Origin: Mesostigma viride
Taxonomy: Eukaryota > Streptophyta > Mesostigmatophyceae > Mesostigmatales > Mesostigmataceae
NCBI GenBank assembly: GCA_009746045.1
Contig: RPFO01000448.1
Coordinates: 4,204,419-4,268,418 of the forward strand
Length of the DNA: 64,000 nucleotides
Reading direction: 5' to 3'
Shown here: positions 1 through 64,000 of the stretch, in pieces
How the letters are laid out: each line of letters opens with the position of its first letter
Numbering within the stretch: position 1 is the stretch's first letter
Translations under genes and position numbers: made by a program
Notes under the pieces: model-generated
The model's input: the letters and a program-made list of their open reading frames with translations, nothing else
Databases searched by the model: none
Told to the model about the DNA's origin: nothing

Positions 1-302
1 GCACATATTCCAGGATGGATGGGTGGAGTGGAGGAAGCCGCGTAATCGAACTAACCTAACTCTAAGCTATCTAGTCTAGAAAAGCCTATCTACACTACTC
101 ATCAAAACCGCTCCTCCTCTGTGGGGGCCGGAGGCGGCTTGCCCACAGGGGCTGGCGTGTGAGCCTTGATTGTGGCGTGTGAGCCTTGATTCTGCCACCG
201 CTTCTTGTCCTGCATGGCAGTCCAAACTGAAGGGAGAGAGAGGGGATGCGGTATTCAAAATGGGCTGGGACCACTAGGTCGCGGCCAGCAACATCTGGGT
301 AT
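1..302 (-). mobile_element. LINE-A 3' end, minus-strand copy (cut by window edge)
   Basis: This stretch is the reverse complement, with scattered differences, of about 890-1190, which is the 3' end of the neighbouring plus-strand LINE-A fragment. Read on the minus strand it contains the C-terminal coding remnant (an M-Q-D-K-K-R-W-Q motif and a P-V-G-K-P-P-P stretch) and then the family 3' UTR running to GGAATATGTGC at the window edge. A 15-18 bp block (GTGTGAGCCTTGATT) is tandemly doubled at about 155-195. With 479-1201 it forms an inverted pair with arms of about 300 bp. By analogy with 44981-45291 it is probably a separate 5'-truncated insertion, not part of a foldback element. Positions 303-478 show nothing I recognise. 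Confidence 0.7.
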
Positions 303-478
303 TATATAGGTCATGGCATGGTTCCTACCCTTTTAGGAATGTTCCCCACCCCATGTGGCATGTTGTGATATGTTAGCACGTGCTTCCTACTGCGTTGTAC
401 TGCGTTGTAATTGTGATGCATAGGAAAAATAGCTGCAGTGGCCAAATGGGCCTGGCTTTTGTTTCACAGACTCTACAT

Positions 479-1201
479 ATGTCGCCTACTGGCGCTCCAA
501 GGGCCTGGGCGAGCACCGCAAGCGCATGCTCTTCAAGGTCCTCGTCCTCACGGTGCTCACGTATGGCGCCGAGGCGTGGACACTCACACCCACACTGGCA
601 GCTAAGCTAGACGGTACAGTTTACCGGATGCTCCGACAGGTCCTGAACGCAGGGTTTTCCAAGCGCCCGTCATTAGAGTCTTTGTACCAGGGCATGCAGG
701 CCTCGTATTTCGGACGAGATTAGACAGCGCGTAGGATAGCATTTGTAGGACACCTTCAGTTGCTCGCACCAGCCAGGTCGACACCGCCCTTGGTCTGGCC
801 GGCCCCCAGCGGCTTGGCCAGCCAGGGCGGCATATTCTGACCTGGCCTGGCCCCAAGGGCACTCCCAAAAGGGTAGGGAAATATGTCACGAACTACACCC
901 AGATGTTGCTGGATGACCTTAGTACTGGTCACCAGCCCAGTTTGAATACCGCATCCACTCTCTCTCCCTTCTTTGGACCGCCATGCAGAACAAAACGCGG
1001 TGGCAGAAGATTGTCAAGGCTCACACGCCCGACCCTGTGGGCAAGCCACCTCCCCCCAAGAGGAGGAGGCCGGTTTTGATGAGTAGTGTACATAGATAGG
1101 CTTTTCTAGACTAGATAGATTAGCGTTTATAGGTTCTAGTTAGATTACGCGGCTCTCTCCCATCCATCAAGGAATATGTGCTACATGATCTCCCAACGGA
1201 G
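479..1201 (+). pseudogene. LINE-A fragment: broken reverse transcriptase C-terminus plus 3' UTR
   Basis: The conceptual product contains a motif typical of the end of the RT thumb in non-LTR retrotransposons: L-T-Y-G-A-E-A-W-T-L-T, then a stretch like L-D-G-T-V-Y-R-M-L-R-Q-V-L-N (526-720). A second piece in another frame (about 968-1100) reads L-W-T-A-M-Q-N-K-T-R-W-Q-K-I-V and ends in a basic P-P-P-P-K-R-R-R tail and stop. This resembles the A-x-D-R-x-x-W-R ending of LINE ORF2 proteins. Stops and frameshifts between the pieces show it is dead. It ends with the 3' signature GGAATATGTGCTACAT followed by CTCCCAACGGAG. Its AATTT-type tail is displaced to 5210-5237 by later insertions. A second copy lies at 44755-45850. 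Confidence 0.8.
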
Positions 1202-1210
1202 GCATGTTAT

Positions 1211-1352
1211 TCTGATTGAATTGGCACGCCGCAAAGGTGAAAACCATTTGCGTTTAGTGCCGGTCCGCGGAAAACGCGATCTGCAAATGAATCCGACCGG
1301 AATCGAACTGGGGACCTCTCGCACCAACTTTTGCTGACCGTATAGGACGGAC
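1211..1352 (-). mobile_element. SINE-like element copy 1, first part (minus)
   Basis: This tRNA-related repeat family of about 285 bp has four copies here. The piece runs from the element's 3' terminus (TCTGATTGAATTGGCACG on the plus strand) inward past the tRNA-like core: a B-box-like AGTTCGATTCC on the minus strand lies within about 1296-1312. It is broken at ATAGGACGGAC (1342-1352) and resumes at 3053. The left flank GCATGTTAT (1202-1210) recurs at 5206-5214, and I read this as its target-site duplication inside the LINE-A tail. Confidence 0.75.
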
Positions 1353-1527
1353 TAGAAAGGAGAACTTTTGCGGATGACTGTGGGTGTCAGTTGGCGATGC
1401 CCTATAGGATCCGGAGACGTCCGTCCTACTATATATAGTCAGCAAAATTGGTGCGAGAGGTCCCCTGGCAGTTCGATTCCGGCCTGGATTCATTTGCAGA
1501 TCGCGTTTTTCCGCGTTTTCCGCGGAC
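1353..1527 (+). mobile_element. SINE-like element copy 2, first part (plus, 5'-truncated)
   Basis: This plus-strand copy starts at GAAAGGAGAACTTTTGCGG and carries the tRNA-like core, with TAGTCAGCAAAATTGG and the B-box-like AGTTCGATTCC near 1469-1479. It is interrupted at CCGCGGAC (1520-1527) by the hAT element and finishes at 3001-3052. It sits inside copy 1 with an 11-bp duplication, ATAGGACGGAC, at 1342-1352 and 3053-3063. Confidence 0.75.
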
Positions 1528-1553
1528 CAGTGCTTTTACTAAGGGTTTTTGTC

Positions 1554-1662
1554 ATTCGTCAACTTGTTGACTATTTGCCTCGGCACTTCGTCAAATGGTT
1601 GACTATTTGCCTCGGCAATTCGTCAAACTGGTTGACTATTTGCCGTGGCGCTTCGTCAACCC
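1554..1662. repeat. Left subterminal TTCGTCAA repeats of the hAT element
   Basis: Four spaced copies of TTCGTCAA-type sequence each lie next to a GTTGAC half-site, separated by ACTATTTGCC spacers of about 33 bp. They mirror the right subterminal cluster in inverse orientation. Confidence 0.75.
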
Positions 1663-1863
1663 GGGGGGGGGGGGGGGGAGGAAGTTTTATTTCTTCACCA
1701 TTAACTTAAGGTCGCTCACGCCTCACACACGCATGTAATGCATGTGGATAAAACACAATATCACATTGTGGCTGTTGACAACTGCATAAACTACAGAATA
1801 ATGACTAGTATCCTTCACAGCTCCAGAGTCAAGTGTGCACAGCACGAGGCCATTAAACAACCA

Positions 1864-2457
1864 TCACATCCTCCTCAGTGATATCAACAGGTCCATCGCT
1901 TGCTTCTTGTAACGCATGAGGCTAGGCTTGCTCTTCAAAGAGCACGGGATGCACTGAATCGACTTCGTACCGCTGAGATCCGTGGTCGTTTGGGCCCATT
2001 CGTACTTTCCGTTTTCCCACCACTGCTCGCGCTCAGGCCGCTCCTTGCTGTACTGCTTGTTGTACTCCTGTCTCTGCCTTTTCGCTGCTGGCTTTGTCTT
2101 GCCCTTCTTCTTCCCCTTCTTCTTCCCTGAGCTGCCGTCATCATCGGCCTTGCTCCTTTCTGTCTGGGCCCCCTCCTCGCCAGATTCCTCCTCGTCAGAT
2201 TCCTCCTCTACAGAGTTCGAGGCGCTGTCAGATGATGCTGACTGGCCGCCATCTTCCTCTTCCTGCGCATTCGACCCATCCTCTTCCTCACGCTCTACTC
2301 TCTTGCGTTTTTCGCGACCCTGCCTGCCCTCCTTTTCGTCTAAACTGCGGCCTAGGTCGACGATATTTTCCGTTTCTACAATTTGTCCAGCTTGCTTCTT
2401 AAACAGCGCATCTAAGGTGCTAGTCTTGAAACCTGCCAACCCGGTTTTCTTCGACAT
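1864..2457 (-). CDS. Truncated hAT transposase-like protein, 197 aa
   Basis: This is the only long frame within the hAT element. It starts with M-S-K-K-T-G-L-A-G-F-K. Residues about 45-115 are highly acidic (E/D/S-rich), residues about 110-128 are a lysine-rich K-K-K-G-K-K-K-G-K block resembling a nuclear localisation signal, and the C-terminal third holds E-R-E-Q-W-W-E-N-G and then C-I-P-C-S-L-K-S-K-P-S. A C-x2-C pair after an aromatic-rich stretch, at the position of the N-terminal BED-type zinc finger of hAT transposases, suggests a transposase N-terminus cut before the histidine half. No RNase H-like catalytic core is present. It could act as a DNA-binding remnant or be a pseudogene. The link to hAT rests on position and the Cys pair, not on clear similarity. 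Confidence 0.5.
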   Translation of the reverse strand: MSKKTGLAGFKTSTLDALFKKQAGQIVETENIVDLGRSLDEKEGRQGREKRKRVEREEEDGSNAQEEEDGGQSASSDSASNSVEEESDEEESGEEGAQTERSKADDDGSSGKKKGKKKGKTKPAAKRQRQEYNKQYSKERPEREQWWENGKYEWAQTTTDLSGTKSIQCIPCSLKSKPSLMRYKKQAMDLLISLRRM

Positions 2458-2800
2458 TCTCTAGCTCATGCAACACTACCTAAACATCGCCGCCGCCATT
2501 ATCGAAACAATTTCGCATGCAATATTTTATCGCACATGAAGTCGCCAGACGGCCTGAGGTCGTCACGTAATTAATTGCTTGTCCAGGGTGATTACAGTTA
2601 ATAATTTTTTCATGCCCTCGTCGGCTCAAGTCCTGCCTTGCTCGTCTTCAGTTTTGGTACCCGAGCATTGGCCTGAACCGTACTGACGTACTGTCTTTCC
2701 AAACCAACTCCAACTGCAGCGTACCTAGGATTCAGATGGTACGGGCTGACGGCCTGACGCCGCGCCGCTGGACCTTAGGTCTGGCCTTCAGGACTTAGGT

Positions 2801-2972
2801 GGTTGACGAATACCCTAAACATTTCGTCAAACCGGTTGACGAACTTCGGAACATATTCGTCAATTGGTTGACGAATTGCCGAGTTGGTTGACGAATGTGG
2901 TTGACGAATTGCCCAAAATGGTTGACTATTTTACTACTATTTTCAAAATTCGTCAACCGGTTGACGAAATAG
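2801..2972. repeat. Right subterminal TTGACGAA repeats with a 20-bp palindrome
   Basis: At least six TTGACGAA/TTCGTCAA motifs occur here. The last pair forms a perfect 20-bp palindrome, TTCGTCAACCGGTTGACGAA, at 2949-2968, a few bases inside the terminal inverted repeat. They are probable transposase-binding sites (inference). Confidence 0.75.
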
Positions 2973-2992
2973 TCCCGTTAGTAAAAGCACTG

Positions 2993-3052
2993 CCGCGGAC
3001 CGGCACTGAACGCAAATGGTTTTCACCTTTGCGGCGTGCATGCCAAATCAGA
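2993..3052 (+). mobile_element. SINE-like element copy 2, end part (plus)
   Basis: After the CCGCGGAC duplication (2993-3000) the SINE continues as CGGCACTGAACGCAAATGG and ends with GCCAAATCAGA, as in the other copies. There is no poly-A or other simple tail. Confidence 0.75.
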
Positions 3053-3204
3053 ATAGGACGGACGTCTCCGGATCCTAAGGTATCGCCAACTTACACCTAC
3101 AGTCATCTGCAAAAGTTCTCCTTTCCGGGGAGTGATGCATTAGCCTTTCGGATTTGGTACTAGATAAATCATTCGAGATCTGTATGTGTAGACTGTAGGA
3201 GTAC
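3053..3204 (-). mobile_element. SINE-like element copy 1, end part (minus)
   Basis: This resumes the minus-strand SINE from ATAGGACGGAC through CCGGATCC and AAAGTTCTCC to the family's 5' terminus, which reads GGAGTACTACACACGTG on the plus strand. The end is immediately followed by the LINE-B insertion, whose target duplication TACACACGTGCAT overlaps it. Confidence 0.75.
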
Positions 3205-3217
3205 TACACACGTGCAT

Positions 3218-5196
3218 TAATTAATTAATTAATTAATTAGAAACATAACTCCGTTGGGAGTACATGTAGCACATATCCCTGAGAAGGGGCATATGGCTTT
3301 CAATACATTCTGGGCTACTTCCTGCCAGGGTGGGAATGTAAGCTACCCGTGCTCTAGGTGCACCATGCAGGGCACCTGCACCCTCATGAATTACTTCACA
3401 CTATGCCCATACGGCTCCCCCGGGGGAGTATGTCATGTGGGGGAAGATCATCATGGCTATACAAGAGCTACTAAGGGCATGGCTTCTCGACAGAGAGCAT
3501 TTCTCTGCATGGCGGCATAGCATGGCTAAATTCTTAATGCGACATCCATGGGGTCCCATTATAGGCAGGGCGTGGCTAAATTATGAAGGCATCATCCATG
3601 GGGGCCATTATGGGCGCACATGCGCGTAGGCCACATGCTAGGCTAAGCCTGACTAATCTACACTACTGGTATATATTCCCTAGTCTGAGGTGGCAGGGGG
3701 GGCCTGCCGGGGCTTGTGGTCAACGTGGATGACCGCCCCCCTCCAGTATACCGGCTTCCCCCTTGCGCTCTGCCGGAGCTGAAGGTAGGTCGGCCATAGC
3801 TCGCGTCGCCGCTGTTGCTGGGCCAGGGTCAAGTCGTCGTCCAGCGTGAAGCGAGTCTCCGAGAGCTTCTTGCGGCATTTAAGGAACGACAGCTTGTCCG
3901 CCATGTACTTAAAGGTGAGGAGCACGGGTGCCGGGCCAGCCTTCCCCCGTGCGCGGGGGAGGCGGACAGCCGACATGTCCAGCTCACCAGTGTCAGAGTC
4001 GCACGGGGGCAAAAATGTCGCGCTTAAATGCCTCAAGAAGGCTCGTGGAGGTCTCACCTGCCGGCTGGTCGAAGTGCCTGACGATGACATTGTGGCTGCG
4101 CCGGGCGATGTCGGCTTCCTCGCGAAGGTCGTGGAGGGCTTGTTGCTTGAGTTGTGCCGAGATGGTGGAGGTGGTGGAGGTGGTGTGCTGCAAGTCCGCC
4201 CAGGTGGAGGGAGCATCGCCGGCCGGCAGGGCCAGCAGGCGCCGGCTGGGCGGCGATGTCCTTCACCGCCTGGGCGGTGAGGCCGGCGGTGTCATGCAAG
4301 CTCTCAAGGGCGGTGGCGGTGGCTTGAATTAAGGCGGTGGTCGAGGTCGAGGAGCTGGGCTTTGATGTCGGCAGTGGAGGCGGAAATGGCAGCGGCCGGA
4401 GGTGGCGGTGAGGTGAGGAAGTTCAGCAGCCAGCAACCTGGTCACCCATTGCTGCGACGTCAGCAGCAAGGGGGGTCACGTGCTGCTGGAAGGCTTCCGT
4501 GAGGATGGAACGGAGGGTGGGCCGGGCGGAGATGGATGGAGCCCAGATCTCGCCGTCAGAGCGCTAGCTGGAGAAGGGAGTTGAGGATGGCATGCTGGAG
4601 GTCGGGGCGGAGGGAGCCGAAAACCATGCTGACATTGTGCCAGCGACGGCCGTCGGTGACGAGGAGGCGTCCGCCGGGTGGAGTGGAGATGGATGCACAG
4701 GTCGTAAAGCGAGGCGTAGTCCCCGTAGAAGATGCAGTCCAGAGCATCGGACGGAGACATGTTGGTCCAGTCGTGATCATCGACCTGGAAAGGTTTGAGC
4801 CGAAAGCGCGGTTCCGAGGGGCGTGAAGACCCTCCTGTTTTGTCGGCTGAGCGGGCGCGTTTAGGGTCAGGCGATGCCGATGGCGAGGCATTGAGGTCGG
4901 GAGGGTGCTGGGCGACCACCAGTGCACGACTAGTGTCACCGCTGCCTGCCGGATCTGGCGAAGCGGCAGCCTCAGCTGCCGCATTGTTAAAGGCGAGCGC
5001 ATCCGCCAAACTGCGTTGCGTCGAGGGGCGCTTGCTCGTCATATATTGCGTTTTAGATTCGGGAAATTATATCAGCATGTGCGTCTTAGAAATACGAAGC
5101 GATAGTGATATTCACGGCTAAATTCGGTGCTCAAACGTGAACGTTATGAGCTCCGCCGTCAGCCATGGCTACCTCGTGGCTCGTACTATAGTCTCG
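3218..5196 (-). mobile_element. LINE-B copy 1: ORF1-only element with (TAAT)n tail
   Basis: This is a complete-looking insertion of about 2.0 kb flanked by a 13-bp duplication TACACACGTGCAT (3205-3217 and 5197-5209). On the minus strand the order is a short 5' UTR (5043-5196), a degraded L1-like ORF1 (5042-3680), a 3' UTR of about 400 bp (3240-3670) ending in CTCCCAACGGAGTTATGTTTC, and a TAATTAAT tail (3218-3240). No reverse transcriptase region lies between ORF1 and the 3' UTR. Copy 2 at 45.9-48.2 kb has the same structure, so the loss of ORF2 predates both. It must be mobilised in trans by a full-length partner (inference), like mammalian HAL1 elements. Confidence 0.85.
3680..5042 (-). pseudogene. 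L1-like ORF1 remnant (LINE-B copy 1)
   Basis: The start M-T-S-K-R-P-S-T-Q-R-S-L-A is shared with the copy at 48063. It then breaks into at least three frames: 5042-4476, about 4299-4054 and 4216-3680. The N-terminal part is Ala/Ser/Pro-rich. A middle part has G-L-T-A-Q-A-V-K-D-I-A-A, a heptad-like coiled-coil stretch. The C-terminal part has L-L-T-F-K-Y-M-A-D-K-L-S-F-L, T-L-D-D-D-L-T and R-R-R-E-L-W-P-T-Y-L-Q-L-R. These match the RNA-binding and C-terminal domains of L1-type ORF1 proteins (mobilisation of LINE RNA). Frameshifts make it non-functional. I recognise the family from pattern, not from an alignment. Confidence 0.75.
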
Positions 5197-5237
5197 TACA
5201 CACGTGCATGTTATAATTTAATTTAATTTTATTTTTA
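5197..5237 (+). mobile_element. LINE-A tail displaced by nested insertions
   Basis: After the LINE-B target duplication the sequence GCATGTTATAATTTAATTT continues exactly where LINE-A stopped at GCATGTTAT (1202-1210). Intact LINE-A ends elsewhere read CTCCCAACGGAGTCATG and then TTATAATTTAATTT. This shows that everything from 1211 to 5205 was inserted into the end of LINE-A. Confidence 0.7.
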
Positions 5238-5556
5238 CATATGTTGCACATGTAGCTCAGGCAAAAGGCCAGATTTTTTACTTTTATTAATTTCTGAATA
5301 AACACGTCGCTTGTCACCTAGGGTCAAGAAATCGCGGTCATGACCAGACCCCCCTGTATTCATAGCACTGTATCTCTCTATGGAATAGGAATTTGGTAGG
5401 TCTGAGTAGCTAAAAAAAAAACAATTTGATTTATTGGCTTTCAGGAAAGTATATACATGACCATGAAAAAAAATTTTCCTTAGGTGCTATACGCGTTCTA
5501 GAAAAAGCTTACAACGCGATATATCGCGTTGTAATTAAAAAAAACACGGGTTAATT
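5238..5556. other. AT-rich intergenic stretch
   Basis: No coding potential is visible. It contains homopolymer A runs near 5410 and 5465 and a perfect 26-bp palindrome at 5509-5534. Confidence 0.5.
5509..5534. repeat. Perfect 26-bp palindrome
   Basis: The half-site TTACAACGCGATA is followed directly by its exact complement TATCGCGTTGTAA. It lies just upstream of the LINE-C insertion and has no visible partner copy in the window. Confidence 0.85.
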
Positions 5557-5567
5557 ATGGTAGCTGC

Positions 5568-5898
5568 AGGCTCTGGCCGGGAGAGGCCTTTATAGTCTCC
5601 CAAACCGGCGCCTCTGAATGATTTCCAAGCGTATCTGTGGCGACTGTACCATGAGGCAGCCCTACGTACTGCACCCGTTATGCTTTTGCTATGCCGAAGC
5701 TTTATTGCACTCATAGGGGATGCCGGATCGTTTCGGCGGGTCCGGTTGTGCACCCTGTGGCATGCTTGTGGCACTACGCATGAGGGATGGGGGGGGGTCT
5801 CTGCCCGGGCCTGCCTGCCCGCTGTGCACACTCAGGGATTAAAAGCTCTTTTGACCTCTGTAACTCCCCAACGCAGCTCGCGTTTAATCAATGAATTA
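5568..5898 (+). mobile_element. LINE-C, 5'-truncated insertion
   Basis: It is bounded by an exact 11-bp duplication ATGGTAGCTGC (5557-5567 and 5899-5909). The 3' end reads CTCAGGGATTAAAAGCTC, then AACTCCCCAACGCAGCTC, then a TTAATCAATGAATT tail. The same 3' end occurs at 55240-55363. The body has no clear protein similarity, though it may include the end of an ORF2. Its hairpin-plus-TTAA tail resembles LINE-A and LINE-B ends, suggesting related elements. Confidence 0.8.
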
Positions 5899-6209
5899 AT
5901 GGTAGCTGCCTGCTGTTATCTTATTCGCGTTTGTCTCAGGAGTCGTTCAGGATGATGGAAAGGATTGGGGGTGGTCATGTGTAGCCGTGTATCGTCGTGT
6001 ACATTAAAGATAGGGGCTGGTTGAAGCAAGACCTAGAAGGTTTAGCTAAAAGACAAACCCGCACCTGGTCAGTGCGTTTGTGCCTAGCGGCCAGGAGTGT
6101 TCAGTTGTAAGCACCACGGCTGCGGTCGCTCTCCCGCCATTCGTATTTGTGCACAAATGAGGCAATCATGCAAGCTATTTGTCCACAGATGTTATCGAAT
6201 GCAACAATC

Positions 6210-8846
6210 CTACATGTCCACAAACACCTCATTCATGACGTCCTCAGGGGGGGCTAAGTCGTCATCCTCCAGCCAGTCGTCACCCTCCTCAACCCCACCA
6301 CCCACCGCCGTTGGCCTGGCCCCCGATGCCACCTGGCGCTCCCTCGCCTGCTGCGCCGCCGCTGCCAGCAGCTCCTCCGTCACATCCTCCTCCTCCTCCT
6401 CCCCCCCCTCCTTGGGCTGTCCCTGCCCCTCAGGACCATCCTGAGAGGTGCGCTCGCCACGGTCAACGCCGTGACTACCCGGTGCCACGGAACGCATGCC
6501 GGCAAGGGCTGTCCCCGCGTTGCCAGCATCGCCGCCTCCCCTTCCAGTTGGCGCCCCGCCGCTGCTTCCTGCCGCATTGTTCCCCACAAGTGTGTCCCAG
6601 TCGTCGGCGCTGATCGGGCGGCCGCCGGTGTCGTCGCCGCCTCGCGCCGCGTCCACATCATCGTCGTTGCTGTCGTCGTTGTTGGCATCATCGGTGCCGG
6701 TCGCAGGTGGCGGCATCATGCCGTCCACAGGGTTGTCGGTCGGGTCATCAATGGGAAGCTCGCCGGTCTCGATCAGGCGGATCTCACGCAGGTTGGCCTG
6801 GACAAGGGTGGGAGGTGGCGGAGGCAAGGAGGGGCAGCAAGGGGGGGGGGGGAGCAAGTGCAAGGCGGTTCGTGAGTAGAAGGGGGGTAAGGAGTACATG
6901 TGGGGGGGGGTGAGGTCAAGAGGGGTAGCAAATGGTACCAAGGACCAGCACAGTAGCGACGAATAACAAGGAAGAGTCAGGGATGAATGGGGGGGGGGAC
7001 AGAATGGCTATGCATACACCCCTAGCTCCACGTTTAACATGGGGTCCGGCCGACCCAGGGCTGCGATCTTAAACCTAAAATCAAATCCAGGGCTGACGAT
7101 CTTAAAGTTGAGAGCGGTAGGATCTTAAACCTGATGCGGTATACATGAGTATATAATCTGTATCGCATACCACTGACCAGCCATTTGTACCAACTTTAAG
7201 ATCTTTTTGCCCAAAACCAGCCCTGCGATCTTAAACCTGAAATTGCAAAATCCAGGGTCTCAAGATCTTAATCCTGGAAATCTTAAACGCGGGACTAGGG
7301 GTGTACATGCTGGTTAGTGAGGTTACCACAGTGGTGTGTAAGGTACTTGTAGCTGCTGTGCCCACCGCCGATGCCTGTGCTATGGCCATCGATTATGCAG
7401 CCTTCGCAATGGTCAACCCAGTGCATCGCAGACCCCGTCACATCCCATCCCGTATCGCATCCCATATCTCACTGAAAACCTTCACCCACCCATCCATGAA
7501 GCAAAGAATGTATCAATTGTCAACCCACCCCTTCTCTACCTTTGGCGCCCTTACCCGACATCCCTGCCTATGGCTTCGCAGAGCAACCACTTCTTGAAAT
7601 CGTCGGATTCCACATCAACAGCCAGAGCAATGTCCTTGTGTCAGCAGATCTCCATGTATCACGCCCCCACTTGCCATCCTTCCGTACAGCTTGGCATTGC
7701 AGCCACTCAACAAGGGCGGGTGGTTTGCGAAACAGCGGTCTCTCCGCGTGACTGTAGCACCCGCCATATGCTTTTCTCTAACTATGGTACCCGTACCCAA
7801 CATCCCTTTGTAAAGCAGCTGCGCGCGACCACTGCCCAAAGCAGATGAACTCCCATACAAAGATTGCAATAACATACTCTCTATCCATGGCCCGTACCCA
7901 CACGCGCTTGGTCCCCTATCCATGGCAGCCGTACCCGCACACGCTTGGTGCCCCCGAGCTTCTCCAGCTCCTCCACAAACTCGGTGTAGCCCATGGTTGG
8001 CTTGAGCCGCTTGTGCCAATTATAGTACAGCGTCTCCAGCTTGGACAGGTCGCTGGCCTGGGGGAGCCAAGATCACGGGACAGGTGGCGATGCAGCAGGG
8101 AAGGAAATCCGAATTTATTCATACGCGCTTCTGGCTAAAGTAAATGCATATGGGAAGGGAGAGGAGGCAAGATACCAGATCAAAGGCGTGACAGAGTGCA
8201 GAAAAAAGGGTGATAGCAGGGGGGGTAACCAGGGGCGTAATAAACAGTGCAATAAGGATTGTGGTAAGGTGAGTAATAGGGGGCATGCTAGGGAGCATGA
8301 TAGTGAGCATTAGAAGAAGTCTACATAGAAACATGCCAGCATATGCCTCGTTACAAAACATGCCCGCTAAACTTGTTTTCATAGGCAGTAAAATGGACAT
8401 GCGGGAAATTAGTATGACGATTTAGGCTTCAGGTCGCAGGTCGGGCATCGCTTGCCGTTCGAGGGACGTACCTCGTGGCCTTCTCCCCTCAGTCGACCTT
8501 GCAACAACTTTGGAAACGTCTCGTACACATACAGGATACCGTTGGGCCCTACCAAGTCATCGACGCTCACTTTCTTCTTAGGCCTCTTTTTAATTGCCGT
8601 GGATTTGGGATCCGTGCCGGGGTCGGAGGCATTGACAGGCGAGGCCTGTGGTGCGCTGGTCCCGTCCTTCTTCTTGGGGCAATTTTTATACCAATGGCCC
8701 ACACCGCCACAGTTTACGCAAGCACTGGGCTTCCGTGGCTCCGAGGGAGTGGCACTCGGTCCCCCCTTCCTCTTCGGGCAGTCCTTTAACCAATGCCCTG
8801 TATCCCCGCAGCCTAAGCACGCGTTGCTTTTTGCCACCGTGGCCAT
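6210..8846 (-). CDS. TIPIN: TIPIN/Csm3/Swi3 homologue (replication fork protection)
   Basis: There are three exons on the minus strand, all with phase-0 junctions: 8846-8472 (125 aa), 8057-7935 (41 aa) and 6797-6210 (195 aa plus stop), about 361 aa in all. Exon 1 starts M-A-T-V-A-K and has two zinc knuckles C-x2-C-x4-H-x4-C (residues 10-23 and 43-56), then a basic K-K-R-P-K-K-K and the start of the Swi3 domain ending in G-R-L-R-G-E-G-H-E. Exon 2 continues A-S-D-L-S-K-L-E-T-L-Y-Y-N-W-H-K-R-L to E-K-L-G-G-T-K-R-V-R, the conserved Swi3 core. Exon 3 adds A-N-L-R-E-I-R-L and a long acidic, disordered tail. TIPIN pairs with TIMELESS/Tof1 to stabilise stalled forks and support checkpoint signalling in the nucleus. 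The zinc-knuckle N-terminus is the plant-type layout. Splicing is inferred from consensus sites and domain continuity. About 300 bases downstream (5910-6209) show nothing recognisable. Confidence 0.87.
7015..7305. mobile_element. MITE in TIPIN intron 2
   Basis: The terminal inverted repeats start TACACCCCTAG and end CTAGGGGTGTA; the arms extend about 20 bp with mismatches (CGTTTAA is shared). The element is about 291 bp, with TA at both ends as for a Tc1/mariner-type target. The interior holds five or more copies of GATCTTAAA-type motifs in both orientations. It has no coding capacity. Confidence 0.65.
7881..7948 (-). repeat. Tandem duplication of the TIPIN exon 2 - intron 2 boundary
   Basis: Two near-identical copies of about 31-33 bp lie side by side (7881-7911 and 7916-7948). 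On the minus strand each contains CCAAGCGYGTG, then GGGTACGG, then CCATGGATAG. The upstream copy supplies the predicted donor CGG|GTACGG. The second copy lies in the intron and recreates a donor-like site. Confidence 0.75.
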
Positions 8847-9865
8847 TACTTCTGGGAAATTTTCGGATGCGATAAATTACCAGGCCACTTCCGAACAGAA
8901 AGGACAATTTCTTCTAAGCAGCCCACAAACGTACTCGAAATTTAAGCAGGGCATCTCTAAACCACGTAAAGGTACATACAGAGGTAGGGTGGTCGACTGG
9001 CTGCCGGGTATAATGAACTGCGACAAGTGGACGCTTGTCGCCTCGAATCGTTTGCTCCTGGGCTAGAACTACGATCTATGAGTCGGGAGCTCTCGGATAT
9101 TGTCTTTTCTGGGGCGATGGGAATCTGCAATGGCGGAATTCGGGCAGAGCCATACTGTAGCAAGCTGGCGTGCGTCCGTGTACAACACAAACTTGCCGCC
9201 AAATTTGAGCCTCGCCCTTTGCAATTCTGGCGCGGCGCATCTCAGCAACTGAGTGGAATGGCCGTATTCATGCGGAACTTAACCACCAGTACGAAACGTG
9301 CCACGTGGAATACGTAGGTGAAGACGGACTGCATGACAGCAGAAAAACCTTCAGCGAGCTAGGCGACTAATAATTCTCTTTTCTACTGTAGCAACATCCT
9401 ATGTATCCCATTTCCCAAGGCACCTGGGCCTAGAGAGGGGCAAATAATAATGAAACCAACGTAAACGGAATCTCAAAGAGAACGAATTCTTAATAACCCG
9501 ACATTTTTAATAATAGCTGCGTTGTCCTGTCTCGCTGCTTTTCTTTTTCACAAGGATGGTTCGCCATAACCAATTATCTAGGAAAGTGATATCCAGATAA
9601 GAAATGACCAATTGGATGAGTTGGTTTCATCCCGAGAGCGCCGAGGTCAGGAAATTAGTTCTGAAAGAGAGCGCATGCTTCTCGAGGTTGGAACCCCGAC
9701 GGGGATGCAGACACGCCGGAATTTAAACTAGTTTTAAGGGCAAGTCGTAGGTTTTGAAGACACAAAATACTGGAGCAGGTTGGGTTTTGTTTGACAAAAG
9801 AATGCCCATTGATAAGCTTGGCCCTGCGGACTCTCCAACATCAATTAGAAGATAGAATAGGAGGG
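8847..9865. promoter_or_regulatory. Divergent intergenic region between TIPIN and the EF-hand gene
   Basis: About 1 kb separates two divergent start codons, so it likely holds both promoters. I see no convincing TATA box or repeated operator. A 96-codon plus-strand frame (9027-9317) has no ATG at its start and no recognisable motif. Its internal ATG at about 9078 could begin a small protein, but nothing supports it. Confidence 0.4.
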
Positions 9866-10210
9866 ATGGCTACGGAGGCTCGCCGACCACCATCTCTTCG
9901 GCTGGACTCAGCTCGGTCTCCCAGAGACGCCGGCATCCCAAACTCTGCCCGAAATGCGGTGGGGTCTTCTGCCGTCTCCTCACCGCTAACGCGAAGCTTC
10001 TCTACGCCGCGCGTACCCCCGCGCTCCTCGCTGGTAGACACGTCGCCGAAAGAGCGGGCTTTCTCCAAGTCTGGCAAAAGCCCCCGGCAGGATCCTGCCG
10101 CATCCAGCAATGGGCTGTCGAAAGAAAGGGCGGCCGCGTTGATGCAGAAGCGACACGACATCATATCAGCCAGCAGGACGTCCCATCCGCATCGAATCGG
10201 CCGTTGGGAT
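9866..10210 (+). CDS. EF-hand gene, predicted exon 1 (115 codons)
   Basis: The first in-frame ATG is at 9866 (M-A-T-E-A-R-R). The product is basic, Ser/Arg/Pro-rich and disordered, with S-P and S-x-R sites (S-A-R-S-P-R, K-S-P-R-Q-D) and ends I-G-R-W-D at donor GAT|GTGAGTCAT, phase 0. Codon use looks coding. Its link to the later exons is inferred from strand and phase. A candidate next exon starts at 10772 (E-D-F-N-L-G-A-V-H-A-I-L-D-P-L-D), but I find no phase-compatible donor for it. Confidence 0.6.
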
Positions 10211-11680
10211 GTGAGTCATGGGTACTGCCTCTAGATAAGAGATGAAGCCTGAACCTATGGTTGCCTCGTACGTGGTACATTCTCGCCTTGAGGTGGACCG
10301 TAGGTAACCTTCGGTACCCGGCGCCAGGACTTCGGCGCCAACTGGCGCGCCCCGCCAAAAGTGCACCCCGGGCCCAGCCAAAAGGTACACTTGGGGCCGA
10401 ATGGGGGGGGCATCCCCCCAACTTTGGCATGGCCACAAAACAAATCTTCTGAAGCTGAAATTTTGCAGCCAATTCAGTACGTCCACGGCGAGTTAGCCTG
10501 GTCAGTCAGCGTGATTTTTAGAGGTGGCTAGCTCAAGTTATCAATTTTGAGGCTAAACTTTTCATGGAAACATCCCCATGCAAACATGACAACCTAAAAA
10601 ATAGTAAACCTTTTCTGTTTGACCTGGGGCTTTGAAAACAAGTTATCCACGGACGTAACACCCCTTCAGTGTCATAAAATGTGGGAGAAAGTCAAGCCAG
10701 GTGCCTCCTGGGAGCCAAAACCTATTTTTAGCTTCCGCAGCTTGCTAACTGCCACTTGCTAACTTGTAGAGGAAGATTTCAATTTGGGTGCCGTACACGC
10801 GATTCTGGATCCTCTTGATGAGACATTTCAGCTGAGCTATCACAAGCTTATACTAGATGGCTGCACATATGGTTACATTCACCCGCCCTGGCAGGGAGGG
10901 GGGTACCTACGGTCGACCTAAACATCGCTATTCCCGGTACAATTTCAATGTGGCTGCCACGCGTTCATGCGTGTGTCATCATGTGAGCGCAACCGTGTGT
11001 GCCCCATGATGTGTACTATATCTCGTATCGGTGTGATGATGTGTGTGCGATCATCCCCTCAGCCTACATCGCCAGCGTTTCTGAGTCCATGGCACCCGAA
11101 CGTTGCTGCTTGAGCCCGTCCCCACCATGTCACGGTGGGCCGTCCAGCTGCCTCGACGCTCAACGGGCAGCTTGTATGCTCGTTACAGCTACAGTAGAGT
11201 ACATCCTCGTAGTGTAACTGCGACTGCATAATCATGGACATGGCCGTGGAGTGACGCAGGATATATGTTATGTGTGCCGAGCTATAATCATCTTAGGCAA
11301 TGTAGTTCACGGTTTGCAGACCCCATGACGGAAGGCTGCTTCGGCTGCTTCTCCACGGACCTGATGGGGGGACCATGGGGACCACGGTACGTGTACAGTG
11401 TCACTATACAGCTCACTATACAGTAGCACTATACAGTGTCACTAGACTGTGTCACTGAACGGTGTCACTATACGCTGTCACTATACAGTGTCACTGCACG
11501 GCATCACTATATAGTTGCACCACACAGTGTCACTATACAGTAGCACTATACTGTAGCACCCATTCATCTCCATCATCCCGAAAGGCTGGGTGTCTCATTG
11601 ATACAAAGATATCCTCTACATCAACCCCCCCCCTCCCCAAACGCCTCTTCCCGGTCACCCGCAACCATGGTTCTCCCCCG

Positions 11681-11722
<42 letters not shown>

Positions 11723-14700
11723 CACCTCCCTCTCCTTTTCTGTGTAGCAATCACTATATCCCTACACGCCCTCCCCTCTACCCCACTCCCATGGTACCTT
11801 CTTCATCCCACATCTCCCCTCCCCACTCCCCCAACGCCCTTCTCTCCCCCCCCCCCCCCTCCCTCCTCTCACCCGCCCCCCTCTTTTCAACCTCCCCCCA
11901 ACCCCAACCCCCAACCCCAGGAGATGTCAGAGTTTGCGTGCCTGGCCACGGAGGACGCGTTCGCGCTAAAGAACAAAGCGCGCCAGGCGCAAGCAGAACA
12001 GTCTGCCGCCGCCGCCAGCACCGCCGCCGCCAACCTGACCGCCTCCTACCCCAGCGACACGGGCCGCTCCTTGTTCCACAATCACCCGGAGACGCGCCCC
12101 ATCGGGTCCATGTCCCTCCTCGAGCGGTTGCGGACGACGGAACTGGGCCGGCCGAGCAGCGCGGTGGGGGCCAACGAGAGCTCCGGATTCAGCCCATCAT
12201 CGACCGGATTCAGCCCATCGCCCGACCTTGGGAGGGGCCCCCACGCGTCCCCCCCAGTGCACACGGATCGACACGGGTCCCTGTCCCTTCGGCTACGGCT
12301 GGGCGGCAGCGGCGCCATGGGCAGCCGAGGCAGCAGCACAATAGGGGGCCCTGTGAGTCCGCGTGGGGCCAGCTTTAGTCCCGGCGGTCCCCCGCTCTCT
12401 CCTCGCTCCCCCGCCTCCCCTCCCTCACGCCGATGGGGCTCCACTGTTGGCTTCGGGGCCCACGGGGGGCGGGGCAGCGCCAGCCCTCGCCGCATGACAA
12501 ACGCCAGCGGAAGAGGGTCGGTCAGCTCCGACGTGGGCATTACCCCGCAATCATGGGACGAGGTTGCGGGGGCAAAGGGGGGGGTTGCCAAGGGGGGGGC
12601 GGCAGGGGCGGGGTGCCTAGCACCCGGGTCAGCGCAGGGGCGGGCGGGGTGGCAGTTCCAGGGTGGGCGGGAGGCCTGGCCGACGTCCCCCACCGCGGGG
12701 GCGGGGCACCGCAAGAGCAAGCCGGCTTGGTCGGAGCTGAGAGCGATTGCCAAGAAGACAGGATGTGAGTGGCCCTAGTGAGGGGGTAGCAGTTGATGCC
12801 AGTTGTTAGGTCTTAGCAGGTAGATCCTAGTAGTTAGGGCCTGGTAGCTACGGAATGGTAGTCGCATGCATAAGAGTTAGGGCATATGTTTGGGAGCCTG
12901 TAGGGAGTTTTTTGAGGCAATCACTGGTAATAGGTGTGCAGGGCTCCAGACGCCAGTGAAGGGCTGCGTTGCTTTAGTTAGCGGCAGCATTGGAGAACTG
13001 AATAGGAAGTATATGGAGGCTGAATAGTAAGTACGTGGGGGGGAGCATGGCCGGCAGCATGGGATGTGGGTTGTCGGGGAAGAATGCTGGCTCAGGGCTA
13101 CCATTGCAGTAACATTAGAGGCGAGGGGCAATTAAAGCTCTTTTGGGTGGGGGATTTGCTATGCGCATCTCTGGGTTATGAACAGTGTTGTTTGTGTGCC
13201 ACTTGTCCTGTATCTATTGCCTCTCTTGATAGCATGCACAACGAGACAGCCAAATAGTTATGCAACAGTTTTTTTCCCTTTGTAAAATATCATCTGGCCA
13301 TCGCCTAATGCCATGTGGCCATGTGTCTGATGGTATCTGGCCCATTCGTCTAATATCAACTGTCTCACTTAGTCACTTTATACATCATCATCTTCAGTGA
13401 GTGGGCTAGTAGTCATTTGTCTCCCAATGTACGTAACTGTCTCGCCTTTCGTCTCCCTTGTCATGCAATCTATTCACATGCATCCCGTGCCACGCAGTGT
13501 ACGAGTCCACGCTCCGCACAATGCTCAAGTGCTTCCGGCACGCCATGGGGGCGGCCGGCAGTAACAGCGGCGCCAGCAGCGGGGCGGCCGCGAATGCTTC
13601 CACCGGCAATCGCGCCGCCAGCACACGCACCGGAGGTCCTGTCGTGCCCAGTACTCGACCCGATGCCGTCGTGGCCAATACCATGGGAACGGGGGGGGAT
13701 GGTGGCGGCGGCAGCAGTACCAAAAGCAGTAATGGAAGCAGCAGTAACAATGGGGGGGGCCATGCCACCGACGGGACAAATGACGGGGCCGCCTCAACGA
13801 GTTCAGGGGCCGGGTTGACCCCCATCATCACCTCAGTGCCCGCATCCGCCACGTCACCAGGGGCGATCGGCTCGCTGGCATTGAACCGGGACCAGTTCCG
13901 GGCGCTCATGTTTGCCGAGGGGATCCGCAACCACAGCGCAGCGGACCACTTGTTCAGCGTGTTTGACGCGGCCAAGGACGGGCGCGTCACGTTTGAGAGC
14001 TATGCGACGCTCATCGGGCTGCTGCAGAATGGGGACGATGATGAACGCACAAGCAGTGAGTGACGAATGGTAGCAGTAGTGATGAATGGTGGCAGTGGGT
14101 GATGAATGGTGGCAGCAAGTGATGAATGGTGGCAGTGAGTGATGAATGGTGGCAGCAAGTGATGAATGGTGGCAGTGAGTGATGAATGGTGGCAGTGGGT
14201 GATGAATGGTGGCAGCAAGTGATGAATGGTGGCAGTGAGTGATGAATGGTGGCAGCAAGTGATGAATGGTGGCAGTGAGTGATGAATGGTGGCAGTGAGT
14301 GATGAATGGTAGCAGCGAGTGATGAATGGTGGCAGTGAGTGATGAATGGTAGCAGTGAGTGACGAATGGTAGCAGTGAGTGATGAATGGTAGCAGTGAGT
14401 GATGAATGGTGGCAGTGAGTGATGAATGGTAGCAGCGAGTGATGAATGGTGGCAGCGAGTGATGAATGGTGGCAGCGAGTGATGAATGGTGGCAGTGAGT
14501 GATGAATGGTAGCAGTGAGTGATGAATGGTGGCAGTGAGTGATGAATGGTAGCAGTGAGTGATGAATGGTAGCAGTGAGTGATGAATGGTAGCAGTGAGT
14601 GATGAATGGTGGCAGTGGGCGATGAATGGTGGCAGTAAGTGATGAATGGTAGCAGTGAGTGATGAATGGTGGCAGTAGTGATGAATGGTAGCAGTGAGTG

Positions 14701-17700
14701 ATGAATGGTGGCAGTGAGTGATGAATGGTGGCAGTGGGCGATGAATGGTAGCAGTGAGTGATGAATGGTGGCAGTGGGCGATGAATGGTGGCAGTGAGTG
14801 ATGAATGGTAGCAGTAGTGATGAATGGTGGCAGTGAGTGATGAATGGTAGCAGTGAGTGATGAATGGTGGCAGTGGGTGATGAATGGTGGCAGTGAGTGA
14901 TGAATGGTGGCAGTAGTGATGAATGGTGGCAGTGAGTGATGAATGGTGGCAGTGAGTGATGAATGGTAGCAGTAAGTGATGAATGGTAGCAGTGAGTGAT
15001 GAATGGTGGCAGTGAGTGATGAATGGTGGCAGTGAGTGATGAATGGTAGCAGCGAGTGATGAATGGTGGCAGTGAGTGATGAATGGTAGCAGCGAGTGAT
15101 GAATGGTAGCAGTAGTGATGAATGGTGGCAGCGAGTGATGAATGGTGGCAGTGGGTGATGAATGGTAGCAGTGAGTGATGAATGGTAGCAGTAGTGATGA
15201 ATGGTAGCAGTAGTGATGGATGGTAGCAGTGAGTGATGAATGGTAGCATGAGCAGCGAGTGACAAATGGTAGCAAGGGCAGTGACGAATGGTAGCACGAG
15301 CAGTGACGAATGGTAGCAGCGAGTGATGAATGGTGGCAGCGAGTGGTGAATGGTGGCAGTGAGTGATGAATGGTTGCAGTGAGTGATGAATGGTCGATGA
15401 ATGGTAGCAGTGGTGACGAATGGTAGCAGTGAGTGACGAATGGTGGCAGTGAGTGATGAATGGTGGCAGTGGGTGATGAATGGTCGCAGTGGGCGGGGAA
15501 TGGTAGCAGCGAGTGATGAATGGTGGCAGTGAGTGATGAATGGTGGCAGTGAGTGATGAATGGTGGCAGTGAGTGATGAATGGTGGCAGTGAGTGATGAA
15601 TGGTAGCAGTGGGTGATGAATGGTGGCAGTGAGTGATGAATGGTGGCAGTGAGTGATGAATTGTAGCATTGAGTGATGAATGGTGGCAGTGAGTGATGAA
15701 TGGTGGCAGTGAGTGATGAATGGTAGCAGCAAGTGATGAATGGTGGCAGTGAGTGATGAATGGTGGCAGTGAGTGATGAATGGTGGCAGTGGGTGATGAA
15801 TGGTGGCAGTGAGTGATGAACGGTGGCAGTGAGTGATGAATGGTAGCAGCGAGTGATGAATGGTAGCTGTGAGTGATGAATGGGGAAAGTAGTGATGAAT
15901 GGTAGCAGTGAGTGCTGAATGGTGGCAGTAGTGATGAATGGTGGCAGTGAGTGATGAATGGTGGCAGTGAGTGATGAATGGTCGCACTGGGCGAGGAATG
16001 GTAGCAGCGAGTGATGAATGGTGGCAGTAGTGATGAATGGTGGCAGTGAGTGATGAATGGTCCATGAATGGTAGCAGTGGTGACGAATGGTAGCAGTGAG
16101 TGACGAATGGTGGCAGCGAGTGATGAATGGTGGCAGTGAGCGATGAATGGTAGCAGTGAGTGAAGAATGGTAGCATTGAGTGATGAATTGTAGCATTGAG
16201 TGAAGAATGGTGGCAGTGAGTGATGAATTATAGCATTGAGTGATGAATGGTAGCAGTGAGTGATGAATGGTAGCAGTGAGTGAAGAATGGTGGCAGTGAG
16301 TGATGAATGGTAGCAGTGAGTGATGAATGTTAGCAGTGAGTGATGAATGGTGGCAGTGAGTGACGAATGGTGGCAGTGAGTGATGAATGGTGGCAGTGAG
16401 TGATGAATGGTGGCAGTGAGTGATGAATGGTAGCATTGAGTGATGAATGGTGGCAGCGAGTGGTGAATGGTAGCAGTGAGTGATGAATGGTAGCATTGAG
16501 TGATGAATGGTAGCAGTAGTGATGAATGGTAGCAGTGAGTGAAGAATGGTGGCAGTGAGTGATGAATGGTGGCAGCGAGTGATGAATGGTGGCAGTGAGT
16601 GATGAATGGTGGCAGCGAGTGGTGAATGGTAGCAGTGAGTGATGAATGGTTGCAGTGAGTGATGAATGGTCGATGAATGGTAGCAGTGAGTGATGAATGG
16701 TAGCAGTGGTGATGAATGGTGGCAGTGAGTGATGAATGGTGGCAGTGAGTGATGAATGGTAGCAGTGAGTGATGAATGGTGGCAGTGAGTGATGAATTGT
16801 AGCATTGAGTGAAGAATGGTGGCAGAGGGTGATGAATGGTGGCAGTGAATGATGAATGGTGGCAGTGAGTGATGAATGGTGGCAGTGAGTGATGAATTGT
16901 AGCATTGAGTGAAGAATGGTGGCAGAGGGTGATGAATGGTGGCAGTGAATGATGAATGGTTGCAGTGAGTGATGAATGGTGGCAGTGAGTGATGAATGGT
17001 GGCAGTGAGTGATGAATGGTAGCAGTGAGTGATGAATGGTGGCAGTGAGTGTTGAATGGTAGCAGTAGTGATGAATGGTAGCAGTGAGTGATGAATGGGG
17101 GCAGTGAGTGATGAATGGTGGCAGTAGTGATGAATGGTGGCAGTGAGTGATGAATGGTGGCAGCGAGTGGTGAATGGTAGCAGTGAGTGATGAATGGTGG
17201 CAGTGAGTGATGAATTGTAGCATTGAGTGAAGAATGGTGGCAGAGGGTGATGAATGGTGGCAGTGAATGATGAATGGTGGCAGTGAGTGATGAATGGTGG
17301 CAGTGGTTGATGAATGGTAGCTGTGAGTGATGAATGGTGGCAGCGAGTGGTGAATGGTAGCAGTGAGTGATGAATGGTGGCAGTGAGTGATGAATGGTGG
17401 CAGTGAGTGATGAATGGTGGCAGTGAGTGATGAATGGTAGCAGTGAGTGATGAATGGTGGCAGTGAGTGATGAATGGTGGCAGTAGTGATGAATGGTGGC
17501 AGTGAGTGATGAATGGTGGCAGTGAGTGATGAATGGTGGCAGTAGTGATGAATGGTGGCAGTGAGTGATGAATGGTGGCAGTGAGTGATGAATGGTGGCA
17601 GTAGTGATGAATGGTGGCAGTGAGTGATGAATGATGGCAGTGAGTGATGAATGGTGGCAGTAGTGATGAATGGTGGCAGTGAGTGATGAATGGTGGCAGT

Positions 17701-20700
17701 GAGTGATGAATGGTGGCAGTGAGTGATGAATGGTAGCATTGAGTGATGAATGGTGGCAGTGAGTGACGAATGGTGGCAGTGAGTGATGAATGGTGGCAGT
17801 GAGTGATGAATGGTGGCAGTGAGTGATGAATGGTAGCATTGAGTGATGAATGGTGGCAGCGAGTGGTGAATGGTAGCAGTGAGTGATGAATGGTAGCAGT
17901 GAGTGTTGAATGGTAGCAGTAGTGATGAATGGTAGCAGTGAGTGATGAATGGTAGCAGTGAGTGATGAATGGTGGCAGTAGTGATGAATGGTGGCAGTGA
18001 GTGATGAATGGTGGCAGCGAGTGGTGAATGGTAGCAGTGAGTGATGAATGGTGGCAGTGAGTGATGAATTGTAGCATTGAGTGAAGAATGGTGGCAGAGG
18101 GTGATGAATGGTGGCAGTGAATGATGAATGGTGGCAGTGAGTGATGAATGGTGGCAGTGGTTGATGAATGGTAGCTGTGAGTGATGAATGGTGGCAGCGA
18201 GTGGTGAATGGTAGCAGTGAGTGATGAATGGTGGCAGTGAGTGATGAATGGTGGCAGTGAGTGATGAATGGTGGCAGTGAGTGATGAATGGTAGCAGTGA
18301 GTGATGGATGGTAGCAGTAAGTGATGAATGGTAGCAGTGAGTGAAGAATGGTGGCAGTGGGTGATGAATGGTGGCAGTGAGTGATGAATGGTGGCAGTGA
18401 GTGATGAATGGTGGCAGTGAGTGATGAATGGTAGCAGTGAGTGATGAATGGTGGCAGTGAGTGATGAATGGTAGCAGTAGTGATGAATGGTAGCAGTGAG
18501 TGATGAATGGTGGCAGTGAGTGATGAATGGTGGCAGTAGTGATGAATGGTGGCAGTGAGTGATGAATGGTGGCAGTGAGTGATGAATGGTGGCAGTGAGT
18601 GATGAATGGTGGCAGTGAGTGGTGAATGGTAGCAGTGAGTGATGAATGGTGGCAGTGAGTGATGAATGGTAGCAGTGAGTGAAGAATGGTGGCAGTGAGT
18701 GATGAATGGTGGCAGTGAGTGATGAATGGTGGCAGTAGTGATGAATGGTGGCAGTGGTGATGAATGGTAGCAGTGAGTGATGAATGGTGGCAGTAGTGAT
18801 GAATGGTGGCAGTGAGTGATGAATGGTGGCAGTGAGTGATGAATGGTGGCAGTAGTGATGAATGGTGGCAGTGAGTGATGAATGGTAGCAGTGAGTGATG
18901 AATGGTGGCAGTAGTGATGAATGGTGGCAGTGAGTGATGAATGGTGGCAGTGAGTGATGAATGGTGGCAGTGAGTGATGAATGGTGGCAGTGAGTGATGA
19001 ATGGTGGCAGTGAGTGATGAATGGTAGCAGTGAGTGATGAATGGTGGCAGCGAGTGATGAATGGTAGCAGTGAGTGATGAATGGTGGCAGTGAGTGATGA
19101 ATGGTGGCAGTGAGTGATGAATGGTGGCAGTGAGTGATGAATGGTGGCAGTGAGTGATGAATGGTGGCAGTGAGTGATGAATGGTGGCAGTGAGTGATGA
19201 ATGGTGGCAGTGAGTGATGAATGGTGGCAGTAGTGATGAATGGTGGCAGTGAGTGATGAATGGTGGCAGTGAGTGATGAATGGTAGCAGTAGTGATGAAT
19301 GGTAGCAGTGAGTGATGAATGGTGGCAGTGAGTGATGAATGGTGGCAGTGAGTGATGAATGGTAGCAGTGAGTGATGAATGGTGGCAGTGAGTGATGAAT
19401 GGTAGCAGTGAGTGATGAATGGTGGCAGTAGTGATGAATGGTAGCAGTGAGTGATGAATGGTGGCAGCGAGTGATGAATGGTGGCAGTGAGTGATGAATG
19501 GTAGCAGCGAGTGATGAATGGTAGCAGTAGTGATGAATGGTGGCAGCGAGTGATGAATGGTGGCAGTGAGTGATGAATGGTAGCAGTGAGTGATGAATGG
19601 TAGCAGTAGTGATGAATGGTAGCAGTAGTGATGAATGGTAGCAGTGAGTGATGAATGGTGGCAGTGAGTGATGAATGGTGGCAGTGGTGATGAATGGTGG
19701 CAGTGAGTGATGAATGGTGGCAGTAGTGATGAATGGTGGCAGTGAGTGATGAATGGTGGCAGTGAGTGATGAATGGTAGCAGTAGTGATGAATGGTAGCA
19801 GTGAGTGATGAATGGTGGCAGTGAGTGATGAATGGTGGCAGTGAGTGATGAATGGTAGCAGTGAGTGATGAATGGTGGCAGTGAGTGATGAATGGTAGCA
19901 GTGAGTGATGAATGGTGGCAGTGAGTGATGAATGGTAGCAGTGAGTGACGAATGGTAGCAGTGAGTGATGAATGGTAGCAGTGAGTGATGAATGGTGGCA
20001 GTGAGTGATGAATGGTAGCAGTGAGTGATGAATGGTAGCAGTGAGTGATGAATGGTGGCAGTAGTGATGAATGGTGGCAGTGAGTGATGAATGGTAGCAG
20101 TGAGTGATGAATGGTGGCAGTGAGTGATGAATGGTAGCAGTGAGTGATGAATGGTAGCAGTGAGTGATGAATGGTAGCAGTGAGTGATGAATGGTGGCAG
20201 TGGGCGATGAATGGTGGCAGTAAGTGATGAATGGTAGCAGTGAGTGATGAATGGTGGCAGTAGTGATGAATGGTAGCAGTGAGTGATGAATGGTGGCAGT
20301 GAGTGATGAATGGTGGCAGTGGCGATGAATGGTAGCAGTGAGTGATGAATGGTGGCAGTGAGTGATGAATGGTGGCAGTGAGTGATGAATGGTAGCAGTA
20401 GTGATGAATGGTGGCAGTGAGTGATGAATGGTAGCAGTGAGTGATGAATGGTGGCAGTGAGTGATGAATGGTGGCAGTGAGTGATGAATGGTGGCAGTGG
20501 GTGATGAATGGTGGCAGTGAGTGATGAATGGTGGCAGTAGTGATGAATGGTGGCAGTGAGTGATGAATGGTGGCAGTGAGTGATGAATGGTAGCAGTAAG
20601 TGATGAATGGTAGCAGTGAGTGATGAATGGTGGCAGTGAGTGATGAATGGTGGCAGTGAGTGATGAATGGTAGCAGCGAGTGATGAATGGTGGCAGTGAG

Positions 20701-23700
20701 TGATGAATGGTAGCAGCGAGTGATGAATGGTAGCAGTAGTGTTGAATGGTAGCAGTGAGTGATGAATGGTGGCAGCGAGTGATGAATGGTGGCAGTGAGT
20801 GATGAATGGTAGCAGCGAGTGATGAATGGTAGCAGTAGTGATGAATGGTGGCAGTGAGTGATGAATGGTGGCAGTGAGTGATGAATGGTAGCAGTGAGTG
20901 ATGAATGGTAGCAGTAGTGATGAATGGTAGCAGTAGTGATGGATGGTAGCAGTGGGTGATGAATGGTGGCAGTGAGTGATGAATGGTGGCAGTGGGTGAT
21001 GAATGGTGGCAGTGAGTGATGAATGGTGGCAGTAGTGATGAATGGTGGCAGTGAGTGATGAATGGTGGCAGTGAGTGATGAATGGTAGCAGTAAGTGATG
21101 AATGGTAGCAGTGAGTGATGAATGGTGGCAGTGAGTGATGAATGGTGGCAGTGAGTGATGAATGGTAGCAGTGAGTGATGAATGGTGGCAGTGAGTGATG
21201 AATGGTAGCAGCGAGTGATGAATGGTGGCAGTGAGTGATGAATGGTAGCAGTGAGTGATGAATGGTAGCAGTGAGTGATGAATGGTAGCAGTGAGTGATG
21301 AATGGTGGCAGTGAGTGATGAATGGTAGCAGCGAGTGATGAATGGTGGCAGCGAGTGATGAATGGTGGCAGCGAGTGATGAATGGTGGCAGTGAGTGATG
21401 AATGGTAGCAGTGAGTGATGAATGGTGGCAGTGAGTGATGAATGGTAGCAGTGAGTGATGAATGGTAGCAGTGAGTGATGAATGGTAGCAGTGAGTGATG
21501 AATGGTGGCAGTGGGCGATGAATGGTGGCAGTAGTGATGAATGGTAGCAGTGAGTGATGAATGGTGGCAGTAGTGATGAATGGTAGCAGTGAGTGATGAA
21601 TGGTGGCAGTGAGTGATGAATGGTGGCAGTGGGATGAATGGTAGCAGTGAGTGATGAATGGTGGCAGTGGGCGATGAATGGTGGCAGTGAGTGATGAATG
21701 GTAGCAGTAGTGATGAATGGTGGCAGTGAGTGATGAATGGTAGCAGTGAGTGATGAATGGTGGCAGTGGGTGATGAATGGTGGCAGTGAGTGATGAATGG
21801 TGGCAGTAGTGATGAATGGTGGCAGTGAGTGATGAATGGTGGCAGTGAGTGATGAATGGTAGCAGTAAGTGATGAATGGTAGCAGTGAGTGATGAATGGT
21901 GGCAGTGAGTGATGAATGGTGGCAGTGAGTGATGAATGGTAGCAGCGAGTGATGAATGGTGGCAGTGAGTGATGAATGGTAGCAGCGAGTGATGAATGGT
22001 AGCAGTAGTGATGAATGGTGGCAGCGAGTGATGAATGGTGGCAGTGGGTGATGAATGGTAGCAGTGAGTGATGAATGGTAGCAGTAGTGATGAATGGTAG
22101 CAGTAGTGATGGATGGTAGCAGTGAGTGATGAATGGTAGCATGAGCAGCGAGTGACAAATGGTAGCAAGGGCAGTGACGAATGGTAGCACGAGCAGTGAC
22201 GAATGGTAGCAGCGAGTGATGAATGGTGGCAGCGAGTGGTGAATGGTGGCAGTGAGTGATGAATGGTTGCAGTGAGTGATGAATGGTCGATGAATGGTAG
22301 CAGTGGTGACGAATGGTAGCAGTGAGTGACGAATGGTGGCAGTGAGTGATGAATGGTGGCAGTGGGTGATGAATGGTCGCAGTGGGCGGGGAATGGTAGC
22401 AGCGAGTGATGAATGGTGGCAGTGAGTGATGAATGGTGGCAGTGAGTGATGAATGGTGGCAGTGAGTGATGAATGGTGGCAGTGAGTGATGAATGGTAGC
22501 AGTGGGTGATGAATGGTGGCAGTGAGTGATGAATGGTGGCAGTGAGTGATGAATTGTAGCATTGAGTGATGAATGGTGGCAGTGAGTGATGAATGGTGGC
22601 AGTGAGTGATGAATGGTAGCAGCAAGTGATGAATGGTGGCAGTGAGTGATGAATGGTGGCAGTGAGTGATGAATGGTGGCAGTGGGTGATGAATGGTGGC
22701 AGTGAGTGATGAACGGTGGCAGTGAGTGATGAATGGTAGCAGCGAGTGATGAATGGTAGCTGTGAGTGATGAATGGGGAAAGTAGTGATGAATGGTAGCA
22801 GTGAGTGCTGAATGGTGGCAGTAGTGATGAATGGTGGCAGTGAGTGATGAATGGTGGCAGTGAGTGATGAATGGTCGCACTGGGCGAGGAATGGTAGCAG
22901 CGAGTGATGAATGGTGGCAGTAGTGATGAATGGTGGCAGTGAGTGATGAATGGTCCATGAATGGTAGCAGTGGTGACGAATGGTAGCAGTGAGTGACGAA
23001 TGGTGGCAGCGAGTGATGAATGGTGGCAGTGAGCGATGAATGGTAGCAGTGAGTGAAGAATGGTAGCATTGAGTGATGAATTGTAGCATTGAGTGAAGAA
23101 TGGTGGCAGTGAGTGATGAATTATAGCATTGAGTGATGAATGGTAGCAGTGAGTGATGAATGGTAGCAGTGAGTGAAGAATGGTGGCAGTGAGTGATGAA
23201 TGGTAGCAGTGAGTGATGAATGTTAGCAGTGAGTGATGAATGGTGGCAGTGAGTGACGAATGGTGGCAGTGAGTGATGAATGGTGGCAGTGAGTGATGAA
23301 TGGTGGCAGTGAGTGATGAATGGTAGCATTGAGTGATGAATGGTGGCAGCGAGTGGTGAATGGTAGCAGTGAGTGATGAATGGTAGCATTGAGTGATGAA
23401 TGGTAGCAGTAGTGATGAATGGTAGCAGTGAGTGAAGAATGGTGGCAGTGAGTGATGAATGGTGGCAGCGAGTGATGAATGGTGGCAGTGAGTGATGAAT
23501 GGTGGCAGCGAGTGGTGAATGGTAGCAGTGAGTGATGAATGGTTGCAGTGAGTGATGAATGGTCGATGAATGGTAGCAGTGAGTGATGAATGGTAGCATG
23601 GTGATGAATGGTGGCAGTGAGTGATGAATGGTGGCAGTGAGTGATGAATGGTAGCAGTGAGTGATGAATGGTGGCAGTGAGTGATGAATTGTAGCATTGA

Positions 23701-26700
23701 GTGAAGAATGGTGGCAGAGGGTGATGAATGGTGGCAGTGAATGATGAATGGTGGCAGTGAGTGATGAATGGTGGCAGTGAGTGATGAATTGTAGCATTGA
23801 GTGAAGAATGGTGGCAGAGGGTGATGAATGGTGGCAGTGAATGATGAATGGTTGCAGTGAGTGATGAATGGTGGCAGTGAGTGATGAATGGTGGCAGTGA
23901 GTGATGAATGGTAGCAGTGAGTGATGAATGGTGGCAGTGAGTGTTGAATGGTAGCAGTAGTGATGAATGGTAGCAGTGAGTGATGAATGGGGGCAGTGAG
24001 TGATGAATGGTGGCAGTAGTGATGAATGGTGGCAGTGAGTGATGAATGGTGGCAGCGAGTGGTGAATGGTAGCAGTGAGTGATGAATGGTGGCAGTGAGT
24101 GATGAATTGTAGCATTGAGTGAAGAATGGTGGCAGAGGGTGATGAATGGTGGCAGTGAATGATGAATGGTGGCAGTGAGTGATGAATGGTGGCAGTGGTT
24201 GATGAATGGTAGCTGTGAGTGATGAATGGTGGCAGCGAGTGGTGAATGGTAGCAGTGAGTGATGAATGGTGGCAGTGAGTGATGAATGGTGGCAGTGAGT
24301 GATGAATGGTGGCAGTGAGTGATGAATGGTAGCAGTGAGTGATGAATGGTGGCAGTGAGTGATGAATGGTGGCAGTAGTGATGAATGGTGGCAGTGAGTG
24401 ATGAATGGTGGCAGTGAGTGATGAATGGTGGCAGTAGTGATGAATGGTGGCAGTGAGTGATGAATGGTGGCAGTGAGTGATGAATGGTGGCAGTAGTGAT
24501 GAATGGTGGCAGTGAGTGATGAATGATGGCAGTGAGTGATGAATGGTGGCAGTAGTGATGAATGGTGGCAGTGAGTGATGAATGGTGGCAGTGAGTGATG
24601 AATGGTGGCAGTGAGTGATGAATGGTAGCATTGAGTGATGAATGGTGGCAGTGAGTGACGAATGGTGGCAGTGAGTGATGAATGGTGGCAGTGAGTGATG
24701 AATGGTGGCAGTGAGTGATGAATGGTAGCATTGAGTGATGAATGGTGGCAGCGAGTGGTGAATGGTAGCAGTGAGTGATGAATGGTAGCAGTGAGTGTTG
24801 AATGGTAGCAGTAGTGATGAATGGTAGCAGTGAGTGATGAATGGTAGCAGTGAGTGATGAATGGTGGCAGTAGTGATGAATGGTGGCAGTGAGTGATGAA
24901 TGGTGGCAGCGAGTGGTGAATGGTAGCAGTGAGTGATGAATGGTGGCAGTGAGTGATGAATTGTAGCATTGAGTGAAGAATGGTGGCAGAGGGTGATGAA
25001 TGGTGGCAGTGAATGATGAATGGTGGCAGTGAGTGATGAATGGTGGCAGTGGTTGATGAATGGTAGCTGTGAGTGATGAATGGTGGCAGCGAGTGGTGAA
25101 TGGTAGCAGTGAGTGATGAATGGTGGCAGTGAGTGATGAATGGTGGCAGTGAGTGATGAATGGTGGCAGTGAGTGATGAATGGTAGCAGTAGTGATGGAT
25201 GGTAGCAGTAAGTGATGAATGGTAGCATTGAGTGAAGAATGGTGGCAGAGGGTGATGAATGGTGGCAGTGAATGATGAATGGTGGCAGTGAGTGATGAAT
25301 GGTGGCAGTGAGTGATGAATGGTAGCATTGAGTGATGAATGGTGGCAGCGAGTGGTGAATGGTAGCAGTGAGTGATGAATGGTAGCAGTGAGTGTTGAAT
25401 GGTAGCAGTAGTGATGAATGGTAGCAGTGAGTGATGAATGGGGGCAGTGAGTGATGAATGGTGGCAGTAGTGATGAATGGTGGCAGTGAGTGATGAATGG
25501 TGGCAGCGAGTGGTGAATGGTAGCAGTGAGTGATGAATGGTGGCAGTGAGTGATGAATTGTAGCATTGAGTGAAGAATGGTGGCAGAGGGTGATGAATGG
25601 TGGCAGTGAATGATGAATGGTGGCAGTGAGTGATGAATGGTGGCAGTGGTTGATGAATGGTAGCTGTGAGTGATGAATGGTGGCAGCGAGTGGTGAATGG
25701 TAGCAGTGAGTGATGAATGGTGGCAGTGAGTGATGAATGGTGGCAGTGAGTGATGAATGGTGGCAGTGAGTGATGAATGGTAGCAATAGTGATGGATGGT
25801 AGCAGTAAGTGATGAATGGTAGCATTGAGTGAAGAATGGTGGCAGAGGGTGATGAATGGTGGCAGTGAATGATGAATGGTGGCAGTGAGTGATGAATGGT
25901 GGCAGTGGTTGATGAATGGTAGCTGTGAGTGATGAATGGTGGCAGCGAGTGGTGAATGGTAGCAGTGAGTGATGAATGGTGGCAGTGAGTGATGAATGGT
26001 GGCAGTGAGTGATGAATGGTGGCAGTGAGTGATGAATGGTCGATTAATGGTAGCAGTGGTGACGAATTGTAGCATTGAGTGATGAATGGTAGCAGTGAGT
26101 GATGAATGGTGGCAGTGAGTGATGAATGGTGGCAGTAGTGATGAATGGTGGCAGTAGTGATGAATGGTAGCAGTAGTGATGGATGGTAGCAGTAAGTGAT
26201 GAATGGTAGCAGTGAGTGATGAATGGTAGCAGTGAGTGATGAATGGTAGCAGTGAGTGATGAATGGTGGCAGTGGGTGATGAATGGTAGCAGTGAGTGAT
26301 GAATGGTGGCAGTGAGTGATGAATGGTGGCAGTAGTGATGAATGGTGGCAGTGAGTGATGAATGGTGGCAGTGAGTGATGAATTGTAGCATTGAGTGAAG
26401 AATGGTGGCAGAGGGTGATGAATGGTGGCAGTGAATGATGAATGGTGGCAGTGAGTGATGAATGGTGGCAGTGGTTGATGAATGGTAGCTGTGAGTGATG
26501 AATGGTGGCAGCGAGTGGTGAATGGTAGCAGTGAGTGATGAATGGTGGCAGTGAGTGATGAATGGTGGCAGTGAGTGATGAATGGTGGCAGTGAGTGATG
26601 AATGGTAGCAGTAGTGATGGATGGTAGCAGTAAGTGATGAATGGTAGCATTGAGTGAAGAATGGTGGCAGAGGGTGATGAATGGTGGCAGTGAATGATGA

Positions 26701-29700
26701 ATGGTGGCAGTGAGTGATGAATGGTGGCAGTGGTTGATGAATGGTAGCTGTGAGTGATGAATGGTGGCAGCGAGTGGTGAATGGTAGCAGTGAGTGATGA
26801 ATGGTGGCAGTGAGTGATGAATGGTGGCAGTGAGTGATGAATGGTGGCAGTGAGTGATGAATGGTCGATTAATGGTAGCAGTGGTGACGAATTGTAGCAT
26901 TGAGTGATGAATGGTAGCAGTGAGTGATGAATGGTGGCAGTGAGTGATGAATGGTGGCAGTAGTGATGAATGGTGGCAGTAGTGATGAATGGTAGCAGTA
27001 GTGATGGATGGTAGCAGTAAGTGATGAATGGTAGCAGTGAGTGATGAATGGTAGCAGTGAGTGATGAATGGTAGCAGTGAGTGATGAATGGTGGCAGTGG
27101 GTGATGAATGGTAGCAGTGAGTGATGAATGGTGGCAGTGAGTGATGAATGGTGGCAGTAGTGATGAATGGTGGCAGTGAGTGATGAATGGTGGCAGTGAG
27201 TGATGAATGGTGGCAGTAGTGATGAATGGTGGCAGTGAGTGATGAATGATGGCAGTGAGTGATGAATGGTGGCAGTAGTGATGAATGGTGGCAGTGAGTG
27301 ATGAATGGTGGCAGTGAGTGATGAATGGTAGCATTGAGTGATGAATGGTGGCAGTGAGTGACGAATGGTAGCAGTGAGTGAGGAATGGTGGCAGTGGGCG
27401 ATGAATGGTAGCAGTGAGTGGTGAATGGTAGCAGTGAGTGATGAATGGTGGCAGTGAGTGATGAATGGTGGCAGTAGTGATGAATGGTGGCAGTGAGTGA
27501 TGAATGGTGGCAGTGAGTGATGAATGGTGGCAGTAGTGATGAATGGTGGCAGTGAGTGATGAATGGTGGCAGTGAGTGATGAATGGTGGCAGTAGTGATG
27601 AATGGTGGCAGTGAGTGATGAATGATGGCAGTGAGTGATGAATGGTGGCAGTAGTGATGAATGGTGGCAGTGAGTGATGAATGGTGGCAGTGAGTGATGA
27701 ATGGTGGCAGTGAGTGATGAATGGTAGCATTGAGTGATGAATGGTGGCAGTGAGTGACGAATGGTAGCAGTGAGTGATGAATGGTGGCAGTGGGTGATGA
27801 ATGGTAGCAGTGAGTGATGAATGGTGGCAGTGAGTGATGAATGGTGGCAGTAGTGATGAATGGTGGCAGTGAGTGATGAATGGTGGCAGTGAGTGATGAA
27901 TGGTGGCAGTGAGTGATGAATGGTGGCAGTGGGTGATGAATGGTGGCAGTGAGTGATGAATGGTGGCAGTAGTGATGAATGGTGGCAGTGAGTGATGAAT
28001 GGTGGCAGTGAGTGATGAATGGTAGCAGTAAGTGATGAATGGTAGCAGTGAGTGATGAATGGTGGCAGTGAGTGATGAATGGTGGCAGTGAGTGATGAAT
28101 GGTAGCAGCGAGTGATGAATGGTGGCAGTGAGTGATGAATGGTAGCAGCGAGTGATGAATGGTAGCAGTAGTGTTGAATGGTAGCAGTGAGTGATGAATG
28201 GTGGCAGCGAGTGATGAATGGTGGCAGTGAGTGATGAATGGTAGCAGCGAGTGATGAATGGTAGCAGTAGTGATGAATGGTGGCAGCGAGTGATGAATGG
28301 TGGCAGTGAGTGATGAATGGTAGCAGTGAGTGATGAATGGTAGCAGTAGTGATGAATGGTAGCAGTAGTGATGGATGGTAGCAGTGAGTGATGAATGGTA
28401 GCATGAGCAGCGAGTGACAAATGGTAGCAAGGGCAGTGACGAATGGTAGCACGAGCAGTGACGAATGGTAGCAGTGATGAATGGTGGCAGCGAGTGATGA
28501 ATGGTGGCAGTGAGTGATGAATGGTTGCAGTGAGTGATGAATGGTCGATGAATGGTAGCAGTGGTGACGAATGGTAGCAGTGAGTGACGAATGGTGGCAG
28601 TGAGTGATGAATGGTGGCAGTGGTGATGAATGGTCGCAGTGGGCGGGAATGGTAGCAGCGAGTGATGAATGGTGGCAGTGGGCGATGAATGGTGGCAGTG
28701 AGTGATGAATGGTGGCAGTGAGTGATGGATGGTGGCAGTGAGTGATGAATGGTGGCAGTGGGTGATGAATGGTGGCAGTGAGTGATGAATGGTGGCAGTG
28801 AGTGATGAATGGTGGCAGTGGGTGATGAATGGTAGCTGTGAGTGATGAATGGGGAAAGTAGTGATGAATGGTAGCAGTGAGTGCTGAATGGTGGCAGTAG
28901 TGATGAATGGTGGCAGTGAGTGATGAATGGTGGCAGTGAGTGATGAATGGTCGCACTGGGCGAGGAATGGTAGCAGCGAGTGATGAATGGTGGCAGTGGG
29001 TGATGAATGGTAGCAGTGAGTGATGAATGGTGGCAGTGAGTGATGAATGGTGGCAGTAGTGATGAATGGTGGCAGTGAGTGATGAATGGTGGCAGTGAGT
29101 GATGAATTGTAGCATTGAGTGAAGAATGGTGGCAGAGGGTGATGAATGGTGGCAGTGAATGATGAATGGTGGCAGTGAGTGATGAATGGTGGCAGTGGTT
29201 GATGAATGGTAGCTGTGAGTGATGAATGGTGGCAGCGAGTGGTGAATGGTAGCAGTGAGTGATGAATGGTGGCAGTGAGTGATGAATGGTGGCAGTGAGT
29301 GATGAATGGTGGCAGTGAGTGATGAATGGTAGCAGTAGTGATGGATGGTAGCAGTAAGTGATGAATGGTAGCATTGAGTGAAGAATGGTGGCAGAGGGTG
29401 ATGAATGGTGGCAGTGAATGATGAATGGTGGCAGTGAGTGATGAATGGTGGCAGTGGTTGATGAATGGTAGCTGTGAGTGATGAATGGTGGCAGCGAGTG
29501 GTGAATGGTAGCAGTGAGTGATGAATGGTGGCAGTGAGTGATGAATGGTGGCAGTGAGTGATGAATGGTGGCAGTGAGTGATGAATGGTCGATTAATGGT
29601 AGCAGTGGTGACGAATTGTAGCATTGAGTGATGAATGGTAGCAGTGAGTGATGAATGGTGGCAGTGAGTGATGAATGGTGGCAGTAGTGATGAATGGTGG

Positions 29701-32700
29701 CAGTAGTGATGAATGGTAGCAGTAGTGATGGATGGTAGCAGTAAGTGATGAATGGTAGCAGTGAGTGATGAATGGTAGCAGTGAGTGATGAATGGTAGCA
29801 GTGAGTGATGAATGGTGGCAGTGGGTGATGAATGGTAGCAGTGAGTGATGAATGGTGGCAGTGAGTGATGAATGGTGGCAGTAGTGATGAATGGTGGCAG
29901 TGAGTGATGAATGGTGGCAGTGAGTGATGAATGGTGGCAGTAGTGATGAATGGTGGCAGTGAGTGATGAATGATGGCAGTGAGTGATGAATGGTGGCAGT
30001 AGTGATGAATGGTGGCAGTGAGTGATGAATGGTGGCAGTGAGTGATGAATGGTAGCATTGAGTGATGAATGGTGGCAGTGAGTGACGAATGGTAGCAGTG
30101 AGTGAGGAATGGTGGCAGTGGCGATGAATGGTAGCAGTGAGTGGTGAATGGTAGCAGTGAGTGATGAATGGTGGCAGTGAGTGATGAATGGTGGCAGTAG
30201 TGATGAATGGTGGCAGTGAGTGATGAATGGTGGCAGTGAGTGATGAATGGTGGCAGTAGTGATGAATGGTGGCAGTGAGTGATGAATGGTGGCAGTGAGT
30301 GATGAATGGTGGCAGTAGTGATGAATGGTGGCAGTGAGTGATGAATGATGGCAGTGAGTGATGAATGGTGGCAGTAGTGATGAATGGTGGCAGTGAGTGA
30401 TGAATGGTGGCAGTGAGTGATGAATGGTGGCAGTGAGTGATGAATGGTAGCATTGAGTGATGAATGGTGGCAGTGAGTGACGAATGGTAGCAGTGAGTGA
30501 TGAATGGTGGCAGTGGGTGATGAATGGTAGCAGTGAGTGATGAATGGTGGCAGTGAGTGATGAATGGTGGCAGTAGTGATGAATGGTGGCAGTGAGTGAT
30601 GAATGGTGGCAGTGAGTGATGAATGGTGGCAGTGAGTGATGAATGGTGGCAGTGGGTGATGAATGGTGGCAGTGAGTGATGAATGGTGGCAGTAGTGATG
30701 AATGGTGGCAGTGAGTGATGAATGGTGGCAGTGAGTGATGAATGGTAGCAGTAAGTGATGAATGGTAGCAGTGAGTGATGAATGGTGGCAGTGAGTGATG
30801 AATGGTGGCAGTGAGTGATGAATGGTAGCAGCGAGTGATGAATGGTGGCAGTGAGTGATGAATGGTAGCAGCGAGTGATGAATGGTAGCAGTAGTGTTGA
30901 ATGGTAGCAGTGAGTGATGAATGGTGGCAGCGAGTGATGAATGGTGGCAGTGAATGATGAATGGTAGCAGCGAGTGATGAATGGTAGCAGTAGTGATGAA
31001 TGGTGGCAGCGAGTGATGAATGGTGGCAGTGAGTGATGAATGGTAGCAGTGAGTGATGAATGGTAGCAGTAGTGATGAATGGTAGCAGTAGTGATGGATG
31101 GTAGCAGTGAGTGATGAATGGTAGCATGAGCAGCGAGTGACAAATGGTAGCAAGGGCAGTGACGAATGGTAGCACGAGCAGTGACGAATGGTAGCAGCGA
31201 GTGATGAATGGTGGCAGCGAGTGGTGAATGGTGGCAGTGAGTGATGAATGGTTGCAGTGAGTGATGAATGGTCGATGAATGGTAGCAGTGGTGACGAATG
31301 GTAGCAGTGAGTGACGAATGGTGGCAGTGAGTGATGAATGGTGGCAGTGGGTGATGAATGGTCGCAGTGGGCGGGGAATGGTAGCAGCGAGTGATGAATG
31401 GTGGCAGTGGGCGATGAATGGTGGCAGTGAGTGATGAATGGTGGCAGTGAGTGATGGATGGTGGCAGTGAGTGATGAATGGTGGCAGTGGGTGATGAATG
31501 GTGGCAGTGAGTGATGAATGGTGGCAGTGAGTGATGAATGGTGGCAGTGGGTGATGAATGGTAGCTGTGAGTGATGAATGGGGAAAGTAGTGATGAATGG
31601 TAGCAGTGAGTGCTGAATGGTGGCAGTAGTGATGAATGGTGGCAGTGAGTGATGAATGGTGGCAGTGAGTGATGAATGGTCGCACTGGGCGAGGAATGGT
31701 AGCAGCGAGTGATGAATGGTGGCAGTAGTGATGAATGGTGGCAGTGAGTGATGAATGGTCCATGAATGGTAGCAGTGGTGACGAATGGTAGCAGTGAGTG
31801 ACGAATGGTGGCAGCGAGTGATGAATGGTGGCAGTGAGCGATGAATGGTAGCAGTGAGTGAAGAATGGTAGCATTGAGTGATGAATTGTAGCATTGAGTG
31901 AAGAATGGTGGCAGTGAGTGATGAATGGTAGCATTGAGTGATGAATGGTAGCAGTGAGTGATGAATGGTAGCAGTGAGTGAAGAATGGTGGCAGTGAGTG
32001 ATGAATGGTAGCAGTGAGTGATGAATGTTAGCAGTGAGTGATGAATGGTGGCAGTGAGTGACGAATGGTGGCAGTGAGTGATGAATGGTGGCAGTGAGTG
32101 ATGAATGGTGGCAGTGAGTGATGAATGGTAGCATTGAGTGATGAATGGTGGCAGCGAGTGGTGAATGGTAGCAGTGAGTGATGAATGGTAGCATTGAGTG
32201 ATGAATGGTAGCAGTAGTGATGAATGGTAGTAGTGAGTGATGAATGGTGGCAGTAGTGATGAATGGTGGCAGCGAGTGATGAATGGTGGCAGTGAGTGAT
32301 GAATGGTAGCAGTGAGTGATGAATGGTAGCAGTGGTGATGAATGGTGGCAGTGAGTGATGAATGGTGGCAGTGAGTGATGAATGGTAGCAGTGAGTGAAG
32401 AATGGTGGCAGTGAGTGATGAATGGTAGCAGTGAGTGATGAATGTTAGCAGTGAGTGACGAATGGTGGCAGTGAGTGATGAATGGTGGCAGTGAGTGATG
32501 AATGGTGGCAGTGAGTGATGAATGGTAGCATTGAGTGATGAATGGTGGCAGCGAGTGGTGAATGGTAGCAGTGAGTGATGAATGGTAGCAGTGAGTGTTG
32601 AATGGTAGCAGTAGTGATGAATGGTAGCAGTGAGTGATGAATGGGGGCAGTGAGTGATGAAATGTAGCAGTAAGTGATGAATGGTGGCAGTGAGTGATGA

Positions 32701-35700
32701 ATGGTGGCAGCGAGTGGTGAATGGTAGCAGTGAGTGATGAATGGTGGCAGTGAGTGATGAATTGTAGCATTGAGTGAAGAATGGTGGCAGAGGGTGATGA
32801 ATGGTGGCAGTGAATGATGAATGGTGGCAGTGAGTGATGAATGGTGGCAGTGGTTGATGAATGGTAGCTGTGAGTGATGAATGGTGGCAGCGAGTGGTGA
32901 ATGGTAGCAGTGAGTGATGAATGGTGGCAGTGAGTGATGAATGGTGGCAGTGAGTGATGAATGGTGGCAGTGAGTGATGAATGGTAGCAGTAGTGATGGA
33001 TGGTAGCAGTAAGTGATGAATGGTAGCATTGAGTGAAGAATGGTGGCAGAGGGTGATGAATGGTGGCAGTGAATGATGAATGGTGGCAGTGAGTGATGAA
33101 TGGTGGCAGTGGTTGATGAATGGTAGCTGTGAGTGATGAATGGTGGCAGCGAGTGGTGAATGGTAGCAGTGAGTGATGAATGGTGGCAGTGAGTGATGAA
33201 TGGTGGCAGTGAGTGATGAATGGTGGCAGTGAGTGATGAATGGTCGATTAATGGTAGCAGTGGTGACGAATTGTAGCATTGAGTGATGAATGGTAGCAGT
33301 GAGTGATGAATGGTGGCAGTGAGTGATGAATGGTGGCAGTAGTGATGAATGGTGGCAGTAGTGATGAATGGTAGCAGTAGTGATGGATGGTAGCAGTAAG
33401 TGATGAATGGTAGCAGTGAGTGATGAATGGTAGCAGTGAGTGATGAATGGTAGCAGTGAGTGATGAATGGTGGCAGTGGGTGATGAATGGTAGCAGTGAG
33501 TGATGAATGGTGGCAGTGAGTGATGAATGGTGGCAGTAGTGATGAATGGTGGCAGTGAGTGATGAATGGTGGCAGTGAGTGATGAATGGTGGCAGTAGTG
33601 ATGAATGGTGGCAGTGAGTGATGAATGATGGCAGTGAGTGATGAATGGTGGCAGTAGTGATGAATGGTGGCAGTGAGTGATGAATGGTGGCAGTGAGTGA
33701 TGAATGGTGGCAGTGAGTGATGAATGGTAGCATTGAGTGATGAATGGTGGCAGTGAGTGACGAATGGTAGCAGTGAGTGATGAATGGTGGCAGTGGGCGA
33801 TGAATGGTAGCAGTGAGTGGTGAATGGTAGCAGTGAGTGATGAATGGTGGCAGTGAGTGATGAATGGTGGCAGTAGTGATGAATGGTGGCAGTGAGTGAT
33901 GAATGGTGGCAGTGAGTGATGAATGGTGGCAGTAGTGATGAATGGTGGCAGTGAGTGATGAATGGTGGCAGTGAGTGATGAATGGTGGCAGTAGTGATGA
34001 ATGGTGGCAGTGAGTGATGAATGATGGCAGTGAGTGATGAATGGTGGCAGTAGTGATGAATGGTGGCAGTGAGTGATGAATGGTGGCAGTGAGTGATGAA
34101 TGGTGGCAGTGAGTGATGAATGGTAGCATTGAGTGATGAATGGTGGCAGTGAGTGACGAATGGTAGCAGTGAGTGATGAATGGTGGCAGTGGGCGATGAA
34201 TGGTGGCAGTGAGTGATGAATGGTGGCAGTGAGTGATGGATGGTGGCAGTGAGTGATGAATGGTAGCAGCGAGTGATGAATGTTAGCAGTGAGTGATGAA
34301 TGGTGGCAGTAGTGATGAATGGTGGCAGTGAGTGATGAATGGTTGCAGTGAGTGATGAATGGTGGCAGTGAGTGATGAATGGTGGCAGTGAGTGACGAAT
34401 GGTAGCAGTGAGTGATGAATGGTGGCAGTGAGTGATGAATGGTGGCAGTGAGTGATGAATGGTAGCAGTGGTGACGAATGGTAGCAGTGAGTGATGAATG
34501 GTAGCAGTGAGCGATGAATGGTAGCAGTGAGTGAAGAATGGTAGCATTGAGTGATGAATTGTAGCATTGAGTGAAGAATGGTGGCAGTGAGTGATGAATG
34601 GTAGCATTGAGTGATGAATGGTAGCAGTGAGTGATGAATGGTAGCAGTGAGTGAAGAATGGTGGCAGTGAGTGATGAATGGTAGCAGTGAGTGATGAATG
34701 TTAGCAGTGAGTGATGAATGGTGGCAGTGAGTGACGAATGGTGGCAGTGAGTGATGAATGGTGGCAGTGAGTGATGAATGGTGGCAGTGAGTGATGAATG
34801 GTAGCATTGAGTGATGAATGGTGGCAGCGAGTGGTGAATGGTAGCAGTGAGTGATGAATGGTAGCATTGAGTGATGAATGGTAGCAGTAGTGATGAATGG
34901 TAGTAGTGAGTGATGAATGGTGGCAGTAGTGATGAATGGTGGCAGCGAGTGATGAATGGTGGCAGTGAGTGATGAATGGTAGCAGTGAGTGATGAATGGT
35001 AGCAGTGGTGATGAATGGTGGCAGTGAGTGATGAATGGTGGCAGTGAGTGATGAATGGTAGCAGTGAGTGAAGAATGGTGGCAGTGAGTGATGAATGGTA
35101 GCAGTGAGTGATGAATGTTAGCAGTGAGTGACGAATGGTGGCAGTGAGTGATGAATGGTGGCAGTGAGTGATGAATGGTGGCAGTGAGTGATGAATGGTA
35201 GCATTGAGTGATGAATGGTGGCAGCGAGTGGTGAATGGTAGCAGTGAGTGATGAATGGTAGCAGTGAGTGTTGAATGGTAGCAGTAGTGATGAATGGTAG
35301 CAGTGAGTGATGAATGGGGGCAGTGAGTGATGAAATGTAGCATTGAGTGAAGAATGGTGGCAGTGAGTGATGAATGGTGGCAGCGAGTGGTGAATGGTAG
35401 CAGTGAGTGATGAATGGTGGCAGTGAGTGATGAATTGTAGCATTGAGTGAAGAATGGTGGCAGAGGGTGATGAATGGTGGCAGTGAATGATGAATGGTGG
35501 CAGTGAGTGATGAATGGTGGCAGTGGTTGATGAATGGTAGCTGTGAGTGATGAATGGTGGCAGCGAGTGGTGAATGGTAGCAGTGAGTGATGAATGGTGG
35601 CAGTGAGTGATGAATGGTGGCAGTGAGTGATGAATGGTGGCAGTGAGTGATGAATGGTAGCAGTAGTGATGGATGGTAGCAGTAAGTGATGAATGGTAGC

Positions 35701-38700
35701 ATTGAGTGAAGAATGGTGGCAGAGGGTGATGAATGGTGGCAGTGAATGATGAATGGTGGCAGTGAGTGATGAATGGTGGCAGTGGTTGATGAATGGTAGC
35801 TGTGAGTGATGAATGGTGGCAGCGAGTGGTGAATGGTAGCAGTGAGTGATGAATGGTGGCAGTGAGTGATGAATGGTGGCAGTGAGTGATGAATGGTGGC
35901 AGTGAGTGATGAATGGTCGATTAATGGTAGCAGTGGTGACGAATTGTAGCATTGAGTGATGAATGGTAGCAGTGAGTGATGAATGGTGGCAGTGAGTGAT
36001 GAATGGTGGCAGTAGTGATGAATGGTGGCAGTAGTGATGAATGGTAGCAGTAGTGATGGATGGTAGCAGTAAGTGATGAATGGTAGCAGTGAGTGATGAA
36101 TGGTAGCAGTGAGTGATGAATGGTAGCAGTGAGTGATGAATGGTGGCAGTGGGTGATGAATGGTAGCAGTGAGTGATGAATGGTGGCAGTGAGTGATGAA
36201 TGGTGGCAGTAGTGATGAATGGTGGCAGTGAGTGATGAATGGTGGCAGTGAGTGATGAATGGTGGCAGTAGTGATGAATGGTGGCAGTGAGTGATGAATG
36301 ATGGCAGTGAGTGATGAATGGTGGCAGTGAGTGATGAATGGTGGCAGTGAGTGATGAATGGTGGCAGTGAGTGATGAATGGTGGCAGTGAGTGATGAATG
36401 GTAGCATTGAGTGATGAATGGTGGCAGTGAGTGACGAATGGTAGCAGTGAGTGATGAATGGTGGCAGTGGGCGATGAATGGTAGCAGTGAGTGGTGAATG
36501 GTAGCAGTGAGTGATGAATGGTGGCAGTGAGTGATGAATGGTGGCAGTAGTGATGAATGGTGGCAGTGAGTGATGAATGGTGGCAGTGAGTGATGAATGG
36601 TGGCAGTAGTGATGAATGGTGGCAGTGAGTGATGAATGGTGGCAGTGAGTGATGAATGGTGGCAGTAGTGATGAATGGTGGCAGTGAGTGATGAATGATG
36701 GCAGTGAGTGATGAATGGTGGCAGTAGTGATGAATGGTGGCAGTGAGTGATGAATGGTGGCAGTGAGTGATGAATGGTGGCAGTGAGTGATGAATGGTAG
36801 CATTGAGTGATGAATGGTGGCAGTGAGTGACGAATGGTAGCAGTGAGTGATGAATGGTGGCAGTGGGCGATGAATGGTGGCAGTGAGTGATGAATGGTGG
36901 CAGTGAGTGATGGATGGTGGCAGTGAGTGATGAATGGTAGCAGCGAGTGATGAATGTTAGCAGTGAGTGATGAATGGTGGCAGTAGTGATGAATGGTGGC
37001 AGTGAGTGATGAATGGTTGCAGTGAGTGATGAATGGTGGCAGTGAGTGATGAATGGTGGCAGTGAGTGACGAATGGTAGCAGTGAGTGATGAATGGTGGC
37101 AGTGAGTGATGAATGGTGGCAGTGAGTGATGAATGGTAGCAGTGGTGACGAATGGTAGCAGTGAGTGATGAATGGTAGCAGTGAGCGATGAATGGTGGCA
37201 GTGAGTGATGAATGGTGGCAGTGAGTGATGAATGGTAGCAGTGAGTGAAGAATGGTAGCATTGAGTGATGAATTATAGCATTGAGTGAAGAATGGTGGCA
37301 GTGAGTGATGAATGGTGGCAGTGAGTGATGAATGGTGGCAGTGAGTGATGAATGGTAGCAGTGAGTGAAGAATGGTAGCATTGAGTGATGAATTATAGCA
37401 TTGAGTGAAGAATGGTGGCAGTGAGTGATGAATGGTGGCAGTGGGTGATGAATGGTAGCTGTGAGTGATGAATGGGGAAAGTAGTGATGAATGGTAGCAG
37501 TGAGTGCTGAATGGTGGCAGTGAGTGATGAATGGTGGCAGTGAGTGATGAATGGTAGCAGTGGTGACGAATGGTAGCAGTGAGTGATGAATGGTAGCAGT
37601 GAGCGATGAATGGTGGCAGTGAGTGATGAATGGTGGCAGTGAGTGATGAATGGTAGCAGTGAGTGAAGAATGGTAGCATTGAGTGATGAATTATAGCATT
37701 GAGTGAAGAATGGTGGCAGTGAGTGATGAATGGTGGCAGTGAGTGATGAATGGTGGCAGTGAGTGATGAATGGTAGCAGTGAGTGAAGAATGGTAGCATT
37801 GAGTGATGAATTATAGCATTGAGTGAAGAATGGTGGCAGTGAGTGATGAATGGTGGCAGTGGGTGATGAATGGTAGCAGTGAGTGATGAATGGTGGCAGT
37901 GAGTGATGGATGGTGGCAGTGAGTGATGAATGGTGGCAGTGAGTGATGAATGGTGGCAGTGAGTGATGAATGGTGGCAGTGAGTGATGAATGGTGGCAGT
38001 GAGTAATGAATGGTAGCAGTGAGTGAAGAATGGTAGCATTGAGTGATGAATTATAGCATTGAGTGAAGAATGGTGGCAGTGAGTGATGAATGGTGGCAGT
38101 GAGTGATGAATGGTGGCAGTGAGTGATGAATGGTAGCAGTGAGTGAAGAATGGTAGCATTGAGTGATGAATTATAGCATTGAGTGAAGAATGGTGGCAGT
38201 GAGTGATGAATGGTAGCAGTGAGTGATGAATGGTAGCAGTGAGTGATGAATGGTAGCAGTGAGTGATGAATGGTAGCAGTGAGTGATGAATGGTGGCAGC
38301 GAGTGATGAATGGTGGCAGTGAGTGATGAATGGTAGCAGTGAGTGAAGAATGGTGGCAGTGAGTGATGAATGGTGGCAGTGAGTGATGAATGGTGGCAGT
38401 GAGTGATGAATGGTGGCATTGAGTGATGAATGGTGGCAGTGAGTGATGAATGGTGGCAGTGAGTGATGAATGGTAGCAGTGAGTGATGAATGGTGGCAGT
38501 GAGTGATGAATGGTGGCAGTGAGTGATGAATGGTGGCAGTGAGTGACGAATGGTGGCAGTGAGTGATGAATGGTGGCAGTGGGTGATGAATGGTGGCAGT
38601 AGTCATGAATGGTAGCATTGAGTGAAGAATGGTAGCATTGAGTGATGAATTATAGCATTGAGTGATGAATGGTAGCAGTGAGTGATGAATGGTAGCAGTG

Positions 38701-41700
38701 AGTGATGAATGGTAGCAGTGAGTGATGAATGGTGGCAGCGAGTGATGAATGGTGGCAGTGAGTGATGAATGGTGGCAGCGAGTGATGAATGGTGGCAGTG
38801 AGTGATGAATGGTAGCAGTGAGTGATGAATGGTGGCAGTGAGTGGTGAATGGTAGCAGTGAGTGATGAATGGTAGCAGTGGGTGATGAATGGTGGCAGTG
38901 AGTGATGAATGGTGGCAGTGAGTGATGAATGGTGGCAGTGGGTGATGAATGGTAGCTGTGAGTGATGAATGGGGAAAGTAGTGATGAATGGTAGCAGTGA
39001 GTGCTGAATGGTGGCAGTAGTGATGAATGGTGGCAGTGAGTGATGAATGGTGGCAGTGAGTGATGAATGGTCGCACTGGGCGAGGAATGGTAGCAGCGAG
39101 TGATGAATGGTGGCAGTGAGTGATGAATGGTCCATGAATGGTAGCAGTGGTGACGAATGGTAGCAGTGAGTGACGAATGGTGGCAGTGAGTGATGAATGC
39201 TGGCATTGAGTGATGAATTGTAGCATTGAGTGAAGAATGGTGGCAGTGAGTGATGAATGTTAGCAGTGAGTGATGAATGGTAGCATTGAGTGATGAATGG
39301 TGGCAGTGAGTGATGAATGGTAGCAGTGAGTGAAGAATGGTGGCAGTGAGTGATGAATGGTAGCAGTGAGTGATGAATGTTAGCAGTGAGTGACGAATGG
39401 TGGCAGTGAGTGATGAATGGTGGCAGTGAGTGATGAATGGTGGCAGTGAGTGATGAATGGTAGCAGTGAGTGATGAATGGTGGCAGTGAGTGATGAATGG
39501 TGGCAGCGAGTGATGAATGGTAGCAGTGAGTGATGAATGGTGGCAGTGAGTGATGAATGGTGGCAGTGGGTGATGAATGGTGGCAGTGAGTGATGAATGG
39601 TGGCAGTGAGTGATGAATGGTGGCAGTGAGTGATGAATGGTAGCAGTGAGTGATGAATGGTGGCAGTGAGTGATGAATGGTAGCAGCGAGTGATGAATGG
39701 TAGCAGTGAGTGATGAATGGTGGCAGTGAGTGATGAATGGTAGCAGCGAGTGATGAATGGTGGCAGTGGGTGATGAATGGTGGCAGTGAGTGATGAATGG
39801 TGGCAGTGAGTGATGAATGGTGGCAGTGGGTGATGAATGGTGGCAGTGAGTGATGAATGGTGGCAGTGAGTGATGAATGGTGGCAGTGAGTGATGAATGG
39901 TAGCAGTGAGTGATGAATGGTGGCAGTGAGTGATGAAAGGTAGCAGCGAGTGATGAATGGTAGCAGTGAGTGATGAATGGTGGCAGTGAGTGATGAATGG
40001 TAGCAGTGGGTGATGAATGGTGGCAGTGAGTGATGAATGGTGGCAGTGAGTGATGAATGGTGGCAGTGGGTGATGAATGGTGGCAGTGAGTGATGAATGG
40101 TGGCAGTGAGTGATGAATGGTAGCAGTAGTGATGGATGGTAGCAGTGAGTGATGAATGGTGGCAGTGAGTGATGAATGGTGGCAGTGAGTGATGAATGGT
40201 AGCAGTAGTGATGAATGGTAGCAGCGAGTGATGAATGGTGGCAGTGAGTGATGAATGGTGGCAGCGAGTGATGAATGGTGGCAGCGAGTGATGAATGGTG
40301 GCAGTGAGTGATGAATGGTGGCAGCGAGTGATGAATGGTGGCAGTGAGTGATGAATGGTGGCAGCGAGTGATGAATGGTGGCAGTAGTGATGAATGGTGG
40401 CAGTAGTGATGAATTATAGCATTGAGTGATGAATGGTAGCAGTGAGTGTTGAATGGTAGCATTGAGTGATGAATTGTAGCATTGAGTGAAGAATGGTGGC
40501 AGAGGGTGATGAATGGTGGCAGTGAATGATGAATGGTGGCAGTGAGTGATGAATGGTGGCAGTGGTTGATGAATGGTAGCTGTGAGTGATGAATGGTGGC
40601 AGCGAGTGGTGAATGGTAGCAGTGAGTGATGAATGGTGGCAGTGAGTGATGAATGGTGGCAGTGAGTGATGAATGGTGGCAGTGAGTGATGAATGGTCGA
40701 TTAATGGTAGCAGTGGTGACGAATTGTAGCATTGAGTGATGAATGGTGGCAGTGAGTGATGAATGGTGGCAGTAGTGATGAATGGTGGCAGTAGTGATGA
40801 ATTGTAGCATTGAGTGAAGAATGGTAGCAGTGAGTGATGAATGGTAGCATTGAGTGATGAATGGTGGCAGTGAGTGATGAATGGTGGCAGTGAGTGATGA
40901 ATGGTAGCAGTGAGCTCATGAATGGTAGCATTGAGTGATGAATGGTGGCAGTGAGTGATGAATGGTGGCAGTAGTGATGAATGGTGGCAGTAGTGATGAA
41001 TGGTGGCAGTGAGTGATGAATGGTCGATTAATGGTAGCAGTGGTGACGAATTGTAGCATTGAGTGATGAATGGTAGCAGTGAGTGATGAATGTTAGCAGT
41101 GAGTGCTGAATGGTGGCAGTAGTGATGAATGGTAGCTGTGAGTGATGAATGGTGGCAGCGAGTGGTGAATGGTAGCAGTGAGTGATGAATGGTGGCAGCG
41201 AGTGATGAATGGTGGCAGTGAGTGATGAATGGTAGCAGTGAGTGATGAATGGTAGCAGTGAGTGAAGAATGGTAGCATTGAGTGATGAATGGTAGCATTG
41301 AGTGATTAATGGTGGCAGTGAGTGTTGAATGGTAGCATTGAGTGATGAATTGTAGCATTGAGTGAAGAATGGTGGCAGAGGGTGATGAATGGTGGCAGTG
41401 AATGATGAATGGTGGCAGTGAGTGATGAATGGTGGCAGCGAGTGATGAATGGTGGCAGCGAGTGATGAATGGTGGCAGTGAGTGATGAATGGTAGCAGTA
41501 GTGATGAATGGTGGCAGTGAGTGATGAATGGTGGCAGTGAGTGATGAATGGTGGCAGTAGTGATGAATGGTGGCAGTAGTGATGAATGGTAGCAGTAGTG
41601 ATGGATGGTAGCAGTAAGTGATGAATGGTAGCAGTGAGTGATGAATGGTGGCAGTGAGTGAAGAATGGTGGCAGTGAGTGATGAATGGTGGCAGTGAGTG

Positions 41701-43678
41701 ATGAATGGTGGCAGTAAGTGATGAATGGTAGCATTGAGTGATGAATGGTGGCAGTGAGTGACGAATGGTAGCAGTGAGTGATGAATGGTGGCAGTGGGCG
41801 ATGAATGGTGGCAGTGAGTGATGAATGGTGGCAGTGAGTGATGGATGGTGGCAGTGAGTGATGAATGGTAGCAGCGAGTGATGAATGTTAGCAGTGAGTG
41901 ATGAATGGTGGCAGTAGTGATGAATGGTGGCAGTGAGTGAGGAATGGTAGCAGCGAGTGATGAATGGTGGCAGTGAGTGATGAATGGTGGCAGTGAGTGA
42001 TGAATGGTGGCAGTGAGTGACGAATGGTAGCAGTGAGTGATGAATGGTGGCAGTGGGCGATGAATGGTGGCAGTGAGTGATGAATGGTGGCAGTGAGTGA
42101 TGGATGGTGGCAGTGAGTGATGAATGGTGGCAGTGAGTGACGAATGGTGGCAGTGAGTGATGAATGGTGGCAGTGGGTGATGAATGGTGGCAGTAGTGAT
42201 GAATGGTAGCAGTGAGTGATGAATGGTAGCAGTGAGCTCATGAATGGTAGCATTGAGTGATTAATGGTGGCAGTGAGTGATGAATGGTGGCAGTGGGTGA
42301 TGAATGGTGGCAGTGAGGGACGAATGGTAGCAGTGAGTGATGAATGGTAGCAGTGAGTGATGAATGGTGGCAGTAGTGATGAATGGTGGCAGTGAGTGAT
42401 GAATGGTGGCAGTGAGTGATGAATGGTGGCAGTGAGTGACGAATGGTAGCAGTGAGTGATGAATGGTGGCAGTGGGCGATGAATGGTGGCAGTGAGTGAT
42501 GAATGGTGGCAGTGAGTGATGGATGGTGGCAGTGAGTGATGAATGGTGGCAGTGAGTGATGAATGGTGGCAGTGAGTGATGAATGGTGGCAGTGGGCGAT
42601 GAATGGTGGCAGTGAGTGATTAATGGTGGCAGTGAGTGATGAATGGTGGCAGTGGGTGATGAATGGTGGCAGTGAGTGATGAATGGTGGCAGTGAGTGAT
42701 TAATGGTGGCAATGGGTGATGAATGGTGGCAGTGAATGATGAATGGTGGCAGTGGGTGATGAATGGTAGCAGTGAGTGGCAGCCAAGTTCCCTCCATGCG
42801 ATCTGTGGCGATGTGTAGTATCAGCAGTGAGTATTATTAGTGTATTATTAGTGTGCAGTATTATATGATGTGAAGTATTAGCAGTGTGTGCATATGGCAG
42901 AATGTCAGCCGTCGGGTGTGGATGTAGCCGCGGAGTCCTTGTTGGATCATGCTGCTATGGTACTCACGCACATGCAACCGCCCCCGTCCCATCCACCCCC
43001 ACTGCATCCACACATGCACCCCAACACGCATGCACACACATGCACACACATGCACACACATGCACACACATGCACACACATGCACACACATGCACACACA
43101 TGCACACACATGCACACACATGCACACACATGCACACACATGCACACACATGCACACACATGCACACACATGCACACACATGCACACACATGCACACCCA
43201 TGCACGTGCACATGCGCACACATGCACACACACACACACGTGCTCACATGCACACACACATCCACACGCAAGCACGCACACACACACTTGCACACTAAGT
43301 GTGCTTGTATCCATTATTTTGCTCGTATTTTGCTCTCCCCCATCCCCCCTGCCCCCCCCCCCTCCCCCTCCTGCAGTCATCTTCTCCATCTACGACATGC
43401 GCCGCTGCGGCTACATGACGATGCGCGACGTCGAGTACATGCTCACCTGCAGCCAGGCGCCGCCCAACGAGGAGGAGCTGGTATACATGGTGCAGACGAT
43501 ATTCGCGAAGCTCGACGTGTCCAACACGGGCCGCATCTCACTCGCCGAGTTCCGTGCCGGCGTCAAGAAGCGGCCTCTGCTGCTTGAGTTCTTCAACCGC
43601 TACTTCCAGCCGGTGACCGAGTACGAGGAGGAGATGGGCGGGGGGGGCATGGAGGACGCTGAGGATGGCGTTTGGTAG
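9866..43678 (+). CDS. EF-hand calcium-binding protein gene with a 29-kb intron (overview)
   Basis: The recognised exons are 9866-10210, 11921-12764, 13498-14055 and 43377-43678; one more exon near 10772 is possible. Junction phases agree (0, 1, 1), and all three donors I can define are GTGAGT. The product is at least 681 aa: a long disordered Ser/Pro/Gly/Ala-rich N-terminus and a C-terminal EF-hand module of NCS/calcineurin-B-like layout. Calcium sensing is likely (family knowledge); the partner is unknown. The coding frame rejoins exactly across the 29.3-kb intron, which completes the second EF-hand (T-S-I-I-F-S-I-Y-D). This is good evidence that the two halves belong together. The length of that intron could limit expression. 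Gene start and exon 2 are the weak points. Confidence 0.75.
11390..11555. repeat. Minisatellite of CACTATACAGTGT units
   Basis: About ten imperfect units of 14-15 bp occur here. Each unit contains CACTATACAG-GTGTCA-like sequence, which is itself partly palindromic (ACTATA/TATAGT). Confidence 0.8.
11682..11721. repeat. (CA)n microsatellite
   Basis: About 20 uninterrupted CA dinucleotides lie upstream of a polypyrimidine-rich stretch and the exon 3 acceptor. Confidence 0.95.
11921..12764 (+). CDS. EF-hand gene, exon 3 (Ser/Pro-rich region)
   Basis: The acceptor CAACCCCAG|GAGATGTCAGAG opens 281 codons with no stop. The first part (M-S-E-F-A-C-L-A-T-E-D-A-F-A-L-K-N-K-A-R) is likely helical and is followed by an Ala-rich stretch. 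The remainder is disordered, with repeated F-S-P, G-P-V-S-P-R and S-P-A-S-P-P sites that look like proline-directed kinase targets. It ends K-S-K-P-A-W-S-E-L-R-A-I-A-K-K-T-G at donor GGAT|GTGAGTGG, phase 1. A start at the internal ATG 11924 cannot be excluded. Confidence 0.7.
12765..13497 (+). other. Intron of the EF-hand gene (733 bp)
   Basis: The intron runs from donor GTGAGTGG to acceptor CCACGCAG. It contains diffuse short repeats of TAGTAGTTAGG/TAGCAGG type near the start and nothing else recognisable. Confidence 0.6.
13498..14055 (+). CDS. EF-hand gene, exon 4 (first EF-hand)
   Basis: There are 186 codons in phase 1-1. It starts Y-E-S-T-L-R-T-M-L-K-C-F-R-H-A-M, followed by about 100 residues of Gly/Ser/Ala/Thr low complexity. 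The end is L-N-R-D-Q-F-R-A-L-M-F-A-E-G and then an EF-hand, H-L-F-S-V-F-D-A-A-K-D-G-R-V-T-F-E-S. The loop keeps D1, D5, G6 and V8 but has Ser at position 12 instead of Glu, so calcium binding there may be weak. The last codons (D-D-D-E-R-T-S) end at donor AGCA|GTGAGTGACG, the first unit of the satellite. Read-through into the intron gives a stop almost at once. Confidence 0.82.
14800..25190 (+). repeat. Higher-order duplication inside the satellite (offset about 6.9 kb)
   Basis: Rare variants act as markers. The block ATGAGCAGCGAGTGACAAATGG then AAGGGCAGTGACG at about 15245 recurs at about 22138, and the TGTTAGCAG variant at 16328 recurs at 23221. Intervening variants keep the same order. About 3.4 kb (14.8-18.3 kb) is thus repeated at 21.7-25.2 kb, almost base for base. 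Confidence 0.8.
26640..36650 (+). repeat. Further satellite segment duplications (offset about 2.7 kb)
   Basis: The TCGATTAATGG junction occurs at about 26038, 26867, 29588, 33242, 35916, 40696 and 41029. The ATGAGCAGCG marker recurs at about 28400 and 31123. The rare GGTAGTAGTGAG variant occurs at about 32228 and 34901. Segments of 2-2.7 kb have been copied in direct orientation at least twice. Confidence 0.75.
37230..38190 (+). repeat. 120-bp (6-unit) higher-order repeat in the satellite
   Basis: The series GTGAAGAATGGTAGCATTG, then GATGAATTATAGCATTG, then GTGAAGAATGG recurs at about 37245, 37365, 37665, 37785, 38025 and 38145, often at a spacing of exactly 120 bp. This points to local amplification of a six-unit block. 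Confidence 0.75.
42779..43376 (+). other. Non-satellite end of the giant intron
   Basis: It contains degenerate TATTATTAGTGTG repeats (42820-42890), a 10-bp CACACATGCA array, and a long C-rich polypyrimidine tract ending CCCCTCCTGCAG, the acceptor at 43376. Confidence 0.7.
43022..43200. repeat. 10-bp CACACATGCA tandem array
   Basis: About 17 perfect or near-perfect copies of alternating purine-pyrimidine sequence, continuing as interrupted CA/TG repeats to about 43290. The sequence type is prone to form Z-DNA (general knowledge). Confidence 0.92.
43377..43678 (+). CDS. EF-hand gene, last exon (EF-hands 2 and 3)
   Basis: The exon begins in phase 1 after CTGCAG. EF-hand 2 (F-S-I-Y-D-M-R-R-C-G-Y-M-T-M-R-D) lacks acidic residues at positions 3 and 5 and is probably non-binding. 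EF-hand 3 (F-A-K-L-D-V-S-N-T-G-R-I-S-L-A-E-F) has D1, S3, T5, G6, I8 and E12, a canonical loop. A tail K-K-R-P-L-L-L-E-F-F-N-R-Y-F and an acidic end precede the stop TAG at 43676. Spacing of the hands and the L-L-E-F-F tail recall recoverin/calcineurin-B-like proteins. Confidence 0.88.
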
Positions 43679-44454
43679 ATGCGACCGTTATAGGAGCTAT
43701 CTACTGTCACGGAAAATTGGTATCATGAACAGGGGTCACAGAGCATATTTATTACCCAAAGTGTCACAGCTAAGTAGTGCTTATTTATTTTCAATAATTA
43801 ATAATCTGCATCACAGTGCGCACAGTGTGGCTATTATGGTACTCCTCCACCTGATTGCAGCTATGAGGAAGTGTCCGAGGCGATGTATAGGTGTACTCTA
43901 TTTAGTCAGCATTGAGTAGCACCTGGGCTGCAATATGTCAGCGCACGACTTGTGCACAGTCTTGGCAACTTGCATGCGCACAACATCTCGTGGAAGCCTG
44001 CAAATCCACTACTGCAACGTACGTACTGCCAGCTAGAAGTACAGTAAAAGCTTCTTGGGGCTACGATAGGTACGATCATGGGGGTAACCTCCCTCTCGCT
44101 AGCTCGGACCGTGCCATGCAGGACATGCAGAAGAGATGGCAGCTCAGCTAGGGCCATGTGTTACGTATATTCCCAACGGAGTTATATGTTCTTAATTCAT
44201 TAATTAATGGCCACAGCTAGTCTACAATTTGGGCCTAGCTCAAGTAAGGCCTCGAGCTACTAATCTTGCCTGATGCACGCAATTCAACTATGCGCTTTTA
44301 TTTCTTAGGACCGGCCACAGTCGGGGGGTCGCAGTCTTTGTCATATCAGTATGCATATGCCCCACCCATCATCCAGATTAATTTGCCAAATGTTCGTGAA
44401 CTTGAAGATCGAATTGAATTGATCGAATTGAATAGGAATGATAACTCTGGACAT
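43679..44454 (+). other. 3' flank of the EF-hand gene with a LINE 3' tip
   Basis: AT-rich 3' flank with no clear polyadenylation signal. From about 44092 a fragment resembles the LINE-A C-terminus (R-A-M-Q-D-M-Q-K-R-W-Q). It ends at 44165-44212 with ATTCCCAACGGAGTTATATG and a TTAATTCATTAATTAAT tail. Confidence 0.5.
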
Positions 44455-44754
44455 TGGGAGTACTTGTAGCACATATCTCTGAGAAGGGGCATATGGCTTT
44501 TAATACATTCTGGGCTACTTCCTGCAAGGGTAGGATGTAAACTAATATACACCTGCTCTGGACCCGTGCACAGAGTGCACCTGCACACCACTAGATGTAT
44601 TCTGGACAGCACCTAGGGGGGCGCAGACATAGGCGGAGAAGACCGTGCATCATTGCTATACAAAGGCTAGGCCATGGCTTCTCAGCAGAGAGTGACTCTC
44701 TGCATAGGCAGAGCTTGCATGGCTAAATTCTTAAATGCATCATCCATGGAGTAC
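44455..44754 (-). mobile_element. LINE-B 3' UTR fragment (minus)
   Basis: It starts TTGGGAGTACTTGTAGCACATATC and matches 3255-3560 with small indels (shared AGAAGGGGCATATGGCTTT, TACATTCTGGGCTACTTCC and CATGGCTAAATTCTTAA). It is truncated at its 5' side, where LINE-A sequence begins. Confidence 0.75.
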
Positions 44755-44980
44755 GGCCTGGCTTGGGCTCGGCACCGTTCGCTAAAAACCTACTGGCACT
44801 CGAGGGACCTGGGCGAGCACCGCAAGCTAGCGCATGCTCTTCAAGGTCCTGGTTCTCATGGTGCTCACCTATGGCGCCGAGGCATGGACGCTCACGGACA
44901 CACTGGCGCCGCCAAGCTAGATCGACGGCACGGTAACCATGATGCTACGCCAGGCCCTGAATGTAGGGTTTTCCACACAT
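44755..44980 (+). pseudogene. LINE-A reverse transcriptase fragment, second locus
   Basis: It matches 490-660: F-K-V-L-V-L-M-V-L-T-Y-G-A-E-A-W-T-L-T, then an indel-damaged continuation. It is interrupted at TTTCCACACAT (44970-44980) by a minus-strand LINE-A copy and continues at 45303. Confidence 0.78.
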
Positions 44981-45291
44981 TAAATTAAATTAAATTAAAT
45001 TATAACATGACTCCGTTGGGAGATCATGTAGCACATATTCCCGTGGATGGATGGAGGGGGGGGGGCAAAGCCGCGAAACCGAACTAATCTAACTCTAAGC
45101 TAATCTAATCTAGAAAACCCTACCTATACTACTCAGCAAAGCGCCCCTTCCGCTTGGGGGGAGGGGGCTTGCCCACAGGGGCGGGCGTATGAGCCTGGAC
45201 AATGGTCTTCCACCTCCTCTTGTCCTGCATAGCAGTCCAAGCAAGAGAGAGGGAGTGAATGCGATTTTCAAACTGCGCTGGGACCACTAGG
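44981..45291 (-). mobile_element. 5'-truncated LINE-A nested inside LINE-A
   Basis: An insertion of 311 bp, flanked by TTTCCACACAT (44970-44980) and TTTCCATACAT (45292-45302), an 11-bp duplication with one change. On the minus strand it ends CTCCCAACGGAGTCATG and then TTATAATTTAATTT with four AATTT units. The 5' truncation, tail and duplication are classic target-primed reverse transcription marks. Confidence 0.87.
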
Positions 45292-45302
45292 TTTCCATAC
45301 AT

Positions 45303-45850
45303 AGGTCTCTAGAATCTTTGTACCAGGGTATGCCTCGCATTTCGGACGAGATTAGATCGACAGCGTCCTAGGATAGCATTAATTGTAGGACCGTCTTGCT
45401 CGCACCAGTCACTGAGGTAGACGTACACCGACCTCGGTCTGGCCGGCCCCCTGCGGCTTGGCCAGCCGGGGCGGCACATCCTGACCTTGCCTGGCCCCAA
45501 GGACATTCCTAGAAAGCTGGGTAAACCTGCCATGAACTACATCCAGGTGTACGTTGCTGGCCGACCTAGAGGTCCCAGCCCCGTTTGAACATCGCATTCA
45601 CTCCCTCTCTCTTGTTGGACTGCTATGCAGTGCAAGAAGAAGTGGAAGCGATATTGTCCAGGCTCACACGCCAGCCCCTGTGGGCAAGCCCCCTCCCCGG
45701 GAAGGGCGCTTCGCTGACTACTAGAGTGAGCTAGGGTTTTCTAGAATAGATTAGCTTAGAGTTCTAGATTATAGCTCGGTTTCGCGGCTTCGCCCATGCA
45801 CCTCCATCCATCCAGCAAGGGAATATGTGCTACATGATCTCCCAACGGAT
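45303..45850 (+). pseudogene. LINE-A C-terminus and 3' UTR, second locus
   Basis: It continues the interrupted LINE-A from TCTTTGTACCAGGG (compare 678-692) through G-R-H-I-L-T-L-P-G-P-K and the broken C-terminal motif to GGAATATGTGCTACATGATC and CTCCCAACGGA. It then reaches CATGTTATAATTTAC at 45857-45871. Confidence 0.78.
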
Positions 45851-45889
45851 CTAGTCATGTTATAATTTACTTTTTAATTAATTAAGTAA

Positions 45890-45965
45890 TTCAAATTCAT
45901 TAGGAACATAACTCCGTTGGCGGAGTATCTGTAGCATGCACATAGCCCAGAGAAGGGGCATATGG
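45890..45965 (-). mobile_element. LINE-B copy 2, 3' tip
   Basis: TTCATTAGGAACATAACTCCGTTGG to AGAAGGGGCATATGG is the LINE-B 3' end. It is split from the rest by a SINE; ATATGG is duplicated at 45960-45965 and 46251-46256. Confidence 0.78.
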
Positions 45966-46250
45966 GACACGTGTGTAGTACTCCTACACACAGATCTCGA
46001 GTGATTTATCTAGTACCAAATCCGAAAGGCTTGCATCACTCCCCGGACAGGAGAACTTTTGCGGATGACTGTAGGTGTAAGTTGGCGATGCCATGGTAAC
46101 CGGAGACGTCCGTCCTATAGTCAGCAAAATTGGTGCGAGAGGTCCCCAGTTCGATTCCGGTCGGATTCATTTGCAGATCGCGTTTTCCGCGTTTTCCGCG
46201 GCCCGGCACTGAACGCAAAGGTTTTCACCTTTGCGGAGTGTCTGATCAGA
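45966..46250 (+). mobile_element. SINE-like element copy 3, full length (285 bp)
   Basis: This is the most complete copy. It starts GACACGTGTGTAGTACTCC and ends GTCTGATCAGA. A tRNA-like core lies in the middle: GTCCTATAGTCAGC (about 46110) and the B-box-like AGTTCGATTCC (46148-46158). GGTGCGAGAGGTCCCC sits just upstream of the B box, and the T-arm is followed by GGTCGGATT. The element is flanked by ATATGG duplications inside LINE-B. There is no A-rich or simple-repeat tail. The core's central position is unlike typical SINEs, whose tRNA head is 5'. Confidence 0.8.
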
Positions 46251-48222
46251 ATATGGCCTACTATAATACATTCTAAGCTACTTCCTGCAAGGGTGGCCGG
46301 GAATGTAAACGACCCTTGCTCTAGCTAGGTGCACCAGGGCACCTGCATCCCCGTGATCTATCAAGCTATGCCCAGCTAAGGGGGAGCCTGTCATGGGAGG
46401 GAAGATCATCATAGCTAAACAAAACCTACAGCGTCACTGGCATCCGTCAGCAGAGAGCAGCTCTCTGCATGGGCACAGCTTAACTACATAAAGCTAGGCA
46501 TCATCTGGAGTGTGGCACATCATAGGCACACATGTACATGGTTAAATAATGCGCGTGGCTTAGCTGGTATAGTGCCTGTAGGAGGCGTACGTACATGTAC
46601 ATGGCCACGGTCTATCTATTCTACACTACTACTGCTGTATTCCCCTAAGCTGGGGCGTCTGGAGTCGCTGGGGCCGCGGGGGTCCGGCGCCTGCCAGGGC
46701 TTGTGGCCGACGTAGATGGCCGCCCCCTTCCAGTACACCGGCTGCCCCGCCTTGGTCTGCCGGAGCTGGAGGTAGGTCGGCCATAGCTCCCGTCGCCGTT
46801 GTTGCTGCACCAGGGTCAAGTCATCGTCAAGGGTGAAGAGAGTCTTCTCGAGCCGCTTGCGGCGTCTGAGAAAAGAAATCTTGTCCGCCGGGTTCTTCTT
46901 AAAGGTGAGAAGGAGCGGGGGCGCCCCTGCCTTACCCGGCCGCGCGCGGGGAAGGCGCCTGGGCGACCAGCTCGATCTCACCAGTAAGGCCCATGCGACC
47001 AAGGATTTCCGGCTCTCTCAAACGCACGCGCAAGCTTCTCGGAATTCTCACCTAGTTCCTCCATGTCGAAGTTCTTGAGGATGACGTTAAGGCTGCGCTT
47101 GGCGAGCTCGGCCTCCTCGCGGAGGTCAAGCGTCTGCCGCTGGAGCCGTGCTGCGACGGCGGAGGTGGTGGAGGTAGTGTGCTGCTTAAGCATGTCCGCC
47201 CAGGTCGTGATGGGAGGAGCATCGCCGGCCAGGCCAGCAGGGGCTGGCTTGGCGGCAATGTCCTTCACCGCCTGGGCGGTGAGGCCCGCGGTGTTCTGCA
47301 GGACCTCGATAGCGATGGCATTGTCCTTAAGACGCTGGTCGATGTCGCGGAGCTGGGCGGTGATGGCGTCGGAGGTGGGGGTGGTGGCGGTGGAGGAGGC
47401 GAGGAGGGTGGAGGTGGCGGTGGAGATGGTTGATGGTGGAGAGGAGGGGAAGCTCGGCAGCCAGCGTGCTGCCCATGGCCGCCACATCTGCAGCGATGGG
47501 GGCCACGTGCTGCTCGAGGGCCTCCTTAAGGAGTGAGCGGATGGAGGATTCGGTTAAGGTGGTGGTGAGGGGCTTGGGGGGCCAAAGCTCCTCGATGGAG
47601 CGTCTGGACAAGGAGGGAAGAGAGAGCGAATTGCTGGATCAGGTGGGGGCGGCGGAGGCTGGGAAAGGGGTCGAAAGTGGAGGCGCGCCTCTGGTAAGGA
47701 TCAAAGAGGCGACCTTGGATGAAGATGCTTGCACAGTTCAAGAAGCGAGGCGTGCGATCCAAAAAACACGCAGGCCAGGATGCGTTCCTCGGTAAACTTG
47801 TCAAGGAAGTCAGGCTGGCGGGCTTCGGCTACAAATTCGAGCTCGACCCAGCTCGGCTCGGCAGGGTTACTGCGCTTGGGTTCAGGCGACGCTGCTGGCG
47901 AGGCAGGCTCAGCAGGGGGCTGGACGACCACTAGAGCTTGGCTAGTGGCGCCGCTGCCTTCTGGGCCGGTTAGCGAACTAGCTGCAGCCGGAGCTGCAAA
48001 CGTATTTTCATTGCCGAGCGCAGCCGCCAGGCTGCGTTGCGTCGAAGAGCGTTTGCTCGTCATATATTGCGTAATAGCTTCAGAAAATTATATCTGCAGG
48101 TGCGTCGTAGAAAGACGCGTCGATTGTGATATTCACGCGGCTAAATTCGGTGCTCAAACGTGATGAAGTTATGAGCGCCGGCTGCGCCGCCCTCAGCCAT
48201 GGCTATCTCGTGGCTCGTGGCA
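46251..48222 (-). mobile_element. LINE-B copy 2, body
   Basis: It has the same order as copy 1: 5' UTR (48064-48222), ORF1 remnant (48063-46616) and a 3' UTR from about 46610 to 46257. The 5' UTR is clearly homologous to 5043-5180 (shared CATATATTGCGT, GATATTCACG, GCTAAATTCGGTGCTCAAACG). No ORF2 is present. I could not define its target-site duplication. Confidence 0.82.
46616..48063 (-). pseudogene. L1-like ORF1 remnant (LINE-B copy 2)
   Basis: It starts M-T-S-K-R-S-S-T-Q-R-S-L-A-A and breaks into at least four frames (48063-47701, 47611-47327, 47487-46978, 47002-46616). The middle part shows a clear coiled coil (A-Q-L-R-D-I-D-Q-R-L-K-D-N-A-I-A) and an RRM-like N-V-I-L-K-N-F-D-M-E-E-L-G-E. 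The C-terminal domain has D-K-I-S-F-L-R-R-R-K-R-L, T-L-D-D-D-L-T and R-R-R-E-L-W-P-T-Y. It is better preserved than copy 1 and shows the L1 ORF1 domain order. Confidence 0.78.
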
Positions 48223-49278
48223 CGGACCAGATTGAGGATGCACCGGTGCAAGGTTCATGCCCATTTAATTTTAATGGAGTCCCATTATATATAGGCAGGG
48301 CGTGGCTAAGTTCTTCGTGAACTTGGAACACGTCGTACGTATCATCCGGCATATAATACAAATTTAGTTTACTATTTGCTGCTTGCCTCGACGATATACG
48401 GCATCCATGCAGACGATTCTGCGTAGTAGTAAGTACTCCGTCTCAAGCTGCATGTCGGCTTCAATTCGACAATGTTCATAAATACCAGCTAGCAAATTCA
48501 TTTCATTCGCTACCCCGATATCCCCAGTCTCGATCCTTTCCCACATGCACAGCGAAATATGGTGTTGTTCTCAGTCAGTTGCATCGTTTTTCTTGTCTTT
48601 GTTCTTATCGTGTCGATTTCATCAAGACTCTGTTGAACTCTTGCATCGTTTGTTGGTCAAAGACTAAGATCGATCGGACAATATGCTTTGGCCGTCAAGT
48701 GTTTTTTGCAACGGCGCCCACATCTGGTCGGTGTGAGCACTGCCCCTTGGCACAAGCTCTACAAACAGGTCGTGGACCTGCTGGATCACGCATGGGATCT
48801 CCGAGCATCTGAATTACCCTGTGATGCCAGATCTCCTTTGCGGCCGTTCGATCCGAGCATGGCACTGGATTCATTGTCCCCGGCCACCGCCGCGTCGCTA
48901 CAGTAACATGATGTTTTCTGGCATATGTGAGCGTTTACGCCGCACATTTGAAAGTGCTGTCCTCCGGATTTTGCCTTTGCACCGTGTGCATGCAGTTCTT
49001 GGACGTTTTGAAACATGGCATGCAGGCTAGCTAGCTTAGTAGACCTTTTCAGTGGTTTTCCAAATTTGCGGACCCGTATTTCCTCGAAAATGGTGGGAGA
49101 GTGATCGCAGCAATGGTGGTCACCACTAGACACTTCCGGCCAGTTAGGCTCGAAACACATGCCCTGATCAAGCAAGCTGTTTCCGCCCAGCGTCTAGGTC
49201 GTCTAGTCGCTCTTCACATAAGCATGGCCAGCTGTCGGTAATTCCAATGAACAAGGCTACACATTGAATTCCGTCTCC
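48223..49278. other. Intergenic stretch with a LINE-B scrap
   Basis: TCCCATTATATATAGGCAGGGCGTGGCTAA (48280-48310) resembles the LINE-B 3' UTR at 3555-3580. Frames at 48640-48906 (plus) and 48786-49175 (minus) overlap and show no motif I recognise. A transposon remnant is likely. Confidence 0.4.
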
Positions 49279-49288
49279 ACTGATTTAT

Positions 49289-49555
49289 TCTGATTTGGCA
49301 CGCCGCAAAGGTGAAAACCATTTGCGTTCAGTGCCGGTCCGCGGAAAACGCGATCTGCAAATGAATCCAGGCCGGAATAGAACTGGGGACCTCTCGCACC
49401 AACTTTTGCTGATCTGAGCTACAGGACGGGCGTCTCCTGATCCTGAGGCATTGCCAACTGACACCTACAGTCATCCGCAAAAGTTCTCCTTTCCGGGGAG
49501 TGATGCAAGCCTTTCGGATTTGGTACTAGATAAATCATTCGAGATCTGTGTGTGT
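49289..49555 (-). mobile_element. SINE-like element copy 4
   Basis: A 267-bp minus copy flanked by an exact 10-bp duplication ACTGATTTAT (49279-49288 and 49556-49565). It runs from TCTGATTTGGCACGCCGC to GAGATCTGTGTGTGT and is slightly 5'-truncated. The core on the minus strand reads GTCCTGTAGCTCAGATCAGC, a better A-box match (TAGCTCAG), with a mutated B box AGTTCTATTCC. Confidence 0.88.
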
Positions 49556-49565
49556 ACTGATTTAT

Positions 49566-50115
49566 GTTCATCACCCTGAAAGACGCGAAAACGCCGAAAA
49601 GATAGCAGCTCTCGAGCCACCATGGTCCGGATACTCCCGATTTCTGGCCAGCACTGTTGTCCCCTTGATGGTCATTGCGTCAAAACAGAAAAATACTTTG
49701 CTTCAGAGAAGTACGTAGTTTAAAAAGTTTACTTACATAGCTGCATGTCCATGAGACAATTATCAGCCTTGGTATGTACAAAATTTGCTAGCGCCATGCA
49801 TGCTCCAACCCCCGTAGCACAGGGCGTGGAACAGGCGACCTATGAAACACTTTCATGCATCCATGCCCCTTTTTGGCCACACCTTCCCGGCCCATGACCT
49901 CTAGGGACCATCCTCACTTTGAAAGGTCAAAAGGCAACACAATTTGTGATGACCATCCCCAATGTATACATATATTGTGTAGTTGTCTCACTTAACTATG
50001 ATCCCCAATCATGTAGGGGCCTGTCCTAATGGATACCCGACCCTAATCTCCACATGCCTTCCTCCTTTCCGCCCCCTATTTCTGAAGCACCCTCCTTTGC
50101 AGCACTCGGTACCCT
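49566..50115. other. 3' flank of the presequence protease gene
   Basis: No gene, repeat or clear terminator signal is visible in this AT-richer stretch. Confidence 0.4.
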
Positions 50116-53100
50116 CTATAGCACCTTCCGAATCTTCCACATGTTGCTGTGCTTCTTGTTGGCCTCCTCCAGGTCGCCCGCCGACGCAACCGCAACGCAG
50201 CGCGCCGCGTCGCCTCGAACGACCTCGAGCACGTCCGCAAAGCTCCTGAAGTCCTTCTCGCTCGTGCCCAGGATCTCGTCACGCCGCCGCTGCCGCTCCT
50301 CCTCCGTGACCTTGAGCATGTAGCGCATCATCGCGGTTGCGCCCTTGGCGTCCGGCAGCTGGTACCCGTCAATGTCGCCTATGCACCCGATAATCGCGTT
50401 CTGGAGCGTGTCCTTGTCGAGCTCGGTCTCCCGCAGGAACGCCGCCGTGCCGTCGTAGTTGTCCAGCGTCTTCATCAGGTTTGGGTCGCGGTAGGACAGA
50501 TACGTGAACACCCCCGAGTGGGAATCAAAATCAGAGAAGCCGCCGTACGCGCCGCCGCTCACGCGCACACGGTCCCACAGCCAGCTTGTGCCCAGAAACT
50601 TGTTGATAACATACCAGCTCCCGTGCAGCGCGTGGCCAGCCTCGTACAGATTGGCCGCCTTGCCCACATAGTTGACCTGCGTGGGCACGACGAGGCCCTC
50701 GTTGACCCGGTCCAGCCGCCCCTGCCAGCTCTGGACCGCCCCTCCCTGGGCGGGCATCGTGTCCAGGAACGCCGCCACCCCCGCCTGCGCCTTGGTCAAC
50801 GTGGCCTCGTCGGCCGTGAGGTTCACGATAGCTCCCTTACGGGAGAGTAGCAGGGAGCGGATCTCCTCCAGATCCTTCTGGACGCCCGCCCAGTCGTTCT
50901 TGATCCGCTGCTCCATCGCGATGATGTGGTCATAGTACGATAGCCCGCCCATGAGCTCGCCCACGTACCCTCCCTGCGTGAACATGGCGTCCAGGCGTGA
51001 TGCTGCCAGCGAGTGCCCCGACCCGACCATCCGCGACTCCATCCCGGCCTTCGTCTCCAGTACCATCTGCTTCACGCGCTCGGCGTCGTCCATGCGCGCG
51101 TTCCTGAGGATATCTGCCATGATCTCAAACATCTCGCCCGCGGCGCCCGCCATCGCCTTCCCCTTGAGAGTCAGGTACCCGACCGCGTCCGGCTCGCCCC
51201 GTACCGCCGACACGAACGAGCTCGCGCTGATCCCCCCCGTGCGCCGGCCGATCCGGTTCGTGAGCTGGACGAACGAGAGCTTGTCCGTGCCGGTCTCCAG
51301 CAGGCACCGGCTGAACAGGGGCACCAGAGGGAGCAGCCGCAGGGGAATGACCCGTAGATCTAGCGCCACATCAGCGTACAGGATCCCGTTCGTGCTGAGG
51401 TCATGCACCAGCGTCGTCGCGCCCTTGGTCTCCCCCACCACGCTGGGGATTGGCTTCACTTCCTTGGGCAGGTCCTCCACCTTGAGGCTGGGCATGCACT
51501 TGAGAGCCTCGGGCGAGTCTGGCGTCTCCTGCTTGAGCTTGAGCTTCTCTGTGGCCTCAACTAACTGCTCCAGCTCGTCCCGCGTGAGCTTGGCCTTGAA
51601 CTCGGCGAGGCGGGCCTTCTCGGCCGCCTCCTCCTCCGCCGCGAGTGCCGGGTCGGGCTGGAGCTCCACCACGACGCGGTGTGGGTTGTCCAACAGGAAC
51701 TTGCTCAGAACGGGCGAGAAGACGCCCTTGGCGCCGAGCGTGGTGAGCCGCTCCTTGAATTCGCGCAGCGGCTTCTCAAACTTCAGCGGCGTGAACGGGT
51801 CGCGCCCATATAGCCAGTGCGACATGGACGTGAGCATGAGCGAGAGCCCCCGGGGGAAGCGACCCGTGTTGTTCTCGCGCAGGCTGAACTCGATCGTGTT
51901 CAGGGAGCTATCCAGGGACTCCTGGTCAAACCCTTTCTCCGCCAGGTCCTTCAGGACGTTCATGACCAGCTCCTCCACCTTGCCCACATCCTTCTCGTCC
52001 ACGCCCTTGAGCCCAATGCTGAACGCTGGCTGTTTCAGCTCACTCTCAACCCCACCCCCGACCACCGCCTCACCCAGCCCGCTATCCGTGAGCGCCTTTC
52101 GGAGCGGTGCCGCGCTCGTGCCCAGCAGCAGGTGGTTGAGCACGCCCAGCTCTATCTCGGTCTGGACGTCCAGGGGCTTGTCCGCCAACAGCCAGTTCAC
52201 CGTGATCATCCCCTTCTTCTCGGTGCTGCTGTCCTCCGACACAGCGTACTTCTCCAAGTACCTCCGGGGCTCCTGGAACAGCGGCTGCGTCGCGACCTCA
52301 GATTCCTGGACAGCCTTGGGGTTGGCGTCGAACTCGGACAGGAAGCTATCGAGGATGCGGAGACGGGTGTCAGGATCATCATCGCCGCAGAACCAGATGC
52401 GGGCGTTCGTCGGGTGGTAAAACTTCGAGTGGAACTCCTTGAACTGCTCGTACGTCAAGCTGGGGATGACGCGCGGGTCCCCGCCACTGTCCACGCGGTA
52501 AGTGGTGTTGGGGGAGAGCCGTTGCTGGATCTCGCGGCCCAAGATGCTCTCCGGCTGTGAGTAGACACCCTTCATTTCGTTGAACACGACGCCCTTGAAT
52601 GTGATCTCGTCGTCCGGGTGCTCCAGCTCATAGTGCCACCCTTCTTGCTGAAACGTGAGCTCGTCCTTGACACACGCCGGGTGGAGCACCGCGTCCAGGT
52701 ACACATCAACCAGGTTGTAGAAGTCCTGCAGGTTGCAGCTCGCGACCGGGTAGCAGGTACGGTCCGGGTACGTGAACGCGTTCAGGAAGGTGTTCAGGCT
52801 GCCCTTCATGAGCTCCACGAACGGCTCCTTGATCGGGTACTTGCGGCTCCCGCAGAGCACGCTGTGCTCCAGGATGTGGGGGATGCCCGTCGAGTCCGAG
52901 GGCGGCGTCCGGAAGACGATGCCGAACACCTTGTTCTCGTCGTCGTTGCACACGGACATCACCTCCGCGCCCGTCTTGCGGTGGCGGTACAGGGTCGCAT
53001 TGCCTTTGTACTCTTCAATGTATTCCTCGCGGACCTCGTCGAACCCATACTTTCCTGGGTTCACCGCCTTGGTGTACTTGGTGGCAGGAGCCGCTGGCTC

Positions 53101-53382
53101 GGCAGCCACGCACTGAGCGGACAGCCTGCGGATCACGACGGGCTCTACATGACGCGGACGGCTGGCAGATATCGCACGGAAACCATTGTAGGCGGGAATT
53201 GAGGGTCTGGTGCGTGCAGCCAGGCCGGTGCGCGGCAGAGCCTGCTGGCTTGCGCGGGGCAGCATTCGGCTGTTCAGGGCGCGACGGAGGCAGCGAACGC
53301 CGCTGGACGCAGACGCCATTCCTGCAGCCCTAGGAAGAGCCGCACTGGTATGTGCAGCCGTAGTCGCCGCCAGGGCTGGCAT
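50116..53382 (-). CDS. PREP: Presequence protease PreP (M16C zinc metalloprotease), 1088 aa
   Basis: An intronless gene on the minus strand. The start at 53382 is the first ATG after an in-frame TAG nine bases upstream. Residues 1 to about 95 are Ala/Ser/Arg-rich with almost no acidic residues, as in a chloroplast or mitochondrial transit peptide; a second Met at 22 is an alternative start. The inverted zinc motif H-I-L-E-H is at 169-173, followed by S-V-L-C-G-S-R-K-Y-P. The third ligand is probably E269 in N-E-M-K-G, 97 residues after E172 as in known PreP. The middle holds the M16C-associated domain. The C-terminal quarter has R-V-S-G-G-A-Y-G-G-F, whose Arg and Tyr help bind substrate in this family. 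Length matches plant PreP. It degrades cleaved targeting peptides and other short unstructured peptides in the matrix/stroma. No damage is seen. Confidence 0.97.
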   Translation of the reverse strand: MPALAATTAAHTSAALPRAAGMASASSGVRCLRRALNSRMLPRASQQALPRTGLAARTRPSIPAYNGFRAISASRPRHVEPVVIRRLSAQCVAAEPAAPATKYTKAVNPGKYGFDEVREEYIEEYKGNATLYRHRKTGAEVMSVCNDDENKVFGIVFRTPPSDSTGIPHILEHSVLCGSRKYPIKEPFVELMKGSLNTFLNAFTYPDRTCYPVASCNLQDFYNLVDVYLDAVLHPACVKDELTFQQEGWHYELEHPDDEITFKGVVFNEMKGVYSQPESILGREIQQRLSPNTTYRVDSGGDPRVIPSLTYEQFKEFHSKFYHPTNARIWFCGDDDPDTRLRILDSFLSEFDANPKAVQESEVATQPLFQEPRRYLEKYAVSEDSSTEKKGMITVNWLLADKPLDVQTEIELGVLNHLLLGTSAAPLRKALTDSGLGEAVVGGGVESELKQPAFSIGLKGVDEKDVGKVEELVMNVLKDLAEKGFDQESLDSSLNTIEFSLRENNTGRFPRGLSLMLTSMSHWLYGRDPFTPLKFEKPLREFKERLTTLGAKGVFSPVLSKFLLDNPHRVVVELQPDPALAAEEEAAEKARLAEFKAKLTRDELEQLVEATEKLKLKQETPDSPEALKCMPSLKVEDLPKEVKPIPSVVGETKGATTLVHDLSTNGILYADVALDLRVIPLRLLPLVPLFSRCLLETGTDKLSFVQLTNRIGRRTGGISASSFVSAVRGEPDAVGYLTLKGKAMAGAAGEMFEIMADILRNARMDDAERVKQMVLETKAGMESRMVGSGHSLAASRLDAMFTQGGYVGELMGGLSYYDHIIAMEQRIKNDWAGVQKDLEEIRSLLLSRKGAIVNLTADEATLTKAQAGVAAFLDTMPAQGGAVQSWQGRLDRVNEGLVVPTQVNYVGKAANLYEAGHALHGSWYVINKFLGTSWLWDRVRVSGGAYGGFSDFDSHSGVFTYLSYRDPNLMKTLDNYDGTAAFLRETELDKDTLQNAIIGCIGDIDGYQLPDAKGATAMMRYMLKVTEEERQRRRDEILGTSEKDFRSFADVLEVVRGDAARCVAVASAGDLEEANKKHSNMWKIRKVL

Positions 53383-53880
53383 CCTTGCGTTCTAGCCTGC
53401 ACTTACTATGCCGCACGCGAGGCTGGGCGTTGCTCGCTGCGTGGTATTGCGGGGTGACTGGCTCTGGACGTTGCCAGGAAGCTATCTTTTTAGGCAACCA
53501 CACCTGGCACACTGAACGTCCAGCACGTTCCTTGGCTTTGCATGTGCTTGTATGATGACACGGCGGCCGCTGGTGCGTCCACGTCCGCCTGCAATTCGTT
53601 GTACCGAAGAAGTTGAACGGCTTTTCTGCACCTCAGGGCCGATGGCATAAAGTTTTAGTTTTGCAGGCAGGCGCACGGCTCACGGGCAGCGCTTCGTTTA
53701 GACTTTAGACAGCCGGCGCCGCGCCGGCAACAATTTCCCTAATGCCGGCCAATAGCCGGCGTAGGCCGGCCACGAGCTGGCCAAGTACCTGGCACACCCC
53801 GCGAGTCGCGGGAGTGCCGGGCTTCTGCCGGCCCGGGCCCCGGCGCCTGGCGGGCGGGCATTTTAGTGTTATGCCGGCTC
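53383..53880. promoter_or_regulatory. Upstream region of PreP with a GCCGGC-rich block
   Basis: Up to 53700 there is no recognisable gene. At 53710-53880 a very GC-rich block holds about seven GCCGGC palindromes plus GCGCCGCGCC, GGCCCGGGCC and CCCCGCGAGTCGCGGG inverted repeats. It could be a CpG-rich promoter segment or a degraded repeat. Confidence 0.4.
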
Positions 53881-54450
53881 ATAAGTCACAACTCACAAAA
53901 GGGCTAATACAATACACCATAGTAGATCGGACTATTAATTCAGTTAATACTGTATGGGATATCACAAACCGGGGTTAGGATGATCATTGTTTAGTCCCAC
54001 TACATTCACTAGTTACTATTTAGTCAACTGAATAGCCGACAGTCACTGAATATTCATGATCATCATATAGTGAGTGAGCCGTAACTAAGTAAGTAAGTAA
54101 GTACTTGCGTGTCATGCGCAAAGGCATGCCACGGAGTACTATGCTAATCTCATTAGAAAAATAATTACACAAAAGTTTAGACAAATATCCGGTCTGCATC
54201 ATCAGTCCCCCAACCGTTCATTAAGCACTAGATGGGGATGAGCCGTAACTAAGTAGAGTTGTAACCAGAATTGATGATTAAGGAATAGTTGTTTAATATT
54301 TTGATTTTATTTTAAGTGTTATAACGTGACAACTTACATCATTAGTTCATGAGTTGTGAGTACTCAGAGGCACTGACATGGCACGCAACCTGCCGGCCGA
54401 CCGGACGGCTGCCAGCGGCGTGTCGGTCCAGGCGGCCTGAACTCGTGAGT
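53881..54450. other. AT-rich intergenic region
   Basis: Contains a short (TAAG)n run at about 54083-54102 and two similar GTGAGCCGTAACTAAGTA/GATGAGCCGTAACTAAGTA blocks (about 54073 and 54238). No coding signal is seen. Confidence 0.4.
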
Positions 54451-54458
54451 GAACTGAA

Positions 54459-55167
54459 CACAGGTCGGACAAATATAAATAAAATATGATTCAAATACTT
54501 TTGGCTGCTTACCGGTCGCCGTTGGATTAATTTAGATGTTTTGGTGAAAACTTTTTCGCCGTTGGATACATCTAAATATTTTGGTGAAAACTGTTTCGCC
54601 GTTGGATACATCTACATATTTTGGTGAAAACTGTTTCGCCGTTGGATTAATCTAAATATTTTGGTGAAACCTTTTTCGCCGTTGGATTAATCTAAATATT
54701 TTGGTGAAAACTGTTTCACCGTTGGATTAATCCAAATATTTTTTGCCGAAATGCCATTCGTTTCGCAGACGCGGCCAGTTCAGACTGAAGCTTCAGATGT
54801 TAAAGTTAAAGGCCCTGGCGGCACGAGTATTTAAATATTCATTTAGATTCATTTAAATATTCAAAGCCGGTTTCGCCGTTGGATTAATTTAGATGTTTTG
54901 GTGAAAACTTTTTCGCCGTTGGATTAATTTAGATGTTTTGGTGAAAACTTTTTCGACGTTGGATACATCTAAATATTTTGTTGAAAACTGTTTCGCCGTT
55001 GGATTAATCTAAATATTTTGGTGAAAACTGTTTCACCGTTGGATTAATCTAAATATTTTGGTCAAAATTGTTTCGCCGTTGGATTAATTTAGTGGACTAA
55101 ATATGCAACATTTATAAATCAAATACGCAAATACGGCCAAATATCATTTATATTTGTCCGACCTGTG
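54459..55167. mobile_element. Non-autonomous hAT-like element with internal 40-bp repeats (709 bp)
   Basis: The terminal inverted repeats start CACAGGTCGGACAAATATAA at 54459 and are mirrored by ATTTATATTTGTCCGACCTGTG ending at 55167. They are flanked by an exact 8-bp duplication GAACTGAA (54451-54458 and 55168-55175). Eight bases fit hAT or P-type transposition. The interior is two tandem arrays of one 40-bp unit and no open frame. Confidence 0.87.
54515..55095 (+). repeat. Two arrays of a 40-bp unit
   Basis: The unit runs CGCCGTTGGATTAATCTAAA then TATTTTGGTGAAAACTGTTT. There are nearly six copies at 54515-54745 and more than five at 54871-55095, separated by a unique stretch of about 125 bp. 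Confidence 0.92.
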
Positions 55168-55239
55168 GAACTGAATGACCGAAATACTTGGGTTAAGGGG
55201 ACGGTCCCGGCGCGAATATTTTTGGCGCCGAAAAATTCG

Positions 55240-55363
55240 CGCATGAAGGAGAAAGGGGGTCTCTGCCCTTTCTTCCTATTGTGCACATACTGGGATTAAA
55301 AGCACTTCGGTGCTCCGTGACTCCCCAACGGGAGCACGAGTTTAATTAATTAATTAATTGATT
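55240..55363 (+). mobile_element. LINE-C 3' end, second copy
   Basis: Shares GGGGGTCTCTGCCC, CTGGGATTAAAAGC and GACTCCCCAACG with 5785-5890. It ends with a TTAATTAATTAATTAATT tail. The 5' limit is unclear. Confidence 0.75.
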
Positions 55364-55705
55364 TCTCTTGGCGATTTTCTGTAGTTTGGCAAGACGCTCA
55401 AATCTTGAAATGTGACCACATCGGCCAACGAATGCACACGCTGCAAATGCATGGGCGGAGCGGCGTGGGTGGTTATGATTCATCACGCAGTCCGTCCACC
55501 AGTTCCTAGACCACGCCCCCCATGTCATTGTGTACCGTTCGATCCATGTGTCACAACCTCGATCCGCCCCAGTTCTGAGTGGCGCGGCCGGCACATGTTG
55601 GAGATCGATAGCCTTCCGGTGGTGGGCGTATACAGTTTCGGCATGGGTTGATTCTCGGTAGTTCCATCTCGTACTTATAAAAACTGTGGCACATGTCGAT
55701 CCGTG
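55364..55705. other. Unassigned stretch
   Basis: Overlapping short frames on both strands (55346-55594 minus, 55412-55651 plus) show no motif. ACTTATAAAAAC near 55674 resembles a TATA box, but no gene follows it directly. Confidence 0.35.
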
Positions 55706-55752
55706 TATTAATTAATTAATTAATTATCAACATCACTCCGTTGGGAGTCAAT
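55706..55752 (-). mobile_element. LINE 3' tip with ATTA tail (minus)
   Basis: Five ATTA units, then TATCAACATCACTCCGTTGGGAGT, the LINE-B-type 3' terminus, truncated after about 25 bp. Confidence 0.6.
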
Positions 55753-55779
55753 GTATGGTATGCACATATTAGTCCGTGT

Positions 55780-56110
55780 GTGCCTCTGATGTGCCACACT
55801 CCAGACGATGTCTAGCCTTATTTAGTAATGTTGTGCCCATGCAGGGAGTCACTCTCTGCTGAGAAGCCATGCCATAGCTCTTGTATAGCCATGATGATCT
55901 TCCCCCTCACAGGCATGCTCCCCCCTTACCCGGGCATAGCGTGATAGACCATGAGGGTGCGGGTGCCCTGGTGCACCTAGAGCAAGTGTTGTTTACATTC
56001 CCACCCTTGCAGGAAGTAGCTTAGAATGTATTATAGGCTCATATGCCCCTTCTCAGGGCTATGTGCTACATATACTCCCAACGGAGTTATGTTCCTAATT
56101 AATTAATTAA
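55780..56110 (+). mobile_element. LINE-B 3' UTR insertion, 5'-truncated (plus)
   Basis: An insertion of 331 bp flanked by an exact 13-bp duplication TATTAGTCCGTGT (55767-55779 and 56111-56123). It runs from GTGCCTCTGATGTGCC to CTCCCAACGGAGTTATGTTCC and a TAATTAATTAATTAA tail. The host site also contains a 26-bp tandem duplication (ATGGTATGCACATATTAGTCC). Confidence 0.87.
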
Positions 56111-56201
56111 TATTAGTCCGTGTATGGTATGCACATATTAGTCCAGTCTTGTTCGGCGGATCGATGCTGTACACGAAAAAGATCCATCCCGTCCCTCCCG
56201 A

Positions 56202-56264
56202 CCCCGGTTCACGAATCCCCCGTGAATATTCTGATCAGCCCCGGTTCACGAATCCCCCGTGAAT
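56202..56264. repeat. Direct repeat CCCCGGTTCACGAATCCCCC x2
   Basis: Two identical 26-bp copies (CCCCGGTTCACG AATCCCCCGTGAAT) at 56202-56227 and 56239-56264, 37 bp apart. Confidence 0.9.
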
Positions 56265-56438
56265 TAATTAGGAACATAACTCCGTTGGGAGTATATGTAG
56301 CACATGATAGCCCTGAGAAGGGGCATATGAGCCTATAATACATTCTAAGCTACTTCCTGCAAGGGTGGGAATGTAAACAACACTTGCTCTAGGTGCACCA
56401 GGGCACCCGCACCCTCATGGTCTATCACGCCCGGGTTG
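56265..56438 (-). mobile_element. LINE-B 3' UTR fragment (minus)
   Basis: TAATTAGGAACATAACTCCGTTGGGAG to GGTCTATCACGCCCGGG. It is almost identical, in inverse orientation, to 55935-56100. The two form an inverted pair with arms of about 170 bp, separated by about 160 bp. Confidence 0.85.
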
Positions 56439-56592
56439 GTCTGTACGCCGCACTTTTGCGATAAAATGCGGGATAAAGCATATTATGGGCCTCGACGTAT
56501 TTTACGCGTATTTTACGTCTGACCACGCGGTTTGGACTTAGAATTTTTCAGGGAGTTTTTGTAAACATCAGACACTGATTTCTTCAGACGAT

Positions 56593-56683
56593 GCACAAGG
56601 CTGGGCGCGGCGCAGCGTGCGCAAGGCTGGCGTGCGCAAGGCTGGGGAGTGCGCGAGGCTGGGAGTGCGCAAGGCTGGGCGCG
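56593..56683. repeat. Minisatellite of GTGCGCAAGGCTGG units
   Basis: About five imperfect units of 14-20 bp occur here. Confidence 0.8.
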
Positions 56684-56889
56684 GCGCGACTTGACAGCTA
56701 CCCACTGGTGCGGCGTAAAACTCCAACCGACGTAAAAGTGTGGCTTGCAAAAGGCGCCAAATTTTGAGCAAGCAGGACTTGGGTCAAATTCGCCGATGCG
56801 ACCTCTGGTGATCATGGCCGCAACTAGCCGACTGCAATCCTCGTGAAGAACGTCGCGGCTTGCGATTTCATTTCATAGGCACTATCATC

Positions 56890-58609
56890 ATGGCTAGGGC
56901 CGTGATTCTAGCCGTTATTTATTTAGGACTCATGTTAACGGCATGCAGGGCCTTGTCATATGTGAACATTACAAGCGATGAATGGGTACGTTTTCCCCTT
57001 TTGTTATACTTTGATAATTTACGTTCTAGGTATTGTTCTACGTTCTAGGTGTTGTCTAGATATTGTTTACAACTTGGAAAACGCTGCCATAAATCTGCTT
57101 ATCACGCTCTTGGTTAAAAAAAAAAAATCAATTGAGCAAGATATCTGCAGCTTCGGTTGGCGCTCCTCATGCGTGCAGGATATTGACAGCGGCGCCAAGC
57201 CGGACACGATTATGACGCTCTGTATGCGCATAACGCCAGCCATGGCTGCCAAGTGCGTGTTGGAAAACAGCCCACACGCTACTCTTCATTGCAACGTGGC
57301 TACGATTGAAGTTTATGTTGAAGGGGGTACCATCCTGGCGGCGTATCAGGTGAGCGTTTGTCAGCTAGCCATATGATGTGTAGCCTGGCCTGCCGAAAAA
57401 TTCACCGTAGGGCCTGGGTTTGAGGACTAGGATTTCTTTTATTTCATGGACTGTCATACGTACACACTTGTAAAGCATTACAAATGACGCTTGGCAGGGC
57501 ACGCTCGGTAAAATAAATTGTCATTCCGACATCATGTTAGCGACAGCCCTGCCCAGCGTAATTTGTAAGGCTTTACAACTTGTACTGTACCCTGCTGAGG
57601 CCCTTGGACAGTTTTGATGAGCGGAAAGCTCAAGGCCATGGTTTAAAACAGAAAAGGGACCTCGAGCGCAATGCAGGCTTCGTGTATGTGCAGGCTTCGT
57701 GTAGTGAATGTATAGAATACTGAACACAAGAGTGGAAGGTAAGGTGCAGTCATGCGTGCGTGCATGAAGGTACAATATCCCTGGGTCCTTGCCCCTTGGC
57801 CCTTAACTCGGTATTTGTTGTCTGGTAGAGTATGCCATGTGATCTTTACCGGGTAAACTCAGCATGGCTTCTTCAATGCCTAGCGGGGCTATACAACTGA
57901 AAGTGGTAAAATTGTTTATGTGCTTGCTGTACGGGGTCTTTGCCACCTGCATTGTGGTGACTGCGCGTCCTTATTGGTTTGTTTGTTGACTCACACCTTG
58001 TGTTATTATATTTCCGCCTAAATAAGACGTACAAAAGACGAGAGCAATAGCTCTGACAAGCCATCAAAACTTTTTCTATCATTTTCCCCCCCTGAAATTC
58101 CCGTCCAGCCCATGCAATACGACATTACTCCAATACTCTGCATTATAGGTTTACTGATTTCTTTTACTATTACAACCCACAAATTGCTTAACTTTCTGGT
58201 TCTAAATTTTTCTTCTATTGTTTGTCTCCCCCCCTCCCGCCCCTCCCCTCTGCTCCCCCCGGCATCCTCCCTGTAATGAACCATAAAAAAGGTCGTCGGA
58301 ACCGGCCAATGGGGTGGAGAGACGTTTGAAGCTTCAGGGGCATCACAGGTGCTCGCTCAGTTATGGGAGATTACTCGGGACACTGCCTTGCATTATGGCG
58401 CATGGGTTGGGCCCAAAGGGGCTCTGGTGCTACATGACAGAAGCCTTAAGGCGATGGTGATGGGCGGCATCCTGGCCCACTCAACAGTGCCATTCACGAG
58501 CAGTGTGCTTGAGGGCATGGCAAGACACGGCACGACTTATCACAGCGGGAAAGAAGGTTTTAAGGACATGAACGGAGCTGAGTTGTGTCCTCCTGGCCTT
58601 GGCGGTGAG
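56890..58609 (+). CDS. Predicted secretory-type protein, first exons (function unknown)
   Basis: Three candidate exons. A: from ATG 56890, M-A-R-A-V-I-L-A-V-I-Y-L-G-L-M-L-T-A-C, a good signal peptide, to donor TGG|GTACGT at 56985 (or TCTAG|GTATTG at 57029). B: about 57137 (or 57151 after CTGCAG) to 57349, Cys-rich (four or five Cys) and ending A-A-Y-Q at donor CAG|GTGAGC. C: 58292-58609, V-V-G-T-G-Q-W-G-G-E to P-P-G-L-G-G-E at donor GAG|GTGAGT. B-C and C-next are phase 0. Exon C follows a strong polypyrimidine tract. I recognise no family. The phase-0 end of C also fits the exon at 59133, so these exons may be the 5' part of the next gene. Splicing is predicted only from sites and phase. Confidence 0.4.
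57466..57583. mobile_element. Small hairpin MITE in an intron
   Basis: Left arm ACTTGTAAAGCATTACAAAT through GGCAGGGC (57466-57500) and right arm GCCCTGCCC through TTTGTAAGGCTTTACAACTTGT (57546-57583) are complementary over about 35 bp with few mismatches, around a 45-bp loop. GTAC lies near both ends. Confidence 0.65.
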
Positions 58610-59132
58610 GTGAGTGATACAGGGCTGAAATGGGGACGTCGTTTGTAAGAACATTACGCCATCACTGATGTTTCTTTAACCAGGCGGGACGGTTGTTGGC
58701 CTGACAAAAGTGAGTGAATACAGTCTAGGGTTTAGAGCAGTAGTGCATAGGGTAAATTAAAGTCCGTGTTATTTTTCCACCCACTAGACCTGTGTGGCAT
58801 CACTACCACATCCAAGTTCTTCATTCATGCGGTCTCCTGAAAAGGTTACCAAATATTTGCACCCTTGCTTGCATGCGAGCTTTGGTTGTTCTTAATAACA
58901 GGAGTGTGCATGGCAATAGATAAGTATCATTGGGTTGGGTAGACCAGCCGGGCCCCCCAATCCGCCAACACCATACTGGCTTCCACACACATGGTTGTTT
59001 GTTGGTAGTGCATTTGTTATGATTGTTTTTAGCTTGCAAGTTTTAAGGTGAGTATTTTTTGCTAGAGAAAAAGGATTTAAATGATGTTATGTTTCTTTTC
59101 TTTTTTTTTTTTTGCTACTTGTTCTGGTGCAG
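58610..59132 (+). other. Intron or intergenic region before the FAR1/MULE gene
   Basis: It ends in a T-rich tract (59089-59113) and the acceptor TTCTGGTGCAG at 59132. No other feature is recognised. Confidence 0.4.
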
Positions 59133-60182
<1,050 letters not shown>

Positions 60183-60456
60183 GTATGCCGTATTTATCCG
60201 CTCGTTGTACTAGGGTGTATTGCACTTGTGGCCACAAATTTGCACCTTTTCATGTGGCACCGTTCCTCTGCGGACTTGCGTTTAACCAGTTGGGCTACAA
60301 TATAGTTAAGTACATTTGTTTTGGCCCCCCTCCGAGGTTACCTTTTTTTTTTTTTTTTCCTGGTCCCCCTTTGAGGACAAAGTGTTGCGCTTAATTCATG
60401 ATCTTGTATGTGTATGGATCTATGTGTCTTCTTCGGTGCACGCGGGGGCCGGGCAG

Positions 60457-60734
60457 TGCGAGATCGATGACCACCAGCAAGCCACTCCGACTCCAGCTCC
60501 AAGTGCGAATCATGGGCATCCATCTTCCTCTTCGCCGCCATCCCCACAAGCTCGACCAGTGGTCGTGAAATGCATGGGTCGAACGAACAAACGATGGTGC
60601 ACCAAGCGGGGTCTAACTCAAGTAGACAACTCGGCGCCATCAAGACTTGTGCTGGAAAGCATACAAGGGAAGTACTACTGCCCAGATTGTGCCAAGACAC
60701 GGCGCCACGGCTTCAAGGCGAAAGGGAAAACCAG
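60457..60734 (+). CDS. FAR1/MULE gene, Cys-containing exon
   Basis: 92 codons plus two bases. It starts C-E-I-D-D-H-Q-Q-A-T after acceptor GCCGGGCAG (phase 0). Pro/Ser-rich, then V-V-V-K-C-M-G-R-T-N-K-R-W-C-T-K and G-K-Y-Y-C-P-D-C-A-K-T. The C-x8-C and C-x2-C pairs could form a zinc-binding fold (inference). It ends K-A-K-G-K-T at donor ACCAG|GTAATG, phase 2, which restores Arg with the first base of the next exon. Confidence 0.6.
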
Positions 60735-62082
60735 GTAATGAAAGGCAGTGATGGCTCGGTTTTTTATGGATTTGACCAAGCAAATTTTTTTCGCATTACT
60801 ATGAGCCTAACTCCTGAACCTCGTGCTAGTGTAAAGGTGTTACGCGACTCGATCATTCTGTCTGCGGCACTGCGAGCTCTCTTATGCGGATCAAACCTGC
60901 GTCATTTGCCTGCGCCGCGCCATCCCTGCTCAACAGCGGCGGCTTTGCGAGCTGCCCCGGTCCCAACAGCGGGGTTGGCGTCGTGCCCGCGCCTGGGCTC
61001 AGCCCCCCCCAACGGCCGCCTTACTGACTGACCCGTGCGCAAGGTAATTGCTTGTTAGAAGAGACAGCCCCCTTGGGCCACGCGGCATGCCAACCTGACA
61101 TCATTATGTTCATCGTGTGATGATGCGTGGCGTTAGGTATGGAGTAAGGCACTTGGCTTTCGGACTAAGGCACCCATGTGGACCAAACCTGCGTCGTTTG
61201 CGTGCCTTTGCCTGCAGCGCACTGTCCCCGCTCAGCAGCGAGCCTGGCACATCCGTGCCCGGCGCTGACAATCGCATCCCTGGCAGCCGCACCACCGGCA
61301 GCGGCTTTGCGAGCTGCCCCGGTCCCAACAGCGGGGCTGGCGTCGCGCCCGCGCCTGGGCTCAGCCCCCCCCAACGGCCGCCTTACCGACTGTCCCGTGC
61401 GCAAGGTAATTGCTTGTTAGAAGAGACAGCCCCCTTGGGCCACGCGGCATGCCAACCTGACATCATTATGTTCATCGTGTGATGATGCGTGGCGTTAGGT
61501 ATGGAGTAAAGCACTTGGCTTTCGGACTAAGGCACCCATGTGGACCAAACCTGCGTCGTTTGCGTGCCTTTGCCTGCAGCGCACTGTCCCCGCTCAGCAG
61601 CGAGCCTGGCACATCCGTGCCCGGCGCTGACAATCGCATCCCTGGCAGCCGCACCAGCGGCAGCGGCTTTGCGAGCTGCCCCGGTCCCAACAGCGGGGCT
61701 GGCGTCGCGCCCGCGCCGGGGCTCAGCCCCCCCCAACGGCCGCCTTACTGACTGCCCCGTGCGCAAGGTAATTGCTTGTTAGAAGAATGCGCGCATCATG
61801 TGTTGATGCGCCTCTCGATTACATGACCCCATGAAATTAGTTTGGTGTATAAATATACATATAATTTAATGTTGTATGCATCAAATAAGGGGTTAGTTAG
61901 CCTCTCACCGTCTCAAGTAACCCAGTGGGTGAACGGTTAATGGGTCGGCTACGGTTATTGGGTTGTTTTATAGGGTCCCGAGGTTAAGGTTGATAAACGT
62001 TGCTCGAACTCATTCCATGTTGTTTGCTGTCTCACTTAGTCTTGTTCACACACTACACTTGCTATTGTGTCTCATTGCACAG
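60735..62082 (+). other. Intron of the FAR1/MULE gene with tandem duplication
   Basis: 1,348 bp from GTAATG to TCTCATTGCACAG. It contains 2.6 copies of a 362-bp unit (about 60870-61790). Confidence 0.6.
60870..61790 (+). repeat. 362-bp tandem repeat (2.6 copies), exon-like
   Basis: The two complete copies are offset by exactly 362 bp (for example GATGATGCGTGGCG at about 61119 and 61481) and nearly identical. A shorter first copy lacks the 5' part. Each full unit has a GC-rich 188-bp segment bounded by GCCTGCAG| and CGCAAG|GTAATTGC. Confidence 0.87.
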
Positions 62083-63766
62083 GGACGCTCCACGGGACAT
62101 AGGAGGGGATTGCGATCTTGCCAAGAATATGCCGACGGGGCCTTGGGAATCCTGGGTCGCCGCTCGTGCCGCAATTCAATCATGGGCTGATCATGGTGAG
62201 CATGGAGCCTTCGCGTTATGCGCCCGCTACGTGGCTCAGAGCAGAACAGAGCGCCGGGAATTCTGGTGCGATGGTTGCGGTGTAGCTAATCATCAAGGCA
62301 AAAAACAGACAACATCCAAGAAGACGAATTGTGAGTGGCGAGTTGTGATTGCAAAGCGGAAGGATGGGATGTTTTATGTCACAAAATACCCATTGCCCGT
62401 GACAAGCCTAAAGCCAGGGCACCTTCCCACTGGCCACAATCATGAGCTAAGACGTCCCGGGACCATTGCTGCTCTCTTGGACCCCATGCTTCGAAAGCTG
62501 CCTGATGAGGTGAAGGCAAGGATATTGTTGTGCAGGAAGAGCGGGGTCGACCTGCCAACAATCCTGACAATGATCGATAAGGAATTTGGGGAAAACCGCA
62601 CGTGGATTGATAGCGATGTCAGGAATTTCCTGCGGCGGTCTCCTGAAGATAACTTGTCGTCTGCGTCGAAGTTGGTCTCCTGGTGCTATGCCCAGCAAGA
62701 TGCCGATCCTCGTTTCTACTGGAAGCATGCTGTTGATGGCAACAACCGGCTCAACCTTCTTTTCTACGCGACGGGGGACATGAGGGAGCGTTATGCCATG
62801 GCTTGTGATTCCCAGGCGGTTTCTGTTGACGCGACCCACGGCACGAATAATCATGGCATGAAGCTAATCTTCTTCACGGGTGTGTCTCCTTACGGGAAAA
62901 ATGACATTTATGGAGTTGCCCTAACAGTGTCGGAGCACGAGCAGGCATTTGGCTGGATATGGGACCAGTTCGCTGAGTGCATGCATGGGCACTTGCCGAA
63001 GGTTGCCATCACCGACGAAGACCAGGCCATGGCATTGGCGATTACAAAGCGAGGAATCACTCATCATCTTTGTATATTCCACCTCTTCATCATGAATGTG
63101 ACAAAGAACATGAGGCGTTGCTTCGGTGACGAAGCTGCGTGGGAGAAGTTTTACCTGGCATTGTGGCGGCTACGCAACCAAACCGATCTTCGCAGCCGTG
63201 AGCACTTTGACAGAGATTTTTTGCAGGTCCTTCTTCTCCTTCCCCAGAAGTATTGGGGCCCCAAATGCCGCACGTTGGCCCATTGGTCCAACCTGCCCTA
63301 CCTCCAGGCTGGTCATGTCCCTCGTCATCCTCGCATGTTGAATGCGCACGTTGAAAAGGATGACATGTTGCGCCTCGGACGTTTGACAGCCAGCCTGCTT
63401 GCCGCCGTCTTGGGTATGTTTGAAAGCGATGTCGCTGGCCACTTTGGTTTCAAATGCGGACACGCTCGTGTGATAGAAGCATTGCGGCACCTGCGCCGCG
63501 AGTCTGCTAGCTGTACAGAAGATCTGATTACTCGTGTGCGTTTGTGCTACGGCATCATGCACGAGTCAACTGCCAAGTCAGATTTTCTGGACAGCTTCCC
63601 GGATGCTACCATGACATCATGCCCCACGGCGGTCTCACAAGACGACAGTCGGTTTGCAGCGACGACGGATGGCTTGGTGCAGGGTTGGGTTTCATTGGCT
63701 GACAAGACATGCACGTACGATGATGGCGTCCTACTTGAAGTCAAGTACCACTCGGTCACGAGATAG
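62083..63766 (+). CDS. FAR1-type zinc finger plus MULE transposase domain (last exon)
   Basis: 560 residues from D-A-P-R-D-I-G. A FAR1/WRKY-GCM1-like DNA-binding domain lies at about 40-122 with C46, C62/C65, C83 and H118-x-H120 (T-G-H-N-H-E-L). The MULE transposase (RNase H-like) core follows: first Asp in V-D-A-T-H-G-T-N (D249), second in A-I-T-D-E-D-Q-A-M-A (D311), then H-L-C-I-F-H (C330-x2-H333). Where the family usually has the catalytic Glu (R-x-E-S-x-N), this protein has R-M-L-N-A-H-V-E-K (417-425), so the Glu seems lost or shifted. No C-terminal SWIM finger is present. The frame is intact over 1.7 kb. It may be a domesticated transposase acting as a FAR1/FHY3-like regulator, or a recent transposon copy; no terminal repeats were seen in the window. 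Confidence 0.87.
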
Positions 63767-64000
63767 CTGCCCTTGGGTGGTGCCATGTCCGGCGGATGAG
63801 TTAAAATGTTGTTATTGTATTAAAGCATGGATAAAATAATTGCATTTTCATTTTAGCAACATCAAAGAGACAACATAACATGTTCATAATTCAATTGTGA
63901 TTGATTTGGGTTTGATAAACAGTGCTCTCAACGTTTTCCAATTCATCTACACCTTAGTCATGAATTTCAATACAAAATGCTGGTGGGATGGTGATGCATG
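63767..64000 (+). other. 3' flank of the FAR1/MULE gene
   Basis: AT-rich. TATTAAAGCATGGATAAAAT at 63819-63838 could serve as a polyadenylation region. No further gene is seen before the window ends. Confidence 0.4.

Follow-up and report, generated by a model that had tools for sequence, protein, structure and literature searches.

How is an intron spliced correctly when its donor site recurs hundreds of times along its length, and how does such an intron come into being? Both questions are raised by an EF-hand gene located in the 64,000-nucleotide stretch of the Mesostigma viride genome that is analysed here (hereafter, the window; the source genome comprises 439.9 Mb in 2,243 contigs). The gene contains a 29-kilobase intron which consists almost wholly of ~1,450 copies of a 20-base unit.

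The two exons flanking this intron can be assigned to one gene, in agreement with the first-pass annotation, because they jointly encode a continuous EF-hand fold. Alone, the upstream exon, with its own acceptor at 13497, produces a weak match to EF-hand_8 in the profile search, below the cut-off (0.0081). When the two exons are joined as A/TC (here and below, the slash marks the splice boundary), the Pfam match to EF-hand_7 reaches 1.9e-12, and the search against PDB retrieves NCS-1 and calcineurin-B-like chains with values of 1e-12 to 1e-11, in an alignment that crosses the junction 14055/43377 without a gap. An uninterrupted fold of this kind is what splicing of 14055 to 43377 would produce and, judging from the sequence, this connection in the mRNA is well supported. 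Reading past 14055 in the same frame gives AGT GAG TGA; therefore, any transcript spliced from a later donor would contain a stop at 14061-14063, and the immediate termination that had been predicted for the use of later units follows directly from the frame of the exon. The coordinates of all these features are collected in Table 1.

Table 1. Location of the exons, splice signals and repeats in the window.
Feature	Positions	Strand	Basis
Swi3-like gene, first copy of the duplication: last 19 nt of exon and first 18 nt of intron	7917..7953	-	donor 7934
Swi3-like gene, second copy of the duplication, within the intron	7882..7916	-	sequence
EF-hand gene, upstream exon	13498..14055	+	frame; end AGC A/, phase 1
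True donor GTGAGT, first unit of the array	14056..14061	+	sequence; frame A/TC continues the EF-hand fold
Stop TGA for any transcript from a later donor	14061..14063	+	open frame ends there
20-bp minisatellite, 1,451 full GTGAGTGATGAATGGTRGCA units and a partial one, 90 kinds	14056..42778	+	wrap-around alignment
Extra AGCAGTGAGT copy outside the array	42827..42832	+	U1 pairing -7.6, strongest in the intron after 42790
Second minisatellite, 3' part of the EF-hand intron: (ACACACATGC) x27	43024..43295	+	Tandem Repeats Finder
Pyrimidine run of 21 nt and acceptor CTGCAG/	43352..43376	+	sequence
EF-hand gene, last exon, EF-hand pair, through stop TAG	43377..43678	+	EF-hand_7 5.3e-08 alone

The array is tied to the exon-intron boundary both in position and in phase. 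Tandem Repeats Finder reports a single array at 14053-42778 (period 20, 1451.5 copies), that is, from 3 nt inside the exon end, and in the wrap-around alignment the first unit begins at intron base +1 (14056). The boundary itself reads CACAAGCA/GTGAGTGACGAATGG, and the register runs from the exonic CACAAGCA into GTGAGTGACGAATGGTAGCA, GTAGTGATGAATGG and so on, with the unit in phase with the donor. Scanning the window with the unit yields 1,245 matches at three or fewer mismatches, compared with 0.09 expected by chance. The 1,451 aligned units thus confirm the existence of an intronic satellite of 28.7 kb that is phase-locked to the donor at 14055/14056. The composition of the array is strongly asymmetric, the transcribed-sense strand of 14056-42778 containing 6% C with a GC skew of about +0.7 to +0.8, an asymmetry that might favour R-loops. 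On the minus strand of the array, frames stay open for as many as 6,415 aa, in our view a mechanical effect of the 20-bp unit.

The first-pass annotation envisaged a donor in each unit and over a thousand potential donors ahead of one acceptor; not all units, however, repeat the donor. The GTGAGT hexamer is exact in 861 of the 1,451 units and GT occupies the donor position in 1,181, so the signal is absent from part of the array. Among the 1,451 units that follow the first one (the partial unit included), 837 are identical to the true donor from -3 to +6, and 250 from -4 to +8. Duplex energies with the 5' end of U1 were calculated with ViennaRNA; by this measure, 839 of the 1,451 later units match or surpass the true donor in their pairing, 24 of them surpassing it. 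The claim thus stands in that hundreds of donors of equal sequence face a single strong acceptor.

The abundance of donors is not matched by acceptors. The longest pyrimidine run inside the array is 3 nt, compared with 21 nt at the true acceptor, and the best 20-nt tract preceding an AG is 45% pyrimidine, compared with 95%; splicing from within the array is therefore implausible. The units lack the acceptor joined to a donor that characterizes recursive splice site arrays, and recursive splicing in its usual form appears unlikely here.

How much of the exon takes part in the repeat is a separate matter. The end of the exon had been interpreted as the ancestral half-unit, and indeed it resembles the unit at GATGAA and AGCA. 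An equal score is attained by 454 of the 68,284 unique 22-mers of the window, by 24 of the 3,764 that precede GT, by 5 of the 1,178 that precede GTG, and by none of the 83 that precede GTGAG. Once AGCA is granted, the resemblance becomes common (28 of 328 22-mers ending in AGCA; 738 of 20,000 shuffles with AGCA fixed), and the exon part alone scores 16 in the array intron, which does not exceed the non-self maximum of 19 in the introns of other genes. The shared AGCA is thus beyond doubt, the longer likeness is weak, and an ancestral half-unit in the exon is unproven. Because the exonic contribution amounts to a few nucleotides at most, the array is best described as donor-phased rather than as proven to span the boundary.

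The internal structure of the array carries traces of its growth. Two stretches of identical units, 99 and 79 units long, are found again 6,893 and 6,892 bases away, respectively, and others at distances of 2.67-2.72 kb; in 5 shuffled versions of the array, such stretches reached no more than 5-7 units. Two pairs of 2.7-kb blocks are 99.95% and 99.85% identical when aligned with MAFFT. For the 6.9-kb blocks, MAFFT gave 93% identity with 241 gap columns, an artefact of aligning repeats, and the unit runs were used instead. This block structure is that expected of repeated unequal exchange or conversion and, in the one assembly at hand, is consistent with instability of length. The junction AGCA/GTGAGTGACGAATGGTAGCA/GT contains two AGCAGT motifs with a spacing of 20 nt, the first of which straddles the end of the exon.

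Of the 20 six-base windows that the cyclic unit yields, the donor hexamer ranks second from the bottom in conservation (59% intact, compared with up to 93%), a rank that argues against selection for donors. Selection against decoy donors was considered as well, but one other shift is lower still, and single-change kinds are not more numerous in the donor hexamer (8 versus 19), so the low conservation is recorded as an observation. Weakening of the decoys close to the true donor was sought along the array and no clear gradient was found, with intact hexamers in 3 of the first 10 units, 10 of the first 20 and 29 of the first 50, compared with 861 of 1,451 overall.

A search of the same genome with the array, in which very common words are skipped, returned 9 places, the best being 73% identical to a 21-bp unit; the other units that were read differ, so the same satellite was not detected elsewhere by this search. 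In viral and prokaryote collections, from which records of this genome are perhaps excluded, no exact match to a 30-base pattern was found.

Although this particular unit was not recovered at another place, the copying of splice boundaries is not unique to the EF-hand gene: boundary copies are present also at a Swi3-like gene and at the L009, L026 and kinesin loci of the same genome. Five donors in the window were tested, of which those of the Swi3-like gene and of the array were positive (0 of 300 shuffles each) and three negative. In the Swi3-like gene, the boundary is part of a 37-bp tandem pair, with adjoining copies (7953-7917 and 7916-7882); the Swi3 domain is recognized over both junctions of the gene (1.2e-16), and the score of the exon part of the duplication alone was reached in 2 of 500 shuffles. 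None of the five acceptors tested in the window shows a clear boundary copy; that of the array intron itself has a score of 20, reached in 1 of 300 shuffles, which we attribute to the C-rich tract. As for the remainder of the window, an M16C/PreP-like protease of 1,091 residues is encoded on the minus strand at 50116-53391 in one open frame with no intron seen (M16C_assoc, 2.9e-73; PreP_C, 2.1e-64), an open frame with a MULE transposase domain (1.3e-15) lies on the plus strand at 61997-63766, another tandem repeat, (GCAACA) x81 with 99% match, occupies 59434-59919 within a long open frame, and no RNA families were found in the window.

Another series of donors is found in the gene at L009 (contig C1879), where an intron opens with CTGCA/GTGAGT and contains 39 donors spaced 42 bp apart, the true one included. 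GTGAGT is present in 34 of the 39, and CTGCA is the only part of the exon that is shared. This intron was found through the search with the array and hence is not an independent case. In the next intron of the same gene, the exon end GGGGAGATCARCGAG is repeated together with the donor in 52-bp units, the exon part being 16/17 identical (0 of 500 shuffles). The L009 gene has no Pfam match over the cut-off and no PDB match, and its exons are defined by open frames and splice phase. At a kinase locus (L026:2130-2360), the end of a MAPK-like coding sequence recurs downstream together with ~40 nt of the coding part, a match reached in 0 of 500 shuffles; the copied end is either a donor or a stop codon. 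A kinesin intron (L057:2072-3276) contains a 60-bp, 20-copy array which starts 290 nt downstream of the donor and has AG/GTGAGG in its unit, with copies of the exon end nearer to the donor lying in between; at another kinesin locus, L058, the array starts from -3. Exon sequence is part of the repeat unit in the Swi3-like gene, the second L009 intron, L057 and L063.

The frequency of such copies was assessed in a sample of the best 30 kinesin loci, picked regardless of repeats. By rule, 20 donors were retained (10 of the 30 dropped), and 11 of the 30 loci were dropped from the acceptor test. For five of the 20 donors (L047, L057, L058, L063 and L064), the boundary is found again within the 400 nt that follow, at a score of at least 26, compared with 2 of 380 when the boundaries are matched to the introns of other loci (p = 3.7e-6); of these, L064 is weak given that it matches other introns too. 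The exon starts are copied in the preceding 400 nt in 6 of 19 cases, compared with 0 of 342 non-self comparisons; these acceptor copies run 12-28 nt past the boundary, and L061, one of the six, is possibly not a real acceptor. When all 30 donors are combined, including that of the array and the one found through it, 10 of 30 are positive, compared with 5 of 870, and with the exon part only, at a score of 22, 6 of 30, compared with 8 of 870.

The excess over introns in general is smaller. Interior intron positions are positive in 16 of 160 cases, some of them possibly falling outside introns that are short, an effect that would depress the interior rate, and exon positions in 1 of 40. Donors and acceptors taken together (11 of 39) exceed the interior positions (p = 0.0053), and donors alone show a marginal excess (p = 0.063). 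An earlier run on the kinesins, at a score of 34, gave 2 of 30 for the best donor, 4 of 30 for any of three donors, 9 of 120 for introns and 0 of 60 for exons, and therefore no excess over introns; with donors chosen by coding score in the window and the loci (n = 24), boundary copies at a score of 34 numbered 4, compared with 3 for the intron control and 0 for exons. The 400-nt window and the score of 26 were fixed after these earlier data had been seen, so the kinesin rates call for an independent sample. Boundary copies are real and not rare in this genome; their rate and their excess over interior positions are, given the small sample, provisional.

Related structures have been described in other organisms, so that the statement in the first-pass annotation that no such case is known has to be withdrawn. 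In amphioxus, tandem repeats across exon-intron boundaries, known as ‘mirages', are reported in the genes for Adh3 (where the units are 10-72 bp; PMC3087553), globin, troponin C and PGBD5, at both 5' and 3' ends of introns and with normal mRNA (PMC3087553, PMC3902484). As in the mirages, the array is a tandem repeat at a boundary, its units are short, and many of them carry splice signals. The mirages, as these reports describe them, affect both intron ends and change in length by unequal exchange (PMC3087553, PMC3902484). The array differs in size, with 1,451 units and 28.7 kb compared with the few units of the mirages (3 and 6 in the BflGb6 haplotypes), and in that its unit includes little or no exon sequence, although other introns of the same genome do have an exon part. 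What the EF-hand gene contains is, then, related to a kind of repeat already on record, with its great size and its phasing to the donor as distinctive traits.

Other systems share single aspects with the array. The tandem repeats of Chlamydomonas and Volvox reach their highest density in introns and are situated nearer to the junctions (PMC3887541); that survey counts motifs and, in the sections drawn on here, does not state whether the units contain a donor or an exon end. The giant introns of Drosophila kl-3 and kl-5 are filled with satellites and reach megabase size (PMC6508621), so that there, too, an intron is inflated by a satellite in a gene that apparently works, but the donor content of the units, evident in the array, is not stated in the part of that report used here. 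Intron gain by tandem duplication, as in the Rogers model (cited in PMC3087553) and in the potato RdRp gene (PMC4974935), resembles the array in that the duplication brings splice signals with it; in the array, however, an existing intron has been lengthened and no new intron is shown. A literature search, in which few subscription journals were covered, yielded among the entries listed no case of a minisatellite intron built on its donor that would be of the size of the array.

Taken together, these observations make it probable that the array is a neutral intronic minisatellite derived from the donor, with the first donor kept in use by exon definition and U1/Pol II, and with errors removed by NMD. 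The array would have grown from the first 20 nt of the intron: slippage or unequal exchange between the two AGCAGT motifs would have produced the first extra unit, and block duplications of ~2.7 and 6.9 kb, the blocks being observed in the array and their order one that we infer, would have raised the number to ~1,450. During transcription, the first donor would be defined across the exon together with the acceptor at 13497 and would meet the U1 carried along by Pol II before any other unit does, both of which would favour it over the later ones. In human cells, the nascent 5' splice site is reported to be paired to Pol II-tethered U1 while the intron is being synthesized, and the authors, although they cite a 1:1 complex, infer that several 5' sites may be held (PMC8316553), which would count against the account based on the first donor. 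Without an acceptor in the array, no splicing would occur inside it, and transcripts from later donors, having met the TGA at 14061, would be passed to NMD, leaving the errors silent.

Donor choice could also be loose, with many units spliced to 43377, most transcripts carrying the TGA and the array acting as a brake on the gene. We consider this unlikely, even though 837 of the later units have the sequence of the true donor from -3 to +6, 839 match or surpass it in U1 pairing, and the strong site at 42827 is the nearest to the acceptor. Competition between human donors is known to be settled in some cases in favour of the intron-proximal one; in DOK7, SRSF1 shifts the choice to the intron-proximal of two sites (PMC5585400), which by analogy would favour the late units or the 42827 site, contrary to the account based on the first donor. 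On the other side, normal mRNA is reported from the amphioxus genes whose splice sites are duplicated (PMC3087553, PMC3902484), and the lack of a clear drop in intact hexamers among the first decoys, such as costly misuse might bring about, does not fit. Less probable again is an ordinary satellite that began within the intron and only afterwards extended to the donor or took its place, the unit not stemming from the splice site and the phase lock being a by-product. Interior intron positions are often duplicated (16 of 160) and the exon half-unit is weak, as such an origin would allow, but the start of the array within 3 nt of the exon end and its exact phase count for an origin at the donor, and the same arrangement is found at L009, with its 39 donors from the exon end, and at L058.

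Two further readings appear very improbable. One is that selection maintains the donors, which would bind U1 along the array and thereby protect the long intron from early polyadenylation, or would regulate the gene. Hundreds of U1-complementary sites are available and TGTAA and AATAAA are absent from the array, but most 5-mers are absent anyway from a repeated 20-mer, and the donor hexamer is among the least conserved parts of the unit. The other is that the assembly is in error or that the two exons come from different genes. Long near-identical blocks can mislead assemblers; nevertheless, the array lies within a contig of at least 4.27 Mb, its longest exact run extends over 99 units (~2 kb), the blocks are distinguished by unit differences, and the EF-hand alignment is unbroken over the junction.

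With the neutral, donor-derived minisatellite as the preferred reading, the array may represent the largest example seen, in what is a small sample, of a recurring copying of boundary-spanning segments at both ends of introns. Boundary copying may, as we tentatively propose, generally drive the lengthening of introns and the build-up of redundant splice sites in this lineage, affecting about a quarter of the intron ends and, in the array, yielding ~840 donors equal to the true one in U1 pairing. If so, the spliceosome must choose the exon-proximal site by its position and not by its sequence, and the gene would amount to a natural experiment on the choice of the 5' splice site. To our knowledge, most tests of donor competition involve two or a few engineered sites. 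The array offers hundreds of donors of equal sequence, ~20 nt apart, with one acceptor and with an in-frame stop behind the first of them, so that long-read RNA of this one gene would tell whether a donor is chosen by order, by exon context or by chance, and to what extent NMD masks the errors. The recurrence of boundary copies in the genome would provide a handle on how introns lengthen and on whether new splice sites arise from boundary duplication.
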